Shown here piece after piece: positions 1 to 64,000 of a stretch of DNA of 64,000 nucleotides. Made by a program: the position numbers and the translations under genes. The DNA is from Pseudodesulfovibrio sp. 5S69 (lineage in GTDB: Bacteria > Desulfobacterota > Desulfovibrionia > Desulfovibrionales > Desulfovibrionaceae): positions 1,048,501-1,112,500 of the forward strand of contig NZ_CP146609.1 of the NCBI RefSeq assembly GCF_037094465.1. Direction: 5' to 3'. The notes below the pieces were generated by a model. It was not told the origin of the DNA. It did no database searches and saw only the letters and a program-made list of their open reading frames with translations. The first letter of the stretch is position 1; every line of letters begins with the position of its first letter.

Positions 1-228
1 GGCGTGCCGAGCAAGAAGTTCGGCGAGGAATGCGGCGCCTTCGTCATCCGCAAGGGCGACGCGGACATCGAGGTCGAGGACATCATCGACTACTGCCGGG
101 GCAAGATCGCGCGGTACAAGATTCCCAAGTACGTCACCTTCGTGGACACCTACCCCATGACCGCATCGGGCAAGATCCAGAAATACAAACTCCGCGACAT
201 GGCCGCCGAACTGTGGCCCGACGCGTAG
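1..228 (+). CDS. AMP-dependent acyl-CoA synthetase, C-terminal fragment
   Basis: The reading frame is open from the window edge to a TAG at 226-228, so only the last 75 residues are present. They form the C-terminal lid domain of AMP-forming acyl-CoA/acid-thiol ligases: GKIARYKIPKYVTFVD is followed by TASGKIQKYKLRD, whose SGKIQK lysine is the usual adenylation lysine. The enzyme would activate a carboxylic acid to its CoA thioester through an acyl-adenylate. The substrate cannot be read from this fragment. A second synthetase of the superfamily follows at 1107, with a cupin regulator between them, which suggests a small fatty- or organic-acid activation locus. Confidence 0.85.
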   Translation, partial: GVPSKKFGEECGAFVIRKGDADIEVEDIIDYCRGKIARYKIPKYVTFVDTYPMTASGKIQKYKLRDMAAELWPDA

Positions 229-460
229 GCGAATAGTGTAAAAGGCGGGGACGGCCTCCGGCAGGGAGGTCTCCCCCGAATCCCTTGCCGCCCGGTTCGG
301 CAAGGGGTAGGCCATGTGGACGGCGTGCGCGGAACCCGTATAGGGGCCTTACCGTTCGCCGTCGCAATCCTTCGCCGCTTGGCTGCGGGGGACATGCCGT
401 TTCGGCGGGCCCGGGGCAGGGTTCGGCCGCCGAACTCATTGTTTTTCCAGGAGGTATGGA

Positions 461-1009
461 ATGGAACAGTACAAGGAGATCGCGCCCCGTCTGGTGGGCG
501 TGCGTGAGGGCGTCGGCTGGACGCCCAAGGAGATGGCCGACCTGCTCGGGGTGTCCGAGGAAAAGGTTACGGCCTACGAAACCGGGACCGTGGAGATCCC
601 GGTGGGCTACCTGCTCGATGTCTCCCGGCTGTGCCGGGTGGACCTGACCACGCTCATTTCCGGCCGCGAGCCGCACCTCAAGTCCTACTCGCTGGTGCGC
701 AAGGACGAGGGCTTCGCCGTGGACCGGCGCAAGGACTACGACTACAAGTCGCTCGGCTACAAGTTCGCCGGGCGCGAGATGGAGCCGTTCCTGATCACGG
801 TCCCGCCCAAGTCGGGCGAGGACATGACCGAGACCTCGCACCGGGGCCAGGAGTTCATCTACGTGCTCGAAGGCCGCCTTGAGGTGCGCCTGGGCGGCGA
901 GCCGATCATCGTCGAGCCCGGCGATTCGCTCTACTTCAACTCGGAAACGGGCCACGCCCTGCGCGGCCTGGACGGCAAGTCCGTCCGTTTTCTCGACGTG
1001 ATTCTATAG
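461..1009 (+). CDS. XRE-family transcriptional regulator with C-terminal cupin sensor domain
   Basis: The 182-residue protein has an N-terminal helix-turn-helix of the XRE type (about residues 10-65, with WTPKEMADLLGVSEEKV as the recognition region). A cupin barrel follows (about 105-180), with the metal/ligand signature HRGQEFIYVLEG and PGDSLYFNSETGHAL. Such proteins are one-component regulators that bind a small ligand in the cupin. The start is set by AGGAGG six bases before the ATG. It lies between two acyl-CoA synthetase genes on the same strand, with 97 bp to the second, so it probably controls one or both. The ligand is unknown; an organic acid or its CoA ester is a guess from context. 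Confidence 0.9.
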   Translation: MEQYKEIAPRLVGVREGVGWTPKEMADLLGVSEEKVTAYETGTVEIPVGYLLDVSRLCRVDLTTLISGREPHLKSYSLVRKDEGFAVDRRKDYDYKSLGYKFAGREMEPFLITVPPKSGEDMTETSHRGQEFIYVLEGRLEVRLGGEPIIVEPGDSLYFNSETGHALRGLDGKSVRFLDVIL

Positions 1010-1106
1010 GGTCGGCCGGGAATTCCCCGACCCGCCCGGAAAAAGTTGACCGATTTTTGTTGCGGAAAAAATCACGAAAGCTGATCTGAATCACGGAGAA
1101 AAAACC

Positions 1107-2744
1107 ATGTTTACCAAAGAAGAATACGCCGATTACAAGGATTTTTGCGAACGTTACACACCCGAATGCCCCGAGGACTTCAACTTCGCCTTCGACGTCC
1201 TGGACGCCAAGGACCCGAAGGCCCCGGCGCTGATTCACGTGGACGACGGCTACAACCGGCGCGATCTAAACTTCGGCTTCTTCCAGGAGTCCTCCTCCAG
1301 GCTGGCCAACGCGCTGGTGGCCAAGGGGGTGAAAAAGGGCGACCGTGTCATGGTCATCCTCTACCGGCGGCTGGAATACTGGGTGGTCATGCTCGCCCTG
1401 CACCGCATCGGCGCGGTGCCCATCCCGTCCCCGTCCCTGCTGACCAAGAAGGACATCCGCGAGCGCGTCAACTACGCGGGCATCTCGGCGCTGATCTGCG
1501 AGGACTCCATCGTGGAGCGGGTGGACAAGGCCCGGCCCGACTGTCCCGGCCTGAAGTTGCTCGTCCAGGTGGAAGGCAAGGCCGCAAACGGCTGGCTCGA
1601 CTACGACGCGCTGCTCGCCTCGGGCGACCCGAGCTTCCCGCGCACCCCGGACTCCCCCGGCGGCGACGACCCCATGGTTATCTTCTTTTCCAGCGGCACC
1701 ACCGGCCTGCCCAAAATGGTCCTGCACAACCACAAGTACGCCGCGTCCCACTACACCACCGGCGCGCTGTGGCACGACCTGGAAGACGGCGACGTGCACC
1801 TGACCGTGTCGGACACGGGCTGGGGCAAGTCGGTCTGGGGCAAGTTCTACGGCCAGTGGATGGCCGGGGCGATCATTTTCGTCTGGGACTTCCGGGGCAA
1901 GTTCCACCCCGGCGACCTGCTCCAGGTCATGGCCGACAACAAGATCACCACCTTCTGCGCGCCGCCGACCATCTACCGGTTCCTGGTGCGCGAGGACCTT
2001 TCCAAGTACGACCTGTCTTCCCTGCGCCACTGCACCACGGCGGGCGAGCTGCTCAACGACTCGGTCTTCCTCGCCTGGGAAAAGGCCGTGGGCATGCCCA
2101 TCTTCGAAGGCTACGGCCAGACCGAGACCACCCTGCAGGTGGCCACCTTCAAGTTCATGGAGCCCAAGCCCGGTTCCATCGGGAAACCGGTGCCCGGCTG
2201 GAACATCGCGCTCATGGACGAGGAAGGCAACAAAGTGCCCCAGGGCGAGGAGGGCGAGATCTGCATCAGCATCGACTCGCCCGTGCTCGGCCTGTTCGAC
2301 TCCTACATGGACGAGCCGGGCAAGACCGCCTGCGTCAAATGCGACGGCTGGTACCACACCGGCGACAAGGCCTGGGCCGACGAGGACGGCTATCTCTGGT
2401 TCATGGGCCGCACCGACGACCTGATCAAGTCCTCGGGCTACCGCATCGGACCGTTCGAGGTGGAGTCCGCCCTGGTGGCCCACGAGGCGGTCATCGAGGC
2501 CGCGGTCACCGGCCTGCCCGACGACGTGCGCGGCCAGTTGGTCAAGGCCACTGTGGTGCTCGCCCCGGGATACGAGGGCGACGAGAAGTTAACCAAGCAG
2601 CTCCAGGCCTTTGTCCGCGAGTTGACCGCGCCCTACAAGTACCCGCGCGTCATCGACTACGTGGACGAGCTGCCCAAGACCATCTCCGGCAAGATCAAAC
2701 GCAAGGAAATCCGCGAAGCCGACCTCGCCAGACTGGCGAAGTAG
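1107..2744 (+). CDS. AMP-forming acyl-CoA synthetase (medium-chain type)
   Basis: This is a full-length 545-residue acid-thiol ligase. The ATP-binding loop SSGTTGLPK lies near residue 195, the adenine motif FEGYGQTET near 335, the hinge GRTDDLIKSSGYRIGP near 435 and the C-terminal catalytic lysine in ISGKIKRKEIR near 528. Length and the TAGELLN and GYGQTE blocks resemble the medium-chain (ACSM-like) branch rather than acetyl-CoA synthetase, so a short- or medium-chain fatty or aromatic acid is likely; the exact substrate cannot be read. A GGAG precedes the ATG. It follows the XRE-cupin gene on the same strand and probably belongs to its regulon. The protein appears cytoplasmic. Confidence 0.92.
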   Translation: MFTKEEYADYKDFCERYTPECPEDFNFAFDVLDAKDPKAPALIHVDDGYNRRDLNFGFFQESSSRLANALVAKGVKKGDRVMVILYRRLEYWVVMLALHRIGAVPIPSPSLLTKKDIRERVNYAGISALICEDSIVERVDKARPDCPGLKLLVQVEGKAANGWLDYDALLASGDPSFPRTPDSPGGDDPMVIFFSSGTTGLPKMVLHNHKYAASHYTTGALWHDLEDGDVHLTVSDTGWGKSVWGKFYGQWMAGAIIFVWDFRGKFHPGDLLQVMADNKITTFCAPPTIYRFLVREDLSKYDLSSLRHCTTAGELLNDSVFLAWEKAVGMPIFEGYGQTETTLQVATFKFMEPKPGSIGKPVPGWNIALMDEEGNKVPQGEEGEICISIDSPVLGLFDSYMDEPGKTACVKCDGWYHTGDKAWADEDGYLWFMGRTDDLIKSSGYRIGPFEVESALVAHEAVIEAAVTGLPDDVRGQLVKATVVLAPGYEGDEKLTKQLQAFVRELTAPYKYPRVIDYVDELPKTISGKIKRKEIREADLARLAK

Positions 2745-2749
2745 GGGTT

Positions 2750-2805
2750 CCGGCGGCCGGGGGAGGGGAGGGAAACCTCTTTCCCCCGGCCTCTCCCTTC
2801 CCGCC
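2750..2805 (+). repeat. Family A intergenic palindrome, degenerate copy
   Basis: Just after the synthetase stop is TTCCGGCGGCCGGGGGAGGG, with a partly paired purine/pyrimidine tract and a C-rich return arm. It resembles the left half of the better copies at 9058 and 25771 in position, opening block and composition. The right-hand AAACTTTTTGTG block is absent, so this is a decayed or partial copy. Confidence 0.45.
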
Positions 2806-3014
2806 CTTTGCCGAACCTCCCGGCAGCTTCCGCGAACGCCGGCCCGCGTCCGTCCCCGGTGTCTTGCCCGCCACCTATAACGATTGTGTTGTAAGATGGA
2901 GGCGTTGTGCTATGGTCCTCCTCAGTGGGGTGGTGCGGCCGTGTTCCGCGCCGGATCGTTCCATCCTGCTTTGATCCCCCCCCCGAGCGCGAGCGAGACA
3001 TGGAGTCGATTCGG

Positions 3015-4904
3015 ATGAGTGATGCTGTGAGCAAGGAAAAGTCCCTGGAAGAGGTCCACGGGTCCGTCCAGACCCGACACCCCAAATTGTGGAAACGCAT
3101 TTTCGCCTTTGCCGGACCGGCGTACCTGGTCAGCGTCGGGTACATGGACCCCGGCAACTGGGCCACGGACCTCGAGGGCGGCTCCCGGTTCGGCTACGCC
3201 CTGATCTGGGTCGTGCTGATGTCCAACATGATGGCCGTGCTGCTCCAGACCCTGGCCGCCCGGCTCGGCATCGTCACCGGCAAGGACCTGGCCCAGGCCT
3301 GCCGGGCCGAATACTCCAAGGCCGCCTCGTTCGTCCTGTGGATTTTATGCGAAATAGCCATCGCGGCCTGCGACCTGGCCGAGCTGCTCGGGACCATCCT
3401 CGGCCTGAACCTGCTGTTCGGCCTGCCCCTGCTCTGGGGCGCGGCCGTGACCCTGCTCGACACCTTCCTGCTGCTGGCCATCCAGCGGCTGGGCATCCGC
3501 AAGATGGAGGCCTTCATCCTTTCCCTGATCACGGTCATCGCCGGAGGATTCGTGGTCAATCTCTTTCTCGCCAAGCCGGATTGGGGCGCGGCGGCGGCAG
3601 GGCTGGTGCCCAGCATACCGACCGGCTCGGTGTACATCATCCTGGGCATCATCGGGGCCACGGTCATGCCCCACAACCTGTACCTGCATTCGTCCCTGGT
3701 GCAGACGCGGAACGTCTCCCGGCTGGTGGACGCCAAGGCCCAGGCCTGCCGCTTCAACCTGCTCGACTCGACCATCGCCCTGAACGCGGCCTTTTTCGTC
3801 AACGCGGCCATACTGGTCCTCGCCGCCGCGGTCTTTTATCGGAACGGCATCGTGGTCACCGAGATCCAGCAGGCGGACCAGATGCTCGAACAACTGCTCG
3901 GTTCCCAGGTGGCCCCCATCGCCTTCGGCCTGGCCTTGCTGGCCGCAGGACAGAGTTCCACCCTGACCGGGACCCTGGCCGGCCAGATCGTCATGGAGGG
4001 GTTCGTCAAGATCCGGCTGCGTCCCCACGTCAGGCGGCTCATCACCCGGTGCATCGCGCTGCTCCCGGCCGTGGTGGTCATCGCCATCTTCGGCGACAGG
4101 GGGACCTACAGGCTGCTCATCCTCAGCCAGGTCATCCTCAGCCTGCAACTGCCGTTCGCCATCGTCCCGCTGGTCCACTTCACCAGCGACAAGCTGAAGA
4201 TGGGCTCGTTCGTCAACCGGTGGTGGGCCAAGATCCTGGCCTGGGCGTCGTCGGCGATCATCATCGGATTGAACGGCAAGCTGGTGTACGACCAGATTGC
4301 CGAATGGGGCAGCGAGGGCACGCCGTTCATCGTCACGGCGCTGATCATCCTGATCGCGGCGGTGACCGGGCTCTTTCTCGTCTACCTGCTGGTCATGCCG
4401 CTCATACGCGGCGACAAGGGCTGGGCCGAGGAGGCGCCGGGCGGAGCGGGCGCAATCATCGGGAAGATCGAGACGAAAAAGACGCGGCACATCGTCGCGG
4501 CGCTCGGGCGGGACTCGGGCGATGCGCCGATCATCAACCGGGCGCTTTCCCTGGCCAAGCAGGAGGGGGCCATGCTGACCCTGGTCCACGTGGTCGATAC
4601 GGCGCTGGCGCACGTCTACGACAACAGCGAGGACGGCGGGCAGAACGTCTACGACGAACACACCCGCGAGGACGAACAGTACCTGTCGGAGATCGTGGAT
4701 GAGATCTGCACCACCGGCGTGGCCGTGGAGATGGCGCTGCTGTTCGGCAACCCGTCCCGCGAGCTGATCCGCTTCGCCGCCGCCCACAACGTGGACATGC
4801 TGGTCATGGGGTCCCACGGCCACCGGCTGCTGGGCGACCTGCTCTGGGGCGAGACCGTGGAGCCGGTCCGCCACAAGGTCGACATACCGATCCTGGTCGT
4901 CTAG
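3015..4904 (+). CDS. Nramp-family divalent metal transporter fused to a C-terminal universal stress (UspA) domain
   Basis: From this start the protein has 629 residues. Residues about 30-460 form a multi-span Nramp (MntH-type) transporter. The metal-coordinating DPGN is in the first helix (near residue 45) and the second signature MPHNLYLHS is near 217, so Mn2+ or Fe2+ import with protons is likely. The last 150 residues are a cytoplasmic UspA domain ending in VMGSHGHRLLGDLLWG, which carries the G-x2-G-x-G-type nucleotide-binding loop. The ATG at 3015 has a GGAG nine bases upstream. An in-frame ATG at 3000 and a GTG at 2907 are alternatives, but the latter adds an unlikely Arg/Pro-rich leader. 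The fusion suggests transport coupled to nucleotide or stress sensing; that is inference. Confidence 0.9.
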   Translation: MSDAVSKEKSLEEVHGSVQTRHPKLWKRIFAFAGPAYLVSVGYMDPGNWATDLEGGSRFGYALIWVVLMSNMMAVLLQTLAARLGIVTGKDLAQACRAEYSKAASFVLWILCEIAIAACDLAELLGTILGLNLLFGLPLLWGAAVTLLDTFLLLAIQRLGIRKMEAFILSLITVIAGGFVVNLFLAKPDWGAAAAGLVPSIPTGSVYIILGIIGATVMPHNLYLHSSLVQTRNVSRLVDAKAQACRFNLLDSTIALNAAFFVNAAILVLAAAVFYRNGIVVTEIQQADQMLEQLLGSQVAPIAFGLALLAAGQSSTLTGTLAGQIVMEGFVKIRLRPHVRRLITRCIALLPAVVVIAIFGDRGTYRLLILSQVILSLQLPFAIVPLVHFTSDKLKMGSFVNRWWAKILAWASSAIIIGLNGKLVYDQIAEWGSEGTPFIVTALIILIAAVTGLFLVYLLVMPLIRGDKGWAEEAPGGAGAIIGKIETKKTRHIVAALGRDSGDAPIINRALSLAKQEGAMLTLVHVVDTALAHVYDNSEDGGQNVYDEHTREDEQYLSEIVDEICTTGVAVEMALLFGNPSRELIRFAAAHNVDMLVMGSHGHRLLGDLLWGETVEPVRHKVDIPILVV

Positions 4905-4911
4905 GCGCAGA

Positions 4912-4942
4912 AAAAGCGGCCCCGAAAACCGGGTCCGCTTTT
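4912..4942 (+). terminator. Rho-independent terminator after the Nramp gene
   Basis: Arms AAAAGCGGCCCCG (4912-4924) and CGGGTCCGCTTTT (4930-4942) pair over 13 positions with one mismatch around a 5-base loop, followed by CTCTTT. It lies 7 bp after the Nramp stop. The A-rich and T-rich ends could also serve the minus-strand gene ending at 4991. Confidence 0.75.
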
Positions 4943-4990
4943 CTCTTTCCATGGCAGGGGCGGCGGTCCGTCCCGCGTTCCGGGGACGCC

Positions 4991-5248
4991 CTACTGTTTG
5001 GTTCCCTTTTCCTCGGCCTCGGCGGCCTCGGCTTCGGCCACGCCCTCCTCGGTGAGCAGGGTGGCGTAGGCATCCTTGAAGATCAGCTTGGTGGCCAGTT
5101 CATCGGCCTTCTCGCCGAGCTCCATGAGCCGTTCGAGGAAGTCGAGGATGAGCAGGCGGCGTTCCTCCTCGCCGTTTTCGAACTCGAATTTGCAGTCGCC
5201 GGAGTCGAAATAGTGGGCCACGCGTTCCAGATAGTCGATGTCGAGCAT
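4991..5248 (-). CDS. Small acidic protein of unknown function
   Basis: This is an 85-residue, strongly acidic protein that I do not recognise. It starts MLDIDYLERVAHYFDSGDCKF, is predicted to be mostly helical, and ends in an Ala/Glu-rich tail. A GGAGG upstream supports the ATG. It lies 23 bp after rlmH on the same strand, downstream of the phosphoesterase and rlmH, so it is probably the last gene of that operon. There is no signal peptide or membrane segment, so a cytosolic protein is expected. Codon use matches its neighbours and the frame is clean. Confidence 0.7.
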   Translation of the reverse strand: MLDIDYLERVAHYFDSGDCKFEFENGEEERRLLILDFLERLMELGEKADELATKLIFKDAYATLLTEEGVAEAEAAEAEEKGTKQ

Positions 5249-5271
5249 GGGAGAGCCTCCGTCGGTCGAGC

Positions 5272-5742
5272 CTAATCGTGATGATAGGGCATGTTTTTAT
5301 GAATGGTCCCGGCGCGGTAGAGCTGTTCGAGGAGCAGGAGCCGGGCCAGCTCGTGGGGCAGGGTCATGTCGCTCAAACGGATGGTATGGCGGGCGGCGGC
5401 CTTGACCTCGTCCGACAGCCCGAACGGCCCGCCGATGACGAAGACCGGGCGCTGGTTGGGCGCGTCGGTCCAGGCCTTGAGTTGGTCGGCAAGCCGGCGG
5501 CTGGTCAGCCGTTCGCCGAACTCGTCCAGGAGGATGAGCACGTCGCCGGGCCTGACCTTGGCCAGGATGCGTTCACCCTCCACCTTGTTCTTGTCCGCCG
5601 GGGGGAGCTTGCCGGGCGCGTCCTTGATGACCGTCTCCTCCAGCTGGAAGAAGCGCGACAGCTTTTTCCAGTACAGGGCGCACCCGTCCCGCGAAAAGGA
5701 CTCCTTGAGCTTGCCCACCCAGAGGAAACCGATCTTGCTCAT
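5272..5742 (-). CDS. rlmH: 23S rRNA (pseudouridine1915-N3)-methyltransferase
   Basis: The 156-residue protein matches the SPOUT-class RlmH family in length and motifs. DVLILLDEFGERLTS lies mid-protein, the SAM-binding knot contains FVIGGPFGLSDEV, and the C-terminal block LPHELARLLLLEQLYRA ends in PYHHD. RlmH methylates pseudouridine 1915 in helix 69 of 23S rRNA, using S-adenosylmethionine on the assembled 70S ribosome. Its ATG directly follows the stop codon of the upstream phosphoesterase gene, so the two are probably translationally coupled. Confidence 0.95.
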   Translation of the reverse strand: MSKIGFLWVGKLKESFSRDGCALYWKKLSRFFQLEETVIKDAPGKLPPADKNKVEGERILAKVRPGDVLILLDEFGERLTSRRLADQLKAWTDAPNQRPVFVIGGPFGLSDEVKAAARHTIRLSDMTLPHELARLLLLEQLYRAGTIHKNMPYHHD

Positions 5743-6399
5743 CTAGACGCTCTCAAGGCTGGCGGTCACGGTCTCGCCGTCGAAATCGATGCGCACGAAC
5801 CCGCCGCCCGCAAGCATGCCGGGGTTGATGACCGGGGTCTCGCCGATGCGGTCGACCCCCGCGGCCTCGTGGATGTGGCCGGTCACGGCCAGGACGGGCT
5901 GGACCCTTTCCAGAAAGGCGCGCACGCCGGGGCTGCCCACGTGTTGGCCGTTGCCGAGCCGGTCCAGCGCGGTGTCGGCGGGCGGCTCGTGGATGACGCA
6001 GATGAGCCGGTCGAACCCGTCCGCCTGGGCATGGGTCCGGTCCAGCCATTGGGCCAGGGTCGATTCCGGGACCTCGCCGGGCGTGCCGAACGGGGTGGGA
6101 GTGGACAACCCCACGCCCATGAGCCCGAGGCCCGGAGCCAGCTCGCGCACGCGCAGATGGATGTCCATGTCCTGCTCGCGGATGTAGGCGGTCACACCGT
6201 CCGAGTCCATGTTGCCGGGCTGGGCCAGGATGCGCGGATTGTACCGGGCCACGGCATCGAGCACGCGTTTGCCCGCCTCGCGGCCGCCCCGGTTGGTCAG
6301 GTCCCCGGTGACGATCACCCCGTCCGCTTCGGCCAGGCCGGGTACGGACCCGAGCAGGCCGGTCGATTCGTGTATGTCGCCGAAAGCTATCCAATACAT
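5743..6399 (-). CDS. Calcineurin-like metallophosphoesterase
   Basis: The 218-residue protein carries the metallophosphoesterase motif set in order: GDIHE (residue 7), GDLTNR (about 32), GNMD (about 61), a mid-protein histidine in CVIHEPP and GHIHE (about 173). These ligands hold a two-metal centre that hydrolyses phosphomonoesters or diesters. The third motif is usually GNHD/GNHE; here methionine replaces histidine, a change seen in some YfcE/MJ0936-like phosphodiesterases. The substrate is unknown. GAGG precedes the ATG. It is the first gene of a short minus-strand unit with rlmH and the 85-residue protein. Confidence 0.88.
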   Translation of the reverse strand: MYWIAFGDIHESTGLLGSVPGLAEADGVIVTGDLTNRGGREAGKRVLDAVARYNPRILAQPGNMDSDGVTAYIREQDMDIHLRVRELAPGLGLMGVGLSTPTPFGTPGEVPESTLAQWLDRTHAQADGFDRLICVIHEPPADTALDRLGNGQHVGSPGVRAFLERVQPVLAVTGHIHEAAGVDRIGETPVINPGMLAGGGFVRIDFDGETVTASLESV

Positions 6400-6545
6400 G
6401 CGCTACCTCGCATCGATTTGCAGAGAACCTAGCGGGGAGACCCGGCCGAGTCAACGTCCGAAGCGAGTCGGGATGCCGTCGCCGGCACGGTGCGCGAGGA
6501 TGATCGGCGGCTCTGCCGAGCTGCTGCCCGAAGGGCCTCCGGCCC

Positions 6546-8963
6546 CTACTTGGCGCAGCCCCCGGGGCTGGTCTTGAGGGCCAGTTCGGCCAGCTCGGCC
6601 AGGCGCTGGTCCACCTTGCGGTACAGGGTGCCGAGCGGGTACTGCCCGTTCTTGCCGCGCGTGCCGCACTTCAGCCCGGTCAGGATGAACAGGGCTTCCT
6701 CGATGGACTTGACCGGGAAGATGTGGAATTTGCCCTCGTCCACGGCCCGGACCACTTCGTCCTTGAGCATCAGGTTGACCACGTTGTCCGCGGGCAGGAT
6801 CACGCCCTGGCGGCCGGTCAGCTTGCGCCTGCGGCAGACCTCGAAGAACCCTTCGATCTTGCGGTTGACTCCGCCCACGGCCATGACCGCGCCACTCTGC
6901 GAGACCGCGCCCGTCATGGCGTAGGACAGGTTGATGGGCGTGTCGGACAGGGCCGAGAGCAGGGAGGCCAGCTCCGCGCCCGAGGCCGAGTCGCCCTCGA
7001 TGCCCGCGTACGACTGCTCGAAGCAGAGCGACCCGGTCAGCACGATGGGCTTGTTTTGGGCGAACAGGCGGACCAGGTAGGACTTGATGATCATCATCCC
7101 CTTGGTGTGGATGGGGCCGCCCAACTGGGCCTCGCGCTCCAGGTCGAGGATGCCGCCGTGGCCCACGCCCACGGTGCAGGAAATTTGATGCGGCAGGCCG
7201 AACTCGTAGTCGCCGAACAGGGTCACGGACAGCCCGTTGGCCCGGCCCGTGCCGAATCCGTCCGTATCCACCTTGATGACCTGGCGGTCGTAGTCGGCCA
7301 TGAACTCCTCTTCATAGAGGTTCACGCGGTAGTCCTTGGCCCAGACCGCCTCGCTCATGGCCGTCTGGTCCACGTTCTCCTTGCCCGCCATGCGCGCCAA
7401 AGCCGAGGCCTCGATCATGCGCTCGCGGATCAGCGGGATGTACAGGGAGAGCCGCTTCTGGTCTTCCACCAGCCGGGAGGCGAAGTCGATGAGCCCGGCC
7501 ATGGCCTCGCGGGTCAGGGGCAGGACCCCGGCCTCGCGCGCGGTCTGGCCGATGATCGAGACGTAGTTGCGGATGTTCGCCGCCGTGCGCATGGCCGCGT
7601 GTTGCAGATGCGCTTTGAGCTTGAAATACTTGGCGAACCGGTCGTCGTTGTAGAGCAGGATCTCGTAGTGTTCGTCCGTGCCGATGAGGACCACCTTGAG
7701 GTCCAGGTCGATAGGCTCGGGCTGGATGGTCCGGGCGCGGACCTGCTCCGGGTCCACCGGGTCCTCGATGCGCGACTGGCCGGACCTGAGGGCCCGCAAC
7801 AGCCCTTCCCAGGAGCTCGGGTTGGACAGCAGATCCTCCACGTTCAGGATCAGGAACCCCCCGTTGGCCTGATGCAGGGAGCCCGCCTTGATCAGGGTGA
7901 AGTCCGTGTACAGCGCGCCCATCTCGGCCTCGCGCTCGATGGAGCCGAGCAGGTTGAACGGGGTGGGGTGGTCCTCGACCACCACGGGCGCGCCCTTGGT
8001 CTTGCCGTTGTCCACGAACAGGTTGACCTCGAACCGGGTGAAGAAGTCCTCGCCCGACGGCATGCCCTCGGGCAGGAGCCCGGCCAAGGAAGTATCGCGC
8101 GGCAAGAACTGGTCCACGTTGTCCACCACCTCGTCCACCACGGCCTCGAAATAGGCGGGCAACCCCTCGATGTCCTTGAACTTGTCGGAGACCTGGGTGA
8201 AACAGTCCTCCATGACCGTCTTGGCGGTCTCCCGCTGCAGCGCGCTCTCGGAGTCGCGCATCTCCATCTCGTTCTGGTTGATCTGGCGCAGGATGGAGCT
8301 GACTCCGGCCAGCAGCTCTTCGCCCTTGGCCTTGAGCTTTTTGCGATGGGCGGGCTTGAGCTTGTCGAAATCCTTGTCCGAGACCACCTCGCCGTCCACG
8401 ATGGGCGACAGGGTCAGCACGCCCTCGTCGTCCAGCGACAGGGAGAAGTTCTCCTTCTCGGCCGTGTCGTCCATCTCGTTGAACAGTTCCTCGCGCTTGG
8501 CGTTGAACTTCTTGACGATGCGCTCGTGCTTCTTCTGGAAGGTGTCCTTCTCGAACCGGGCCGGGATCTCCTGGCGGATGTGGGCCATGGCCTTGTTCTG
8601 GGCCAGCTTGAATTTGCGCCCCTTCCCGGCGGGCAGGGACACGGCGATGGGTTTGTCGCTGTCCTCGAAATTGTACAGGTAGACCCAGTCCGCCGGGGGC
8701 GTGGCCTTGGCCGCTGCGGGCTGCAGGAACGACTTCACGAAATAGGTGCGGCCCATGTTCGGCTCGCCCGCCACATACAGGTTGTGCTCGTTGCCCCTGA
8801 TCTCAAGCGCCAGCGACAAGGCGTGGATCGCCCTGGGCTGCAATTTGGAATAGACGTTTCGCGCCGGGACATCGGCGCTGGTGGCGTAGGGAATGGTGGC
8901 CGGGTCCATGGCCGCCCGCAGCTTGGAGCCGGGCAGGCTTTTGGGAAGGGTCGTTTTGGTCAT
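6546..8963 (-). CDS. Lon-related ATP-dependent protease (LonB-like, AAA_32 + Lon C-terminal domain)
   Basis: The protein has 805 residues from the ATG at 8963; a GTG at 8999 would add 12. The N-terminal ATPase has a Walker A-like loop, GEPNMGRTYF, in which arginine replaces the usual lysine. A helical insertion rich in Lys/Glu follows (about 110-230). The C-terminal Lon protease domain contains the catalytic serine in EGDSASGAEL and the catalytic lysine in GGVNRKIEGFF, so the dyad is intact. It belongs to the Lon-related group that often lies apart from canonical lon. Expected role: cytosolic degradation of selected or damaged proteins. The open reading frame ends 146 bp before the phosphoesterase start. 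Confidence 0.88.
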   Translation of the reverse strand: MTKTTLPKSLPGSKLRAAMDPATIPYATSADVPARNVYSKLQPRAIHALSLALEIRGNEHNLYVAGEPNMGRTYFVKSFLQPAAAKATPPADWVYLYNFEDSDKPIAVSLPAGKGRKFKLAQNKAMAHIRQEIPARFEKDTFQKKHERIVKKFNAKREELFNEMDDTAEKENFSLSLDDEGVLTLSPIVDGEVVSDKDFDKLKPAHRKKLKAKGEELLAGVSSILRQINQNEMEMRDSESALQRETAKTVMEDCFTQVSDKFKDIEGLPAYFEAVVDEVVDNVDQFLPRDTSLAGLLPEGMPSGEDFFTRFEVNLFVDNGKTKGAPVVVEDHPTPFNLLGSIEREAEMGALYTDFTLIKAGSLHQANGGFLILNVEDLLSNPSSWEGLLRALRSGQSRIEDPVDPEQVRARTIQPEPIDLDLKVVLIGTDEHYEILLYNDDRFAKYFKLKAHLQHAAMRTAANIRNYVSIIGQTAREAGVLPLTREAMAGLIDFASRLVEDQKRLSLYIPLIRERMIEASALARMAGKENVDQTAMSEAVWAKDYRVNLYEEEFMADYDRQVIKVDTDGFGTGRANGLSVTLFGDYEFGLPHQISCTVGVGHGGILDLEREAQLGGPIHTKGMMIIKSYLVRLFAQNKPIVLTGSLCFEQSYAGIEGDSASGAELASLLSALSDTPINLSYAMTGAVSQSGAVMAVGGVNRKIEGFFEVCRRRKLTGRQGVILPADNVVNLMLKDEVVRAVDEGKFHIFPVKSIEEALFILTGLKCGTRGKNGQYPLGTLYRKVDQRLAELAELALKTSPGGCAK

Positions 8964-9057
8964 CGGTACTCGTTCAGGTTGATTTTGCGCGGCGTTCACA
9001 CCGTATCCCGTTTCTAAGCCCTTTCCCCACGCTTGTCACCATCCGCGTGGCGGGGGG

Positions 9058-9175
9058 GCCTCCGGCAGCCAAGGGAAGGAGAGAGGGAACCCTTTGAGAG
9101 AAGGGTTCCCTCTCTCCTTCCCTTGGACTCCATCCCCTCTCGCTCTCCTAAACTTTTTGGGTGCCTTCGGCAGGG
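9058..9175 (+). repeat. Family A intergenic palindrome with perfect 24-bp arms
   Basis: The element opens GCCTCCGGCAGCC. It then has perfect inverted arms at 9071-9094 and 9101-9124 around the loop TGAGAG, and continues with GGACTCCATCCCCTC to CTAAACTTTTTGGGTGCC, TTCGGCAGG. The order, opening block, GGACTCC and AAACTTTTTG blocks recur at 20385, 25771, 25915 and 39860 with different stem sequences. It lies between two minus-strand genes and is the copy whose orientation does not follow the upstream gene. Confidence 0.85.
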
Positions 9176-9240
9176 GCAGGCGGGCCGAAGAACAAGGGCG
9201 GCTCCGTGGAGCCGCCCTTGTGGGTGCGCGATGCGTCGGA

Positions 9241-10200
9241 TCAGAGGCCGGTGCCTTGGAACAAGGCCTTTTGCAACCCCATGGACCATTGGCCCTTGGG
9301 GAAGCCCTGGCCCACGGCGTAGTGGTCCAGGGAGCGTTTGGTCTGGGGGCCGAAGTTCTTGTCGATGGGCCCCTTGTAGATGCCCAGCTCCTTGAGGCGT
9401 TTCTGGATCAGCTCCACGTCGTCCGGGAAGACCGGGTTGAGGAAGGCCAGGCCGCGTTCCAGGGGGCCCTGGGCGGGCGCGGACGCGACCGGTGCCGGTG
9501 CCGGGGCTGGCCGGGGAGCGGGTTGCGCGCTGGGAATGGCCTGGGGCGCGGGCCGGGCGGGCGCCGGAGCGTAGGCCGGAGCGGGAGCGGGTGCCGGAGC
9601 GGGTGCCGGCGGCGGTGCATAGGCAGGGGCCTGGGCCGGAGCACGGGCCGGAGCCGGGGCAGGGGCGGGAGCGGGGGCCGGAGCACGGGCCGGGGCCGGA
9701 GCCGGGGCGTAGCTGGCCGTCTTGGGCGCGGAGTCCCAGCGGGCGATCTGCACCCGTTTGCCCGCGCCGTCGCCGGGGGCGGAATAGTAGTTGATGGAGA
9801 ACCGTTCGGCAAAGGCGGCGGGCGGGAACCGGGTGGCGAACATGTGCACGGGCATGCCCTGGAAGTTCATGTACCGTTCCTGGCTCTTGGCCTCGCCGTC
9901 GGTTGTCGCGCGGTTCGTCCGGCGGTCCGTGACCACTGCCTCGAATTGGGCGTTCGGCGGCAGCTTGCCGCGCAGGAAGCTCATGACCATGTAGCTGTCC
10001 GCCGTCCCACCCCCCGCGGCCGGGTCTTGGGCGTGCCGCACGGCCAGATCGTGCAGGGCGTTCCAGTCGGTGAAGACCTCGTAGGGGATGGTCCTGAAGG
10101 TCTCCATGGGCACGAGGTAGACCTCCACCTGGGCAGCGGCCGCGGGTGCTGCCCGGCACAGGAGCAGAGCCAGGGCCAAGACGATGAATTTGATACGCAT
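9241..10200 (-). CDS. Exported peptidoglycan-binding-domain protein with Ala-Pro linker
   Basis: From the chosen ATG (AGGA seven bases upstream; 10203 is an alternative) the protein has 319 residues. It has a Sec signal peptide (MRIKFIVLALALLLCRAAPA, then AAA). An uncharacterised domain of about 150 residues begins VEVYLVPMETF. A low-complexity Ala-Pro linker of about 70 residues follows. A C-terminal peptidoglycan-binding fold of about 70 residues contains DVELIQKRLKELGIY and FGPQTKRSLD. The gene upstream is a paralogue: both share the linker layout, a nearly identical C-terminal domain and a similar ...PMETF/...PEKTF opening. It is the last of four consecutive genes for exported proteins. 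Likely periplasmic and wall-attached; the role is unknown. Confidence 0.8.
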   Translation of the reverse strand: MRIKFIVLALALLLCRAAPAAAAQVEVYLVPMETFRTIPYEVFTDWNALHDLAVRHAQDPAAGGGTADSYMVMSFLRGKLPPNAQFEAVVTDRRTNRATTDGEAKSQERYMNFQGMPVHMFATRFPPAAFAERFSINYYSAPGDGAGKRVQIARWDSAPKTASYAPAPAPARAPAPAPAPAPAPARAPAQAPAYAPPPAPAPAPAPAPAYAPAPARPAPQAIPSAQPAPRPAPAPAPVASAPAQGPLERGLAFLNPVFPDDVELIQKRLKELGIYKGPIDKNFGPQTKRSLDHYAVGQGFPKGQWSMGLQKALFQGTGL

Positions 10201-10320
10201 CATGCCGTCCTTGTTGCAGGAAGTTGCTGTCATGCCGCCTCCGCCTGCGCCGTCCCCGCCGCCGGAGGGAAGGGCGGCGGGGTGCGGCGGGCGGGGCAAG
10301 GGCCGTGGCGGCCCGTCCCG

Positions 10321-11538
10321 TTATTGGCCGGTGCCCTTGAACAGGGCCTTTTGCACGCCCAGGCTCCACTGGCCCGTGGGCAGGCCGTGTTGCTGGTTGA
10401 AGGTGTCGAGCGCCTTGCGGGTCAGGGGCCCGAAGTCGCTGTCGATCTTGTAGTTGTACAAGCCGAGCTCGTGCAGCCGGACCTGGATGATCGCCACGTC
10501 CTCAGGGAAGACCGGGTTGAGGAACCGGGCGCCCGAGGCCAGGGGGCCTTCGCCGGGCTGCGCCGAGGCGGCCGGAGCGTATCCGCTCGCCGGAGCCGTC
10601 TGGGCGGCCGGTGCCGGGGCGTAGGGTTTCTTGACGTTGAGGAACTCGCCGACCACGACCTCGGGCAGATAGGAGTTGGCCTCCTGCTTGTAAGTCACGC
10701 CCACGTAGAACTTGAAGCGCGAGGAGCCGGGCGCGAACTTGCCGCCCGCCACCAGGATGCGCCAGCCCGAATCATTGATGGAGATACCCTCGGCGAGCTT
10801 CTTGCCCGCGCCGTAGGGCCGGTCCGTGATGGTCATGGCCAGGGAGGCCTCCTGGTAGATGCGGTCCTTGCAGAAGGTCAGGATGTAGTATTCGCCGGTC
10901 AGCCCGACCCTGCTTTCGCCCTCGCCGTAGGTCATGGGCTCGGCGTTCTCGATGGCGAAGAGGTAGTAGTCCATGTAGCTGGTCAGGTTTGAGGCCGCCG
11001 CCTTGAAGGTCTTCTCGGGAATGAAGTAGGTCTCCACCCTGGGGAAGTCGGACGGGATGCCCGCGACCACGGATTTGGTGATGTTGATGTTGTTTGGGGT
11101 GACCACGTATTGGGTGCAGAAGTAGACACCTGCGCGTCGGTTGATCACGTCCTTGAACAGGATCACGCCTTCAAGCATGGCCTGGACCCTGTCCGGTCCG
11201 AGCTCGGCGGTGATGTAGCCGGTCACGCCGACGTTCTTGACGTCGAAGCCGTCGTAGTTGAAGTCGAGCTCGCCCACGGAGTGCTGGCCGTTGGGATCCA
11301 GCGTGACGTTCTCCACGCTGATGCGGCCGCCGCGCAGCCGTTCGATGAGGGCGGCGGTCACGAGCTTGATGTCGTCGAGTTTCTGTGCGGGCGCGGCCGG
11401 GATGACCTGGGGCGCTGGCACTTCCCTGGGCGGCGGCGGATTCAGGGCGGCGGACTGCGGCGTGGGCATGTTGCAGCCAGCCACGGCCACGGCTGCGGCG
11501 CACAACAGCGGGAGGAGGTAAAAAGCGTATTTGCGCAT
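10321..11538 (-). CDS. Peptidoglycan-binding-domain lipoprotein, paralogue of the next gene
   Basis: The 405-residue protein begins with a lipoprotein signal (MRKYAFYLLPLLCAAAVAVA, then GC, a clear lipobox ending at Cys22). A Pro-rich tether follows, then a domain of about 120 residues (DDIKLVTAALIERLRGG...), then a region homologous to the neighbour's N-terminal domain (ETYFIPEKTFKAA...). A short Ala-Pro linker leads to a C-terminal peptidoglycan-binding domain (IIQVRLHELGLYNYKID, FGPLTRKALD, ending FKGTGQ). The expected location is a membrane lipid anchor plus contact with peptidoglycan. It sits 120 bp before its smaller paralogue and 45 bp after the glycine-rich gene. Function unknown. Confidence 0.82.
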   Translation of the reverse strand: MRKYAFYLLPLLCAAAVAVAGCNMPTPQSAALNPPPPREVPAPQVIPAAPAQKLDDIKLVTAALIERLRGGRISVENVTLDPNGQHSVGELDFNYDGFDVKNVGVTGYITAELGPDRVQAMLEGVILFKDVINRRAGVYFCTQYVVTPNNINITKSVVAGIPSDFPRVETYFIPEKTFKAAASNLTSYMDYYLFAIENAEPMTYGEGESRVGLTGEYYILTFCKDRIYQEASLAMTITDRPYGAGKKLAEGISINDSGWRILVAGGKFAPGSSRFKFYVGVTYKQEANSYLPEVVVGEFLNVKKPYAPAPAAQTAPASGYAPAASAQPGEGPLASGARFLNPVFPEDVAIIQVRLHELGLYNYKIDSDFGPLTRKALDTFNQQHGLPTGQWSLGVQKALFKGTGQ

Positions 11539-11583
11539 GGGTGTGTTTCCCCTTTGTTGCTGGTTGGGTTTCGGGCCTTCGGT

Positions 11584-12432
11584 CTAGAGCTGCGGCGTAC
11601 CGCCCGAGATCTGGCTGGCCGGGGCGGACGACATGGGGTCGTACGCCGGGTCCGGGACGTAGCTGGGCTGCTGGGCCACGTTCGGCGCGCCCATGTAGTC
11701 GGCCAGGGCCTCCATGCTCTTGCCCAACTGGCCTTCGATCTCGCCTTCGACGTGCTTGGTCAGGCCGTAGCGGGCCATGGCCTTGGTCGCGATGGCCAGG
11801 GCCCTGGTCCGGACCTGGCTGTTCACGGTGTTGCGGGCGATGTTGATCCCGGCCTTGGCCGTGTTGAAGGCCTTGTCCGCGTTCAGGGGAGAGAAGTGGC
11901 TCATCATGACGGACGAGGTGGCGCTGATGACCACGCCCTTGACGATGCCCTTGGTCCCCAGGCCGTCGCGGTAGGCGTTGGCTCCGCCGCGGGCCGCGCT
12001 CAGGGTGGCCGAGGTGACCCAGCCCACGCCGGGTACGAAGGACAGGCCCGTCTGCGACAGTTCACCCATCTTATCGAGTATCTCCAGAGTCTTGACGCAG
12101 GCGTCGAGCATGGCGGCCTCGTTGTTGGCGGCCGCGGAGTTCTTTTCCAGGAAGACCTGGCGGATGGTCAGCAGGTCGCGTTTGCTGATGGTCGAGCCGG
12201 TGAACGCCTCGACCAGCGTGCTCTGCTGGGAGGGCGAGGTGCTCTGGAAGATCGAGCTCAACTCGGCCGGGGTCCAGGGCTCGATGTTGTCGGCGGCCCC
12301 GCCGCCGACGTCCCCGCCGCCACCACCTCCACCGCCGCCACCATAGGCCCAGGCCAGGGCCGGAGTCAGCAGCAGACCGAGGGCGAGCGCCCAGGCCATC
12401 ATTGTCCGCAGTCCTCTAAGTTCGCATACCAT
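11584..12432 (-). CDS. Exported glycine-rich protein of unknown function
   Basis: The 282-residue protein follows AAGGAG with good spacing. It has a long signal peptide (cleavage probably after ALAWA), then a run of ten glycines, then a mostly helical body (SIFQSTSPSQQSTLVEAF; FNTAKAGINIARNTVNSQV). A central hydrophobic stretch (GLSFVPGVGWVTSATLSAA) could be membrane-active or a buried helix. The tail is Pro/Gln/Ser-rich. I recognise no family. Its place between the haem propeller gene and the peptidoglycan-binding lipoprotein on one strand points to a shared periplasmic task. Confidence 0.75.
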   Translation of the reverse strand: MVCELRGLRTMMAWALALGLLLTPALAWAYGGGGGGGGGGDVGGGAADNIEPWTPAELSSIFQSTSPSQQSTLVEAFTGSTISKRDLLTIRQVFLEKNSAAANNEAAMLDACVKTLEILDKMGELSQTGLSFVPGVGWVTSATLSAARGGANAYRDGLGTKGIVKGVVISATSSVMMSHFSPLNADKAFNTAKAGINIARNTVNSQVRTRALAIATKAMARYGLTKHVEGEIEGQLGKSMEALADYMGAPNVAQQPSYVPDPAYDPMSSAPASQISGGTPQL

Positions 12433-12468
12433 GTCGATCTCCTTGAAGGATAAAATGAAACGATTCCC

Positions 12469-14109
12469 CTATCTGCCGTCCGTTGCCATGGACTCGCCCA
12501 AGGCCCCCTCCGGGTCCGCGAGTTCCAGGGACTTCTGTTCGTGTTTCGCATGGTCCGGAACGAACTCCGGGACCATGGCCGCCAGTTCTTCGTGGCTGAA
12601 GCGGAAGAGCCGCAGCGGCGGGCTGGACCGGCCGTCGTCGTCTATGTGGGTCAGGAAAATTTCGGTGAAGGGGGAATTCCCCTTGGAGGCGAAGGCCAGC
12701 CACCGGGAGTTGGGCGACCAGGTGTGCCAGGAGTTCATCAGCCCGGTGTTGGCCTTGAGCACGTGCGCCTCGCCGCCCCCGGCCGGGACGATGGCGATCT
12801 TCGAGTCCGGCTGGAGGACCAGGCCGGTGGCGCACTGGGTGAAGGCCAACCAGCGGCCGTCGGGCGAATACTTGGGAAAGAAGTTGCTCAGGCCGTTGTC
12901 GGATGCGCCCTCTATCGGCTCGGGCACGCCGCCCCCGCCGTGGTTGAAGGGGACGGACCAGAGATCGAACTGCACGGGGTATTTGGCGTTGACCGCGCGG
13001 ATGTCCTGGCCGGGGTCCTCCTTGCGCAGTTCGCCGGCCACGATGCGGGCCACCAGGGCCGTCTCCACGTCGGCCCGGGCAAAGGCCAGCCGCGTCCCAT
13101 CCGGGCTGAAGGCCGGGTTGGTCTGGATGCGCCTGACGTCGTTCGCGCCGGGCAGGGGCGCGATCTTGCCGGTCCTGGCGTCGTAGATCGCGACCTGGCC
13201 CGTGGCCGGATAGAACATCTGCGAGAAATAGAGGTCGTCGAGCATGACGAAGGCAGAGGTCTCGCCCACGGTGGAGGCGGCATAGCGCCCGTCCGGGGAG
13301 AGGCTGGTGAACAGCCCCATGCTGTAGGTGGCGGGCTTGGGCGGGACGTAGTCGTTCCAGGAGACCACGTCCCGGTCGTCCACCGAGACCTGTTCGCCCA
13401 CGGACACCAGGGCGTAACCGCCCTTGTCCCCCTTGTAATCCATGTCCATGCCGTAGGCGGAGCCGTCCAGGGAATAGGCGTGGCAGTTGAAGCAGATGGG
13501 CACGTCCTGCATGACGATGCGCGGCCGGCCGTAGTCCGAGAGGTCGCCGATGACGACCTGGCTGTCGTTGGGGTTCTTCTGGGCCGTGCGGAAGGGCAGC
13601 CGCTTGCGCAGGAAGGAGAGGCGCGCGGCCACGGGCTCGCCGCTCACGGCGAAGCTGGTCCGTCCGGAGGAGACCATGCGGCCGTCCGGGCCCAGGCCCG
13701 AGACGGCGGCCTCGATGGTATGCCCGCCCGCGTCCGAGCGGATGCGTTCCCACAGGGACCGTTCGGGTATCCAGCGGGGGGTGTTCAACAGCCCCTTGCA
13801 CAGGGGCTGCCCGTCCACGGTCAGGGTGACGAGCCAGGCCCCGGCCGCGGGATCCCGCCAGCGGAAGATGGGGGAGGCCGCGTCCTCCGGGACGAGCGCG
13901 CCGTCGGCCGGTTCCAGGATCGTGAGGGGAGCCGGGGAATCCGCCGGGACCAGCCGCTCGATGGCTGCGGCCAGGGTCGTGCCGGGCGGCAGAGCGAGGT
14001 CGGCGGAGCGGAAGAGCGGGTAGGCGGCCGCCCCGGAGGGCGCCAGTGCGGCGAGGCAGAGCAGAAGAAGGGAGAAAATCTGTCCCGGGCGGAAGCGGTG
14101 GGGCGGCAT
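12469..14109 (-). CDS. Exported TolB-like beta-propeller with a c-type haem motif
   Basis: The 546-residue protein has a signal peptide (IFSLLLLCLAALAPSGAAA), an Ig-like region (about 55-150), then PD40/WD40-like blades recognised by repeated SPDGR/SPDGT...LAF turns (SLSPDGRYAAST, FSPDGTRLAFA, YSPDGRWLAFT, SPNSRWLAFA). Residues 205-209 are CFNCH, a CxxCH haem-attachment site followed by AYSLDG. I recall this CxxCHxxSxDG arrangement in propeller proteins of other phyla, but cannot check it. One haem would make it a periplasmic electron-transfer or redox-sensing propeller. GGAG precedes the ATG. It is the first gene of the four-gene exported set. Confidence 0.82.
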   Translation of the reverse strand: MPPHRFRPGQIFSLLLLCLAALAPSGAAAYPLFRSADLALPPGTTLAAAIERLVPADSPAPLTILEPADGALVPEDAASPIFRWRDPAAGAWLVTLTVDGQPLCKGLLNTPRWIPERSLWERIRSDAGGHTIEAAVSGLGPDGRMVSSGRTSFAVSGEPVAARLSFLRKRLPFRTAQKNPNDSQVVIGDLSDYGRPRIVMQDVPICFNCHAYSLDGSAYGMDMDYKGDKGGYALVSVGEQVSVDDRDVVSWNDYVPPKPATYSMGLFTSLSPDGRYAASTVGETSAFVMLDDLYFSQMFYPATGQVAIYDARTGKIAPLPGANDVRRIQTNPAFSPDGTRLAFARADVETALVARIVAGELRKEDPGQDIRAVNAKYPVQFDLWSVPFNHGGGGVPEPIEGASDNGLSNFFPKYSPDGRWLAFTQCATGLVLQPDSKIAIVPAGGGEAHVLKANTGLMNSWHTWSPNSRWLAFASKGNSPFTEIFLTHIDDDGRSSPPLRLFRFSHEELAAMVPEFVPDHAKHEQKSLELADPEGALGESMATDGR

Positions 14110-14279
14110 TCTTTCTCCTGCCTGTATAAATAGTTAGAAGAATTTAGGCTAGTTTGGGCAACGATAATATACTGAGCGAATTTTGGCAAGAAATATGCGG
14201 ACACACGATACCTGTTCCGGTATGCGCGGCAGGGGCGGAAACGCAGGGGGTCGGGGCGCGGAGCGGCCCGGCGAGGGGA

Positions 14280-14549
14280 CTAGCGGATGTAGTTGGGCAG
14301 GTTGAGGAAGAGGTTGGTGGTATAGGACGTCATCTTGTCCATGATCCATGGGAAGGCCAGGAGCAGGGCCAGGAAGATGGCGATGATCTTGGGCACCATG
14401 GTCAGGGTCATCTCCTGGATTTGGGTGGCGGCCTGGATGATGGAGATGAAGATGCCCACGATCATGCCGATGCCGAGCATGGGCAGGGAGATGATCAGGG
14501 TCATCTCGATGGCCTGTCTGGCGAAACCGACGACGAATTCCGGTGTCAT
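14280..14549 (-). CDS. fliQ: Flagellar biosynthetic protein FliQ
   Basis: The 89-residue protein has two hydrophobic helices and the FliQ pattern TPEFVVGFARQAIEMTLIIS followed by PMLGIGMIVGIFISI. FliQ is a component of the flagellar type III export gate with FliP and FliR. The ATG at 14549 is chosen because AAGGAGGG lies six bases upstream; longer starts add a Pro-rich leader alien to the family. It is the last gene of the fliLNOPQ run, 82 bp after fliP. Confidence 0.95.
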   Translation of the reverse strand: MTPEFVVGFARQAIEMTLIISLPMLGIGMIVGIFISIIQAATQIQEMTLTMVPKIIAIFLALLLAFPWIMDKMTSYTTNLFLNLPNYIR

Positions 14550-14631
14550 GTCAGGCCCTCCTTGCCGGGGCGGTTGAGGTTGCGGGGCGGCCGCAGGGCG
14601 GACCACTCCCCGGGTAACGCGGTGGGCAGGG

Positions 14632-15393
14632 TCACTGGAAGGTGTTTACCAGCGAGCCCACCAGCAGGTTCCAGCCGTCGATCAGGATGAACAGGAGAAT
14701 CTTGAACGGCAGCGAGATCATGACCGGCGGCAGCATCATCATGCCCATGGCCAGCAGGATGGAGGCCACGACCATGTCCAGGATGAGGAACGGGATGTAG
14801 ATCAGAAAGCCGATGGTGAAGCCGGTCTTCAGTTCGGAGATGGTGTAGGCGGCCACCAGCATGATGGTCGGCACCTCTTCCTTGTTCTCGGGACGCGGTT
14901 CCTTGGTGATGGAGTAGAATATGGACAGGTCCTTTTCGCGGGTGTGCTTGAACATGAACGCGCGGATGGGGACCTGGGCGCGGGTCAGCGCCTCGGTGAA
15001 ATTGATGGTCTCGTTCATGTACGGCTGGAGCGCGGTCTCGTTGATGGCCTTGCCCACCGGGTACATGATGACCATGGTCATGAAGATGGCCAGGGCGGCC
15101 AGGATCTGGTTGGGCGGCATCTGCTGGGTGCCCATGGCCTGCCGGATGAAGTGGAAGACGATGATGATCCGGGTGAAGGAGGTCATGGTCAGCATGATGG
15201 CCGGGGCCAGGGACAGGACGGTCAGCAGGAAGAGGATCTCGAGCAGGGTCGAGACCTCCTGCGGGTCCGCCTGCCCGGCGGCCAGCTCCATGGTCAGCTT
15301 GGGGATGACCGGGGCCTGGGCCCAGGCCAGGGCCGGGAGCAGGACGGCGGCCAGCACCGTCAGCAGAAAGATGAGATGTTTGCGGCTAGCCAC
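14632..15393 (-). CDS. fliP: Flagellar biosynthetic protein FliP
   Basis: The 253-residue protein has a signal-like N terminus (cleavage after ALAWA) and four membrane segments. Family blocks include LTMTSFTRIIIVFHFIRQAM, GTQQMPPNQILAALAIFMT and PFLILDMVVASILLAMGMMM. FliP forms the core of the export gate through which flagellar subunits leave the cell. The start overlaps the end of fliO by 8 bp, showing tight operon packing. Confidence 0.97.
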   Translation of the reverse strand: MASRKHLIFLLTVLAAVLLPALAWAQAPVIPKLTMELAAGQADPQEVSTLLEILFLLTVLSLAPAIMLTMTSFTRIIIVFHFIRQAMGTQQMPPNQILAALAIFMTMVIMYPVGKAINETALQPYMNETINFTEALTRAQVPIRAFMFKHTREKDLSIFYSITKEPRPENKEEVPTIMLVAAYTISELKTGFTIGFLIYIPFLILDMVVASILLAMGMMMLPPVMISLPFKILLFILIDGWNLLVGSLVNTFQ

Positions 15394-15769
15394 GGCCCGC
15401 GTTCCTCTTGAGCACCGAGGCGAAGGTCTTGCGTTCCGTCGGCTCCGCCTCGGGCGCGGCCTCTTCCTCGGCGAGCAGGGTGACGCTGTGCTCGGTCACG
15501 CCGAGCAGCAGGTCCTTGTCGCGGTAGCGCACCACGGCCACGGACTGGCGGTTGCCGAGCATCAACCGGTTGACCAGCTTCGGGCCGTTGGGGCCGGAGC
15601 CGGTCAGCACGCCGGGCACCCCGAATCGCTTGAGCAGCCAGTAGGCCAGAAAAATGACGCCGAGCAGCAGGAACAGGTATCCGGCTGTGGTCAGGATGGT
15701 GGTTCCCGAATTCACGGCCGGAAGCTGCATGGGGGCGGCGGTGGTGCCGACTGGAGCCGGGCTAGCCAA
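15386..15769 (-). CDS. fliO: Flagellar export-gate assembly protein FliO
   Basis: The 127-residue protein has one transmembrane helix (GYLFLLLGVIFLAYWLLKRF) and a cytoplasmic domain (NRLMLGNRQSVAVVRYRDKD, LLLGVTEHSVTLL) typical of FliO/FliZ. FliO helps assemble the FliP ring. It overlaps fliP at its 3' end and fliN at its 5' end, so identity is supported by position as well as sequence. Confidence 0.9.
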   Translation of the reverse strand: MASPAPVGTTAAPMQLPAVNSGTTILTTAGYLFLLLGVIFLAYWLLKRFGVPGVLTGSGPNGPKLVNRLMLGNRQSVAVVRYRDKDLLLGVTEHSVTLLAEEEAAPEAEPTERKTFASVLKRNAGRG

Positions 15770-16319
15770 GTTGCTTCACCCGCTCGATGGGGCTGATGAT
15801 GTCGGTCAGCCGGATGCCGAACTTCTCGTTGATGACCACGGCCTCGCCGCGCGCCACCAGCTTGCCGTTGACGTAGATCTCGAGCGGTTCTCCGGCCAGC
15901 TTGTTCAGCTCGACCACCGAGCCCTGGCCCAGTTGCAGGAGTTCGTTGATCAGCAGCTTGGTGCGGCCCAGCTCGGCCGAGACCTCCAGGGGGATGTCCA
16001 GGATGAAGTCCAGGTCCCGCTTGCCCGAGGAACTGCCGGCCTTGGCGTCCGGGCCCATGTCGGTCAGGTCGTAGTCGTGAGTCTGAGTGGACAGGAAGGC
16101 CTGTTCCTTCTCGTGCTTGACCTCTTCCTGCTCGGTCTCGGCCAGGGCGGCGGCCCATTCGTCGGCCAGGGTCTCGTCGTCGTTGCCCACGTCGGCGCTG
16201 CCCGCTTCGGAAGGATCGGTCACGTTCTCCAGATTCCCCAGCGGATCGTCGTCCGAGTCGTCGCCATCCAGCAGGGCATCGGCCCATTCCTGTGCGAGTT
16301 TATCCTGATCGTCAGCCAT
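15762..16319 (-). CDS. fliN: Flagellar motor switch protein FliN
   Basis: The 185-residue protein has an acidic N-terminal extension of about 100 residues (Asp/Glu-rich, no clear fold) and a C-terminal SpoA/FliN domain: LDFILDIPLEVSAELGRTKL, LLQLGQGSVVELNKLAGEP, IYVNGKLVARGEAVVINEKF. FliN sits in the C-ring and binds the chemotaxis response regulator and export ATPase parts. FliN is often much shorter, so the acidic extension is notable. The ATG at 16319 excludes an upstream leader rich in Ser/Cys. Confidence 0.95.
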   Translation of the reverse strand: MADDQDKLAQEWADALLDGDDSDDDPLGNLENVTDPSEAGSADVGNDDETLADEWAAALAETEQEEVKHEKEQAFLSTQTHDYDLTDMGPDAKAGSSSGKRDLDFILDIPLEVSAELGRTKLLINELLQLGQGSVVELNKLAGEPLEIYVNGKLVARGEAVVINEKFGIRLTDIISPIERVKQLG

Positions 16320-16401
16320 GTCGCTCACCTCGTTAAATTCGTTATTCGCGGTCGGGCCGTCAAAACCGGGACGGTCCGCAACGGAACTAGCAAGAAGCGT
16401 G

Positions 16402-16905
16402 CTACTGGATGACCATTTCCGTGATGTAGACCCGCAGCACCCCGCCGTTGCCGACAATCTGGTTCAGGCGGTCCGCGATCTCCTGCTTGAGTTCCACCTT
16501 GTCCTGCATGGTGGACAACCCTTCGTAGGTTTTGCTCGAAAGCAGCAGGATCAGGGTGTCCTTGATCTTGGGCTCGTACTTGGCCAGGGCGGCCTGGGCG
16601 TCGGCGTCCCGCACCTCCACCTCCACCCCGAGCTTCAGGTACCGGCGGCCCAGGGGGTCGGCCAGGTTGACCAGGAACGTAGGCAGGGTCACGATCAGGC
16701 CCTCCTGCTGTTCGGCGGGCTTGCCGGGATCGCCCGCGGCATCCTGCTGCGCGGCCGTGTCTTCCTTGGGGGCGGCGAAAAACATCTTGTAGCCGAACCA
16801 ACCGCCCACTCCCAACGCCGCCAGCAAGACGACGATGATGATCCACTTGAGCAGGCCGCCCTTCTTCTTTTTCCCTTCTTCCTGGGTCAATTCTTCTTGA
16901 GCCAT
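16402..16905 (-). CDS. fliL: Flagellar basal body-associated protein FliL
   Basis: The 167-residue protein has a Lys-rich cytoplasmic start, one transmembrane helix (LLKWIIIVVLLAALGVGGWF) and a periplasmic FliL domain (LPTFLVNLADPLGRRYLKLG, LSSKTYEGLSTMQDKVELK). FliL is a ring around the stator that supports torque. AAAGG precedes the ATG. It lies 78 bp downstream of the motB gene ending at 16984. Confidence 0.93.
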   Translation of the reverse strand: MAQEELTQEEGKKKKGGLLKWIIIVVLLAALGVGGWFGYKMFFAAPKEDTAAQQDAAGDPGKPAEQQEGLIVTLPTFLVNLADPLGRRYLKLGVEVEVRDADAQAALAKYEPKIKDTLILLLSSKTYEGLSTMQDKVELKQEIADRLNQIVGNGGVLRVYITEMVIQ

Positions 16906-16983
16906 GGCAGTTACCTTTCCTGCTGGTTGTTCTTCATCCCTTATCGTCAATCGCCCCACTTTTCCAGACTAACTTTAGACTCG

Positions 16984-17709
16984 TCAGTAGCCGCCGATGG
17001 GCCGGGCGGTCTTGAGCAGTATCTCCACCCGCCGGTTTTTCGGTGACTCGGCCACGGGTCTGCCCAGGTCGTTGATCACCGGGAAGGCATTGCCGTAGGC
17101 GGACAGGGAGAAGCGCGAATTGGGCACGCCCTTGTCCACCAGGAAGGCCAGCACGGTCAGGGCGCGGGCTCCGGACAACTCCAGCGGGGTCTGCGTTGCG
17201 TCGGACCGGTCGGTGTAGCCGGCCACGTTGATGGGTGCGTCGGTCTGGGTCATCATCGGCACCAGGCGGCCGATGATGTACTTGCCTCTGTCGGACAGCT
17301 CCGAGCCGCCCGGCGTAAAGAGTATCTGATCGGTGAAGACCAGGGCCACACCGTCCTGTTTGGCCAGGACGTCGAGGTTGTCGTTCAGGTCGGACTTGCT
17401 GATCTCGTCGGGCAGGGTGTCGTCCGGGAAGAGCAGGTCCTTGATGCGCTGCTGCTTGTCAAGGACCTCCCACGGCTTCTCCATGAGCTCGACGATCAGG
17501 TGCTCCTTGACGTTGGCCCGGCCCGAGCCGCGCTTGTCGAGCAGGCCGAGGTCCGCCGTGGTCAGCGTGACCTTGGTCAGGATGGAGTTGTCCATTGAGG
17601 CCATGGTCAGGAGCAGGACGAAAAAAGTCAGCAGCAGGGTCATCAGGTCCGAGAACGTGACCAGCCACAGGGCCATGGGCGGACAGGGCGCTTGCTTCTT
17701 CTTGGCCAT
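16984..17709 (-). CDS. motB: MotB-like stator protein, second copy (OmpA C-terminal domain)
   Basis: The 241-residue protein has one N-terminal transmembrane helix containing the proton-channel aspartate (WLVTFSDLMTLLLTFFVLLL) and a C-terminal OmpA-like peptidoglycan-binding domain (INVAGYTDRSDATQTPLELS, AYGNAFPVIND, NRRVEILL). With MotA it would form the ion-driven stator anchored to the wall. It starts 3 bp after a second, longer MotB-like gene. Both keep the key Asp and the wall-binding domain, so both may be functional. Confidence 0.92.
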   Translation of the reverse strand: MAKKKQAPCPPMALWLVTFSDLMTLLLTFFVLLLTMASMDNSILTKVTLTTADLGLLDKRGSGRANVKEHLIVELMEKPWEVLDKQQRIKDLLFPDDTLPDEISKSDLNDNLDVLAKQDGVALVFTDQILFTPGGSELSDRGKYIIGRLVPMMTQTDAPINVAGYTDRSDATQTPLELSGARALTVLAFLVDKGVPNSRFSLSAYGNAFPVINDLGRPVAESPKNRRVEILLKTARPIGGY

Positions 17710-17712
17710 GGC

Positions 17713-18534
17713 CTACTGCAGCTCCTTGGGAGTGGCCACGTCGAACTCGAAGCCGTCCACGCTCATGGAGTTCTTGCGCTCGGGCGCTGCGGGCAGGGCC
17801 TCGACGATGCGGTCGCCCAGGCGGCTGGAGCGCTTGTCCAGGACGATGTCCACCCGCCGGTTGCGGGCCCGGTTCTCCGGGGTGTCCGGCGGATAGTGGG
17901 GCCGGTACTTGCCGAACGCCTCCACGCGGAGCATGTCCGGGCTCATGCCGTTGTCGAGCAGGTAGCGGTATATGGTCAGGGTCCGATTCAGGGAGAGCTT
18001 CCAGGAGAGGTCGGGGTTTTGTTCGTCGTCGCCGGGCTGGTAGTCGAGTCCGAGCTCGTCGCGCATGTCCGAGGTGTGCCCGGCCAGGAGCAGGGGGTAC
18101 TTGACCTGCTGGAGCAGGGGCAGGAAGCCGTCCAGGGTGGCCCGGCCCTCGGCGCTCAGGGTGTAGCCGTCCGGGCCGAAGAGCAGGCTCGCGTTGATGG
18201 ACAGGATCTGGACGAAGCGGCTGGAGGAGAAATTGATGTCCTTATCCACGGTTTCCCATTTCAGGGATTGCAGCGGCTCCAGGTCGCCGGTGTCGATGGG
18301 GCCGGGCTCCACGGTCCGCTTGGTGTCCTTCCTGCTGAAGACGTCGTAGCCCTCCTGGTTGAAGCCGAAGGTGCCGATGATCGAGCCGAGCGCGACCAAC
18401 TTGCGCCGCTGGTCGATGGTCGCCATGGACACGAGCAGAATGAAGAAGGTCAGCATCAGGGTCATGCAGTCCGCGAACGTGACCATCCACAGAGGCATCT
18501 CCTCGCATACCTGCTTCAGTTTCTTCTTGGCCAT
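17713..18534 (-). CDS. motB: MotB-like stator protein, first copy (OmpA C-terminal domain)
   Basis: The 273-residue protein has the same design as its downstream neighbour: MAKKK start, helix with WMVTFADCMTLMLTFFILLV carrying the channel Asp, a linker, and an OmpA-like domain (LLLAGHTSDMRDELGLDYQP, LRVEAFGKYRP, NRRVDIVLDKRSS). It is longer, mainly in the linker and in a C-terminal tail. It lies 24 bp after motA. The pair could form a mixed stator or two alternative stators; the sequence does not decide. Confidence 0.92.
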   Translation of the reverse strand: MAKKKLKQVCEEMPLWMVTFADCMTLMLTFFILLVSMATIDQRRKLVALGSIIGTFGFNQEGYDVFSRKDTKRTVEPGPIDTGDLEPLQSLKWETVDKDINFSSSRFVQILSINASLLFGPDGYTLSAEGRATLDGFLPLLQQVKYPLLLAGHTSDMRDELGLDYQPGDDEQNPDLSWKLSLNRTLTIYRYLLDNGMSPDMLRVEAFGKYRPHYPPDTPENRARNRRVDIVLDKRSSRLGDRIVEALPAAPERKNSMSVDGFEFDVATPKELQ

Positions 18535-18558
18535 GACGCGCCCCTTCGGGTCAGCGGG

Positions 18559-19320
18559 TTATTCGGAGACGATCCGGTCCTTGGGCGGGAGGTAGCTGTT
18601 CAGCTTCTCCTCGATGATGCGCGGGTTTTCGCCCTTGGAAATGGACAGGATGCCCTCCATGATCATTTCGCGCAGGAGGATTTCCTCCTTGCTGCGGGCC
18701 TTGAGCTTGCCCGCCATGGGCATGAGCATGAGGTTGGCGATGAGCGCGCCGTACAGGGTGGTCAGCAGGGCCACGGCCATGGCCGGGCCGATGGACGACG
18801 GATCACTCATGGTCTGGAGCATCTGCACCAGGCCGATGACCGTGCCGATCATGCCCATGGCCGGGGCCAGGGTGCCCAGCGCGGAGACCACGTCCGCGCC
18901 GGTGGCGTGGCGCTCGGCCAGATAGGAGATTTCCGTCTCCAGGATCTCCTGGATGGTCTGCGGCTCCAGGCCGTCCACGGTCAGTTGCAGGCCCTTGCGC
19001 ATGTAGTCGTCGTCGATCTCCTTGATCAGCGGTTCGAGCGACAGGATGCCCTCGCGGCGGGCGCGGTTGGCGTAGTCCTTGAAACGGTCGATGATCTCGG
19101 CCGGGGAATCCAGGCTGGAGAAAAAGGTGTTCTTGATGACCCCGATGACGCCGATGATGTAGTTCATGGGGTAGTTGACCAGCCCGGCCCCGATGGTGCC
19201 GCCCACCACGATGAGCAGGGAGGGCACGGACACGAAGATGATCAGGCTGGAGCCGGTCATGATGGCCGACAGGACCAGTCCGAACGAGAGGACGATGCCG
19301 ATTATGGTACCCAGATCCAT
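18559..19320 (-). CDS. motA: Flagellar motor stator protein MotA (PomA-type)
   Basis: The 253-residue protein has four membrane helices. It starts MDLGTIIGIVLSFGLVLSAI and contains the family block LGTLAPAMGMIGTVIGLVQM and LLTTLYGALIANLMLMPMAGK. MotA surrounds MotB to make the ion channel that drives rotation. A DPS-SIG-PAM pattern near the third helix is common in MotA/PomA. The ATG at 19320 matches the family start. It heads the motA-motB-motB-fliLNOPQ run. Confidence 0.95.
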   Translation of the reverse strand: MDLGTIIGIVLSFGLVLSAIMTGSSLIIFVSVPSLLIVVGGTIGAGLVNYPMNYIIGVIGVIKNTFFSSLDSPAEIIDRFKDYANRARREGILSLEPLIKEIDDDYMRKGLQLTVDGLEPQTIQEILETEISYLAERHATGADVVSALGTLAPAMGMIGTVIGLVQMLQTMSDPSSIGPAMAVALLTTLYGALIANLMLMPMAGKLKARSKEEILLREMIMEGILSISKGENPRIIEEKLNSYLPPKDRIVSE

Positions 19321-19339
19321 GCTGTCTCCGCTTGTGTTC

Positions 19340-20047
19340 TCAGTCGCGCGGCGGCCGCGCCCCGAAAATCCGTGTGCCGATGCGCACCAGCGTCGCACCC
19401 TCCTGCACGGCCGGGACGAAGTCCCCGGTCATGCCCATGGACAGGTGCGGCAGGTCCATGCCCAGGCGCGTTTCCAGCCCGCCGCGCAACTCCCGCAGTC
19501 GGGCGAACACCGGCCGCGCGCGCTCGGGGTCGTCGAAAAACGGCGGCATCGTCATCAAACCGACGAGCCGCAGCCCCTCCATGCCCAGGACCGCTTCGGC
19601 CAGTCCCGGCAGCTTTTCCACCATGATTCCGGACTTTTGCGTTTCTCCCGCAATGTTCACCTGAATCAGGATGTCCTGGACCGTATCCAGGCTAACCGCC
19701 TTTTTATGCAATGCCTGGGCCAGCTTAGAGGAATCCACGCTGTGCACCAGGGCAAACTTTCCGGCCACGTACTTGGCCTTGTTGGACTGCAGGCCGCCGA
19801 TGAAATGCCAGTTCACGTTCAGCCCGGCCAGCTCATCCTGCTTGGCCAAAGCCTCCTGCACGTAGTTCTCGCCGAACTCGGTCTGGCCGGTTGCGGCCAG
19901 GTCCCGGATATCCGAGGCCGGGTGCAGCTTGGACACCGCCACCAGGGTTACGTCCTCGGGCGCGCGGCCCGCCTGTTTCGCGGCCTCGGCCAGGGCCTCC
20001 CTGACTTCGGCCCTGCGCTCGGCCAATTCCTGTTGTCTCAGACTCAT
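19340..20047 (-). CDS. YggS-family PLP-binding protein (PLP homeostasis)
   Basis: The 235-residue protein has the YggS/PROSC alanine-racemase-like barrel. The PLP lysine is in TLVAVSKLHPASDI, followed by GENYVQEALAK, NWHFIGGLQSNKAK, VHSVDSSKLAQ, QVNIAGETQKSG and SMGMTGDFVPAVQEGATLVRIGTRIFG. These proteins bind pyridoxal phosphate and buffer its supply; no enzymatic activity is established. It ends 19 bp before motA on the same strand, so it may share transcription with the motor genes. Confidence 0.93.
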   Translation of the reverse strand: MSLRQQELAERRAEVREALAEAAKQAGRAPEDVTLVAVSKLHPASDIRDLAATGQTEFGENYVQEALAKQDELAGLNVNWHFIGGLQSNKAKYVAGKFALVHSVDSSKLAQALHKKAVSLDTVQDILIQVNIAGETQKSGIMVEKLPGLAEAVLGMEGLRLVGLMTMPPFFDDPERARPVFARLRELRGGLETRLGMDLPHLSMGMTGDFVPAVQEGATLVRIGTRIFGARPPRD

Positions 20048-20130
20048 GCTCGTTCCGTGGGCCGGAGCCGGTTTATCCGGTCCGCACAACACGGCCCTGA
20101 TGTCCCAATGGCTCTTATCGGCTCGATTTT

Positions 20131-20145
20131 CAATTAGTTTAATTG
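20131..20145. promoter_or_regulatory. AT-rich palindrome upstream of yggS
   Basis: CAATTAGTTTAATTG is a perfect 6-bp inverted repeat with a 3-base centre, in a locally AT-rich stretch 84 bp before the yggS start. Its position suits an operator or promoter region for the yggS-motor run. No clear -35/-10 pair was seen. Confidence 0.3.
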
Positions 20146-20384
20146 ATTAATGATGATTTTTTGCATCCGATCAACGCGTATCGGCTTATACCATGATTTT
20201 ACGCACCCTAACCACCCGAAATTTTACCGGAACTCAGGCAGGACGCAATTCTCAATATTGCCGCAAAGTTAAGTCTGGATTTTCTCTTGTATTCTTCGCC
20301 TGCCGAATGCCCGTCTGCAACGCCGCCGCGCCCATATCCGGCCACGGAACATCGTTAAACCAACGGATGACCCCGCCCCGGCAT

Positions 20385-20440
20385 CTCTGCGCAACGGCAC
20401 CCAAAAGTTTGGGAAAATGAGGGGGTGGGGGTCCGGGGAA
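20385..20440 (-). repeat. Family A element, right half, minus orientation
   Basis: Read on the minus strand this contains CCCCGGACCCCCACCCCCTC, then CCCAAACTTTTGGGTGCC and GTTGCGC. This matches the GGACTCC-CCCCTC-AAACTTTTTGGGTGCC half of the copy at 9058. It lies downstream of the HD-domain gene in the forward sense of that gene. The rest of 20146-20384 is AT-richer intergenic DNA with no gene that I can support. Confidence 0.7.
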
Positions 20441-20444
20441 GGTA

Positions 20445-20479
20445 ACCGTTGACGCGGCGCATCGCGCCGCGTCAACGGT
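20445..20479 (-). terminator. Perfect 16-bp hairpin after the HD-domain gene
   Basis: ACCGTTGACGCGGCGC (20445-20460) and its exact complement (20464-20479) flank a 3-base loop, 15 bp after the minus-strand stop at 20495. No U-tract follows, so it may act as an RNA 3' stabiliser or a weak terminator. It occupies the place the family A palindrome holds in other copies. Confidence 0.6.
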
Positions 20480-20494
20480 CGGGCGCGACCGCCT

Positions 20495-21625
20495 CTAGGC
20501 GGGGGTGACGATGGTGTGGATAGTACGGACGAGTTCGGTTTCGCCCTTGGCGGCGTAGGTTTCGTACAGGCCCATGATGGTGGCCTGGGAGTAGACGTAG
20601 TTGCGGAACTGCTTGAACGGCTTGGCCTTGAGGTCGTTTTGGGAGAGCTTGTAGTCGCGCACGGCGACCTTCTCCAGGACCGGCAGGACCCACTGGTTGG
20701 CGGGCACGGTCAGGACCCAGTCGTGGTCGCCGAGGTGGGTGACGAAGCCTTCCTGGCGGCGAGGCAGGGGCAGGGTTTTGCCGCTCTCGGCGAGCAGGCC
20801 GTACTGCACGGGGTCGACGCCCGCGATGATCGAGGCGGCGGTCAGCCAGCCCACGACCTGGGCCTCGTCCTGCTCGGTGCGCGGGTGGTTGTGGGCGCAG
20901 GCCTGGGCCACAACGACCTCGGCGGGCACCTTGCGGACGATGGACTCGGCCACGCCCAGGGGATGGTGCTCGCCGGTCCCGGCCAGGGAGCGCTCGGTGC
21001 GCGACTCGCCGTCGGCGGCCCACTGGAAGACCCACGGCTTGTGCAGGTCGTGGAGCAGTTGGGCGGCGATGACCACGTCGCGGTCGAGCATGTAGTCGTA
21101 GACCTCGCGGTAGCCGTCGTACAGGGCCAGGGACACGCGGGTGTTCAGGCCGGTGTGGGTGCACAGTCCGCCGGGGTAGGCGTGGTGGCTGCCGTAGCCG
21201 GAGCCGGGGGCGGACCAGAACGGCTGCGGCGCGGTGGTCGCCCCGGACACGGGCGGCAGGAAATCGGCTTCGGACACGTCCTTGATCAGCCCCTTGCCGG
21301 AAAGTTCGTTGTAAATGGCCTTCTTTTCGGCGCCCCCGATGGACTTGGTCACGGTGGGCGCGGGGTTGTCGAGCACGGCCAGGACCTGGGCGCGCAGGCC
21401 GGGATTGCGGATCTGCCCGGCGGCCTGGAGGATGGACTGCCAGGAGGCGGACACCGGGCCCGATGCGTCGGCCATGGCCTGGGGCGCCATGGATACGCAC
21501 TGGTCGAAGGTGACCGTGGCCGGGGCGGCCTGGGCGCGCACGGGCAGGGCGGTGACTGCGGCGGCCGCGCCCGCCAGGACCCCGAATTTCAGGAAATCGC
21601 GACGGTTGAGTTGTTCGGAAGACAT
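20495..21625 (-). CDS. Tat-exported HD-domain protein
   Basis: The 376-residue protein has a twin-arginine signal (NRRDFLKFGVLAGAAAAVTA, cleavage probably after VRAQA). The mature part contains an HD-hydrolase-like metal set: GLCTHTGLNTRVSLALY near residue 155, then IAAQLLHDLHKPWVFQW near 190 with the HD pair, then GEHHPLGVAESIVRK and AQACAHNHPRTEQD with further histidines. HD proteins are mostly cytosolic phosphohydrolases acting on nucleotides, so export through Tat is unusual and suggests cofactor loading before export. Substrate unknown. It is a single gene with a long intergenic region on each side. Confidence 0.82.
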   Translation of the reverse strand: MSSEQLNRRDFLKFGVLAGAAAAVTALPVRAQAAPATVTFDQCVSMAPQAMADASGPVSASWQSILQAAGQIRNPGLRAQVLAVLDNPAPTVTKSIGGAEKKAIYNELSGKGLIKDVSEADFLPPVSGATTAPQPFWSAPGSGYGSHHAYPGGLCTHTGLNTRVSLALYDGYREVYDYMLDRDVVIAAQLLHDLHKPWVFQWAADGESRTERSLAGTGEHHPLGVAESIVRKVPAEVVVAQACAHNHPRTEQDEAQVVGWLTAASIIAGVDPVQYGLLAESGKTLPLPRRQEGFVTHLGDHDWVLTVPANQWVLPVLEKVAVRDYKLSQNDLKAKPFKQFRNYVYSQATIMGLYETYAAKGETELVRTIHTIVTPA

Positions 21626-21940
21626 GTTTTTCTCCTTGAATGCAGAGTGGTTGTGTAGTCTTGCAAACATACCTTCCGCTTTCGTCGGCAGCCTGACGAA
21701 CCGGTGACGGAGTGTGCCCTGCGGATGGAGAATAGGTCACATTCGGGAGCGGGGACGGGGCGGCAATCGGCTCGGGCGCGGGCCGCGACAATAGGAAAAA
21801 AGTGCTTTTCACCCATTATCTATATATAGAGGCTTGACGAGTTGCCGGAAAAGCGGGCATAGACCCCCCTCAGTCTGTCGGGAACGGGTTTTGGACGGAC
21901 CAGAGCCCCGCAACCAGCAAGGCAGGCCGGATACCATCTT
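21626..21940. other. Intergenic region between the divergent HD-domain and topA genes
   Basis: I see no gene here. It must hold the promoters of both flanking genes. A short AT-rich patch, TTATCTATATATAGAGG near 21816, is the only melting-prone block. A TTGACG with CATAGA 18 bp later (from 21833) is a weak candidate for topA. Confidence 0.4.
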
Positions 21941-21998
21941 CAGCCTGTTGAAGAAGGCGCGAGTGCAGGAGCGCAATCGCGCGTTTTTCAACAGCCTG
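21941..21998 (+). repeat. Palindromic element with ACAGCCTG/CTGTTGAA ends in the topA leader
   Basis: The left arm begins CAGCCTGTTGAAGAAGGCGC and the right arm ends GCGTTTTTCAACAGCCTG, pairing over about 26 positions with a few mismatches. It ends 17 bp before the topA start, so it is probably in the untranslated leader. The end sequence TTTTTCAACAGCCTG is one I associate with mobile palindromic repeats in many genomes; that is recollection. Confidence 0.65.
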
Positions 21999-22014
21999 AT
22001 AAGAGAGCCGTAAC

Positions 22015-24432
22015 ATGCCGAAAGATCTGATCATCGTCGAGTCCCCCGCCAAGGTGAAGACCATCTCCAAGTTCCTGGGAAAGGACTACATGGTCGATGC
22101 CTCGGTGGGCCACGTGCGCGACCTGCCCACCCGCGACCTGGGCGTGGACGAGGAGAACAACTTCGCCCCGCACTATGAGGTCATCCAAGGCAAAGAGGAC
22201 GTGGTCAAGCGCCTCAAGGCCGCGGCCAAGAAGGCGGGTACCGTCTATCTGGCGCCCGACCCGGACCGCGAGGGAGAGGCCATCGCCTGGCACGTGGCCG
22301 AGCTGCTCAAGCCGGTCAACGACAACATCCGGCGCATCCAGTTCAACGAGATCACCTCCCGTGCGGTCAAGGACGCGCTCGAGCACGCCCAGGACCTCAA
22401 CGAGAACCTGTTCGACTCCCAGCAGGCCCGGCGCATCCTGGACCGGCTGGTGGGCTACAAGATTTCCCCGATCCTGTGGAAGAACGTCAAGCGCGGCATC
22501 TCGGCCGGGCGCGTCCAGTCCGTGGCGCTCAAGATCCTGGTCGAGCGCGAAAAGGAACGCCGCGCCTTCCGGCCCGACGAGTACTGGCCGTTCAAGGTGC
22601 TCCTGGAGGGCGGGAACCCGCCGCCGTTCTGGATGGACCTGCACAAGCTCGAAGGCAAGGCGGTCAAGCCGGGGGCCAACCACGTTTCCAACGCGGACCA
22701 GGCCGAATCCCTGCAACAGCAGCTCGAAAACGGCGAATTCAAGGTCGACTCGGTGCAGGAAAAGCAGCGCAAGCGCCAGCCCCTGCCGCCGTACATCACC
22801 TCCACCCTGCAGCAGGACGCCAACCGGCGCATGGGCTACTCGGCCAAGCGGACCATGTCCATCGCCCAGCGGCTGTACGAGGGCGTGGAGCTGGGCAAGC
22901 GCGGCACCACCGCGTTGATCACCTACATGCGTACCGACTCGGTGCGCATCGCCAAAGAGGCGCAGGACGCGGCCAAGGAGCTGATCCTGGAGATGTTCGG
23001 CGCGGATTTTTATCCGTCCAAGACCCGGAATTTCAAGACCAAAGGCAGCGCACAGGACGCGCACGAAGCCATCCGGCCCGTCGATGTGACCATTACACCC
23101 GAGAGTGTGAAGAGCTTTTTGCCCGGTGAGCAGTACAAGCTCTACCGGCTCATCTGGCAGCGGTTCGTGGCCTCGCAGATGGCCGCGGCCACCTTCTGGG
23201 ACACTACCGTGCTGGTCAACGCCCCGCAAACCGTGTGGCGCGCCAAGGGCGAGCGGCTGCTCTTCGCCGGTTTCCTGGCGGCCATGGACAAGGCCAAGTC
23301 CGAGGACGACGTGGAGCTGCCCAAGCTGCACGAGGGCGACGTGCTCCAGCTCAACGAGCTGAAGAAGGAACAGAAGTTCACCCAGCCGCCGCCGCGCTAT
23401 TCGGAGGCCTCGCTGGTCAAGACCCTGGAGGAACTGGGCATAGGCAGGCCGTCCACCTACGCGGCCATCATCTCCACCCTGATCGACCGCGAGTACGCCA
23501 AGCTGGAGGAGAAGCGGTTCGTGCCCACCGAACTCGGGTTCACCGTGTCCGACCAGCTGTCCGAGCACTTCCAGGCCCTCATGGACGTGGGCTTCACCGC
23601 CCAGATGGAAGGATTGCTCGACGACGTGGCCGACGGCAAGAAGAACTGGGAGGAGCTGCTCAAGGACTTCGGCGGCGACTTCTACCCCACCCTGGAAAAG
23701 GCGCGCACCGAGATGGGCCGCTCCCAGCAGGTCACGGATATCGTGTGCGAGAACTGCGGCAAGCCCATGGCCGTCAAATTCGGCAAGACCGGCGAGTTCC
23801 TGGGCTGCACCGGATTCCCGGCCTGCCGGACCATCAAGAACTTCACCCGCGACGAGCACGGCAACATCCAGGTGGTGGAACGCGAAAAACCCGAGGACAC
23901 CGGGGTGGTCTGCGAGAAGTGCGGCCGCCCCATGGCCATCAAGCAGTCCCGGCGCGGCGAGTTCCTGGGCTGCACCGGCTACCCGGACTGCAAGTCCATC
24001 GTCAATTTCACCCGCGACGAGAACGGCAACATCAAGGTCGTGGAGTCGGAGAAACCCGAAGTGGTCGGCACCTGCCCGGACTGCGGCGGCGAACTGCTGC
24101 TCAAGAAGGCCCGCACCGGTTCCCGGTTCATCGCCTGTTCCAACTATCCGGACTGCACCTATGCCGCGCCGTTCTCCACGGGCGTGCCCTGCCCGCGCGA
24201 GGGCTGCACCGGTGAGCTGGTCGAGAAATCCTCGCGCCGGGGCAAGATCTTCTACTCCTGCTCCGAGTATCCCAAGTGCGACTACGCGGTCTGGAACTGG
24301 CCCATCAACGAGCCGTGCCCCAAGTGCGGCCACCCCATCCTGGTGCGCAAGACCACCAAGGACAAGGGCGAGCACATCGCCTGTCCCAAAAAAGGATGCG
24401 ACTATACTCGTCCGGTGGACGAGAAGGAGTAG
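22015..24432 (+). CDS. topA: DNA topoisomerase I (type IA)
   Basis: The 805-residue protein relaxes negatively supercoiled DNA by a covalent tyrosine intermediate. The Toprim domain begins DLIIVESPAKVKTISKFLG with the acidic DPDREGEAIAW near residue 82. The catalytic tyrosine is in TYMRTDSVRIA near residue 304. After about residue 575 there are five successive cysteine zinc-ribbon modules (CENCG, CEKCG, CPDCG, CPREGC, CPKCG, each with a partner Cys pair), more than the three of E. coli. The start fits MPKDLIIVESPAKV. It stands alone between large intergenic regions. Confidence 0.98.
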   Translation: MPKDLIIVESPAKVKTISKFLGKDYMVDASVGHVRDLPTRDLGVDEENNFAPHYEVIQGKEDVVKRLKAAAKKAGTVYLAPDPDREGEAIAWHVAELLKPVNDNIRRIQFNEITSRAVKDALEHAQDLNENLFDSQQARRILDRLVGYKISPILWKNVKRGISAGRVQSVALKILVEREKERRAFRPDEYWPFKVLLEGGNPPPFWMDLHKLEGKAVKPGANHVSNADQAESLQQQLENGEFKVDSVQEKQRKRQPLPPYITSTLQQDANRRMGYSAKRTMSIAQRLYEGVELGKRGTTALITYMRTDSVRIAKEAQDAAKELILEMFGADFYPSKTRNFKTKGSAQDAHEAIRPVDVTITPESVKSFLPGEQYKLYRLIWQRFVASQMAAATFWDTTVLVNAPQTVWRAKGERLLFAGFLAAMDKAKSEDDVELPKLHEGDVLQLNELKKEQKFTQPPPRYSEASLVKTLEELGIGRPSTYAAIISTLIDREYAKLEEKRFVPTELGFTVSDQLSEHFQALMDVGFTAQMEGLLDDVADGKKNWEELLKDFGGDFYPTLEKARTEMGRSQQVTDIVCENCGKPMAVKFGKTGEFLGCTGFPACRTIKNFTRDEHGNIQVVEREKPEDTGVVCEKCGRPMAIKQSRRGEFLGCTGYPDCKSIVNFTRDENGNIKVVESEKPEVVGTCPDCGGELLLKKARTGSRFIACSNYPDCTYAAPFSTGVPCPREGCTGELVEKSSRRGKIFYSCSEYPKCDYAVWNWPINEPCPKCGHPILVRKTTKDKGEHIACPKKGCDYTRPVDEKE

Positions 24433-24433
24433 G

Positions 24434-24605
24434 GCGGCTTCCGATAGCGGGCCATCTGCACATTTTTTCCAGGGGGCTTTCATCCTCACGTAGACGGCTA
24501 CGCTGCGGTGAAAGCCCGCCGGCTTTGTACCTGAGGCATAAGATCTTGTACGGCTCGCAGACTCGCCAACAATTCACTTAAAAATGCATGGCTGACCCAC
24601 TCTCG
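24434..24605 (+). repeat. Family B hairpin element, copy 1 (expanded)
   Basis: It begins GGCGGCTTCCGATAGCGGGC, continues CATCTGCACATTTTTTCC, then has inverted arms GGGCTTTCA (24474-24482) and TGAAAGCCC (24509-24517) with an inner CGTAG/CTACG pair. It ends AAAATGCATGGCTGACCCAC, TCTCG. The copy at 32144 has the same outer and inner blocks. Here about 55 bp extra lies between the inner hairpin and the closing arm. The rest of 24433-25080 holds family C hairpins, a terminator and no gene. Confidence 0.8.
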
Positions 24606-24720
24606 ACAAATCCGCAGGACAGCGGATTTGGACGTTGCGGTCCTCCGCAACGCCCCGAAGGGGTGAGCCCCAGGACGGGGCGAATCAAAACCTATTCCGA
24701 GGGCGGTCTGGCGGCTGAAG

Positions 24721-24762
24721 AGAGAGCCGCTGTCGGTTGGCGGTGCCAACCGAATCGCTCCA
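24721..24762 (+). repeat. Family C hairpin with variable stem
   Basis: The conserved flank AGAGCCGCTG is followed by perfect arms TCGGTTGGC/GCCAACCGA around GGT, then the conserved flank ATCGCTCCA. The same flanks with different but fully paired stems occur at 32336 and 45638. A flankless relative, TCGGGTGC-TGC-GCACCCGA, follows at 24783-24801. Confidence 0.8.
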
Positions 24763-24815
24763 TAAGAGGGGCGGAATGGCTGTCGGGTGCTGCGCACCCG
24801 AGGCGCTATTTGGTG

Positions 24816-24838
24816 AGGGAGCTTGGCTCCCTTTTTTT
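24816..24838 (+). terminator. Strong rho-independent terminator in non-coding DNA
   Basis: AGGGAGC-TTG-GCTCCCT is directly followed by a run of seven T (shared with the stem end). The nearest upstream gene is topA, 384 bp away, so it ends either a long topA 3' region or a separate non-coding RNA. Confidence 0.8.
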
Positions 24839-25080
24839 GTGGGAAAAAGTTGCGGGAATTGATCCAGATCAATGTTTTTTTGGGTGGCGCTCTGTAGAAG
24901 GGAGGTGCGGATGGGGCATGACCAACCCCGCCGCAGGAGACATTCTCTACCATGGGTGGTCAGCCATTGCCGCCCGAACGTCACACCCTACATCCTCCCC
25001 AAGAAGGCCGTCCGTAACCGGGCGGCCTTCCTGGTTGCGCGGGGCTGGATTGTTTGGCGGAAACAACGTATTTGCTGCCC

Positions 25081-25758
25081 ATGCCCGATACCCAACCCGA
25101 TGCACAGGCCGTGCTGGCCGCGGCCCGCACGCTGGGCCGCCCCGTGGAACCGGACCAGGCAAAGCTGCTGGCCGTGTACCTGGATCAGCTCATCAAGTGG
25201 AACAGGAAGATGAACCTGGTGGGTCCGTCCGACTGGCGGACCGTGTTCGACCGGCTGGTGGTGGACTCCCTGTTCCTGGCCGATTTCGTCGCCGGGCTGA
25301 AGCTGCACGATCGGCCGCTCAGCCTCGACTTCGGGGCCGGTGCCGGACTGCCCGGCATCCCCCTGCGCGTGCTCTGGCAGCAGGGCGACTACTGGCTGGT
25401 GGAGGTGCGCGAGAAACGGGCCACCTTCATGAAGAGTGCGCTCGGGCGCCTCAAGCTGCCCGGCACCGGCGTCTTCCTGGGCAAGGCCGAGGACGCCCTG
25501 GACCGCCTGGCCCGATCCGGCCACGAAGACACTGCGGACCTCATTCTCAGCCGCGCCTTCATGCCCTGGCAGAAACTCCTTGATTTCATTCGCCCCATGC
25601 TTCGCAAGGCCCCCGGCCGCATCGGCACCGCCATTATCCTGGCCAACGACCCACCCCCGGCCGAGTCCGCCATCCCCGACGGCTGGCAACTCGGCGACGT
25701 CGCCTCCTACCCGGCGGCGGGCTCCGAGCGCTACTTCTGGTCGTTCAAGGTCGAGTAG
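25081..25758 (+). CDS. rsmG: 16S rRNA (guanine527-N7)-methyltransferase
   Basis: The 225-residue protein has the GidB/RsmG motifs KWNRKMNLVGPSDW, then RLVVDSLFLAD, the SAM-binding LDFGAGAGLPGIPLRVLW, VEVREKRATFMK and DLILSRAFMPWQKLL. It methylates G527 in the 530 loop of 16S rRNA; loss gives low-level streptomycin resistance in other bacteria. The ATG at 25081 is preferred; an in-frame TTG at 25054 would add nine residues. No strong ribosome-binding site precedes it. An imperfect GC-rich hairpin in the leader (about 25003-25030) could affect expression. Confidence 0.93.
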   Translation: MPDTQPDAQAVLAAARTLGRPVEPDQAKLLAVYLDQLIKWNRKMNLVGPSDWRTVFDRLVVDSLFLADFVAGLKLHDRPLSLDFGAGAGLPGIPLRVLWQQGDYWLVEVREKRATFMKSALGRLKLPGTGVFLGKAEDALDRLARSGHEDTADLILSRAFMPWQKLLDFIRPMLRKAPGRIGTAIILANDPPPAESAIPDGWQLGDVASYPAAGSERYFWSFKVE

Positions 25759-25770
25759 GGAGGAAGAATG

Positions 25771-25860
25771 CCTCCGGCGGCCAGAGGGGGAACCTCTTGA
25801 AGAGGTTCCCCTCTGGACTCCCCTCCAGAACCTTTTGTGTGCCTTCGGCAAGGCGTGCGG
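25771..25860 (+). repeat. Family A element downstream of rsmG
   Basis: CCTCCGGCGG leads into inverted arms at 25781-25815 (CCAGAGGGG..AACCTCTT against AAGAGGTTCCCCTCTGG, one bulge). GACTCCCCTCCAGAACCTTT, TGTGTGCCTTCGGCAAGG follow. It points the same way as rsmG and starts 12 bp after its stop. Confidence 0.85.
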
Positions 25861-25873
25861 ACGCCAAAGAAAC

Positions 25874-25899
25874 AACCCCGGCTCAAACGGACCGGGGTT
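25874..25899. terminator. Bidirectional hairpin between convergent rsmG and cysS
   Basis: AACCCCGG (25874-25881) and CCGGGGTT (25892-25899) pair perfectly. T-rich sequence follows on both strands (TTCGTT on plus, GTTTCTTT on minus). It sits between two oppositely oriented family A elements. Confidence 0.65.
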
Positions 25900-25914
25900 T
25901 CGTTATCTGCACAC

Positions 25915-26027
25915 TCCGCGAAGCGGCACAAAAGGTTCAGGAAGGGAGAGGGATGAGGGTCCGGGGAAGGGAGAGGGAAAGCCCTTCCAAAGGGTTTCCT
26001 CTCCCCTTCCCCCCGCCGCCGGAGGCA
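25915..26027 (-). repeat. Family A element downstream of cysS
   Basis: Read on the minus strand: GCCTCCGGCGGCGGGGGGAA, a partly paired palindrome (GGGGAGAGGAAACCCTTT with its purine return), CCCCGGACCCTCATCCCTCT and CTGAACCTTTTGTGCCGCTT. Block order and spacing match the copies at 9058 and 25771, again oriented with its upstream gene and starting about 10 bp after the cysS stop. Confidence 0.85.
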
Positions 26028-26036
26028 TCTTTCGCC

Positions 26037-27494
26037 TTACAAAACGTCCCAGGTGGCGCCCTGCGGGGTGTCGTGGACTTCGACCTGCATGGCGGCGAGT
26101 TCGTCGCGGATGGCGTCGGACTTGTCGAAGTCCTTGTCCTTGCGCGCCTGGGCGCGGGCGTCGAGCAGTTCGGTGACCTTGGCCGGGTCGATGCCGGCGC
26201 GGGCGGCGCGGTTGTCGCGCAGCTCCAGGAGGAACTCGGCGGGCTCGCGCTCGAAGATGCCGAGGATGGAGGCCCAGTCGGCCATGTCCGCCTTGATGCG
26301 GCCAAAGAGATCTCGGCCGCCTTCGGACTTGCGCAGGTTCTTGTCTTCGGCCACGCGCCCGGCCAGGCGGATGACGGAGAAGATGTGCCCCAGGGCGCCC
26401 GCGGTGTTCAGATCGTCGGCCATGGCCTCGGCAAAGTGCTTTTCGAGTTCGTCGAGTTCCCGGGTCAGTTCTTCGGGGAACGGAGATTTCTTCCACTTGG
26501 CCTTGTCCAGTTCCACGTCGATCTGGTTCAGGGCGGAGTAGATTCGTTTGACGCCCTTCTCGGCTTCTTCGAGGGCGTCGAAGGAGAAGTCAAGCGGGCT
26601 TCTGTAGTGCATGGTCAGCAGGAAGTAGCGCAGGGTCTCGGGCAGGAACTTGTCCAGGATGTCGCGGATGGTAAAGAAGTTGCCGAGCGATTTGGACATC
26701 TTTTCGGAGTTGATCTGCACGAACCCGTTGTGCACCCAGTAGTTGGCGAACGGCTTGCCCGTGGCGGCTTCGGATTGCGCCACCTCGTTCTCGTGGTGCG
26801 GGAAGGACAGGTCCTGGCCGCCGCCGTGGATGTCCAGCGGCAGGGGGGAGTACTTCTCGCTCATGGCCGAGCACTCCAGGTGCCAGCCGGGGCGGCCTTG
26901 GCCCCACGGGGATTCCCAGAACGGCTCGCCGGGCTTGGCTGCCTTCCACAGGGCGAAGTCGAGCGGGTCCTGCTTCTCCTCGCCCGGGGCGATGCGCGCG
27001 CCGGATTCGAGCTCGTCGATGTTGCGGCCGGACAACTTGCCGTAGCCGTCAAAGGATCGGACCTTGAAATACACGTCGCCGGACGGGGTGGCGTAGGCGT
27101 GGCCCTTGTCGATGAGTCGCTGGGTCAGGTCGATCATCTCGGGGATGTGCTCCGTGCACTTGGGCTCCACCGTGGGCCGCTCGATGTTCAGGCGGTCCAT
27201 GTCCACGTAGAACTCGCCGATGAACTTTTCGGCGATCTCGCTGGCCTCCTTGCCCACCTCGGCCGCGCGCTTGATGATCTTGTCGTCGATGTCCGTGAAG
27301 TTGCGGATGAAGTTGACCTTGTACCCCTCATGCTTGAGGTAGCGATAAAGCACGTCGAAGACCACGCTGGAGCGGGCGTGGCCGATGTGGCAGAGGTCGT
27401 AGGCCGTGATGCCGCAGACGTACATGTTCACGTCGTTGTCGTTGGCCGGGGTGAATGCTTCCTTGTGCCTTTTGAGGGTGTTGTAGAGTCTCAT
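26037..27494 (-). CDS. cysS: Cysteinyl-tRNA synthetase
   Basis: The 485-residue class I synthetase charges tRNA-Cys. The HIGH motif is in [20 protein letters not shown] near residue 35 and KMSKS in [11 protein letters not shown] near 263. Zinc-ligand blocks include [10 protein letters not shown] and the later WHLECSAMS and [14 protein letters not shown]. The tail carries the helical DALR-type anticodon region. The N-terminal phrase [14 protein letters not shown] matches the family start. GGAG lies seven bases before the ATG. It is the last gene of the nif3 to cysS run. Confidence 0.98.
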
Positions 27495-27537
27495 TGGATT
27501 ACTCCATTTTTATTACATTGAAATAATTATGCTTTAA

Positions 27538-28419
27538 TTAAATGCCATTCGTCGGGACGGTGTCCACGTGGATGTTCAGGAGGTCCAGGTTCTCGAACAG
27601 GTCGCGGCCCATGAAGAAGTAGAGCACGGGCACGGACTCCGCCGGGTTGGCGGACACGGTCAGGGAGCCGGGGTCGCTCAGGAACGTCTTCAGGCCGAGC
27701 ATGGCGGCGCGGGCCGGTTCGTTGGCCTGGGTCTCGGCATAGGCGGCCAGGCCGTCCAGCTCCGCGCTGATCCGGTCCAGGGTGACGGATTCGGACACGC
27801 CCGTCTTCCGAGCCCAGTCCTCGCCGACCAGCCGCATGAACTCGCGGTTGTCGAAGGTCAGGACCGCTTTGCGGATGCCCAGGGCGAAGCTTTGTTCCGG
27901 GCTGAACCCGGTCAGGTTCAGGTTGTCCAGGGAGCCGGTCAGCTTGATCGAGCCGAGCTTGGGGTCGTCCAGGGAGAGGTCCTTGAGCTCCAGGATCTTG
28001 GTCTCCGGGTCGTAGGCGTAGTCCAGGGTGCCGTCGCCGAACAAGGTCTCGATGCCGAGCCCCTTGATGTACCCGGCCCACTCGCCGAAATTTTGCGGGG
28101 TCACCGGTATGCTCAACCCCTTGGCGGAAATGGCCGCGTAGTGGGGTATGGGGTTGTCCCGGTCGAATGCGGCGATGGACACCGAATCGGCCTGGACGTG
28201 CTGGCCCGAGGGGAACAGGGCGTCCACCCCCTTGAGGGTCACGGTGTGGGCGATGATGTCCACGGACAGGTCGGCGTAGGACAGGGCCAGCCCCGGCGTG
28301 TCGGCCACGGCGCGGGTCAGTTCCTTGTCCACCTCGGTGTTGACGTACCATTTCAGGCCGAAAAAGCAGAGCGCGGCGAAGATGACGAAGGAGAGCAGGA
28401 ATTTCTTCAGGCCGGACAC
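27538..28419 (-). CDS. Membrane-anchored periplasmic protein of unknown function
   Basis: The 293-residue protein has an N-terminal uncleaved signal anchor (KKFLLSFVIFAALCFFGLKWYV) and a large predicted periplasmic part built of alternating strands (VTLKGVDALFPSGQHVQADS, LELKDLSLDDPKLGSIKLTG). The style recalls DUF945/AsmA-like proteins, but I cannot assign a family. The start is GTG with GGGAG seven bases upstream, one base after the ispDF stop, so translation is probably coupled to ispDF. It precedes cysS by 43 bp. Confidence 0.78.
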   Translation of the reverse strand: MSGLKKFLLSFVIFAALCFFGLKWYVNTEVDKELTRAVADTPGLALSYADLSVDIIAHTVTLKGVDALFPSGQHVQADSVSIAAFDRDNPIPHYAAISAKGLSIPVTPQNFGEWAGYIKGLGIETLFGDGTLDYAYDPETKILELKDLSLDDPKLGSIKLTGSLDNLNLTGFSPEQSFALGIRKAVLTFDNREFMRLVGEDWARKTGVSESVTLDRISAELDGLAAYAETQANEPARAAMLGLKTFLSDPGSLTVSANPAESVPVLYFFMGRDLFENLDLLNIHVDTVPTNGI

Positions 28420-28420
28420 G

Positions 28421-29617
28421 TCACATCTCCCTCAGGCCGGTGACGCAGGCCACGGCCTTGATGCCTTTCTTTTCGCCGGTGAAGCCGAGCTTTTCCTCGG
28501 TGGTGGCCTTGAAGTTGACCTGATGCGCTTCCAGGCCGAGCAGCCGGGACACGTTCCTGGCGATCTGCGCGGCGTGGGGGGCCAGGCGCGGCACCTGGGC
28601 GATGACGGTCAGGTCCGCGTGGACGATGCGGGTCTCGGCCCGCTCGGCCATGGACAGGACCTCGCGCACGAGCATGCCGCTGTCCGCGTTGTCGAAATTC
28701 GGGTCCGTGTCCGGAAAATGGGTGCCGATGTCCCCGCCGCCGAAGGTGCCGAGGATGGCGTCGGCCAGGGCGTGCAGGAGCACGTCGCCGTCCGAGTGGG
28801 CCACGGTGGACGGGCCGCCGGGGATGGGCACGCCGCCCAGGACCAGGGGCCGGTCGTGCTCGCCGCCGAAGCGGTGCACGTCGTAACCCCAGCCCGTGCA
28901 CGGCACGGTGGTGCGGGCCTCCCGGAGACGCTTCAGGTCTTCGGGCAGGGTGATCTTGACGTTGGCCGCCTCGCCGGGAACGATCGCGACCTCGGCCAGC
29001 CGCTCGACCATGGAGGCGTCGTCCGTGACCTCCCAGCCCTCGGCCAGGGCGCGGTCGTGGGCCTCGCGCAACAGCGCGGTCTCAAACCCCTGCGGAGTCT
29101 GCACGGCCGCAAGTTCGGCACGGTTCAGGGTCTCGGCGACCGTGTTGCCGGATACCCGCTTGACCGTGTCGGTCACGGGCACGGCCGGGATCACGCCGCG
29201 TGCGCCGGAATCGAGCGCGCCGAGGAGGTCGCGGACCAGTCGGGCCGAGAAAAAGGGCCGGGCCGAGTCGTGGATCAGGACGCGGCCGCACGACCTGGGC
29301 AGGCCGGTCAGGCCGTTGCGCACCGAGTCCTGTCGGCGCTCGCCGCCTGCGACCACGGTCCACTGCACGCCGAGATCCTCGGTCTTGAAGAACTGGCGCA
29401 GCTTCTTGTCCATGGTCGGGGCGTCCTCGGGCGGGAAGACGAAGACCAGGCCGCGCACGTCGGCCACGCGGGAAAAGGTCCGGGCGCAGTGCCAGAACAG
29501 CGGCGCGGATTTGTACTCAAGGTACTGCTTGCGCTCGCCGCCCGTGGCCTCGGCCAGCCGGGTCCCGGAGCCTGCGGCCAGGATGATGGCCCAAATGTCG
29601 TTCATGGTGCGGTCCAT
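28421..29617 (-). CDS. ispDF: Bifunctional IspD/IspF enzyme of the MEP isoprenoid pathway
   Basis: The protein has 398 residues from ATG 29617 (29605 is an alternative). Residues about 1-235 are the IspD cytidylyltransferase with the nucleotide loop IILAAGSGTRLAEATGG and IHDSARPFFSARLV. Residues about 240-398 are the IspF cyclase with GWGYDVHRFGGEH, PGGPSTVAHSDGDVLLHALA and GGGDIGTHFPDTDPNF. It catalyses steps 3 and 5 of the MEP pathway to IPP/DMAPP; the intervening kinase IspE is separate. The fusion is common in alpha-, epsilon- and some delta-type proteobacteria. Confidence 0.96.
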   Translation of the reverse strand: MDRTMNDIWAIILAAGSGTRLAEATGGERKQYLEYKSAPLFWHCARTFSRVADVRGLVFVFPPEDAPTMDKKLRQFFKTEDLGVQWTVVAGGERRQDSVRNGLTGLPRSCGRVLIHDSARPFFSARLVRDLLGALDSGARGVIPAVPVTDTVKRVSGNTVAETLNRAELAAVQTPQGFETALLREAHDRALAEGWEVTDDASMVERLAEVAIVPGEAANVKITLPEDLKRLREARTTVPCTGWGYDVHRFGGEHDRPLVLGGVPIPGGPSTVAHSDGDVLLHALADAILGTFGGGDIGTHFPDTDPNFDNADSGMLVREVLSMAERAETRIVHADLTVIAQVPRLAPHAAQIARNVSRLLGLEAHQVNFKATTEEKLGFTGEKKGIKAVACVTGLREM

Positions 29618-29678
29618 GCGGTTGCCTGTCGAAATTGGGCGCACGGGGGAGGGGCTGCCTCCCCCGCGCGGTGTACAC

Positions 29679-30046
29679 AAGTCGGAGCCGGTCATAAGCC
29701 GGGTCTTGTTCCCCTCGCGGGGCGGTCATCATTCATCTAGGCCGCCCGTTACCGGACGGCTCGAGCAACCAACCCGACAGCTTCGGCCGGGCCGGCCTCA
29801 AACGCTGTCCTATTCGGTCTTGCTCCGGACGGAGTTCACCTGGCCTGCCGCGTCGCCGCGACAGCCGGTGGGCTCTTACCCCACCGTTTCACCCTTACCG
29901 CCGGGTTGCCCCGGTGGCGGTCTGCTTTCTGTTGCACGTGACGGGGATCGCTCCCCCTGGGCGTTACCCAGCGTCCTGCCCTGCGGAGCCCGGACTTTCC
30001 TCCCCGGCCAATGGCCGCGGCGATGACCTGCCCGACTCCGGACTTG
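29679..30046 (-). ncRNA. rnpB: RNase P RNA, bacterial class A
   Basis: The minus strand contains the universal core GAGGAAAGTCCGGGCTCC near the 5' end, then GGTAACGCCCAGGGGGA, GTGCAACAGAAAGCAGACCG, GGTGAAACGGTGGGGTAAGA, GCCCACCG, and near the 3' end ACAAGACCCGGCTTATGACC. The ends pair as helix P1 (CAAGTCCGGAGTCGGG with CCGGCTCCGACTT), which fixes the limits to within a few bases. It is the catalytic subunit that trims tRNA 5' leaders. It lies between the zinc-ribbon gene (6 bp away) and ispDF. A GC-rich hairpin without a T-run at 29645-29665 follows it. Confidence 0.95.
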
Positions 30047-30051
30047 TGATG

Positions 30052-30789
30052 CTATTCCTCTTCGGCGCCTTGCGGCTGCACAAAGGCCTGCCAGTAAATC
30101 AGCCGCTGGCAGTTGGGGCAGCTCAGGATCTGCTGGCCCTTCTGCAGGTCGTTGTACGACTGCGGCGGGATCATGATGTTGCAGCCCGAGCACACGCCTT
30201 CGGAGACCGGCACGATGACCGGGTGCTCCATGCGCTCGCGGATGAACTCGTAGCGGCCCAGGATCGGCGGCGGAACGGCCTTGCAAGCCTTCTTGCGCTT
30301 GCGGTTCAGGGCTTCGAGCTTCTTGTTGGCCTTGTCCAACCGCTCGTCCAGAGTGGTCTTGAGCGCATCGAACTGCTCCTTTACGCCGCCCATTTCCTCG
30401 TCCAGGGCCTGGGTGGCTTCGTCCTGGCGGACCAGCTCCTCGCGCACGGCCGCCTGCTCGTCGTCGCGCATGCGGTTGAGCTTCTCCAGGGAATCCATCT
30501 CGCGCATCATGGCGTGGTATTCCTTGGTGTTGCCGACGAGCATCAGCTTGTTCTTGGACTTCTTGATCTTGCCGGCGTCTTCTTCGATCTCCACGGACAG
30601 CTTTTTCTTCTGTTCGTTGAGGATGCTCATCTTTTCGTCGATCTGACCGCGGCGTTCCTCGAACTCGCCGAGCTGGTTCTCGAGGTCGGCCAGTTCCTGG
30701 GGCGCCTGCTCGATCTCCTGGGTCAGCTCAAGGATTTCGTCGTCCACTTCCTGCAGGACGATCAACTGTTCAATCTGTTTCTGATACAT
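30052..30789 (-). CDS. Coiled-coil protein with C4 zinc ribbon
   Basis: The 245-residue protein has a long coiled coil (about 5-175, Glu/Lys/Leu heptads such as DEILELTQEIEQAPQELADL). It ends in a zinc ribbon: EGVCSGCNIMIPPQSYNDLQ followed by ILSCPNCQRLIYW. This matches the CdsZ/DUF164-type family found widely in bacteria, whose function is poorly defined; links to nucleic acid or RNase-related roles are suggestive only. It lies directly upstream of rnpB and 44 bp after the Nif3-like gene. Confidence 0.88.
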   Translation of the reverse strand: MYQKQIEQLIVLQEVDDEILELTQEIEQAPQELADLENQLGEFEERRGQIDEKMSILNEQKKKLSVEIEEDAGKIKKSKNKLMLVGNTKEYHAMMREMDSLEKLNRMRDDEQAAVREELVRQDEATQALDEEMGGVKEQFDALKTTLDERLDKANKKLEALNRKRKKACKAVPPPILGRYEFIRERMEHPVIVPVSEGVCSGCNIMIPPQSYNDLQKGQQILSCPNCQRLIYWQAFVQPQGAEEE

Positions 30790-30833
30790 GGGTTAACCTC
30801 ACTATCTATTTGAAATCAAAAAAAGTGTATCCG

Positions 30834-31829
30834 CTACTTGCTGTATACCGAAAAGGGGTCCTCGCCCGGGAAGAAACGGACCTCCGCGCGGGGCAGGGCC
30901 TCGCCCAGTTCCAGGGCGAAGCGGCGCATCATTTCCTCTTCCAGGGAGAAGTGGCCCACGTCCACCACGCAGACCGGGGTCTCCACGGCCGGGTGGTACT
31001 TCATGTCCCCGGTGACGAACACGTCCGCCCCGGCGCGCGCCGCCCGTTCGATCAGGGACGTGCCCGAGCCGCCGCAATAGGCCACGGTGCGCACGGTCCC
31101 GGGCCTGGGCCCGGCGACCGTCAGGACGTCGCGTTCGACCAGCCCGGCCAGCCGGTCCAGGAACGCGTCAAAAGGCATCGCCTCGGGCAGCTCGCCCGCC
31201 TCGCCGAAGCCGACCTCGCTCACCGGCGCGGTCAGGGAGCGCAGGTAGAACAGGGGGCGTCGGCCCAGGGAAAATTCGATCTTGTCCGCCAGTCCGGGCC
31301 ACTTGGGCTCGTCGCAGACCACCCGGATCTCGCCCGTGCGGCTCTGGGCCACCGAGTGTACTCCGTCGTGGTCGGCCCAGATGTCGGCCGCCTCGCGGGA
31401 GATCTGCTCCTCGCTATAGAACGACGCCTCCACCGGGGCGCGGCCGTGCTCCACTTCGAGCAGCCGCCTGCCGGTCAGCCCCAGCGCCTCGCCCAGCCAG
31501 AAGGCCGGACCGTCCGGCCGGGTGTCCAGGGAGGTGTGGGCCGCGTACAGCCAGCTCCCCGTGGGGATCACCGACCGGAGCACGTCCAGGTACATCCCTT
31601 CCGCGCTTGGGGCCTTGGGCTTCATGTACAGCGGGTGATGCGTGATCACCGCGCCCGCGCCCCACTCGATGCAACGGGAGACCGCGGCCGGGGTCGGCTC
31701 CAGGGTCACGGCCACCTTGTCCACATCGGCCACCGAGCCCGCCACCTGCACGCCGGAATTGTCCCAGGAACTCTGGTTTTCCTCCGGGGCGAGGTTTCTA
31801 AAAATAGCTAAAATCTCTTGAATTTTCAT
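30834..31829 (-). CDS. Nif3-like dinuclear metal-centre hexameric protein (GTP cyclohydrolase I type 2 family)
   Basis: The 331-residue protein has the Nif3/YbgI motifs SSWDNSGVQVAG at the start, GAVITHHPLYMKP (two metal-binding histidines), YAAHTSLDTRPDGPAFWLGE, the inserted middle domain, and the closing VFVTGDMKYHPAVE and VVDVGHFSLEEEMM. The middle insertion, a PII-like domain, fits the longer Nif3 forms. The family binds two metals; the physiological reaction is unsettled. The ATG at 31829 matches the family start MKIQEILAIF. It is the first gene of the nif3, zinc-ribbon, rnpB, ispDF, cysS run. Confidence 0.9.
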   Translation of the reverse strand: MKIQEILAIFRNLAPEENQSSWDNSGVQVAGSVADVDKVAVTLEPTPAAVSRCIEWGAGAVITHHPLYMKPKAPSAEGMYLDVLRSVIPTGSWLYAAHTSLDTRPDGPAFWLGEALGLTGRRLLEVEHGRAPVEASFYSEEQISREAADIWADHDGVHSVAQSRTGEIRVVCDEPKWPGLADKIEFSLGRRPLFYLRSLTAPVSEVGFGEAGELPEAMPFDAFLDRLAGLVERDVLTVAGPRPGTVRTVAYCGGSGTSLIERAARAGADVFVTGDMKYHPAVETPVCVVDVGHFSLEEEMMRRFALELGEALPRAEVRFFPGEDPFSVYSK

Positions 31830-31999
31830 ATGGTTACGACCATCTCCCATAATGAGGATGCTCCCGTAGGGTTTCCCCCTCGGGAGCATCTCTTGTCCTC
31901 TTCGATCACCCGGCCAACGGCCTTATCGGGGGATTTCAGGAAATATGCGTTCTTCTGCTTTCGGGTCTTCGTCAATCACGTCTCCCGGAAGTGGGTCGT

Positions 32000-32075
32000 T
32001 GGTGGGCCAGCCAGGATTCGAACCTGGGACCGACCGGTTATGAGCCGGTGGCTCTGCCAACTGAGCTACTGGCCC
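32000..32075 (-). tRNA. tRNA with CAT anticodon (elongator Met or Ile2)
   Basis: The minus strand folds as a 76-nt cloverleaf: acceptor GGGCCAG/CTGGCCC, D-arm GCTCAGTTGGCAGAGC, anticodon arm ACCGG-CTCATAA-CCGGT, T-arm CCAGG-TTCGAAT-CCTGG and encoded ACCA. The CAT anticodon serves elongator methionine or, after lysidine modification, isoleucine AUA. Acceptor and arm sequences do not let me choose; I lean to Met. It is not an initiator, because the G29-G31 run of three GC pairs is absent and position 1 pairs normally. Confidence 0.95.
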
Positions 32076-32143
32076 GCCGTGGAGTCGAGCACCATAGCCG
32101 GAAGCCGGCCATGGTGTCAACTCCACGACGGTGCGTTGTACGG

Positions 32144-32262
32144 CGGCTTCCGAGAGCGGGCCATCTGCACATTTTTTCCGGGGGGGGCTTTCATCCTCAT
32201 GTAGGCCCACTACACTGCGGTGAAAGCCCCCCGGAAGAAAATGCACATCTGACCCACTCTCG
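32144..32262 (+). repeat. Family B hairpin element, copy 2 (compact)
   Basis: It begins CGGCTTCCGAGAGCGGGCCA, then TCTGCACATTTTTTCC, arms GGGCTTTCA/TGAAAGCCC with an inner GTAG/CTAC pair, and closes with GAAAATGCACATCTGACCCA, CTCTCG. In this copy the two halves form one long imperfect hairpin of roughly 42 positions per arm. It shares near-identical blocks with the copy at 24434. Confidence 0.85.
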
Positions 32263-32291
32263 AAAGCCTCACTCCGTGCGGGCCCGGCGGA

Positions 32292-32332
32292 AAGAGCCGC
32301 TGTTTGCGCGCCTTGCGCACAAAGGCACTCCA
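32292..32332 (+). repeat. Family C hairpin with variable stem
   Basis: The flank AGAGCCGCTG leads to TTTGCGCGC-CTT-GCGCACAAA (one C/A mismatch) and then GGCACTCCA, a variant of the usual closing flank ATCGCTCCA. Confidence 0.65.
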
Positions 32333-32335
32333 TGG

Positions 32336-32377
32336 GGAGAGCCGCTGTCGGGTGCCTTGGGCACCCGAATCGCTCCA
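32336..32377 (+). repeat. Family C hairpin with variable stem
   Basis: The flank GAGAGCCGCTG leads to perfect arms TCGGGTGCC-TTG-GGCACCCGA and the closing flank ATCGCTCCA. A diverged relative (TTCGCGCGC-TTT-GCGCACGAA, then GGCACTCCA) follows at 32412-32450. The 32076-32479 interval holds no gene that I can support beyond these repeats. Confidence 0.8.
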
Positions 32378-32479
32378 GATGGAGGGAGACGGGGAATGCC
32401 CTTATTGAATAGGCCGTTGTTCGCGCGCTTTGCGCACGAAGGCACTCCAGGGGGGGAGGGGAAGTATGGGCTTGTGGGC

Positions 32480-33349
32480 TCAGGATCGGGGGAGGTCGAG
32501 GGTTTGGGTCAGCCAGGTGATGAAGGCTTGGGCGGGGGAGTCGGGGGCTGGGGGGCGGCGGGTGATGACGACGTAGTCGGTGGGGGTGGTCGTGAAACCG
32601 TAGGGGGCGACGAGGAGGTTCTGGGCCAGGGCGTCCCGGACCATGGGCAGGGGGCCGATGGCCAGGCCGAGCCCGGCGGTGGCGGCCTGGAGGCTGAAAT
32701 AAAAATGGTCGAAGTATTGTTCGGCGTCGGCGTCCGGGGTCTGGCCGGAGAGTCCCTTCCAGTCGGTCCAGGCCGAGGGGCGGGTGCGGGTGTGCAGGAG
32801 CCGTTTGGGGGTGTGTTCGTGGGCCGCCCAGTAGGCCGGGCTGCACACCGGGCCAATGGGCTCCCGGCCGAGCGACTCGCTGTGGTATCGCCCGGACCAG
32901 GCGAAGTCCGAGCGCCGAATGGCCAGGTCCACGCCCTGTTCGGACAGGTCGATGAGGCCGCCCGCCGTGGACAACAGCACCTCGGCGTCGGGTGCCGCCC
33001 GGTGGAAATCGTCGAGCCTCGGCATGAGCCAGCGCATGGCCAGGGTGGGCTCGCAGGATACGGACAGCCTCGGGGCGGGGGACGTGGTTTTCAGCTCCTC
33101 GCAGGTCCGCTCCAGCCCGGCGAACAGGGTCTCCACTTGGGCTGCGAAGGCCCGGCCCCGGTCCGTCAGGTAAATGCCCCGGTTGCGCCGCTCGAACAGC
33201 TCGAACCCGAAGAACCCCTCCAACTGCTTCACGGCCCGGCTGACCGCGCCGTGGGTCACGTGCAACTCCTGCGCGGCCTTTGTAAAGCTGCCGTGGCGCG
33301 CGGCGGCCCGGAAGCTGGCCAGTGGTGCGAGAGGGGGGAGGTTGGTCAT
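32480..33349 (-). CDS. LysR-family transcriptional regulator (GcvA-like)
   Basis: The 289-residue protein has the N-terminal winged helix-turn-helix typical of the GcvA/AmpR branch (LASFRAAARHGSFTKAAQEL, THGAVSRAVKQLEGFFGFEL, FERRNRGIYLTDRGRAF) and a C-terminal type 2 periplasmic-binding-like sensor. It is divergent from the LysE-family exporter gene at 33457, with 107 bp between starts. This is the classic arrangement in which the regulator controls the adjacent exporter, perhaps in response to an amino acid. The ligand is not readable. Confidence 0.92.
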   Translation of the reverse strand: MTNLPPLAPLASFRAAARHGSFTKAAQELHVTHGAVSRAVKQLEGFFGFELFERRNRGIYLTDRGRAFAAQVETLFAGLERTCEELKTTSPAPRLSVSCEPTLAMRWLMPRLDDFHRAAPDAEVLLSTAGGLIDLSEQGVDLAIRRSDFAWSGRYHSESLGREPIGPVCSPAYWAAHEHTPKRLLHTRTRPSAWTDWKGLSGQTPDADAEQYFDHFYFSLQAATAGLGLAIGPLPMVRDALAQNLLVAPYGFTTTPTDYVVITRRPPAPDSPAQAFITWLTQTLDLPRS

Positions 33350-33380
33350 CGTCTTTCTATGAGTTTAATTCATGGATAAT

Positions 33381-33409
33381 TTGAAAATTAATCGATTGTG
33401 CATTTTATA
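33381..33409 (+). promoter_or_regulatory. Candidate sigma-70 promoter for the LysE-family gene
   Basis: TTGAAA is followed after 17 bp by TTTATA in the AT-rich LysR/LysE intergenic region. The -35 matches consensus at five of six positions and the -10 is weak. The same region must hold the LysR site, and several T-N11-A boxes are possible, but none stands out. Confidence 0.4.
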
Positions 33410-33456
33410 TCCTCTTTTAAAATAGGTGTAAATAAGATCAACCTGGGAGGATAACC

Positions 33457-34089
33457 GTGAATTTTTCTATTGAAACAAATCTGCTGGCGGTGGCCGGGAT
33501 AACCCTGTTGGCCGTGATCAGTCCGGGGCCGGACTTTGCCGTCATCCTGCGCAACGCGCTACGCTCGGGCCGGGGCCCGGGGCTGGCCACGGCGTTGGGC
33601 ATCGCCTGCGGGGTGGTGGTCCACGTGACCTACACCCTGCTCGGGCTGGGCTGGCTCGTGGCCCGCTATGCCTGGCTGTTGACGGCCATCAGGTACGCCG
33701 GGGCCGCCTACCTCGTCTGGCTGGGGTGTTCCGCCTTGCTGTCGCGCAGAGAAGCGTCCGGCCGCCCGCAGGCACCCGCGGCTGACGCCCGCGCCGATCT
33801 CCGGCAGGCCTTCGGCAACGGCTTTCTGTGCAACATCCTGAACCCCAAGACCGTGCTCTTCTTCATTGCCCTGTTCACCCAGGTGGTCGCGCCGGGCACG
33901 CCCCTGGCCGCCCAGGTGGGCATCGGCGCGTACATCGTCATGGCCCATCTCGCCTGGTTCGCCTTCGTGGTCCTGGTCCTGACCAACCCGGCGGCCCTGC
34001 GGGTCTTCAACAATTGGCGGCGGGCCGTGGAAAGGGGGGTGGGCGGCTGTCTCGTGGCCTTGGGAGTGACCCTGGCGATCGATAACTGA
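33457..34089 (+). CDS. LysE-family amino acid exporter
   Basis: The 210-residue protein has six predicted membrane helices and the LysE/RhtB signature ISPGPDFAVILRNALRSGRG near residue 25, GLATALGIACGVVVHV, YAGAAYLVWLGCSALLSRR and GFLCNILNPKTVLFFIALF. These carriers export amino acids or related metabolites by proton antiport. The start is GTG with GGGAGG six bases upstream. It pairs with the divergent LysR gene. Confidence 0.93.
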   Translation: MNFSIETNLLAVAGITLLAVISPGPDFAVILRNALRSGRGPGLATALGIACGVVVHVTYTLLGLGWLVARYAWLLTAIRYAGAAYLVWLGCSALLSRREASGRPQAPAADARADLRQAFGNGFLCNILNPKTVLFFIALFTQVVAPGTPLAAQVGIGAYIVMAHLAWFAFVVLVLTNPAALRVFNNWRRAVERGVGGCLVALGVTLAIDN

Positions 34090-34106
34090 CCGGATCCTGC
34101 GGCGGG

Positions 34107-35471
34107 CTAGTCCGTCTTCTCCATCGTGTGGATGGTCTTTCCGGCGAACCACAGGGCCACGGCGGCGCTGGTCCAGACGATGGCGAAGATGGTCAGCCAC
34201 AGGGCGGTGATGGGGTAGCCGAGGACCTGGGTGAAGAGCGTGAACAGGACGAACGGAGCGATCACCTGGCGGGCAAGGCCGAGCCAGATGGCGAACATGG
34301 GACGCTTCATGCCCTGCAGGACCGAGGTGGGCACGAAGATGGCCACGTAGCCGTACAGGGTGAAGGCGTCGATGTGCAGATAGCCCGCCCCCACGGCCAC
34401 GACTGCCGGGTCCTGGGTGAAGATGCGCATGAGCGGCCCGGCGAAGAGCAGGATGGGCACGGACAGGGGGATGAGCATGTACGCGCCGTACAGCAGGTTC
34501 TTGCGGAAGTTCTCGCGGATGCGGTCGATTCTGCCCGCGCCGTAGTTCTGGGCCGTGATGGTCAGGGCGGCCACGCTCAGGCCGATGGTAGGCATGAGCA
34601 CCACCTGGTCGATGCGCGTGGCGATGCCGTAGGCCGCCGAGGCCTCGGGCCCGAACCCGGACACGTAGCGGAAGATGACGAAGAAGCCGAGCGCCACGGT
34701 CATGGAATTGAGCGCCGCCGGGAATCCCTGGTGGGCGATCTCCGCGTATAGCTTGAGCCGGGGGATGAAGTTGCGCCCCTTGTCGGTCTTGAGCAGCCCG
34801 GTGCGCCGCGTTTTCAGCAGCAGGTAGACTGCGCCGAGGCCTTGGAGGATGACCGTGGCCCAGGCCACCCCTGCCAGCCCCATGGCGGGCAGGCCGAACC
34901 CGCCGTAGATGAACCACGGGTCCAGGATCACGTTCAGCGAGGCCATCAGGATGAGCGTATTGCGCATGCTCCGGGTGTCGCCCTGGGATTGCAGGATGGC
35001 GTTGAACAGGAAGAGGGCCATGGTGACCAGGTTGCAGGCGAAGATAGGGTTCATGTAGCTCAGGCAGGTGGCCAGATAGTCCCCGTGCGCGCCGAGCCAG
35101 CCGAAGATGGCGGGGGAGAAGGCCAGGCCGAACGCGGCCAGGAGTGCGGACGCGAACACGCCGAAGCCGAGCATTTGCACGGCCACCAAGGCGGCCTTGT
35201 TCCGGTCGCGCGCGCCCAGCGCCGAGCCCATCAGGGCGGTGGAGCCGGTGCCGATGCCGCTGGCCAGGGCGGTGATGATGAAATATACGGGCAAGGACAG
35301 GGCCAGGGCGGCCTGGGCATGGGTGTCGATGCGTCCGGCCCACCAGGTATCCACCACGTTGAACATGGTATTGAAGAAGAAGCCCACGCTCGAGGGCACG
35401 GCCACCTGCCGGATCACCTCGGGAATGGGCCGCGTGGTCAGGTCGGTCTTGTCGATGGCCGCGTTGCTCAT
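34107..35471 (-). CDS. MATE-family multidrug/metabolite efflux transporter
   Basis: From ATG 35471 the protein has 454 residues and twelve predicted helices. MATE features include FFFNTMFNVVDTWWAGRIDT at the start, GTGSTALMGSALGARDRNKA in the first half and GLSVAALTITAQNYGAGRID with KNLLYGAYMLIPLSVPI in the second. It would exchange Na+ or H+ for cationic drugs or metabolites. Longer upstream starts read through the AraC gene's region and are rejected. It is divergent from the AraC-type regulator, with 111 bp between starts, and ends 17 bp from the convergent LysE gene. Confidence 0.93.
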   Translation of the reverse strand: MSNAAIDKTDLTTRPIPEVIRQVAVPSSVGFFFNTMFNVVDTWWAGRIDTHAQAALALSLPVYFIITALASGIGTGSTALMGSALGARDRNKAALVAVQMLGFGVFASALLAAFGLAFSPAIFGWLGAHGDYLATCLSYMNPIFACNLVTMALFLFNAILQSQGDTRSMRNTLILMASLNVILDPWFIYGGFGLPAMGLAGVAWATVILQGLGAVYLLLKTRRTGLLKTDKGRNFIPRLKLYAEIAHQGFPAALNSMTVALGFFVIFRYVSGFGPEASAAYGIATRIDQVVLMPTIGLSVAALTITAQNYGAGRIDRIRENFRKNLLYGAYMLIPLSVPILLFAGPLMRIFTQDPAVVAVGAGYLHIDAFTLYGYVAIFVPTSVLQGMKRPMFAIWLGLARQVIAPFVLFTLFTQVLGYPITALWLTIFAIVWTSAAVALWFAGKTIHTMEKTD

Positions 35472-35582
35472 GGCCGGAGTGTACCCGTTTACCCCGTGGA
35501 GATACACCCCTTTCCCGCCGGGTTTTCCGAGTCGGGCGCGCGCCGGTTGACGGCCCCGCGCCAAGGCCTGTACGTATCGACC

Positions 35583-36425
35583 ATGGGAAAGACGCCGACC
35601 AACCTGAAAGTGCGCTTCTGGCGCGACCCGGACCTGCCGGGCGTGGAAGTGCGCCGGTCCTCCTACAACGAGGAGGCCTTCCGCGTCCACGTCCACGACG
35701 CCTTTTCCCTCGGTTTCATCGAGCAGGGCAGGACCACCTTCGACCTCGAAGGATCCGCGCACAGGGCGTCCACCGGGCAGGTCGTCTTCATCGGCCCGCA
35801 CCTGGCCCACGCCTGCAACCCGGACCCGGACTCGAACATGGCCTACACCATGTTCTACATCGACCCCGCCCTGCTCCTGGCCGTTGCCCGCGAACTCTTC
35901 GGGCCGGAGGCCCGGCCCCCTCGCTTTCCCGAGCCCGTGGTCGACGATCCCCGGCTGGCCGAGCGGCTGCGCGCCCTGCAACAGGCCATTGCCGACGAGG
36001 CGGACCGCCTGGAGCGGGAGACTCTGCTCGTCCAGGCGTTGGCCGAGGCCATCTCCCGGCACGGCGAGCCCGGCCCCGATCCCGGGCGGGAGATCCGGTC
36101 CGGCGGGCGCGGTGCGGTCCAGGCCGTGCGCGGCTACCTGGCCGACCACCTGGCCGAAAAGGTTTCCTTGGACGAGTTGGCCGAGGCCGCCGGGTTGAGC
36201 CGCTACCACCTGCTGCGCGTATTCCAGGCCGCCACCGGCCTGCCGCCCCACGCCTACCAGAACCAACTGCGCGTGGATCTGGGCAAGCGGCTCCTGGCCG
36301 AAGGGATGCCCGTCAGCCAGGCGGCGCTCGAGACCGGCTTCAGCGACCAGTCCCATTTCACCCGCGTATTCCGCCAGTACACCGGGGCCACGCCCGGCCA
36401 GTACCGGGATTCCGGCCGGTCCTGA
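35583..36425 (+). CDS. AraC-family transcriptional regulator
   Basis: The 280-residue protein has an N-terminal cupin-like AraC binding domain (VHVHDAFSLGFIEQGRTTFD, VFIGPHLAHACNPDP) and two C-terminal helix-turn-helix units (VSLDELAEAAGLSRYHLLRV, PVSQAALETGFSDQSHFTRV with FRQYTGATPGQYR). It is divergent from the MATE gene. Downstream genes at 36502 and 37545 share a 24-bp upstream motif, the first copy starting 4 bp after this stop. This makes it the best candidate for the factor binding there. AraC regulators of this type often control amino-acid exporters. Confidence 0.93.
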   Translation: MGKTPTNLKVRFWRDPDLPGVEVRRSSYNEEAFRVHVHDAFSLGFIEQGRTTFDLEGSAHRASTGQVVFIGPHLAHACNPDPDSNMAYTMFYIDPALLLAVARELFGPEARPPRFPEPVVDDPRLAERLRALQQAIADEADRLERETLLVQALAEAISRHGEPGPDPGREIRSGGRGAVQAVRGYLADHLAEKVSLDELAEAAGLSRYHLLRVFQAATGLPPHAYQNQLRVDLGKRLLAEGMPVSQAALETGFSDQSHFTRVFRQYTGATPGQYRDSGRS

Positions 36426-36429
36426 TCCG

Positions 36430-36453
36430 GGCCGCAATTTCGTACAATATCCT
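36430..36453 (+). promoter_or_regulatory. Duplicated upstream motif, copy 1 (candidate AraC operator)
   Basis: The core GCAATTTCGTACAATA lies 48 bp before the ATG at 36502. It matches the copy at 37472 at 22 of 24 positions, and each is preceded by GGGCC. The T/A-rich core could also provide promoter elements. Confidence 0.6.
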
Positions 36454-36501
36454 CCCGCCCCGCCCGGCTATGGTTTCTCCCGCAACCAAAGGAGAAGACC
36501 C

Positions 36502-37452
36502 ATGCTGTTATGGCAAAAGACGATGATCGGTTTGGCCCGGAGCGAATCCGTGACCCGCCGGATGCAGGATTCGCGGTACATGGCCCGGTTCGCCCGCCGG
36601 TTCGTGGGCGGCCGGGACGGAGCCGAGGGGCTGGAGTGCGCCGGGGCCCTGCGTGAGCACGACCTTTCCGCGTCCCTGTTTTATCTCGGCGAATATGTGG
36701 CCGACCCGCAGAAGATCGAGACCACCCGCCGCGTCTTGGGCGAGGTCGCGCAGGGGCTGGGGAAGTCCGGCCTGGACGTGCACCTGTCCGTGGACCCCAC
36801 CCAGTTGGGCGCGATGATCTCCTGGGAAGCGTGCCGCGAGAACGTGACCGCCCTGGCCCGCGAGGTGGCCGCCAACGCCGGGACCGGGCGCGACGTCCTC
36901 ATGCTCGACATGGAGGACTCCTCGGTCACCCAGCCGACCCTGGACCTCTATTACCATCTGCGCGGGGAGGGGCTGCCTGCGGCCGTGACCGTCCAAGGCT
37001 ACCTGCACCGCACGCCGGGCGACCTGGTCCGGCTGGTGGCGGACGGTGCCATGGTCCGCCTGGTCAAGGGGGCTTTCGCCGAGCCCGGCAACAAGGCCGT
37101 GACCGGGCGGCGAGACCGGGACGAAGCCTACCGCAAGGCCATCGTCACCCTGCTGTCCCCCGAGGCCCGCGAGGGGGGCGTGTACCCGGTCTTCGGCACC
37201 CACGACCACCGCATGGTCGCCTTTGCCGAGCACGTGGCCGCGGCCAACGGCTGGCACCGCGACCAGTGGGAAGTGGAGATGCTCCTGGGCGTGCGTACGG
37301 CCTACCAGCGCGAGCTGGCAAGCCGGGGCGTGGCCGTGCGGCTGTACCTGCCGTTCGGCCGCGACTGGTGGCCCTATTCCATCCGCCGGGTGGGCGAAAA
37401 CCCCAGGAACCTCGGTTTCGTGTTCCGTTCCATGTTCGGCAGGGGCGAATAG
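36502..37452 (+). CDS. Proline dehydrogenase-family protein
   Basis: The 316-residue protein fits the PRODH TIM-barrel in size and motifs: SASLFYLGEYVADPQ, VHLSVDPTQLGAMIS, VLMLDMEDSSVTQPTLDLYY, TVQGYLHRTPGDL, MVRLVKGAFAEPGNKA, VFGTHDHRMVAFAEH, EVEMLLGVRTAYQ and FGRDWWPYSIRRVGENPRNL. The family oxidises L-proline to pyrroline-5-carboxylate with FAD. No P5C dehydrogenase is adjacent, so it is monofunctional. AAAGGAG precedes the ATG. It and the EamA transporter downstream share an upstream motif. Confidence 0.9.
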   Translation: MLLWQKTMIGLARSESVTRRMQDSRYMARFARRFVGGRDGAEGLECAGALREHDLSASLFYLGEYVADPQKIETTRRVLGEVAQGLGKSGLDVHLSVDPTQLGAMISWEACRENVTALAREVAANAGTGRDVLMLDMEDSSVTQPTLDLYYHLRGEGLPAAVTVQGYLHRTPGDLVRLVADGAMVRLVKGAFAEPGNKAVTGRRDRDEAYRKAIVTLLSPEAREGGVYPVFGTHDHRMVAFAEHVAAANGWHRDQWEVEMLLGVRTAYQRELASRGVAVRLYLPFGRDWWPYSIRRVGENPRNLGFVFRSMFGRGE

Positions 37453-37471
37453 GGAACCGGGCGGGCCGCCT

Positions 37472-37495
37472 GGGCCGCAATTCCGTACAATACCC
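37472..37495 (+). promoter_or_regulatory. Duplicated upstream motif, copy 2 (candidate AraC operator)
   Basis: The core GCAATTCCGTACAATA lies 49 bp before the ATG at 37545, almost the same distance as copy 1 from its gene. The flanks between motif and start codon are also partly alike (ATGGT-TTC-CCG, then GGAGAA). Confidence 0.6.
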
Positions 37496-37544
37496 GGCCC
37501 GCCCGTTGCGGCATGGTGTTCCCCGAAACCATCCGGAGAACACC

Positions 37545-38441
37545 ATGTCCGAAAACACCGCCGTTCTGGAGCGCCCCTCCGCATCCTGGCTCGCCCCGGC
37601 CTGCCTGGCCGCCGCCGTGCTCCTCTGGGGCACGTCCTTCATGGCCACCAAGACCGCCCTGACCGGGTTTAATCCGCAGGCCCTGGTTTGGCTGCGCATG
37701 ACCCTGGCCGCCCTGACCGTACCCTTCTTCGCCCGGCGGGTTCCCCGGCCCGCCTACCGGACCGGCGACTGGAAAATCCTCGGCCTGCTCTGCCTCATGC
37801 AGCCATGCCTCTATTTTCTGCTTGAAAGCAACGCCGTGAACCTGACCACCTCGTCCCAGGCGGGCATGGTCTCCTCCCTGGTGCCGCTCTTCGTGGCCGC
37901 CGGGGCCTGGGCCATCCTCGGCGAACCCATGACCCGCAACGCCATGCTCGGCCTGGCCGTGTCCATGTGCGGGGTGGCCTGGCTATCCACGGCCGGGGCC
38001 CCGGACGCCGAGGCCCCCAACCCCGCTCTGGGCAATCTCCTGGAGGGCGGAGCCATGGCCTGCGCCGCCGTTTACATGGTGCTCATGAAGCGCCTCTCCG
38101 CGCGCTACTCCACCTGGTGGCTGACCGGCCTGCAATGCGTGGCCGGGGCCCTCTTCTTCCTGCCCGGCGCCCTCCTGGACCTGTTCGGCTCTCCGGCCGA
38201 AATTCCCCTGGCCGCCTGGCTCGCCGTGGCCTACCTCGGCCTGTTCGTCACGCTCGGCGCCTTCGGCCTGTACAACATGGCCATGACCTGCATGCCCGCA
38301 GGACGCGCCGCTCTGTCCATCAACATGGTGCCGCCGGTGGCCCTGGTCGCGGGCTGGCTCCTGCTCGGCGAGACCCTGACCGGCGCGCAACTGGCCGCCT
38401 GCTGCGTGGTCGTGGCCGGGGTCTGGTTCGGGCGTCGCTAG
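37545..38441 (+). CDS. EamA/DMT-family metabolite transporter
   Basis: The 298-residue protein has ten predicted helices in two EamA repeats (LLWGTSFMATKTALTGFNP; then ALGNLLEGGAMACAAVYMVL). Repeat 1 carries SSLVPLFVAAGAWAILGEPM and repeat 2 NMVPPVALVAGWLLLGETLT, the typical 'P...LGE' ends. Members export amino acids or other small metabolites. GGAGAA lies before the ATG. It follows the proline dehydrogenase-like gene by 92 bp and has its own copy of the upstream motif, so both may respond to the AraC regulator. Confidence 0.9.
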   Translation: MSENTAVLERPSASWLAPACLAAAVLLWGTSFMATKTALTGFNPQALVWLRMTLAALTVPFFARRVPRPAYRTGDWKILGLLCLMQPCLYFLLESNAVNLTTSSQAGMVSSLVPLFVAAGAWAILGEPMTRNAMLGLAVSMCGVAWLSTAGAPDAEAPNPALGNLLEGGAMACAAVYMVLMKRLSARYSTWWLTGLQCVAGALFFLPGALLDLFGSPAEIPLAAWLAVAYLGLFVTLGAFGLYNMAMTCMPAGRAALSINMVPPVALVAGWLLLGETLTGAQLAACCVVVAGVWFGRR

Positions 38442-38488
38442 GAGCCCCAAGGGAAACACCATCGCCTACCTCCATTGCGCAACGAAAA

Positions 38489-38525
38489 GGCCCCGGTTCC
38501 CGGTGGAGTGCCGGGGGCCGGGGCC
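38489..38525 (-). terminator. Nested hairpin terminator between EamA and cyclase genes
   Basis: GGCCCCGG (38489-38496) and CCGGGGCC (38518-38525) pair perfectly, with an inner CCCGG/CCGGG pair. On the minus strand TTTTCG follows, so it serves the cyclase gene ending at 38566; it may also stop the convergent EamA transcript. Confidence 0.7.
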
Positions 38526-38565
38526 GATGGTGAACCGGTCGCGCGGATATTGATGCGGCTCGACG

Positions 38566-39384
38566 CTAAGGCAGGAAGCCGAGGACCGTCGCCGGGGAGC
38601 CGGACCCGTTGAGGTTGCGCACGCCGCCGACCACGATCCACGCGTCCTTGGCGGGCAGCTGCTCCAGCCCGGCCAGGTTTTCGAGGTGGATGCGGTCGCC
38701 CTTCAAGAGGGCCGTGTTGGTGGCGTAGGATTCGTCGGCACCGGGGTCCACGCCGTGGGTGTCGATGCCCAGGCCTCCCAGAGCCCGGTTGTCGATCAGC
38801 CACTGCGTGGCGGCGATGTCGATGCCGGGGTAGTGCATGACGCTGTCCTTGTCCTCGTTGAAAAAGGCCTCGGGATTGCTCCAGCGCTTTTCCCAGCCGG
38901 TGAAGGCGATGACCATGGCGTGCGCCGGAATTCGGCCGTGGGCCTTTTCATAGGCCTGTACGTCCGCGAGACTCAGGGCGTAGTCCGGGTTCTTGGCGAC
39001 CTTGGCGCGGATGTCGATGACCACCGCGGGGAAGACGAAGGACGTGGCGGGCAGCTTGTCCGCGGTCTTCTCGTCGGCGTTGAAGTGCGCGGGCGCGCCC
39101 CAATGGGTGCCGGAATGTTCGCCCATGGTCACGGACAGGAGGTAGAAACCATCCTTTTCGACCGTGAACGCGGGTTCCAGCACCGGTTCCGGGTCTCCGG
39201 GGAAGATGGGCATGTCGGGCGTGTTGACATGGCTCAGGAAAACGACCTTGCCGAAGGCCCGGGCCATCTGCTCCGGGGTCAGCGCGCCGTCATCGCCCGC
39301 CATGGCCGTGCCGCCCACCACAAGGAACAGGCACAGGGCCAGTCCCAACGCGCAGCGTGTTTGCGCTTTTACGTAATGCAACAT
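38566..39384 (-). CDS. Exported cyclase-family (kynurenine formamidase-like) protein
   Basis: From ATG 39384 the protein has 272 residues. The signal peptide is clear (CALGLALCLFLVVGGTAMAG). The body is the cyclase/KynB fold: FLSHVNTPDMPIFPGDPEP, then SVTMGEHSGTHWGAPAHFNA, where the usual metal-binding HxGTHxDxPxH has glycine in place of the aspartate, then PAVVIDIRAKVAKNPDYALS, VIAFTGWEKRW and LGIDTHGVDPG. The family hydrolyses amides or lactone-like substrates with two metals, but loss of the Asp makes activity uncertain. A periplasmic site is also unusual for it. It is convergent with the EamA gene. Confidence 0.85.
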   Translation of the reverse strand: MLHYVKAQTRCALGLALCLFLVVGGTAMAGDDGALTPEQMARAFGKVVFLSHVNTPDMPIFPGDPEPVLEPAFTVEKDGFYLLSVTMGEHSGTHWGAPAHFNADEKTADKLPATSFVFPAVVIDIRAKVAKNPDYALSLADVQAYEKAHGRIPAHAMVIAFTGWEKRWSNPEAFFNEDKDSVMHYPGIDIAATQWLIDNRALGGLGIDTHGVDPGADESYATNTALLKGDRIHLENLAGLEQLPAKDAWIVVGGVRNLNGSGSPATVLGFLP

Positions 39385-39644
39385 CGAAACTCTCTCTTTT
39401 TTTACGTAATCCGGGGAAAGGCGCATCCGGCGCAGCGTGCGCCCGATTCCACCCGTCCCCGTCAGTTCCGGCGACCGGAGCGTTGGCTCCGCCTCCCCGA
39501 TCGCCCGGACATCCGTTTCTGATATGGACCAGCTCTATGGCAGCTATAGTACTCCAACGGACCGTTGCCCGGCAATATCGGAGAAGGGCATTTTCGGGTG
39601 GGTGAAGAGGGGAATGAAGGCCGCTTTGCAGCGGGGACGGATGA

Positions 39645-39695
39645 TTTTGCTTCCGACGGCCAAAGGGGCGGGCCCCTTTGGAATCTTTGGGCCGC
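39645..39695 (+). repeat. Family A-like palindrome
   Basis: TTCCGACGGCCAAAGGGGC with return arm GCCCCTTTGG (10-bp perfect arms, 2-base centre), then AATCTTTGGGCCGCCTGCGG. It is a shortened or divergent family A element inside the 39385-39974 non-coding interval. Confidence 0.5.
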
Positions 39696-39859
39696 CTGCG
39701 GCGAGGGAGGAGAACGGAAAGAAGGAAGGCTTGGCGGGCGCGGTTCGGCGCGACCCCTTAGGGACGGTTGCCCACGCCGCCAGGCAGGGCGAGGGGTAAG
39801 GAAAATGGAGAGGGCGGCGTGTTGAACCGAGGCAAAAGCGAATTGCCGCGCTCCCACCA

Positions 39860-39911
39860 TCCGCGCAGCGGCCACAAAAAGTTTAGGAAAAGGAGGGGAT
39901 GGGGGGCCGGG
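39860..39911 (-). repeat. Family A element, right half, minus orientation
   Basis: On the minus strand: CCCCGGCCCCCCATCCCCTC, CTTTTCCTAAACTTTTTGTG, GCCGCTGCGCGG. It matches the right half of the copies at 9058 and 25771 and is oriented with the upstream minus-strand DRTGG gene. The rest of 39385-39974 contains no gene that I can support. Confidence 0.75.
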
Positions 39912-39917
39912 GGGCAA

Positions 39918-39953
39918 AAAAAGGATGGGCCGCTGACGCGGCCTATCCTTTTT
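39918..39953 (-). terminator. Rho-independent terminator after the DRTGG-domain gene
   Basis: Arms AAAAAGGATGGGCCGC and GCGGCCTATCCTTTTT (one mismatch) flank TGAC. On the minus strand a run of seven T follows, 21 bp after the stop at 39975. The A/T-flanked stem would also work on the plus strand. Confidence 0.85.
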
Positions 39954-39974
39954 ACTTTGTCTGAGGCAGCCCGG

Positions 39975-41039
39975 TTATTTCAGGCCGAGTTCCTTTTTGA
40001 GGAATTCGAAGTCTATGTTGTTGGACACGAGTTCGGCGCCCTGTTTGATCTTGATGGCGTCGCGCAGTTTGTGGCGGGAGAGGATGTCGTCCATTTTCTT
40101 GGCCACGGTGAAGGTGTCTTCGCGGACCATGATGATGGGCGTTTCCAGGACCTCGGAGCGGGTCAGGATGATGTCGTTGGGGTAGAGGTTGCCGGTCAGG
40201 ATGAGGCAGGGGCAGTCGCCTTCCAGCGCCACGAGCTGCACGTCGGACCGGTCGCCGCCCACGATGATGGCGGAGTTCTTCTTCTTGCGGAAGTGGGTCA
40301 TGAAGTTTTCGACCTGCATGGTGCCGATGAGGAAGGACTCGACCACGCGCTCGCTCTTGTTGTGGGCGGAGATGATCTTGCCGCCCAGGCGGTCGGCCAG
40401 ATCCCCGACCTTGATGGCGCCCATGAGCGGGTCGCGGGGGATGACGCCCAGGATCTTGACGCCCTTGGCCTCCAGGGCGGGGCCGAGGAGCTGGGTGATC
40501 TCGTCCATGAAATTCGGGGGCACGTCGTTGAGGATGACACCCGCCATGAGGTCGCCCAGGGTCTCCTTCATGGCCATGAGGTAGTCGTATTTGAGTTCCT
40601 TCTGGAAGCGGTCGATGATCACGGTCTTGATGCCGAGCCTGCGGACCACGGAGATGGCGTCGGTATCGCAGTACTTGCCCGAGTACATGGACCCGGACCC
40701 GGCCACCAGGGTGACGTCCTTGTCCTTGGAGACCGCCTCGTAGCCTTCGACGATGCTGTCGAGCAGCCCGTCCATCTTGCCGGTGAACGCCTTGACCTTG
40801 AAGTCCTGGGTGACCACCACGGGGGTGACCATGGCCGGGTCTTCGGCCAGGCCGAGCACGTCCTGGACAAAGGCGGCGTCCTCGTCGCCGAGCTTGCCGT
40901 CCATCTCCATGGGCATGGCCCCGACGGGTTTCATGTAGCCCACGTTGTACCCGTCTTTCTGCAGGCGCAGGCCCATGCCCATGACGATCATGTTTTTGCC
41001 TGAATACCCGGTGGTAGAGCCTATGTAGAGTCCAGCCAT
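39975..41039 (-). CDS. DRTGG-domain, BioD/phosphotransacetylase-N-like protein
   Basis: The 354-residue protein has an N-terminal P-loop dethiobiotin-synthetase-like domain (MAGLYIGSTTGYSGKNMIVM, GYMKPVGAMPMEMDGKLGDE) and a C-terminal DRTGG regulatory domain (AHNKSERVVESFLIGTMQVE, SAIIVGGDRSDVQLVALEGD). This is the arrangement of the N-terminal half of long phosphotransacetylases, without the catalytic Pta domain. It probably senses a nucleotide or CoA-related metabolite. It follows the ADP-forming acyl-CoA ligase gene by 88 bp on the same strand, so a regulatory link with that enzyme is likely but not shown. Confidence 0.88.
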   Translation of the reverse strand: MAGLYIGSTTGYSGKNMIVMGMGLRLQKDGYNVGYMKPVGAMPMEMDGKLGDEDAAFVQDVLGLAEDPAMVTPVVVTQDFKVKAFTGKMDGLLDSIVEGYEAVSKDKDVTLVAGSGSMYSGKYCDTDAISVVRRLGIKTVIIDRFQKELKYDYLMAMKETLGDLMAGVILNDVPPNFMDEITQLLGPALEAKGVKILGVIPRDPLMGAIKVGDLADRLGGKIISAHNKSERVVESFLIGTMQVENFMTHFRKKKNSAIIVGGDRSDVQLVALEGDCPCLILTGNLYPNDIILTRSEVLETPIIMVREDTFTVAKKMDDILSRHKLRDAIKIKQGAELVSNNIDFEFLKKELGLK

Positions 41040-41127
41040 GCCTATTGTCCTCCTGAAGGTGAAAGGGGCGGGAACCGCAGCACCCCGTCTTTTGTTAGTA
41101 TATGAGACCGCGAAAAATGTCCAAGCG

Positions 41128-43236
41128 TCAAATGGGCCCGACGGTCACGCGCAGGTCGGCCACGAACGCCCCTTGCGCGTCCACCAGGATGGGGTTGAGT
41201 TCGGCCTCGCGTATCTCCGGAAAGTCCGTGGCCATCTGGGACATGGACAGCAGGATGTCCTCGATGGCCGCCAGGTTGACCGGCTCCTCGCCGCGCACGC
41301 CGCGCAACAGGGGGAACGACTTGATCTCGCGGACGATGTCCTGGACGTCGTGCAGGGCCAGCGGAGCCAGCCGGTAGCTGATGTCGCCCAGGATCTCGGC
41401 GGACGGTCCGGCCAGGCAGAACGAGATGAGCGGGCCGAACTGCGGGTCCTGGGTGAACCGGACCACGACCTCGCGGGCCTTGACCGGGCCCATGGTCTGG
41501 ACCAGGCAGCCCGCGATGTAGATGTCCGGGCGCTTGCGCTGGGCCCGTGTGGTGATGTCGAGCCAGGCCTCGCGCACCTCGCGCGGTGTGTTCAGTTCCA
41601 GGGCCACGCCGTCCACCTCGCCCCGGCTGGCCAGGTGGGGTGATTCGATCTTGAGCGCCACGGGGTAGCCCATTTTCTTGGCCGCGCGCACGGCCTGGTC
41701 CGAGGTGCGCACCAGCCGGGTCTCGGGCACGGGCAGCTCGTAGGATGCGGCGATATCCATGGCGTCGTTGAAGGGCAGCTCGGCCACGCCCGCGGCCAGG
41801 GCGGCCTGGATGGTCCGCTCGGCCCGTCCCTTGTCGCGGCGGAAGCAGACCTCCACCGGGTAGGGCCGGTTTTTCCACCGGTAGTGGGCGAGCATGGCCG
41901 AGATGGCCGTGATCGCCGGTTCCGGGTAGGCGTAGCAGGGGATGCCCGCGGCCAGGAGCATGTCCCGGCCCGGGCCGATCCGCTCGTCGCCCATGAACGA
42001 GGCGAAGATCGGTTTGTCGCAGGTCTTGGAAATGTCGATGATCGCCTGGGCGGTCTCGGTGATCTCGGCCGAGGCCGTGGGCGTGAGCAGGACCAGGATG
42101 GCGTGGGTGGTCTCGTCCTCGGCCACGGCTTCCAGCGTGGCCCGGTAGCGTTCGGCCTTGGCGTCCCCGATGATGTCGATGGGGTTGTAGATGGCGGCAA
42201 ACGGCGGCAGGGCCTTGGTCAGCCGGTCCAGGGTGGCGGTGGAGGGCCGGGCCAGGTTGAGCCCGGCGGCCTCGCAGGCGTCGGCGGCCAGGATGCCGGG
42301 CCCGCCGGAGTTGGTCACCACGGCCAGGTTCGGGCCCTGGGGCAGGGGTTGCTCGGCAAAGGCGCGCGCCAAGTCGAACAGGGTCTCCAGGTTTTCCACC
42401 CGGATGATGCCCGCCTGCTTGAACGCGGCCAGTCCGGCCTCCACGCTTCCGGCCAGGGAGCCGGTGTGGCTGGACGTGGCCCGCGCGCCCGCGGGGGTGG
42501 TGCCCGCCTTGATCATGATGACCGGCTTCTTTTCGGTCACGGCCCGCGCACGGGTCAAAAATTTGCGGCCGTCGTTCACGGACTCCAGGTAGCCGATGAT
42601 GACCTTGGTGTCCGGGTCGTCGCCCAGCGCTTCGAGCACGTCCGCCTCGGACACGCCCGCCTTGTTGCCCAGCGAGACGAACTTGGAGAAGCCGATGGAT
42701 TCGCCCTCGGCCCAGTCCAGGATGGCCGAGCACAGGGCCCCGCTCTGGGAGAAGAAGGAGATGGACCCTTTGGCGGGCATGGTCTGGGCGATGGACGCGT
42801 TCAGGTTGATGGCCGTGTTGAACAGCCCGAGCGTGTTCGGGCCGAGCAGGGTGATGTCCCGGCGCCGGGCCAGGTCGGCCATCTCCATTTCGAGCTCGAA
42901 GCCGTCGCGCCCGGTCTCGCGGAAGCCCGCGGTGATGACGCAGATGGCGTCCACCTTGGCGTCGGCCAGCTCGCGCATGGCCTGAAGGACCTTCTCGCGC
43001 GGCAGGACGATGATGCCGAGGTCCGGCGGTCGCGGCAGGTCGGCGGTGGACGGGTAGGCGGTCAGGCCGAGAATTTCTCCGCCCGCGGGATTGACGGGAA
43101 AGATTGTCCCCCTGTACCCTGCCGAGATCAAATTCGACAGGATGAGATGCCCGAGCTTGAGCGGGCTCCGGGATGCGCCGACCACGGCGATGGATTCGGG
43201 GTTGAAAAGTTCGCGTAGTTGGGCGTCTGGTTGCAT
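41128..43236 (-). CDS. ADP-forming acetate/acyl-CoA ligase (alpha-beta fusion)
   Basis: The 702-residue protein has the fused acyl-CoA synthetase (NDP-forming) layout: CoA-binding Rossmann domain (NPESIAVVGASRSPLKLGHL), succinyl-CoA ligase-like domain with the phosphorylatable histidine in SSHTGSLAGSVEAG near residue 258, and a C-terminal ATP-grasp domain (GYPVALKIESPHLASRGEVD, PDIYIAGCLVQTMGPVKARE). It interconverts acyl-CoA + ADP + Pi and acid + ATP + CoA, giving ATP in fermentative acid production or acid activation. The start codon is only 15 bp from the divergent rnc start, and no clear ribosome-binding site precedes it. Confidence 0.93.
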   Translation of the reverse strand: MQPDAQLRELFNPESIAVVGASRSPLKLGHLILSNLISAGYRGTIFPVNPAGGEILGLTAYPSTADLPRPPDLGIIVLPREKVLQAMRELADAKVDAICVITAGFRETGRDGFELEMEMADLARRRDITLLGPNTLGLFNTAINLNASIAQTMPAKGSISFFSQSGALCSAILDWAEGESIGFSKFVSLGNKAGVSEADVLEALGDDPDTKVIIGYLESVNDGRKFLTRARAVTEKKPVIMIKAGTTPAGARATSSHTGSLAGSVEAGLAAFKQAGIIRVENLETLFDLARAFAEQPLPQGPNLAVVTNSGGPGILAADACEAAGLNLARPSTATLDRLTKALPPFAAIYNPIDIIGDAKAERYRATLEAVAEDETTHAILVLLTPTASAEITETAQAIIDISKTCDKPIFASFMGDERIGPGRDMLLAAGIPCYAYPEPAITAISAMLAHYRWKNRPYPVEVCFRRDKGRAERTIQAALAAGVAELPFNDAMDIAASYELPVPETRLVRTSDQAVRAAKKMGYPVALKIESPHLASRGEVDGVALELNTPREVREAWLDITTRAQRKRPDIYIAGCLVQTMGPVKAREVVVRFTQDPQFGPLISFCLAGPSAEILGDISYRLAPLALHDVQDIVREIKSFPLLRGVRGEEPVNLAAIEDILLSMSQMATDFPEIREAELNPILVDAQGAFVADLRVTVGPI

Positions 43237-43251
43237 AAATAAGGGGGTTGA

Positions 43252-43935
43252 ATGGATACCGCTGAGCTACAGGATTGTATCCACCATAGGTTTGCCCAAG
43301 TCAAGTTCCTGGAGACGGCGCTGACCCACTCCTCGTTCGCCAACGAGCAGAGCGGCATCGAGGACAACGAGCGGTTGGAATTTCTGGGCGACGCCGTGCT
43401 GGAGCTGTGCATTTCCGAGGAGGGATTCAGGCGGTTTCCGTCTGCCCACGAGGGGCAGCTCACGCGCATCCGTTCCCAGTTGGTCAAGGAGCAGTCCCTG
43501 GCGGACATGGCCCGCGGGCTCAAGCTTGACCAGTACATCCGCCTCGGCCGGGGCGAGGAGCTGCAGGGCGGCCGGGAGCGCGACGCGCTGTTGGCAGACG
43601 CCTTCGAGGCCCTGCTCGGCGCGGTATTTCTGGACGGCGGCTTCGAGGCCGCCCGCCGGACCATATTGGAAATTTTCGAAGACGAGTGGCCCGCCCGGGC
43701 CATGCTGCCCGAGACCAAGGACTACAAGAGCCGGTTGCAGGAGGTGGCCCAGGAGTTGTTCCGCGACAGGCCGGTGTACGTGCTCTCCGGGACCAGCGGC
43801 CCCGAGCACGAGAAGTTGTTCGAGGTGGACGTGACCCTGCCGGGCGGCGAGCGGTTTCGCGGCACGGGCACCAGCGTGAAGCGGGCCGAGCAGGAGGCCG
43901 CGCGCATGGGCCTCGATTTTCTCGAAGAGGAATAG
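43252..43935 (+). CDS. rnc: Ribonuclease III
   Basis: The 227-residue enzyme cuts double-stranded RNA in rRNA and mRNA processing. The catalytic signature [18 protein letters not shown] lies near residue 40, the second acidic block [20 protein letters not shown] near 118, and the C-terminal dsRNA-binding domain ([39 protein letters not shown]) completes the protein. AAGGGGG lies before the ATG. It is divergent from the acyl-CoA ligase gene and convergent with the flagellin gene. Confidence 0.97.
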
Positions 43936-43960
43936 ATCCTCCCCACACCACACGGCCAAA

Positions 43961-44013
43961 ACGATCGGAGACCAAGCCCTGCGGGATTATCCCGCAGGGC
44001 CGGTTCCGATCGT
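43961..44013. terminator. Bidirectional nested hairpin between rnc and flagellin
   Basis: Outer arms ACGATCGGA and TCCGATCGT pair perfectly, and so do inner arms GCCCTGCGGGA and TCCCGCAGGGC around TTA. Going minus, TTTTGG follows; going plus, CTTCAG. It separates two convergent genes and would end the abundant flagellin message. Confidence 0.85.
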
Positions 44014-44039
44014 CTTCAGTCGCGTCTGGCCGGTGAGGG

Positions 44040-44969
44040 CTAGCCGCCGATGAGCTGCATGGCCATCCTCGGCAGGGAGTTGGCCTGCGCCAGCATGGCG
44101 ACAGCGGACTGGGTGAGAATCTGGTTGCGTACGAACTCGGTCATTTCCTGCGCCACGTCGACGTCGGAAATGCGGGACTCGGCAGCCTGCAGGTTCTCGG
44201 CCTGGATTTCAAGGTTGGTGATGGTGTTTTCCAGCCGGTTCTGCATGGAACCGAGGTTGGCGCGGATCTTGTCCTTGGAGATGATCGCCTTGTTGATCGC
44301 CTCCATGGCCGCCTGGGCCAGGCCCTGGGTGGAGATGGACTTGCCCGCGTTCTGGGCCTCCCAGGTGTCGCCGTTGGTCTTCAGTGCGGCCAGGTGGCCG
44401 AGCCCGAATGAGGACGCGGTGGAGCCCTGGATGGCCACGTAGTAGTAGTCCTCGGCCGAATCGTTGCCGGTGCCGAAGTGGATCTTCAGCGGGCCGGTGG
44501 CCTGGAGGCCCGTGCCGTCGTGGTCCACGCCGGGGTCGCCGGACAGGTTGCCGTTGAGCAGGTAAATTCCGTTGAAGTCCGTCGCGTGGGCGATACGGGT
44601 GATCTCCGAGCACATTGCCTGGTATTCGGAGTCGATGATCATCCGCTGGTCGGAGTTGTAGGTACCCGTGGACGCCTGCATGGCCAGCTCCTTCAGACGA
44701 ATGAGCTTTTCGTCGACCACCTGCAGCGCGCCGTCCGCGGTCTGGATCAGCGAGATCGCGTCGGATGCGTTGCGGATGCCCTGGTGCAGGGAACTGATTT
44801 CCGAACGCATGAGCTCGCGAATCGCCAGCCCGGCCGCGTCATCCGCAGCGGTGCCGACTCGCAGGCCGGAAGACAAACGCCGGGTGGAAACGCCGAGCCG
44901 TCCATAATGCTCCGACAGGTTCCTCTGGGCGTTCATGGCCATGAGGTTGTGGTTAATGACTAAAGACAT
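44040..44969 (-). CDS. Flagellin
   Basis: The 309-residue protein has the conserved flagellin ends: N-terminal D0/D1 (SLVINHNLMAMNAQRNLSEH, STRRLSSGLRVGTAADDAAG, LAIRELMRSEI) and C-terminal D1/D0 (AESRISDVDVAQEMTEFVRN, LTQSAVAMLAQANSLPRMAM, QLIGG). The central variable region (about 140-230) is short. It is exported by the type III apparatus and polymerises to the filament. AAGGAGGG precedes the ATG, and a sigma-54 type promoter lies upstream at 45014. Whether this is the only flagellin gene cannot be told from this window. Confidence 0.97.
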   Translation of the reverse strand: MSLVINHNLMAMNAQRNLSEHYGRLGVSTRRLSSGLRVGTAADDAAGLAIRELMRSEISSLHQGIRNASDAISLIQTADGALQVVDEKLIRLKELAMQASTGTYNSDQRMIIDSEYQAMCSEITRIAHATDFNGIYLLNGNLSGDPGVDHDGTGLQATGPLKIHFGTGNDSAEDYYYVAIQGSTASSFGLGHLAALKTNGDTWEAQNAGKSISTQGLAQAAMEAINKAIISKDKIRANLGSMQNRLENTITNLEIQAENLQAAESRISDVDVAQEMTEFVRNQILTQSAVAMLAQANSLPRMAMQLIGG

Positions 44970-45013
44970 CAGAACCCTCCTTGTTCGATTCTCAAATCCA
45001 TTTTGCCAAGATT

Positions 45014-45031
45014 AAGCATCATGTGTGCCAA
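45014..45031 (-). promoter_or_regulatory. Sigma-54 promoter of the flagellin gene
   Basis: The minus strand reads TTGGCACACATGATGCTT. GG and GC are exactly ten bases apart as sigma-54 requires, and TTGGCAC is the consensus -24 element. The start of transcription would fall near 45005, giving a leader of about 35 nt that includes the ribosome-binding site. Confidence 0.75.
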
Positions 45032-45254
45032 CTTACATTTCTCAAGTAATATTAAGAAAGTATCTATCTAAAAAATGTCTAGAAAGGTCATTTTTTCCCC
45101 TCCTCAAACGGGTGGAAACCCCAGTGCGTCAATGCGTTGTCAATATTTGCCGGGTGGGGGTGGGGTAGTCGAAGGGCCTCGACGGTGCCTTAAGAAGGTA
45201 AGGAAAGCCGCCCGATGGGCGGTGATTGATGGGAAAATGCGCGGTTGCACCGCT

Positions 45255-45288
45255 GAGAGCCGCTTTGCGGGCGGAGCCCGCTCGCTCC
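45255..45288 (+). repeat. Family C hairpin with variable stem
   Basis: The flank GAGAGCCGC, then GCGGGC-GGA-GCCCGC and CGCTCCG. A relative with GAGAGCCGG, TGAAGGGG/CCCCTTCA and CTCC lies at 45309-45344. Confidence 0.65.
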
Positions 45289-45344
45289 GGGACGCGCCTG
45301 CGACGCGGGAGAGCCGGTGAAGGGGTTGCCCCCCTTCAACCTCC

Positions 45345-45385
45345 GAGAGCCGCTGTGTGGGGCTGAAGCCCCACACAATTCTCCA
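45345..45385 (+). repeat. Family C hairpin with variable stem
   Basis: GAGAGCCGC, then perfect arms TGTGTGGGGC-TGAA-GCCCCACACA, then ATTCTCCA in place of the usual ATCGCTCCA. Confidence 0.75.
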
Positions 45386-45470
45386 TGCCCTCCCGGCGGG
45401 GTCCATTTTTTTGCTGGCCCAAAAAAATAGACGAAAAAAAGGGCCTTGGAGTGTTGGGCGGCCGCCCGGA

Positions 45471-45584
45471 GATCGGGGGATAAGAAGCTGATCGATTCGG
45501 GTCGGCTCCCGATTCGAGGCTCGCTACGCTCGCTGCGAATCGAAGAGCCGCCGCCCCGAATCGTCAGCTTCTACCCCCCCGATC
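45471..45584. repeat. Long inverted repeat of about 30 bp per arm
   Basis: The left arm starts GATCGGGGGATAAGAAGCTG, then ATCGATTCGGG. The right arm is CCCGAATCGTCAGCTTCTAC, then CCCCCCGATC. They pair with few mismatches. The interior holds further pairs (GGCTC/GAGCC, ATTCG/CGAAT), so the whole 114 bp can fold into one branched structure. Confidence 0.75.
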
Positions 45585-45637
45585 AAGGGCTCGTTTGGGT
45601 GCAGGGAAGAGGTGTGGCGGGACGAGGTGGGGCGGGG

Positions 45638-45675
45638 GAGAGCCGCTGTCGGACGCGGGCGTCCGAATCGCTCCA
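45638..45675 (+). repeat. Family C hairpin with variable stem
   Basis: GAGAGCCGCTG, then perfect arms TCGGACGC-GG-GCGTCCGA, then ATCGCTCCA. The flanks equal those at 24721 and 32336 while the stem differs. Confidence 0.8.
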
Positions 45676-45815
45676 GGGGTCGCCGTAAGGTGTTCCTGTG
45701 GGCCTTTTGCCAGGCCGAATGCGGGAGGCCGATCCACTTTGTCGCAAAGCGCGGCCAACTCCCTGGCGCACAGGCTCTTTCGCCAGTCCATTCGCAGCGG
45801 TCCACTCCCCGCAAG

Positions 45816-46070
45816 CGCAGGACAGCAATCGGAAGCGAACCCTAGAGCCCGTCCCCGGCGGCTTCCGCTGGCTGGATCGAGTCTGCGCAGCAGACATCCA
45901 TCCGGCCAGCGGAAGCCGCCTACGGGCTCTTGGGTCCGCTGCCGCGCGCCCGCACCGCAGCGCAGTTTTTGCTTCCTTTTTTCTGCGCCAGCAAAAAAGG
46001 AAGTCGCCGTAAAGGCGAAATCAACAAGTAAGGCGGACAGCCAAACGCCCGGACGCGGATGCGCGGCCAT
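45816..46070 (+). repeat. Family D direct repeat, copy 1
   Basis: About 255 bp repeated at 46260. It contains a nested hairpin of about 85 nt (GAGCCCGT/ACGGGCTC outside; a perfect 16-bp pair starting GGCGGCTTCCGCTGGC; GTCTGC-GCA-GCAGAC inside). A second hairpin follows (CTTCCTTTTTT/AAAAAAGGAAG with CTGCGCCAGC between), then TCGCC-GTAAA-GGCGA. Confidence 0.85.
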
Positions 46071-46259
46071 CCCTCCGCGCTCATCAAGGCCCGCCGCCAG
46101 GCGATCCCCCTCAACCCCGACGCGAAAGCGCGGCCAATGTATCGAGCACAACAAGCCATATCCAGGCGTCCTACGCAAACCTTATCGCGAATGCGCGGGC
46201 AATCCTCGGTGTACGACTTCTTACGTCGGGCTTTTCGCGGCAGCCCCATTCCCAACAAA

Positions 46260-46516
46260 CGCAGGGCAGCAATCGGAAGCGAACCCTAGAGCCCGTCTCC
46301 GGCGGCGAAGCGCAGGCCGGATCGCGTCTGCGCAGCAGACCTTCGATCCGGCCAGCGAAAGCCGCCTACGGGCTCTTGGGTCCGCTTCCGCGCGCCCGCA
46401 CCACAGCGCAGTTTTTGCTTCCTTTTTTCTGCGCCAGCAAAAAAGGAAGTCGCCGTAAAGGCGAAATAAACAAGTAAGGCGGACAGCCAAACGCCCGGAC
46501 GCAAATGCGCGGACAA
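46260..46516 (+). repeat. Family D direct repeat, copy 2
   Basis: It matches copy 1 closely through most of its length, with a 2-base length difference. The middle of the large hairpin differs: here GGCCGGATCG/CGATCCGGCC form the inner stem. Thus the paired structure is kept where the sequence changes. The poly-T/poly-A hairpin and the TCGCC/GGCGA hairpin are identical. Confidence 0.85.
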
Positions 46517-46834
46517 TTAACCGCGCACAACAAGGCCCGCCGCATGGCGGCAGCGGCATCCCCGGGCCGGAGCAGGCGACCAGCACCGAGCCGAAGTTGA
46601 CGAAAGGACATCGCCGTGGAGATTGCCGGCCCTGGCTGGCAGCGAGGGCATAGGATAATCGGAGTCGGCTGCGAGGCCCCTCTTCGCGTTTCGAGCCCGC
46701 TCCATAAGCCGGACGGCCCGGCGATGTCGCATAACATCGCCGGGCCGCTGGGTTTTCTTTGCCCCCTGGTGGGTGGCCGGGGGACCTTGGAGAAGGACGT
46801 CTATGAGTATGGGTTTACTTGAGACCTTTGTTGG

Positions 46835-48511
46835 TTACCGCTTCATCGAGATGACTTCGCCGAGCAGCGAATCCACGGTGGTGATCACCTTGGTGTTGGC
46901 CTGGAAGCCGCGCTGGGTGGTGATCATGCTGACGAACTGCGTGGCCATGTCCACGTTGGACATCTCCAGCGCGTTGCCGTCGATGGTGCCCTTGCCCGAG
47001 CTGCCCGCCTGGCCGGTCAGGGCCGGACCGGAGTTCAGGGTCTCGGTGAACAGGTTGCCGCCTTCGCGGCGCAGTCCGTGCTGGTTGGTGAAGGTGGCCA
47101 GGGTCACGGCGTAGAGTTCGAGCACCTGCCCGTTGGAGTAGTGGCCCGAGATGACACCCTCGCGGGAGACCGAGATGTTTTGCAGGATGCCTGCGGAGTA
47201 GCCGTTCTGGCTCTGGTACAGGGTGGAGGAGCCGCCGGTGTCGAAGCTCTGGGTGGCCAGGGCCGAGACCGCCGGGTCCTTGAAGTTGGCCAGGTAGCCG
47301 GTGTTGCTGATATTGTTGCCGACATCGGCCGCTGTGGTGGGCAGGGTGCCCAGGCCGCCGCCCCAGCCGATGGTCGTGGCGCCGCCGCCGTTGCTCGACA
47401 GGTCCTTGTTGGAGATGCCGAAGTCGATCTGAAGGGGCGTGGCATTGGCCGCCTCGGCCGTGCTGGCGTTGGACTTGCCCAGGAAGTTGGCCGTGCACAC
47501 CGGGAAGCCGCTGGTGGAGAAGTCGGCCAGACTCCAGTTGTCGAGATCCTTGATGGTGCTGCCGCCGTTGGACTTCAGCGTGTAGGCGCTCATGCCGGAG
47601 AGCTGGCCGGTGGTAAAGGTCAGGGTGCCGATCATGAGCACGCCCGCGGCCGAGGTCTGGGCCTCGCCGATGGAGGTCATCTGGCCGTTGGCTCCGGAGA
47701 GCATGCGCCGGTCGGCCGAGGGGTCGCAGGTGACCATGTATTCCCAGACCGTGTCTCCGCCCGCGTTGCTCATGGTCACCTTGTCGAAGTACACGGTCAG
47801 GTTGTGGGCCGTGCCGATGTCGTCATAGACCTTGAGCGTGGTCGAGTAGGCGTACAGGGTGGAGGCCAGCGGGGTCTCGGCCGAGCCGTCCCAGTTGTTG
47901 AACATGGCGAAATAAGGATTGGTCGAACTGGTGGAGCTGTCCGCGGCCGTGGGGTCCAGGTTGGTGACGATGGACACGTTGGTGGTCGCCTTGGGCTCGG
48001 ACTGGAAGTTCTCCATGCGGATGTTGGTCGGCGTGCCGATGATCCGCGCGGAGTTGGTGTCCTGCGTGGTGCTCGAGGTGGTTGTCGTCACCATGGTGGT
48101 GTTGCGCTCGATCTCCCATCCCTGGAGAATATAGCCGTGCGGGTCCACCAGGTAGCCGTCGTTGTCGAAACGGAAGTTGCCCGCCCTGGTGTAGTACTTC
48201 ATGTCCTCGCCCAGCGGGGAGACCACGAAGAGCCCTTCGCCGGTGATGGCCATGTCCGTGGCTTCGGTGGACGACTCGAAGGCGCCCTGGCCCCAGTCGG
48301 AGTAGATGGTGGACACGCGCACGCCGCGCCCCACCTGGCCGACGCCGTTGACCGTGGCGAAATCCGAGCTGCCGAGGTCCTCGAACTGCATCATCGCGCC
48401 CTTGAACCCCGTGGTGTTCACGTTGGCCAGGTTGTTGCCGATGACCGTCATGCGTTCCGAGTGTACCGTCAGGCCGGAAATGCCCGAATACAGTGATGCT
48501 CCTAAACCCAT
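46835..48511 (-). CDS. flgE: Flagellar hook protein FlgE
   Basis: The 558-residue protein has the hook N terminus (LYSGISGLTVHSERMTVIGN, NLANVNTTGFKGAMMQFEDL), the FlgE/FlgF core (ATDMAITGEGLFVVSPLGED, YYTRAGNFRFDNDGYLVDP, GYILQGWEIE) and the C-terminal rod/hook block (NVDMATQFVSMITTQRGFQA, NTKVITTVDSLLGEVISMKR). It polymerises into the hook between rod and filament. AGGAGG lies shortly before the ATG. It follows flgD by 71 bp. Confidence 0.96.
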   Translation of the reverse strand: MGLGASLYSGISGLTVHSERMTVIGNNLANVNTTGFKGAMMQFEDLGSSDFATVNGVGQVGRGVRVSTIYSDWGQGAFESSTEATDMAITGEGLFVVSPLGEDMKYYTRAGNFRFDNDGYLVDPHGYILQGWEIERNTTMVTTTTSSTTQDTNSARIIGTPTNIRMENFQSEPKATTNVSIVTNLDPTAADSSTSSTNPYFAMFNNWDGSAETPLASTLYAYSTTLKVYDDIGTAHNLTVYFDKVTMSNAGGDTVWEYMVTCDPSADRRMLSGANGQMTSIGEAQTSAAGVLMIGTLTFTTGQLSGMSAYTLKSNGGSTIKDLDNWSLADFSTSGFPVCTANFLGKSNASTAEAANATPLQIDFGISNKDLSSNGGGATTIGWGGGLGTLPTTAADVGNNISNTGYLANFKDPAVSALATQSFDTGGSSTLYQSQNGYSAGILQNISVSREGVISGHYSNGQVLELYAVTLATFTNQHGLRREGGNLFTETLNSGPALTGQAGSSGKGTIDGNALEMSNVDMATQFVSMITTQRGFQANTKVITTVDSLLGEVISMKR

Positions 48512-48582
48512 AATAACCTCCTAATCTCTTCTCCAAGAGCCCGGAGCCGCCGTCGGCCCCGAGTGAAATAATCGTTCGCAGC

Positions 48583-49353
48583 CTATGCGCCGGTCCCGGT
48601 GTCGCCGTCGCCCGAGGTGTCGTTGCCCTCGCCCGAGGTGTCGGTGGAGTCGACCACGGAGCCAGCGTCCGGATTGACGACTTCCTTGACGTTGAGCATG
48701 TTGATGAACCGGCCGTCCTCCAGGCGCAGGTACTGGGTGCCGTTCTCGGTGACCACGCCGTCGACCTTGCCGGAGATCTCGGTCTGGACCATGACGTAGT
48801 CGCCGTTCAGGTCCTCGCCGAGGATGCCCACGCCGTACTGGCCGTCGGGGAGCGCGTTGCCGTCCTCGTCCTTGCCGTCCCAGGTGTACTGGTAGGTCCC
48901 GGCTTCCTTGCTGCCGAGATCCACGGTGCGGACGATGGCCCCTTCCTCGTCGTAGATGTTCATCTTGATGCTGGAGACCGTCTCGCCGAAGCCGTAGTAG
49001 ATGGTCGAGGAGTTGCCTTCGTTCAGGCTGACCTTGTAGCCCTCGGCCTTGACCTCCTTGCCGATGAAGCTGACCGCGGTGAGGATGTCGTTCTGGTTCA
49101 TGGTGTCGTTCAGCGTGGATATCCCGTCATTGATGTTGGTCAGTTGCTCAAGGCTTGAGAACTGCGCCAACTGGGAGGTCATGTCGGTGTCCTCCATGGG
49201 ATTGAGGGGGTCCTGATGGGTGAGCTGCGCCACCAGGATGGACAGGAAGGCGTCCTGGTCCAGGCTGGTGTCGTGTTCCGTCGGCGTGTTGGAGGCGGCG
49301 AGACGCTCCTCCTGCTTTCCGAGATAGACCCCTGTGGTATCTGTATACGGCAT
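48583..49353 (-). CDS. flgD: Flagellar hook-capping protein FlgD
   Basis: The 256-residue protein has the FlgD N-terminal signature LDQDAFLSILVAQLTHQDPL, NPMEDTDMTSQLAQFSSLEQ, a Tudor/FNIII-like core with FGETVSSIKMNIYDEEGAIV and WDGKDEDGNALPDGQYGVGI, and an acidic Thr/Asp/Gly-rich tail. It caps the growing hook and guides FlgE assembly. It starts 12 bp after the fliK stop in the same operon. Confidence 0.95.
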   Translation of the reverse strand: MPYTDTTGVYLGKQEERLAASNTPTEHDTSLDQDAFLSILVAQLTHQDPLNPMEDTDMTSQLAQFSSLEQLTNINDGISTLNDTMNQNDILTAVSFIGKEVKAEGYKVSLNEGNSSTIYYGFGETVSSIKMNIYDEEGAIVRTVDLGSKEAGTYQYTWDGKDEDGNALPDGQYGVGILGEDLNGDYVMVQTEISGKVDGVVTENGTQYLRLEDGRFINMLNVKEVVNPDAGSVVDSTDTSGEGNDTSGDGDTGTGA

Positions 49354-49365
49354 CGTAGACCTCGC

Positions 49366-51135
49366 TTAAGCGATAAGGTGCAAACCCTGATCGGAAGTAA
49401 TTACCCGTTCCCCGACGGATTGCACGTCCCGGGCCATTGTGCCCGCATCCTGCGTACGCATGGAGCGCATGTGGTTGCGCATGGCGATCATGGCCTCCCG
49501 TTCGCGGGACAGATTGTGCTCGCTTTCACCGAACCAGTTGTTGAAGTTCTGGTTGTCGGCGAGCCCGGCCTGGACGTCCAGCTTGTCTACCTTCAGGCCT
49601 TGAGATTCCAAGGATTGCTTAATGATATGAAGGTGGTCCGTGATGATCTTGTGGGCGTCGGAATTCTCGGCGCGGATGGTCGCGCTGACCTCCTTGCCCT
49701 GGACGGAGAGGACGATGGACAGCTTGCCCAGGTTCTCGGGAGTGAGCTGCAAGGTGAGCTGCTTGGCCCCGTTTTGCAGGGTCTTGAGCACGGCCTGATC
49801 GACCTGCTTCATGACCTTGGGGGCGGAAACTTTTTCCCAGGCCTTGGCCGAGGCGTTGTTGGCGGAGGCCTGTTGGGAGAGGACGGTCTTGGTCGCGGAA
49901 GTGGTTGCCTCGGTCTTTACCTTGGCTGAAGAATCCTTACCCTGGGTTCCGTCCTCGCGGACCTTGTCGAAGAAGTTGTTCCACTTGCGGTCGTGCTCGG
50001 CCTCGGGGTCCAGGTCCGTGTCGGCGTTCTGGTCCTGGGCCGTGGCGTCGGCCTTGATCTCGACCGTGTCCACGGCGGACTGCTGAGCCTGGCGGCGGAC
50101 CGTATTGTCGGACTGGGCGTCCTTGCGTTCCCGGAAAGCCTGGGCCAGCTCCTCGCGGACGTTGGTGTCGGGCTTTTCCTCGGCCACGCGAGGCTTGAGG
50201 TCAATGGCCTGGTCGACCTGCAGGGCCGCCGAGGTCGCCTTGTGGGCGTCGCCCATGATCGAGGCGAAGGCCTTGCCCACGGCCTTGACCAGCTTCTGGT
50301 CCTTCCTGTCCAGCCCGGCCAGGTCCTGGCGGATCTGGGTGAAGGCCTGCTTCATGTCCTTGGGCAGGGTATTGGTCGAAAAGAGTTCCTGGACCTGGGT
50401 GGCGAATTCCTTGGACAGGCCCATGGAGGAGACGAAGGCCTCGACCTCGTCTTTGGTGAACAGGGTCTGCTGGTCCTCGGGCATGGCGGCGATCTTGGCC
50501 TCCATCTGGTCGAGGACCTTGCCGAACTGTCCCTTCTCCAACTGGCCGATGAGCTTGGCGGATTCCTTTTCGGTGAAGCCGAGCTTGCCGAAGAAGGCGG
50601 CCAGGGAGGCCTTCTTCTCGTCACTCAGATCGGTTTCGCGGGCAGCGGCGATCTTCTTGGCCACGGTGGAGACGAACTGGCCCCAGGTCATGCCTTCCTC
50701 GGAGTTGACCCGGTCCTCGATGGCCGCGATCTCCTCGTCGGACATGCCGTATTCCTTGAGGTCGTCCCGGACACCGTCCAGGTCCTCGCTGGTCATGCGG
50801 CTTTCGAGGTCCTTCTCCTCGGCCTTTTCCTCGGCCTTGGGGGCCACCTTCGGGGCCTTGGTCCCGGCCGCGTTGGTGGTGGTTTCCTCTTCTTCCTCTT
50901 CCCGGATGCCGGGGGCGGAGTCGAGCATCTGTTGTTCGCTGGTCACCGGGGACATGGACAGTTCGTCCTCGACCATCTCGGTGTGCTCGTTGAACAGATC
51001 GGCGAACCGGGTGCTCTTCTCGTCCTTGGCGTCGGCGAGAGCGGACTGGCTGGCGCCCTTGCTCCTGGTGGCCAGTTGGACCAGCTTGGCGGCTTCGGAA
51101 GCGGCTTCTGCGGCGGTGCCGGGAATATTTTGCAT
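49366..51135 (-). CDS. fliK: Flagellar hook-length control protein FliK
   Basis: The 589-residue protein is mostly hydrophilic and helical, with an EF-hand-like helical middle rich in Lys/Asp/Glu. Its C terminus is the conserved Flg_hook domain (LQNGAKQLTLQLTPENLGKL, SIVLSVQGKEVSATIRAENS, HLHIIKQSLESQGLKVDKLD). FliK measures hook length and switches export to filament proteins. The ATG at 51135 has GGAGGAG upstream. A sigma-54-like promoter lies just before it. flgD and flgE follow in order. Confidence 0.9.
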   Translation of the reverse strand: MQNIPGTAAEAASEAAKLVQLATRSKGASQSALADAKDEKSTRFADLFNEHTEMVEDELSMSPVTSEQQMLDSAPGIREEEEEETTTNAAGTKAPKVAPKAEEKAEEKDLESRMTSEDLDGVRDDLKEYGMSDEEIAAIEDRVNSEEGMTWGQFVSTVAKKIAAARETDLSDEKKASLAAFFGKLGFTEKESAKLIGQLEKGQFGKVLDQMEAKIAAMPEDQQTLFTKDEVEAFVSSMGLSKEFATQVQELFSTNTLPKDMKQAFTQIRQDLAGLDRKDQKLVKAVGKAFASIMGDAHKATSAALQVDQAIDLKPRVAEEKPDTNVREELAQAFRERKDAQSDNTVRRQAQQSAVDTVEIKADATAQDQNADTDLDPEAEHDRKWNNFFDKVREDGTQGKDSSAKVKTEATTSATKTVLSQQASANNASAKAWEKVSAPKVMKQVDQAVLKTLQNGAKQLTLQLTPENLGKLSIVLSVQGKEVSATIRAENSDAHKIITDHLHIIKQSLESQGLKVDKLDVQAGLADNQNFNNWFGESEHNLSREREAMIAMRNHMRSMRTQDAGTMARDVQSVGERVITSDQGLHLIA

Positions 51136-51160
51136 ACTTTTCTCCTCCGGCACATAACCA

Positions 51161-51177
51161 ATCAAAAGCCGTGCCAA
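51161..51177 (-). promoter_or_regulatory. Candidate sigma-54 promoter of the fliK-flgD-flgE operon
   Basis: The minus strand reads TTGGCACGGCTTTTGAT. The -24 part TTGGCACG is full consensus and the -12 part is TTGAT instead of TTGCA, one change at the critical C. Spacing is correct. The transcript would begin near 51150, 15 nt before the ATG, with the ribosome-binding site included. Confidence 0.55.
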
Positions 51178-51263
51178 CGGAAAAAAGTCTTTATGTCGTT
51201 AAGTTAACAGTGTTCAGAGGGGGGAAGAAATGACCGCATCGGCCCAATCGGTGACCAGGGGGG

Positions 51264-52670
51264 CTAGCCGCAGACGCTGACCAACCGTTCCAGCAATGTC
51301 AGGACGTGCGCCCAGGCCCGGGGGGAGTAGTCGTTGTTTTCCAGGTACATGTGTGCGAACCCGGTGAACGGCCGGGCCATGGCCGGGCTGCCGGCCCAGA
51401 AGGACGTGTCCAGGGCGGTGCCGGAGCGCAGGCCGAGCTTGAACCGGCGGCCCATTTCGGGGATGTGGGCGAGCAGGCTTTCGGCCTCTTCGGATGCGCC
51501 ATGGGTGAGCCCGGTCCACGCCTCGGCGGTCCGGCGATCCTCCCACAGTCCGAACAGCCCGCCGAAGGCGGCCTGCCAGAAGCGCGAGGCGAGCCGTTCC
51601 GCGTCCGGCACGGCAGGGTCGAGCCGTTTCAGGTGGTACAGGCCGAGATCGGACCGGCCCGTCTCGAAAAGGGTCAGGCCGGGCAGTTCCAGGCGGGCCA
51701 GCCGGTCGCCGTCCGCGCCCGAGGTCAGCCGCTTGGCCAATCCGGCCACCCGTCCGGGCTTGAACGGTTCGTGGCAGAGCAGGGAGTCCTCGGTGCATTG
51801 CCAGCACCCCCTGGCGCAGGGCAGGTCGGCGCGGAGGACGTAGTGGCCGGGGGAGAGGGGGCCGGTCTCCCACGGGTTGACGTTGCCCATGGACAGGTTC
51901 AGGCACTTGAGCCCGGTCCAGGCGGCCAGGTGCATGGGGCCGGTGTCCGGGGTGATGAACAGCCCGAGCGTCTGGCCCACGGCCCCGAATTCGTCCAGCC
52001 CCAGGGTGCCGCACAGATTCAGGGCCGGGCCCTTGGCCAGCCCGGCCACCTTGGCGCCGAGGCCCTTCTCCGCCGGGCCGCCGAAGAGCACGGTGCGCAG
52101 GCCGCGCCCGTGGAGTTCGTCCACCAGCCTGGCCCAGAACGCGGCCGTGGGGCGTTTGGCCGGGTCGCTGGCCCCGAGGAACAGCCCCACCTTGTTGGAG
52201 CCGGGCAGGGTCCGGGGCAGGGAGAACCGGGTGGCGGCGATGTCGGCAAAGGGCACGGTGTCCAGGCCGTTCAACTCGCCCCAGTGGAAGCGGTTGTACA
52301 GGTTGTTGCGCACCAGAGAGGTCCGGTAGAGTTGCCAGTCGCCGTGCACGTGCCGGGTGCCGTCTCCGGCCTGGACCGGCCCGAACTTGGCTTCGGCCCT
52401 GACCCGCCCGGCGAGCACGGCGGCCTTCTCCTGGATGGACAGGTTCAGGACCAGCTCGTAGTCGTGCTTCTCCAGGTGGGCGGCCCCGGACCACGGGAAA
52501 TAGGTGGCCGCCGGAGAGAGGCGCATGAGCGGTCCGTAAAAGGCCTCCTCGGCGGCCACGAAGATGGGGTGGCCGGGGTGGCGGCGGGCCAGCCAGAGCA
52601 TCAGCGGAAAGGAGAGGATCAGGTCCCCCATGCGCTGCATCTGCAATATGAGGATCGGTTTCTTGGCCAT
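51264..52670 (-). CDS. Glycosyltransferase family 9 (heptosyltransferase-like)
   Basis: The 468-residue protein shows the GT9 pattern: ILILQMQRMGDLILSFPLML at the start, LGASDPAKRPTAAFWARLVD mid-protein, FGGPAEKGLGAKVAGL and the C-terminal donor site LFITPDTGPMHLAAWTGL. Such enzymes add heptose or a similar sugar to lipopolysaccharide core or proteins. After residue 300 it has a Cys-rich segment (CARGCWQCTEDSLLC) and a long extra tail not usual for heptosyltransferases. It starts 3 bp after the CgeB-like gene ends and lies next to fliK, so flagellin or cell-surface glycosylation is a reasonable guess. Confidence 0.88.
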   Translation of the reverse strand: MAKKPILILQMQRMGDLILSFPLMLWLARRHPGHPIFVAAEEAFYGPLMRLSPAATYFPWSGAAHLEKHDYELVLNLSIQEKAAVLAGRVRAEAKFGPVQAGDGTRHVHGDWQLYRTSLVRNNLYNRFHWGELNGLDTVPFADIAATRFSLPRTLPGSNKVGLFLGASDPAKRPTAAFWARLVDELHGRGLRTVLFGGPAEKGLGAKVAGLAKGPALNLCGTLGLDEFGAVGQTLGLFITPDTGPMHLAAWTGLKCLNLSMGNVNPWETGPLSPGHYVLRADLPCARGCWQCTEDSLLCHEPFKPGRVAGLAKRLTSGADGDRLARLELPGLTLFETGRSDLGLYHLKRLDPAVPDAERLASRFWQAAFGGLFGLWEDRRTAEAWTGLTHGASEEAESLLAHIPEMGRRFKLGLRSGTALDTSFWAGSPAMARPFTGFAHMYLENNDYSPRAWAHVLTLLERLVSVCG

Positions 52671-52673
52671 ACC

Positions 52674-53888
52674 CTACCCGAAGGTCTTGCGCATGGCCTC
52701 CATGAGAAAGGTCATGCGGTGGTCGTAGGTGTGCTCGGCCAGGACCCGCCTGCGCGCCGCGGCGGCCACCTGGGCGCGCGCCGCCGGGTCGGCCAGGTAG
52801 CGCTCCACCAGTTCGGGGATCTCGTCCGGGTTCGCGTAGCAGACGATCTCGGTGCCGGGCTCAAACAGGTCCTCCACCTGGCGGCGGTGGTCCGTGAGCA
52901 GGAAGGCGTTGCAGCAGGGCACGTCGAAGACCCGCTGGTTGACCGCGCCCTTCATCTGCTGACTGGTGCAGTTGAAGTTGATCTCGCTTGCGGGATAGAA
53001 GTCGGGCAGGTCTTCGTAATAGGACAGCTCCGGGTGGTAGCGCCAGCCGCTCTGCGCGGAGAACAGCTCCTGCCAGCCGGTGTCGCCCACGATGAGCGGG
53101 GAAAAGGGCAGGATGCGGGATACGCAGTCGAGGCGGTAGAGCAGGGTGGCCTGCCAGGTGATGAAGGTCTCGAAGGCCAGCTCGCGGCCGGGATCGCCGA
53201 ATGCCTTGTACGCGGCGCGGACCTCGGGGAAGTGTTCGGCCATGAACGGCCCGGCCTGCTGCGCGTCGGACAGGGCAAAGGCCTTGGCCACCTCCATGGC
53301 CGCCCGGAAGAGGTGTTCGGACGGGTTGGCCGCACGGGCGCGCATCAGGGTCTTGGTCAGCATGGAGTTGCCCACGAAGGAGATGGACGCGCGCCACGCC
53401 TCCACCGGCCTGTCGCGGTGCGGCACGAGCCGGGTCGGGTCCGCGCCCAGCGGCAGGTGGAAGACGTGCTCGAAGCCCATGTCCGAGAGCGGGGCCACGG
53501 TGTCCAGGTCCCAGGTGAACAGGGCGGTGCGGGGTTCGAGCAGGTGCTTGTAGACCCCGAGGATCAGGTGCGGGTTGTCCACGAACCAGGAGGCCAGGGG
53601 CAGGTCGTACTTGGTCAGCAGGGAGGCGAGGACGCCCTCGCGGTCCACGCCCAGGTGGTTGACCGTGAGCACGAAGTCCGGGCGGAAGGTCTCGAAGGCT
53701 TCGGTCATGGCGGCCACGAACTCGTCGAGGTCCATCTCCCTGGTCCCGAAGTCCAGGAGCAGGTGTTCCACGCCGAGCCGTTCGCAGGCGGCCGCAAGCT
53801 CGCCGATGAGGAAATACTGGCTGGTGAGCAGCAGGATGCGCGGGGACGCGCCCCGGAATCTGGGCCAATTGGTCGGGGATGCTTGCAT
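52674..53888 (-). CDS. CgeB-like glycosyltransferase (DUF3880 type)
   Basis: The 404-residue protein has an N-terminal Rossmann-like half (RILLLTSQYFLIGELAAACE, FVLTVNHLGVDREGVLASLL, PLASWFVDNPHLIL) and a C-terminal GT-B half (EINFNCTSQQMKGAVNQRVF, DVPCCNAFLLTDHRRQVEDL, FEPGTEIVCYANPDEIPELV). This is the layout of CgeB/DUF3880 transferases found in surface polysaccharide and flagellin glycosylation loci. No membrane segments. It is paired with the GT9 gene downstream and lies close to fliK. Confidence 0.87.
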   Translation of the reverse strand: MQASPTNWPRFRGASPRILLLTSQYFLIGELAAACERLGVEHLLLDFGTREMDLDEFVAAMTEAFETFRPDFVLTVNHLGVDREGVLASLLTKYDLPLASWFVDNPHLILGVYKHLLEPRTALFTWDLDTVAPLSDMGFEHVFHLPLGADPTRLVPHRDRPVEAWRASISFVGNSMLTKTLMRARAANPSEHLFRAAMEVAKAFALSDAQQAGPFMAEHFPEVRAAYKAFGDPGRELAFETFITWQATLLYRLDCVSRILPFSPLIVGDTGWQELFSAQSGWRYHPELSYYEDLPDFYPASEINFNCTSQQMKGAVNQRVFDVPCCNAFLLTDHRRQVEDLFEPGTEIVCYANPDEIPELVERYLADPAARAQVAAAARRRVLAEHTYDHRMTFLMEAMRKTFG

Positions 53889-53922
53889 GATTCCCTTCTC
53901 TATCGGCCGGGTGGGCTTTTGT

Positions 53923-55344
53923 CTACAGGTCCCGGTCCCGGCAGTCGCCGTCCTTGGAGCGGTACATGGCCTGATCCGCCCGGAGGGTCATGGATTCCAG
54001 GGTGTCGCCCGCCTCGAACCGGGCCAGGCCGTGGCTGAAGGTCACCGGGATGGCCCGCTCCTCGTCCGCCAGGGCGCGGGCCACGCGCTCGGCCAGGGCC
54101 TCGGCCTCCGCGAGCCCTCCGTCCATGAGGATCAGAAACTCGTCCCCGCCCCAGCGGGCCAGGGTGTCCGAGGGCCGGATGATTCGTCGGGTGGCGGCGG
54201 CCACATCCTTGAGCACGTCGTCCCCGGCCAGATGGCCGTGCTCGTCGTTGATGGCCTTGAACTTGTTCAGATCGATGATGATCGCCGAGAAAGGCGTACC
54301 GTAGCGGTCCGCCTTGTAGGCGAACTGTTCGAAGGCCTCTTCCAGGGCGCGGCGGTTGGCCGCTCCGGTGAGCGGATCGGTCTTGGCCAGCTTTTCCAGG
54401 CGGCCCTGGTAGTGGTTGATGGTGATGGAGCAGAGCACGATGATCAGGATGGAGGCGAGCAGGCCGATGAGCACGGTGCGCGCGAGGTTGTCGCGGGCCG
54501 AGGCCAGGGCCGAGGACTCGCTCTGCTCCACGATCAGGAACCATTTCAGCTCCGGGATGTACCGGGTGGACAGCAGGTAGTGCTCGCCGTTCCAGTCGTA
54601 CTGGAAGCTGCGCGAGTCGTCGCGGGGCACGAGGATGGCCGGGGCTACGTCGCGGATGCCCCCGGCCTTGGTGATGTAGTAGCGCTCGATGCGGGATTTG
54701 TCGCGGTGGACCTGGACCAGGCCGTCCTGGTCCACCAGGTAGACCTCGCGGTGGTAGTCGCGGCGGGCCTTTTCGAGCAGGCCGGTGACCCGGTCGATGT
54801 TCACGCCCACCCCGGCCACGCCCAGGAGCCTGCCGTTTTCGTCCTCCACCCGGAAGTTGACGAAGATGGTCAGTTGGCCGCCCTCGGCCTGGTTGGTGTC
54901 CACGTCCAGGGCGAACTCCACGTCCTTGCGGACGAAGGCGTAGTACCACACGTCGTGCGGGTCGCGCGGACCGACCTTCTTCAGGATGCCGTCCTGGTAA
55001 TAGTAGTTGTCGCTCTTGGCCGAGACGAAGAAGGTGGTCAGGAACCCGTATTTGTCGCGCAGGTCGGACAGGTAGCGGGTGATGGCCCCGAGGTCCTTCT
55101 CCCCGGAATCAATCCAGTTCTTGAGAAAGGCGTCGTTGGCCATGGAGGTGGAGACCAGGATGGGCCGGAGCATGTCCGCGTGGACTTCGGAGTAGATGTT
55201 CTTGCCGGTCAGGGGCAGGGAGGAGTTGAGCAGCTCCTCCCGGACCGTGGCCCGGGTGAAGGCGTAGTTGATCAGGCTGGTCGCCAGGAAGGCTACAAGC
55301 AGGATCAGGGTCAGAGCGGTAATGAGTTTGGTCTTGACGGACAT
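53923..55344 (-). CDS. Membrane diguanylate cyclase with periplasmic Cache-like sensor
   Basis: The 473-residue protein has an N-terminal helix (LITALTLILLVAFLATSLIN), a periplasmic double-Cache region (about 35-280) with TFFVSAKSDNYYYQDGILKK and VGVNIDRVTGLLEKARRDYH, a second helix (TVLIGLLASILIIVLCSITI) and a C-terminal GGDEF domain (LTGAANRRALEEAFEQFAYK; the active site WGGDEFLIL near residue 397). It should make cyclic di-GMP from GTP in response to an external signal. There is no RxxD inhibitory site right before GGDEF that I can see (the residues are SDTLAR). The location next to flagellar genes fits a motility switch. Confidence 0.92.
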   Translation of the reverse strand: MSVKTKLITALTLILLVAFLATSLINYAFTRATVREELLNSSLPLTGKNIYSEVHADMLRPILVSTSMANDAFLKNWIDSGEKDLGAITRYLSDLRDKYGFLTTFFVSAKSDNYYYQDGILKKVGPRDPHDVWYYAFVRKDVEFALDVDTNQAEGGQLTIFVNFRVEDENGRLLGVAGVGVNIDRVTGLLEKARRDYHREVYLVDQDGLVQVHRDKSRIERYYITKAGGIRDVAPAILVPRDDSRSFQYDWNGEHYLLSTRYIPELKWFLIVEQSESSALASARDNLARTVLIGLLASILIIVLCSITINHYQGRLEKLAKTDPLTGAANRRALEEAFEQFAYKADRYGTPFSAIIIDLNKFKAINDEHGHLAGDDVLKDVAAATRRIIRPSDTLARWGGDEFLILMDGGLAEAEALAERVARALADEERAIPVTFSHGLARFEAGDTLESMTLRADQAMYRSKDGDCRDRDL

Positions 55345-55384
55345 GGAGGCAGTGTAGGCAAGGAGCCGCCCGGAGGCAACCGGG

Positions 55385-55849
55385 CTAGAGTTCGTCGGAA
55401 TCCAGGATGATGGTCACCGGGCCCCAATTGGTGAAGTCCAGGTGCATTTCGGCTCCGAAGCGGCCCGTGGCGAATCCGGCCGGTGCCAGCTTGCGGGCGT
55501 CCTCGACGAACCGTTCGAACAGGGACTCGGCGATGTAGGGGTGGCAGGCGTCGGTGAACGAGGGCCGCCGCCCCTTCTTGCAGTCCGCGTAGAGCGTGAA
55601 CTGGGAGACAAGCATCAGGTCGCCCTGAATGTCCGTAAGCGACAGGTTCAGCTTGCCGTTGTCATCCGGGAAAATGCGCAAGTTGAAGAGCTTGTCGAGC
55701 ATCTTGCGCCAAGCCGGGGTCTCGGGAAAGTCCGCCCTGTCCCGGCCGCCGAAGCCCACGAGCACGAGCAGGCCGGTGCCGATCTCGCCGACCGTGGTGC
55801 CGTTGATGCGGACGCAGGCGTCGGACACCCGCTGGATGACCATGCGCAC
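55385..55849 (-). CDS. dtd: D-aminoacyl-tRNA deacylase
   Basis: The 154-residue protein removes D-amino acids (and glycine from tRNA-Ala) from mischarged tRNA. Both family motifs are present: SQFTLYADCKKGRRPSF near residue 80 and the C-terminal NWGPVTIILDS (NxGPxT). Length matches the family. The start is GTG, giving MRMVIQRVSDACVRI; an ATG two codons later is possible. It begins 2 bp after the small membrane-protein gene, so the two are in one transcript. Confidence 0.95.
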   Translation of the reverse strand: MRMVIQRVSDACVRINGTTVGEIGTGLLVLVGFGGRDRADFPETPAWRKMLDKLFNLRIFPDDNGKLNLSLTDIQGDLMLVSQFTLYADCKKGRRPSFTDACHPYIAESLFERFVEDARKLAPAGFATGRFGAEMHLDFTNWGPVTIILDSDEL

Positions 55850-55851
55850 GG

Positions 55852-56121
55852 CTAGCCTTCGCCGCCCGTCGGCACTTGCGGGGCGGACTGCTCAACGCCG
55901 GACGGGCGGCAGCCGAACTCGTTCTGCCGGCTGCACCCCCGGTACATGGTCCCGAACACGAAGAAGCAGACAAAGGCCACGAAGGCGATGCCGCTCAGGA
56001 TGCGCCTGGGGTTGGTCCGGGCATCCTTGGGGATGAGCAGGGAAGTCATGATCTTCCCGTAGGACATGCCATTGATCTCGCCGCGTTTTTCGCCCTGTTT
56101 TCCGTCTTTGTTCCCGACCAT
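55852..56121 (-). CDS. Small single-span membrane protein of unknown function
   Basis: The 89-residue protein has a charged cytoplasmic start (MVGNKDGKQGEKRGEINGMS), one membrane helix (RILSGIAFVAFVCFFVFGTM) and a short Cys-containing tail (YRGCSRQNEFGCRPSGVEQS). Its ATG overlaps the TAA of queD by one base, so it is translationally coupled. I do not recognise it. Its place between queD and dtd suggests no clear function. Confidence 0.75.
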   Translation of the reverse strand: MVGNKDGKQGEKRGEINGMSYGKIMTSLLIPKDARTNPRRILSGIAFVAFVCFFVFGTMYRGCSRQNEFGCRPSGVEQSAPQVPTGGEG

Positions 56122-56501
56122 TACTCTTCCCAGTAGGTGGCCTTGGACGTGTTGTTTTCCGAGACCGAGACCTCCACCAGGGAGACGTTCTCCGGCAGGG
56201 TGCCCTTGAGGTTGCGGAAGATGAACATGGCCAGGTTCTCGGAGGAGGGATTGATCTCCTTGAAGCACTCCACCTCGTTCAGGTGGGTGTGGTCGAGGCG
56301 GTTCAGCACGGCTTTGGTGCGGTCCTTCAATTCCTTGAAATCCACAAGGTACTGGACCTTGGGGTCCAGGGTGTCGCCCTCGACCACCACCTCCACGCCG
56401 AAGTTGTGGCCGTGCATGTTCTCGCACTTGCCGCAGTAGTTGCGCAGCTGATGCGAGGCCGAAAATTCCTGGGCGATGGTCAGTTTCCATTTGCCGGGCA
56501 T
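56121..56501 (-). CDS. queD: 6-carboxy-5,6,7,8-tetrahydropterin synthase
   Basis: The 126-residue protein is in the PTPS/QueD family: FSASHQLRNYCGKCENMHGH contains the zinc histidines and the catalytic CxxxHGH cysteine that distinguishes the QueD group, followed by VDFKELKDRTKAVLNRLDHT, HLNEV and NPSSENLAMFIF. It converts dihydroneopterin triphosphate to carboxytetrahydropterin, an early step to queuosine in tRNA. The ATG overlaps the upstream TAA by one base. No queC or queE is in the window. Confidence 0.92.
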   Translation of the reverse strand: MPGKWKLTIAQEFSASHQLRNYCGKCENMHGHNFGVEVVVEGDTLDPKVQYLVDFKELKDRTKAVLNRLDHTHLNEVECFKEINPSSENLAMFIFRNLKGTLPENVSLVEVSVSENNTSKATYWEE

Positions 56502-56860
56502 TATCTGGACTCCTTGTATTCGTGCGGCCGCATGCCGTTCCCCTGGAACGCCTCGGCCGGATACTTTCTCTCGTTGATCTCGCATTTTTCGTGGGCGGCC
56601 GCAACCAGATCGATGCCCGTTTCGTCGGCCAGGCGGACCAGGTAGATGAGCACGTCGGCCAGCTCCTCGGCCACGGCCTGTTTGCGCTTGCCCGCGACCT
56701 CCCGGCTCTCCTCCGGGGTCAGCCACTGGAACAGCTCGTTCAGTTCCCCGACCTCGCCGGTCAGGGCCATGACCAGGTTCTTGGGCGTCTGGTGCTTCTG
56801 CCAGTTGCGGTCCTCGACGAATCTGCGATGCCGCTCGTTGAGTTCTTCCAGGGAATCCAT
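56501..56860 (-). CDS. MazG-like nucleotide pyrophosphohydrolase
   Basis: The 119-residue protein has the MazG/dCTPase fold with metal-binding acidic residues in ALTGEVGELNELFQWL and EELADVLIYLVRLADETGID, about 30 residues apart. Members hydrolyse non-canonical or dCTP-type nucleotides to the monophosphate and pyrophosphate. The N-terminal phrase RRFVEDRNWQKHQTPKNLVM resembles the RS21-C6-like dCTP pyrophosphatase branch. Its stop overlaps the queD start (TAATG). It heads the short coupled run MazG-queD-small protein-dtd. Confidence 0.9.
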   Translation of the reverse strand: MDSLEELNERHRRFVEDRNWQKHQTPKNLVMALTGEVGELNELFQWLTPEESREVAGKRKQAVAEELADVLIYLVRLADETGIDLVAAAHEKCEINERKYPAEAFQGNGMRPHEYKESR

Positions 56861-56930
56861 GTACTCTCTCGTGGTTGATCGGTTCGGCGGCCGTCTCCGA
56901 CGGGCCGCCCGGGCGGTAAGAGCCGTCCCG

Positions 56931-57542
56931 CTATTTCTTCTTCCCCAGCAGTTCCTCGCGCAGCTTGCGGGCCAGCTCCTCGCGGGCCGGTTCCAGGCCC
57001 TCGCGGTAGCCCTGGGCGTCGCCGTATTCGAAGAAGGTCCGGTAGTGGCCGTGCACGGACTTGACCGGGTGGGCGTGACGCACGGGACACCAGTATTGTT
57101 CGGTGCGCGCGGCGACCTCGCGGACGTAGGCTATGACGCCGTTGAAGTAGCCGCAGTACATGCAGTTCATCTTTTCCAGCCAGTTCAGGTAGCCGAGGTG
57201 CTGGCGGTCGATGACCACGTAGTCCCGCCGCCGGGCAAAGGGGATGCCGTAGACCGGGAAGCAGATGTATTGGTAGACGGAGACCACCAGGTCCATGATC
57301 ACGCAGGGGATGAGCGCACCCCAGATGAGCGGGATGGTCAGGATGATCAGCGGGCCGGAGTCGTAGACGTAGTCCAGCCACTTCTTCAGGAATTCGCTCT
57401 GCCTGGCCTTGACCTCGCGGGTGAAGCTGATCTTGCGTCGCTTGATGGTGTATTCGAGGCCCTCGCGCTTGGCGCGCAGCTCCTGTTCCAGTTCTCCCTC
57501 CAGTTCCTCGATTTTCTGCAGCAGTTCGTTGACTCGGCTCAT
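56931..57542 (-). CDS. Membrane protein with Cys/His-rich segment, function unknown
   Basis: From ATG 57542 (AAGGA just upstream) the protein has 203 residues. A coiled-coil start (LLQKIEELEGELEQELRAKR) is followed by two or three hydrophobic segments (PLIILTIPLIWGALIPCVIM, DLVVSVYQYICFPVYG). A conserved-looking Cys/His block then reads KMNCMYCGYFNGVIAYVREV, AARTEQYWCPVRHAH, with HGHYRTFFEYGD after it. The CxxC...C...HxH layout suggests metal binding, but I cannot name the function. Longer starts add a Pro/Arg-rich leader. It is 70 bp upstream of the MazG gene on the same strand. Confidence 0.8.
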   Translation of the reverse strand: MSRVNELLQKIEELEGELEQELRAKREGLEYTIKRRKISFTREVKARQSEFLKKWLDYVYDSGPLIILTIPLIWGALIPCVIMDLVVSVYQYICFPVYGIPFARRRDYVVIDRQHLGYLNWLEKMNCMYCGYFNGVIAYVREVAARTEQYWCPVRHAHPVKSVHGHYRTFFEYGDAQGYREGLEPAREELARKLREELLGKKK

Positions 57543-57647
57543 GCGTCCTTCCCGGCGATTATGGGGTTGCGTGTGTCGAAGCGGGGGGCGCTTCGGGGCT
57601 TGGTCCATGGTGCATGGTGGGCGAGCGCGGCGCGGTTTGTCAACCAA

Positions 57648-57677
57648 CAAAAAACGGCCCCGCCGTGGCGGGGCCGT
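57648..57677 (-). terminator. Rho-independent terminator after the PEP-CTERM gene
   Basis: ACGGCCCCGCC and its perfect complement flank a two-base loop. On the minus strand six T follow, 24 bp after the stop at 57702. Confidence 0.9.
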
Positions 57678-57701
57678 GACATTCGGTCGGAGCCGGGGCG
57701 G

Positions 57702-58718
57702 CTAGCCGCGCCGGAAGCGGCGGACCAGGGGCAGGCAGAGCAGGCCGAGGCCCATGAGCAGCCAGGTGGACGGCTCGGGCACCACGGTGGTCGTCTGGAC
57801 CGTGCCGGGCAAGATGTAGGCCTGCTCGCCGCCGGCGTTCAGCGCGGACATCTTGATCTTGATGGAAAGCATGTCGTAGGGGCTGTCGCCGTCCCAGTCG
57901 GCCAGGAGGTCGTTCAGCTCCGGGGCGACCACGGCGTACGCGGCGCGGTCGGAACCCAGGTTGTGCGAGTAGGGGCCGTAGACCACTTCGCTCGAACCGC
58001 AGTCCACCGGGGCGCCGCCGCCGTCGAGACAGACGTTGCCGCCGGACAGGACGTAGTCCGTGGGCATGGTGTCCGGGGTGCTCGGGGTAAAAGAAGGATT
58101 GTCGTAGGCATGAGCCTCATAGTCGTACGGGTTGCCGCCGAAGGTGCCGCTGCCGTCGCCGTTGGTGCTGGTCAGTTCGAAGTACTGGGAGTTGGCCGTG
58201 CCGGCGGAACTCCAGATTTCGACCTGGGCCCAGATCCAGAGGTTCTGGTCTATGGAGTCGTCGCTGTTGGTCTGGTTGTTGTTGAACAGGAAGATCGGGG
58301 ACTGGCCGCCCAGGAAGTTCACCAGGCTGGCGATGGTCGAATCCCAGGAATCCGCGCGGTCGTTGTCCAGGGCCGGGGCGGGATCGGCGGTCGTGCCGGT
58401 GTCGAAGGTGTCGCTGCTGCCGGTTCCGCCGGGGGTCGGGTAGGCGTTGTCCATGTCGGTGAAGTTCAGGTTGACGTCGGTGCCGGACACGCCGGTGGCG
58501 ATGACCACGTCGTTCTTGATATGGCCGGAGTTGGACAAGATGTTGTAGTCGGACCCGAGGAAGTCCTGGAGGATGGGCAGCGAATAGGAATAGAAATCGC
58601 CGTAGGTGACCGCGAAGCCCGAGTCGGCGGAGGGCAGGACCAGCGCCTCGGCCCGTTCGGGCCGGGCAACCACGAATATGCCGATGATCAGAAGAGGGAT
58701 CAGTATGTATTGCTTCAT
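57702..58718 (-). CDS. PEP-CTERM sorting-signal protein
   Basis: The 338-residue protein has a signal peptide (QYILIPLLIIGIFVVA, cleavage near AEA), a Ser/Thr/Asp/Asn-rich body typical of surface proteins (LSNSGHIKNDVVIATGVSGT; SNTNNQ-like stretches) and the C-terminal tripartite signal: VVPEPSTWLLMGLGLLCLPL followed by VRRFRRG. Exosortase cuts at PEP and the protein is delivered to the outside or to an exopolysaccharide. The exosortase gene is not in the window. Two palindromes lie upstream. The ligand or role is unknown. Confidence 0.92.
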   Translation of the reverse strand: MKQYILIPLLIIGIFVVARPERAEALVLPSADSGFAVTYGDFYSYSLPILQDFLGSDYNILSNSGHIKNDVVIATGVSGTDVNLNFTDMDNAYPTPGGTGSSDTFDTGTTADPAPALDNDRADSWDSTIASLVNFLGGQSPIFLFNNNQTNSDDSIDQNLWIWAQVEIWSSAGTANSQYFELTSTNGDGSGTFGGNPYDYEAHAYDNPSFTPSTPDTMPTDYVLSGGNVCLDGGGAPVDCGSSEVVYGPYSHNLGSDRAAYAVVAPELNDLLADWDGDSPYDMLSIKIKMSALNAGGEQAYILPGTVQTTTVVPEPSTWLLMGLGLLCLPLVRRFRRG

Positions 58719-58857
58719 GATGTGTATCCTTGTCTGCTGCGGAATCCGGTGCGGAGCACGCTTGAACCTTACCATAGCAGTAAATGCAATAAGCATACAG
58801 AATCTAATATACTGGTTTCGTTGGTGAATTCGTAAAATTGGTCCGTGGGCGGGTGTG

Positions 58858-58898
58858 AAGTTTTCCGACATTCAGGAAAACTTTACACTTTTGTAAAG
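58858..58898. promoter_or_regulatory. Overlapping palindromes upstream of the PEP-CTERM gene
   Basis: AAGTTTTCC-GACATTCA-GGAAAACTT (9-bp arms, 8-bp centre) overlaps CTTTACACTTTTGTAAAG (6-bp arms), about 140-180 bp before the PEP-CTERM start. They look like operators. A GG-N10-GC pair closer to the gene (TGGTAAGGTTCAAGCGTG on the minus strand) is a weak sigma-54 candidate. The remaining 58719-59117 interval shows no gene. Confidence 0.45.
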
Positions 58899-59117
58899 GT
58901 ATAGATTTTATCTATTTTGCATATTGGCAATTTTGGCGGTTCCCGGTGTCAAACTTCGGGGGAGCTGCCCGGTGCGGACGAAGGGAACCGGCCGGCTCGG
59001 CGCATTGAGCACCCCGTGCCGAGGGCGGAACCGGAGCGTGGGTAAGTATACCCTTTGAAATCGGTATGTTGTGGAAAGAAGTATCTGTAAGGTATTCCGA
59101 CAACACCTCGGGCCGGG

Positions 59118-62100
59118 CTACAGGAGTTCGGCCTCGGCTTCGGCGCGGTAGGTCTTGGCGTCGCCGTTCTGCCAGGCCTCGACCTCCTTCCAGAAATCAC
59201 GGCCGGGGTAGACCTTCCAGCCGTTGCCCAGGCGCAGGTTGACCACGGCCTCGCGGGTGATGATGCCGAGGTTCACGCCGGTCGTGCCGGGGTAGCGCTG
59301 GAGGATCGCCTTGAGCGCGTTGAGGTGCGGATCGACCGCGTTCTTTTCGCCGATCCACAGGGAGACCGGCTGATCCGAGCCCTGGGCCGCGTCGGCCAGG
59401 AACAGGACCTTGTCGGCCAGGATCTTGGCGGATTTGGGCGCGTCCTCGGGGCCGGGCTGGTCGTCGCGCTGGTCGATCTTGCCCTGAACCAGCAGGGGGC
59501 GGTCCGCGTCGAGCAGTTCGCGCGCCTCGGCATAGACGTTGGGCAGCATGGTGATCTCGCCGTAGGTGGTCAGGTCCTCGGCGTTGCAGAAGGCCATGGG
59601 GGCGCCCTTGCGGGTGATGAACTGCTTGTAGTCCGGGATGATCACGGCCACCCGGACCTCGGTGCCGTTGGGGATGGTCTTGCACTCCTCCAGCGTCACG
59701 GTGCGCAGCCGCTGCATGTCGTGGCGGTAGGCCAGCAGCGGGTGCCCGGACAGGAAGAAGCCGAGGACCTCCTTTTCCAGGGTCAGCTTCTCGCGGTCGT
59801 CGAACTCCTCGCACAGGGAGCAGGTCGGCGTGTGGGCCGAGTCCTTCTTCTCGCCGCCGCCGAGCATGTCCAGCATGTTGAGCATGCCGGACTCCCGCTC
59901 CTTGGCCTTTTTCTGGCCCAGCGCCACGGCCTTGTCCAGGTCTTCGAGCAGGGCCGCGCGGGAGCAGGAGAAGCAGTCCAACGCGCCTGCCTTGATCAGC
60001 GATTCCAGGACCCGCTTGGTCACACGGCGCAGGTTCACCCGCTCGCAGAAGTCGAAGATGTTCTCGTACGGACCGTTCTCCGCGCGCTCGGCCGCGATTT
60101 CGTTGATCGCCTCCTCGCCCACGTTCTTGATGGCCGCCATGGCGAACAGGATATCCCCGTCCTTGACCGAGAAGCGCGCCTGCCCTTCGTTGATGTCCGG
60201 CTGGCGGACCTTGATGTCCATGTCGCGGCAGGCATTGACGTACATGATGATCTTGTCGGTGTTGTTCATTTCCGTGCTCATCAGCGCGGCCATGAATTCC
60301 ACCGGGAAATGGGCCTTGAGATAGGCGGTGTGGTAGGAGATCAGCGCGTAGGCCGCGGAGTGGGACTTGTTGAAGCCGTAGGCCGCGAACTTCTCCATGG
60401 TGTCGAAGATGTCGTTGGCCACGGCGTCGTCGATCTCGTTCTCGCGCGCGCCCTCCAGAAAGCGGGACCGCTGCTTGGCCATCTCCTCGGCGATCTTCTT
60501 GCCCATGGCCCGGCGCAGCAGGTCGCCTTCGCCGAGCGAGTAGTTGGCGATGACCATGGCCGTGGCCATGACCTGCTCCTGGTAGACCATGACCCCGTAG
60601 GTCGGTTTCAGGGTCTCCTCCAGGGACGGGTGCGGGTAGGTGACCTCGATCTCGCCGTGCTTGCGCATGATGAATTCGTCGACCATGGACACGCCGTGGG
60701 AGCCGATCATGCCGAGCGGGCCCGGCCGGTACAGGGCGAGCATGGCCACGATGTCCTCGAAGCGGTCCGGGCGGAGCATGCGCAGGTACTTGCGCATGCC
60801 CGACGACTCCACCTGGAAGATGCCGTCCGTGTCGCCCTTGGCGAAGATGGCGAAGGTATCCGGGTCGTCCAGGTGCAGGGTTTCCAGGTCCGGGGCCTTC
60901 TTGCCCTGCTCGCGGATGATGTCCAGGCAGTCCTCGATGACCGTCATGGTCCGCAGCCCCAGGAAGTCGAACTTGATCAGGCCGACCTTCTCGACCTTCT
61001 TCATGTCGAACTGGGTCACGATTTCACCCTTCTTCCCTTTGTAGAGAGGAAGGTATTCGGTCATGGGCTTGTTCGAGATGACCACGCCCGCCGCGTGGGT
61101 GGAGGCGTGGCGGCACAGCCCTTCGAGGCGCGTCGAGATATCGATGAGCTTGGCCACCTTGGGGTCGGTGGCGACCATGTCGTCCAGCTCGGTCACGGCC
61201 TTGACCGCGTTGGGCACGGTGATCTTGGCCTTTTCCACGCCGAGCAGCTTGGCCATGAGCGCCGGGTCGTCCGGGATGAGCTTGGCGATCTTGTCGGTCT
61301 CGCCGAAGGTCATGCCCAGCGCCCGGCCCACGTCCTTGATGACCGCCTTGGTCTTCATGGTCCCGAAGGTGGTGATCTGGGCCACCCGGTCTACGCCGTA
61401 CTTCTCGGCGCAGTACTTGACCACCTCCAGGCGGCGGCGCTCGCAGAAGTCCACGTCGATATCGGGCATGGACACGCGTTCCACGTTCAGGAAGCGCTCG
61501 AACAGCAGATCGTAGGGGAGCGGATCGAGGTTGGTGATCTTGAGCGACCAGGCCACGATGGAACCGGCGGCCGAGCCTCGGCCGGGCCCCACCGGGATGC
61601 GGTGGTCCTTGGCCCAGTTGATGAAGTCCTGGACGATGAGGAAGTAGGCCGGGAAGCCCATCTCCTTGATGACCCCGAGCTCGTAGTCCAGCCGATCCCA
61701 GTACTTTTTCTCGTCCACCTCATAGGTGATGGTGTTCAGGCGGCGCTTGAGGCCCTCCCGGCACAGGCGGTCGAACTCTTCGTTCATGGACACGCCTTCG
61801 GGCAGCTCGTACTCCGGGAAATAGTAGTTGCCGAGCTCGATCTCGAGGTTGCACTGCTCGGCGATGCGCTGGGTGTTGGCGATGGCCTCGGGCACGTGGG
61901 CGAACGCCTTCTCCATCTCCTCCGGGGTCTTGAAATAGAGCTCCTTCGTCTCCATGCGGAAGCGCTTCTCCGCATCCACCGTGGTCTGGGTCTGGATGCA
62001 CAGCAGGGTGTCGTGGGCCTCGTAGTCCTCGGCGGTCAGGTAGTGGCAGTCGTTGGTGGCCACCAGGGGCAGGCCGGTCTCCTCCGCGCACTGGATGAGC

Positions 62101-62672
62101 AGCTCGTTGAGCCGGGTCTGCTTGCCGATGCCGTTGTCCTGGAGCTCCAGGTAAAAATTGCCGGGGAAGATGGACTCGTAGATCCGGGCCATGTCCGCGC
62201 CCGCCTGAAGCCCCTCGTTCATGAGCTTGCGCGGCACCTCGCCCGCCAGGCAGGCGGACAGAGCCACCAGGCCTTCGGAGTACTTTTTCAGGAGGTTCTT
62301 GCACACGCGCGGCTTATAGTAGAAGCCGTTCAGGTACCCTTCGGAGACGATCTTGATCAGGTTCTTGTAGCCGCGCTGGTTCTTGGCCAGCAAGACCAGG
62401 TGGTAGCCGCCGCCGTGGTCCTTCTTGTGGTGCGCGTCGACCTCGTCCACGTCGCCCGGAGCCACGTACACCTCGCAGCCGATGATCGGCTTGATGCCCA
62501 GTTTCTCGGCCTCCATGTAGAAGACCACGGCCCCGTACATGGATCCGTGGTCGGTGATGGCCACGGCGGGCATGCCCAGGTCTTTGGCCCTGGATAGCAG
62601 GTCCCCGATGCGGATGGCGCCGTCGAGCAGGCTGTATTCGGTATGGACGTGAAGATGAACGAATTCGGCCAC
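59118..62672 (-). CDS. dnaE: DNA polymerase III alpha subunit
   Basis: The 1184-residue replicative polymerase has the N-terminal PHP domain (FVHLHVHTEYSLLDGAIRIG), the catalytic acidic motif MPDIDVDFCERRRLEV near residue 401, GPGRGSAAGSIVAWSLKI before it, the finger block VYQEQVMATAMVIANYSLGE, and C-terminal helix-hairpin-helix and OB folds. It is the DnaE1-type length. The start is GTG with AAGGAG nine bases upstream, giving MAEFVHLHVHT. It is divergent from the SLC13-like transporter gene. Confidence 0.98.
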   Translation of the reverse strand: MAEFVHLHVHTEYSLLDGAIRIGDLLSRAKDLGMPAVAITDHGSMYGAVVFYMEAEKLGIKPIIGCEVYVAPGDVDEVDAHHKKDHGGGYHLVLLAKNQRGYKNLIKIVSEGYLNGFYYKPRVCKNLLKKYSEGLVALSACLAGEVPRKLMNEGLQAGADMARIYESIFPGNFYLELQDNGIGKQTRLNELLIQCAEETGLPLVATNDCHYLTAEDYEAHDTLLCIQTQTTVDAEKRFRMETKELYFKTPEEMEKAFAHVPEAIANTQRIAEQCNLEIELGNYYFPEYELPEGVSMNEEFDRLCREGLKRRLNTITYEVDEKKYWDRLDYELGVIKEMGFPAYFLIVQDFINWAKDHRIPVGPGRGSAAGSIVAWSLKITNLDPLPYDLLFERFLNVERVSMPDIDVDFCERRRLEVVKYCAEKYGVDRVAQITTFGTMKTKAVIKDVGRALGMTFGETDKIAKLIPDDPALMAKLLGVEKAKITVPNAVKAVTELDDMVATDPKVAKLIDISTRLEGLCRHASTHAAGVVISNKPMTEYLPLYKGKKGEIVTQFDMKKVEKVGLIKFDFLGLRTMTVIEDCLDIIREQGKKAPDLETLHLDDPDTFAIFAKGDTDGIFQVESSGMRKYLRMLRPDRFEDIVAMLALYRPGPLGMIGSHGVSMVDEFIMRKHGEIEVTYPHPSLEETLKPTYGVMVYQEQVMATAMVIANYSLGEGDLLRRAMGKKIAEEMAKQRSRFLEGARENEIDDAVANDIFDTMEKFAAYGFNKSHSAAYALISYHTAYLKAHFPVEFMAALMSTEMNNTDKIIMYVNACRDMDIKVRQPDINEGQARFSVKDGDILFAMAAIKNVGEEAINEIAAERAENGPYENIFDFCERVNLRRVTKRVLESLIKAGALDCFSCSRAALLEDLDKAVALGQKKAKERESGMLNMLDMLGGGEKKDSAHTPTCSLCEEFDDREKLTLEKEVLGFFLSGHPLLAYRHDMQRLRTVTLEECKTIPNGTEVRVAVIIPDYKQFITRKGAPMAFCNAEDLTTYGEITMLPNVYAEARELLDADRPLLVQGKIDQRDDQPGPEDAPKSAKILADKVLFLADAAQGSDQPVSLWIGEKNAVDPHLNALKAILQRYPGTTGVNLGIITREAVVNLRLGNGWKVYPGRDFWKEVEAWQNGDAKTYRAEAEAELL

Positions 62673-62755
62673 TTATTGAAACTCCTTGCGTTGAGGAGAC
62701 GATGATAGCGTAAAGCCGGGGGGACTGCCACCCGGAAAAGAAAGCGGCGATTCGG

Positions 62756-62784
62756 TTGACATTCTTGTGTGAAAACGGTCCATT
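62756..62784 (+). promoter_or_regulatory. Candidate sigma-70 promoter for the SLC13-type gene
   Basis: A perfect -35 TTGACA is followed after 17 bp by TCCATT, a poor -10. It lies 31 bp before the GTG in the 143-bp dnaE/transporter intergenic region. Confidence 0.4.
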
Positions 62785-62815
62785 GCAACTGTCGAACCTG
62801 TAGCCCGGAGACGCT

Positions 62816-64000
62816 GTGGATTCCCTGACGACCGTGACCGCCTATCTGTGGGGGCGCATGCCCCTGGTCCTGCTCTTCGTGTGCGGGTATCTGGTGTACC
62901 AGCTCATGGCGGCCACGCGCATCACGGACGGGTTCGTGGCCTGGGCGCTCAGGCGTAGCGGAGGCCGGGCCGGGCGGGTGCTGCTCTACATCATCGCGGC
63001 CTCGGCCGTGCTCTCGTCCTTCATCCCCAACACCATCACGGTCCTGACCCTGATCCCGGTGCTGAAACGGCTTGACCGCGACTTCGCGGCCCGGGGCGTG
63101 ACCGGCATGACCACGGTGCTCATGTGTTCGGCCCTGTACGGGGCGGCCATCGGCGGGACGGGCTCCATGATCGGCACGCCGGCCAACGCCGTGCTCTTCG
63201 CGGCCCTGGACTTGTTTCAGGTGGCCGGGCGCAACAATCTGAATTTCTTCAACTGGTTCCTCTGGTCCGTGCCCCTGGTGGCAGCTTTCGTGCTGCTTGC
63301 CTGGTTCGTGGTCGCCGGGCTGGGGCTGCCCAAGTCGGCGCGGGGCGCGGTCATCGACGTGTCCGGTCCGGGCCGGGGCCGGGTCGACGCCCGTCAGCGG
63401 TACGGGGCGAAGCTGTTCTGGCTGTACATGGTCTATTTCGTGCTTGAGGCCGTGGTCCGGGAGAACGTGCCGGGATTCGCGGCGATCTCGCCCGTGGTCA
63501 GCCTGGGGTTCGCCGCGCTCTTCCTGTACCTGCTCTTCGTGCGCCGCGCGCCGGACGGGGGAGGGCGGTCCGGGCCGCTGCTCACTGGGGCCGGGCTGCT
63601 CAAGTCCGTGCCGCGCCGGGGATTCATCTTCATCCTGGCCCTGGCCGTGCTGGTCGCGGTGATCCACTGGACCGGGCTGGACCACAAGACAGTGGTCCTG
63701 GCGGGCAAGCTGCTCAAAGGCGACATGGACCCGCGCCTGCTTTTCCTGCTGACCATCACGGCGGTCATCACCCTGACCGAGTTTTTGTCCAACACCGCGG
63801 TGGTGACCGCCTTCTTCACCATTTCCTATTATGCGGCCAAGGGGCACGGCATGGATCCGCTGCCGCTGATGATTGCGGTCGGCGTGGCCTCCACCTGCGC
63901 CTTCATGACCCCCGTCGCCACCACCTCCAACGCCCTGGCCTTCGGCGAGATGAAGGGCGCGTCCCTGAAGGTCATGCTCGGCCTGGGGTTCGTGCTCAAT
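62816..64000 (+). CDS. SLC13/DASS-family anion transporter, 3' end cut by window
   Basis: The frame is open for 395 codons to the window edge. The GTG start follows CGGAG by five bases. Multiple membrane helices are evident. The first half has IPNTITVLTLIPVLKRLDRD and GGTGSMIGTPANAVLFAALD, and the second half TEFLSNTAVVTAFFTISYYA and CAFMTPVATTSNALAFGE, the paired SNT/TxPN-type motifs of sodium-coupled dicarboxylate or sulfate carriers (SLC13). The substrate could be a C4-dicarboxylate, citrate or sulfate. It is divergent from dnaE. Confidence 0.85.
   Translation, partial: MDSLTTVTAYLWGRMPLVLLFVCGYLVYQLMAATRITDGFVAWALRRSGGRAGRVLLYIIAASAVLSSFIPNTITVLTLIPVLKRLDRDFAARGVTGMTTVLMCSALYGAAIGGTGSMIGTPANAVLFAALDLFQVAGRNNLNFFNWFLWSVPLVAAFVLLAWFVVAGLGLPKSARGAVIDVSGPGRGRVDARQRYGAKLFWLYMVYFVLEAVVRENVPGFAAISPVVSLGFAALFLYLLFVRRAPDGGGRSGPLLTGAGLLKSVPRRGFIFILALAVLVAVIHWTGLDHKTVVLAGKLLKGDMDPRLLFLLTITAVITLTEFLSNTAVVTAFFTISYYAAKGHGMDPLPLMIAVGVASTCAFMTPVATTSNALAFGEMKGASLKVMLGLGFVLN

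Follow-up and report, generated by a model that had tools for sequence, protein, structure and literature searches.

A family of intergenic hairpins with paired stem changes at orthologous sites in Pseudodesulfovibrio sp. 5S69 and related genomes

Hairpin copies in the window

The window, i.e. the whole stretch of 64,000 nucleotides that was analysed, carries nine copies of a short hairpin (family C) in three clusters. The preliminary description had counted about nine, and the stems that it named are present at their coordinates. Longer palindromes (family A) lie upstream of several copies. In order of position, the features are:

24433..24607, + strand: family A palindrome, upstream of copies 1 and 2, immediately following a TAG that is in frame with the 805-aa ORF
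24722..24762, + strand: hairpin copy 1, TCGGTTGGC-GGT-GCCAACCGA, full flanks; covariance model (CM) score 60.7 bits
24776..24808, + strand: hairpin copy 2, TCGGGTGC-TGC-GCACCCGA, degenerate flanks; weak CM score, 27.0 bits (E 0.00999)
32144..32268, + strand: family A palindrome, upstream of copies 3 to 5; 42-nt arms, 76% complementary
32292..32332, + strand: hairpin copy 3, TTTGCGCGC-CTT-GCGCACAAA, one C·A mismatch; CM score 43.5 bits
32337..32377, + strand: hairpin copy 4, TCGGGTGCC-TTG-GGCACCCGA; CM score 64.2 bits
32412..32449, + strand: hairpin copy 5, TTCGCGCGC-TTT-GCGCACGAA, one C·A mismatch; diverged 5' flank, GGCCGTTG; absent from the genome CM list
45255..45289, + strand: hairpin copy 6 (variant), GCGGGC-GGA-GCCCGC; absent from the genome CM list
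45309..45344, + strand: hairpin copy 7, TGAAGGGG/CCCCTTCA; variant flank GAGAGCCGG; absent from the genome CM list
45345..45385, + strand: hairpin copy 8, TGTGTGGGGCT-GA-AGCCCCACACA; CM score 43.8 bits
45638..45675, + strand: hairpin copy 9, TCGGACGC-GG-GCGTCCGA; CM score 54.0 bits

The stems had been described as perfectly paired and their flanks as fixed. Perfect pairing does not hold for TTTGCGCGC/GCGCACAAA (copy 3, stem at 32303), whose single internal C·A mismatch is also found in the orthologous copies of two relatives (G012 and G049). Moreover, GAGAGCCGCTG and ATCGCTCCA together flank only three of the nine copies in exact form, the other six having related flanks. The site of copy 7 differs between genomes: G049 has TGAAGAAGC/GCTTCTTCA, G009 has TGTGGAGGC/GCCTCCTCA with one T·T mismatch, and G012 and G006 share the outer stem and have one extra pair. 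The whole block of cluster 1 is absent in G009 and G006, between matching flanking sequences.

Architecture and enrichment over chance

The family C unit combines a conserved inner collar with an outer helix (GAGC/GCTC) and a loop that usually begins with T. Its apical stem, of about 7-11 bp, is free to vary in sequence provided that pairing is kept. Since the flank GAGAGCCGCTG alone (with at most two mismatches) is not enriched within the window (33 observed, 38.7 expected), the significance of the family was judged genome-wide from the exact flank combined with the hairpin. Exact GAGAGCCGCTG occurs at 47 places in the genome, versus 2 for the pattern read backwards. It is followed by a hairpin scoring at least 6 at 46 of these places and at least 8 at 38 of them; among 3000 random window positions, these scores were reached at 400 and 53, respectively. 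Stem changes do not break pairing in most copies: 267 of the 294 places defined by the 5' flank (at most one mismatch) pair with a score of at least 6, in a sample that leans to paired stems because most of the sequence was taken from the surroundings of model hits.

Distribution in the genome, genus and order

Further copies exist elsewhere in the genome of the window (G000), where the covariance model gave 74 matches at E<=0.001; the three copy-richest genomes have 63, 74 and 92. The family was found in 17 of 36 genomes of the genus, the other 19 having no match at E<=1e-4. An order-wide survey with stricter filters found it in 15 of 247 genomes, all within one of the 51 genera sampled. The distribution of family C is patchy and, within the reach of these searches, limited to a single genus. 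A gapped pattern, for which about 100 chance matches were expected by rough estimate, was also searched in a contig collection. Two loci among the matches listed were checked: one in a Desulfovibrionaceae MAG (L281) is a clear copy (57.1 bits) and one in a Deltaproteobacteria MAG (L233) is a weak match (25.5 bits). Carriage by phages or plasmids was rejected, as plasmids and phages have no match to window positions 32130-32385 and viral contigs have none to one exact 19-base pattern. The literature search returned no paper recognisable as dealing with this hairpin.

Relatives at 81-90% identity (over one 3.7-kb segment) have sites in common, and each species has its own commonest stem types. 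For instance, a TCGGGTG- stem is carried by 33 of 68 copies in G000, whereas TTTGAGGC (24 of 84 copies) and TTGGGGC/TTTGGGGC (31 of 84) occur in G041; these two genomes have several sites in common. Furthermore, TGTG-type stems are found at differing loci in G000 and G049.

Paired stem changes at orthologous sites

The covariation score of 33 copies amounts to 0.327, compared with 0.104 (sd 0.015) after shuffling, and none of 500 shuffles reached it; the copies were picked by flank, and their relatedness inflates such scores. Comparison between orthologous sites also shows both arms changing together, as had been proposed. Thirty-two orthologous sites of G000 and G012 (chosen by eye among the pairs listed, so that further ones may exist) provide 251 stem pairs, compared across up to 8 pairs from the base. 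Thirteen of these pairs changed on both sides and are still paired, where 1.3 double changes would be expected under independence; eight changed on one side and one changed on both sides in another way. If two sites whose register is uncertain (1337202 and 2858061) are set aside, nine paired double changes remain by hand count. Ten of the 13 double changes are transitions, whereas six of the eight one-sided changes are transversions, a contrast between hand-assigned classes with a Fisher p of 0.03 (0.06 without one bulged variant).

Three doubly changed sites have no donor among the flank-defined copies of the same genome that were compared, a list that leaves diverged-flank copies outside. 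At G000:610215, the derived stem is TCGGGTGT, for which no donor was found, G012 and G049 keeping TCGGGTGC there. At 158443/628516 and 1080792/1554895, neither allele has a donor. Exchange could explain the change at four other sites (1080837, 1150961, 1093845 and 2858061), since one allele of each is also present elsewhere in the genome that carries it. At 1150961, the paired change between G000 and G012 occurred in place, with conserved upstream sequence. At 32292, the C·A mismatch of copy 3 persists in three species, and the pair two positions off has changed on both sides.

The site of copy 4 (32337) differs as a whole unit: stem and flanks differ together, the window having the common type of the family where G012 and G049 keep another, TTGGATGC/GCATCCAA. 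Because of this site, exchange between copies, which was absent from the readings first proposed, seems to take part as well.

Loops and family A cores

Among 136 distinct hairpins with loops of 3-4 nt, the commonest three-base loops are TGC (59), TTT (18), TGT (10) and GTT (7), and the reverse complement of none of these four occurs. Only three rare pairs of loops are found in both senses (2/1, 1/2 and 1/1). Of 81 family A palindromes, four have an inverted inner core (three by automatic test, one by eye). One of the four is the ortholog of a window element, the core of 24433..24607 being inverted in G012. For three of the inverted cores, an ortholog was available for comparison; the stem type was different in each of them too, and these cores may be module swaps.

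Tests of an RNA-level role

Two origins were considered in the preliminary description: selection for a structured element, whether RNA or DNA, or an active copying of one arm from the other. In its RNA form, the first would have the hairpin act in transcripts, as a 3' UTR stabiliser or as a transcription or processing signal, the paired changes being ordinary compensatory mutations. The strong covariation would fit this, as would the predominance of transitions among double changes, since selection through wobble intermediates would give transitions. The location also fits: for 67 copies, the neighbouring genes are convergent in 43 cases, co-directional in 12 and 9 depending on the direction, and divergent in 3 (gene strands from a GC3 heuristic, same-locus copies counted separately, one of 68 rows dropped for want of a left gene). 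However, with 12 versus 9, the hairpin shows no preferred orientation relative to the genes.

Moreover, G·U pairs are rare. Among 208 distinct hairpins (1762 pairs), we counted 13 G·T cells, or 8 after five from one bulged variant were removed by eye, versus 9 A·C cells. G000 alone has 4 G·T cells (one bulged) versus 3 A·C. These 208 of the 294 places exclude scores below 6, arms above 12 bases, 3' ends that are not CTCC-like and within-genome identicals, and the counts lean to paired stems, as most copies outside G000 came from sequence surrounding model hits and low scores were dropped. G·U thus makes up about 0.5% of the pairs of family C, compared with 5.9% (6/102) in the RNase P RNA of the window. 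Family A has 44 A·C versus 7 G·T cells, as if the opposite strand were read as RNA, where A·C would become G·U, a point in favour of an RNA role; these copies are related, so that the independent number is smaller.

With Rfam 15 at gathering scores, the window gave RNase P and a tRNA only and family C no match, so that a described Rfam family was rejected; this speaks against an RNA role, as does the lack of a match at E<=1e-4 in 19 of the 36 genus genomes. No T-run characteristic of an intrinsic terminator directly follows the hairpin, and copies with standard flanks continue into CTCCA-type ends. Some of them are followed at a distance by a distinct G+C hairpin that has a T-run. The RNA form of selection is disfavoured by the scarcity of G·U pairs, the lack of any G·U excess over A·C and the absence of a gene-strand bias, and we regard it as unlikely. 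The writing of one arm from the other is favoured, short of proof.

Within 1 Mb of the presumed origin, 31 loci of G000 lie in leading-strand orientation versus 12 (p 0.005), and the corresponding figures for G041 are 27 and 23, with three origin positions tried per genome; we claim no replication-strand bias.

Search for a dedicated transposase

The four genomes richest in family C copies (G000, G041, G049 and G012) offer little sign of a REP-associated transposase. The PF01797 profile, which was found in E. coli and four others of 14 controls, has no match in G000, G041 or G049, and G012 has only a 78-aa fragment. Y1 transposases are present in 17 of the 36 genus genomes, that is, by hand count, in 10 of the 17 with the hairpin and 7 of the 19 others, and across the genus the two look unrelated. 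Furthermore, about 1.5 kb on each side of 30 of the 46 listed Y1 matches contains no family hairpin (best score 8.9 bits). The conserved ends of family C contain no GTAG; counted at a single spacing, directly before GAGAG, this motif is found at 0 of 68 copies in G000, 2 of 56 in G012, 17 of 84 in G041 and 0 of 21 in G049. A RAYT/REP origin was rejected given the lack of PF01797 in G000 and of copies at the 30 Y1 loci. Family C was not filed as a REP because neither PF01797 in G000 nor GTAG at its copies was found.

Maintenance of pairing

We give a probability of about one half to the reading that family C is an intergenic palindrome of a REPIN-like, non-autonomous type, which often forms the 3' module of a larger composite repeat and which owes its continued pairing to arm copying and exchange between copies at the DNA level. 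The hairpin would form in single-stranded DNA, and a mutation in one arm would be copied into the other, by template switch or by hairpin-directed correction, so that pairing would be restored at the DNA level. Exchange between copies would then spread stem types, giving each species its own commonest ones. Copies would mostly be tolerated passengers of 3'-side intergenic space, and earlier mobility, if any, would need a transposase, none being detected in G000. Several observations count against this reading: a longer copying tract should have erased the C·A mismatch at 32292, the common loops are never inverted, which counts against template switching, the double changes are mostly transitions, family A has more A·C than G·T cells, its inverted cores may be module swaps, exchange could explain four of the changed sites, and the pair counts lean to paired stems.

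It is possible, albeit doubtful, that palindromy is maintained by the DNA metabolism of the cell itself, one arm of an extruded hairpin rewriting the other. Stems would then drift in matched fashion at dozens of sites with neither RNA function nor current transposase, the collar and the loop being held by a recognition factor.

Two other explanations appear still less probable than an RNA role. In the first, a hairpin-binding, RAYT-like single-strand transposase would have copied only well-paired hairpins, the stem type reflecting the enzyme of each species and the apparent orthology reflecting reused intergenic targets. The patchy, high-copy distribution, the species-specific stem types, the missing cluster 1 block, the Y1 genes of the genus and the GTAG-preceded copies of G041 would agree with it, and several sites shared with G041 also differ in their surrounding repeats. 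The missing PF01797 matches, the Y1 loci devoid of hairpins and the in-place change at G000:1150961 argue against it. In the second, ectopic gene conversion alone would replace both arms, which lie within about 20 bp, together from another copy, thus keeping pairing without special copying. The joint difference at 32337, the species-specific stem types, the scattered TGTG-type stems and the donors at four doubly changed sites are in its favour. However, conversion is unable to invent new paired stems, and the three donor-less sites therefore count against it as the sole process.

Comparison with known systems

Like the REPs and REPINs of Pseudomonas and E. coli, family C is short, dispersed, intergenic and hairpin-forming, and it shares with REPINs conserved ends and compensatory changes in the spacer hairpin. 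It differs from REPs in the transposase and GTAG results given above. A REPIN consists of two inverted REPs in one long hairpin, whereas family C copies are single hairpins; the long palindrome and conserved arms of family A may resemble a REPIN more closely. The CGTC-tagged palindromic repeats without dedicated transposase, as presented in the available part of PMC3733652, are likewise an orphan palindromic family, but the conserved GAGAGCC / CGCTCCA ends of family C have no CGTC tag. Bacterial stem-loop sequence families (PMC2267715) are also intergenic and defined by sequence and structure; the text available for that source does not contain the terms 'Desulfovibrio', 'compensat' or 'covari'.

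Covariation of paired positions is shared with structured RNA families, and it is commonly regarded as proving RNA structure (PMC8794818, as far as its available text goes); family C lacks the excess of G·U over A·C. The intergenic repeats of Borrelia plasmids, some directly downstream of genes, likewise have paired changes between orthologs, transversions included, and the accessible portion of PMC2674063 takes them as RNA structure, a conclusion not favoured here by the tests of G·U frequency and of strand. Family C covaries strongly, yet its rare G·U pairs and strand symmetry point to upkeep at the DNA level, which calls for caution in RNA discovery.

In the available parts of PMC8794818 and PMC8604942, template-switch mutation at inverted repeats is marked by arm homogenisation and spacer inversion. 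Family C has multi-base paired changes that may have arisen in a single step, three sites being without donor, together with arm homogenisation, and spacer inversion is seen in the neighbouring palindrome, but its own common loops are never inverted. The cases in these portions of the two papers concern RNA genes or coding DNA, whereas template switching would act here on a dispersed repeat family. Its many copies, its shared sites and the paired changes of some orthologous stems make family C a system in which template switching could be tested in nature.

Hairpin copies and their anatomy

Family C is a short intergenic repeat in which two fixed flanks enclose a variable apical stem. Reading its three clusters directly, we found the stems named in the preliminary description at their positions and counted nine copies, as estimated there: 24722 and 24776 (cluster 1), 32292, 32337 and 32412 (cluster 2), and 45255, 45309, 45345 and 45638 (cluster 3). 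The perfect pairing attributed to these stems holds except in TTTGCGCGC/GCGCACAAA, where an internal C·A mismatch interrupts the stem. In the 4.16-Mb genome (G000), 47 sites match the 5' flank exactly versus 2 for the reversed pattern, and a hairpin of score at least 6 then follows at 46 of the 47, against 400 of 3000 random positions taken as control.

Each hairpin has an outer GAGC/GCTC helix and, inside it, an asymmetric collar (CGCTG / ATC or GGC). The apical stem measures ~7-11 bp, and its loop is usually three bases long, most commonly TGC. Among 33 copies, two-sided changes are found in seven of nine apical pairs and the outer helix is nearly invariant, these copies having been selected by that very flank. 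Further copies do exist in the genome: at E<=0.001 a covariance model has 74 matches, a number that rises to 78 at E<=1. Some are in tandem:
G000:C1:221082-221682 (L125:1583-2183), array of family C hairpins, eleven covariance-model matches, period mostly 56 bp

Paired change at orthologous sites

In-place change was read from aligned orthologous intergenic regions of G000 and other genomes of the genus (G006, G009, G012, G049). In 32 G000-G012 hairpin pairs, 229 of 251 stem pairs are unchanged, 8 changed on one side, 1 changed on both sides otherwise and 13 changed on both sides while still paired, with 1.3 expected under independence; 4 of these 13 come from 1337202 and 2858061, where the register is uncertain. 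In cluster 3, the window copy of one hairpin has the stem TGTGTGGGGCT/AGCCCCACACA, its G049 counterpart TGTGCGGGGCT/AGCCCCGCACA and its G012 counterpart TGTGCAGGC/GCCTGCACA. For the adjoining hairpin the window stem is TGAAGGGG/CCCCTTCA; G049 has TGAAGAAGC/GCTTCTTCA, G009 has TGTGGAGGC/GCCTCCTCA with one mismatch, and G012 and G006 retain the outer stem of the window. At G000:1150961, TCGGGTGCC/GGCACCCGA in one genome corresponds to TCGGATGC/GCATCCGA in the other (G012), with upstream sequences almost identical and downstream ones diverged beyond ~20 bases.

Exchange between copies could account for part of these differences. At 32337, stem and flanks differ jointly: G012 and G049 share one form and the window carries the type common in the family, a pattern that looks like exchange. 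At four other doubly changed sites, one allele has further copies in its genome. However, at 610215, 158443/628516 and 1080792/1554895 the stem has no second copy among the flank-defined copies collected from the respective genome, hence exchange alone does not explain them.

The block of cluster 1 is absent from G009 and G006, which have the same flanking sequences on both sides. For cluster 2, these genomes have only the left side in common with the window, with no family C copy within the 280 bases examined.

Genomic surroundings

Of 67 cases classified by a GC3 heuristic, 43 have a family C copy between convergent genes, 12 and 9 between genes co-directional in one or the other sense, and 3 between divergent genes. 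Copies therefore lie mainly at gene 3' ends, without preferred strand. With a loose motif, the 3' end of family A, a longer neighbouring palindrome, lies at most 130 bases upstream of 39 of 68 G000 copies: 32 of 37 TCGGG-types, none of 7 TCGGA-types and none of 6 TGCGG- and TGTGG-types.

A second composite repeat (window 45345-45675) pairs a TGTG- or TGCG/TGCA-type hairpin with a TCGGACGC-type hairpin; such pairs occur at six places in G000, with 293-314 bp spacing and a common segment between. Another genome of the genus, G041, carries sets of two or three hairpins (e.g. C1:18445-18623) with ~70 bp spacing and its own stem types.

Level at which pairing is kept up

RNA hairpins tolerate G·U and not A·C. 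The 1762 pairs of 208 distinct family C hairpins include 13 G·T cells, of which a single bulged variant supplies 5, and 9 A·C cells, versus 6 G·U among 102 pairs in the RNase P of the window (Fisher p 0.0003, all 13 G·T included). Since G·T cells are few and there is no strand preference, these sequence comparisons speak for upkeep of pairing at the DNA level.

Several observations fit a simple copying model poorly: the commonest loops are never inverted, paired changes are mostly transitions, and one C·A mismatch has survived next to a stem pair that changed on both sides. Moreover, 59 distinct family A elements have 44 A·C versus 7 G·T cells. A·C being G·U on the opposite strand, it is as if that strand were read as RNA.

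Family A, which occupies window 24433-24607 and 32144-32268 and recurs elsewhere, has a conserved core within stems of several discrete types. The core is inverted in 4 of 81 elements:
G000:2762405, inverted core, automatic test
G012:523221, inverted core, automatic test
G012:824005, inverted core, automatic test
G012:1547081, inverted core, read by eye
The last is orthologous to window 24469-24522, where the core is forward. In the three cases with a comparable ortholog, the stem type differs as well. According to PMC8794818, template switching can have no stronger support than the combination of paired stem change and loop inversion; whole-module swapping would give the same picture here.

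Distribution

The proposed scan of relatives detected family C in 17 of 36 genus genomes (1 to 82 matches each, E<=1e-4). In an order-wide sample it was found, at the same threshold with stricter filters, in 15 of 247 genomes, all from one of 51 genera. Ranked by similarity over one 3.7-kb segment, each of the ten relatives nearest the window is matched; the six that follow lack matches at E<=1e-4, and a few matches are found in some of the remoter genomes. One Desulfovibrionaceae MAG also carries a copy.

Loci cluster within 1 Mb of the presumed replication origin in G000 (43 of 58), placed by means of a dnaA-like gene (557 kb) together with the GC-skew change in the stretches examined, and in G041 (50 of 59), placed by reading of shared sites; the two locus sets overlap and are not independent. 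Two DnaA-family genes of G000 (C1:557164 and 1989344) score strongly, at 107 and 147 bits; a third match is weak.

Comparison with REPINs

Family C resembles REPINs, and PMC3116915 has already noted paired changes in REPIN spacers. We place family C next to REPINs and do not file it among them, since no Y1 transposase (the RAYT-like type, PF01797, that mobilises REP sequences) was found in G000, no copy lies beside any of 30 Y1 loci examined in the genus, the GTAG tag is absent from G000 copies, and copies are single hairpins. In G041, GTAG directly precedes 17 of 84 copies. Family C is a new palindromic repeat of one genus, apparently orphan, and unusual in the clarity of paired rewriting at orthologous sites.
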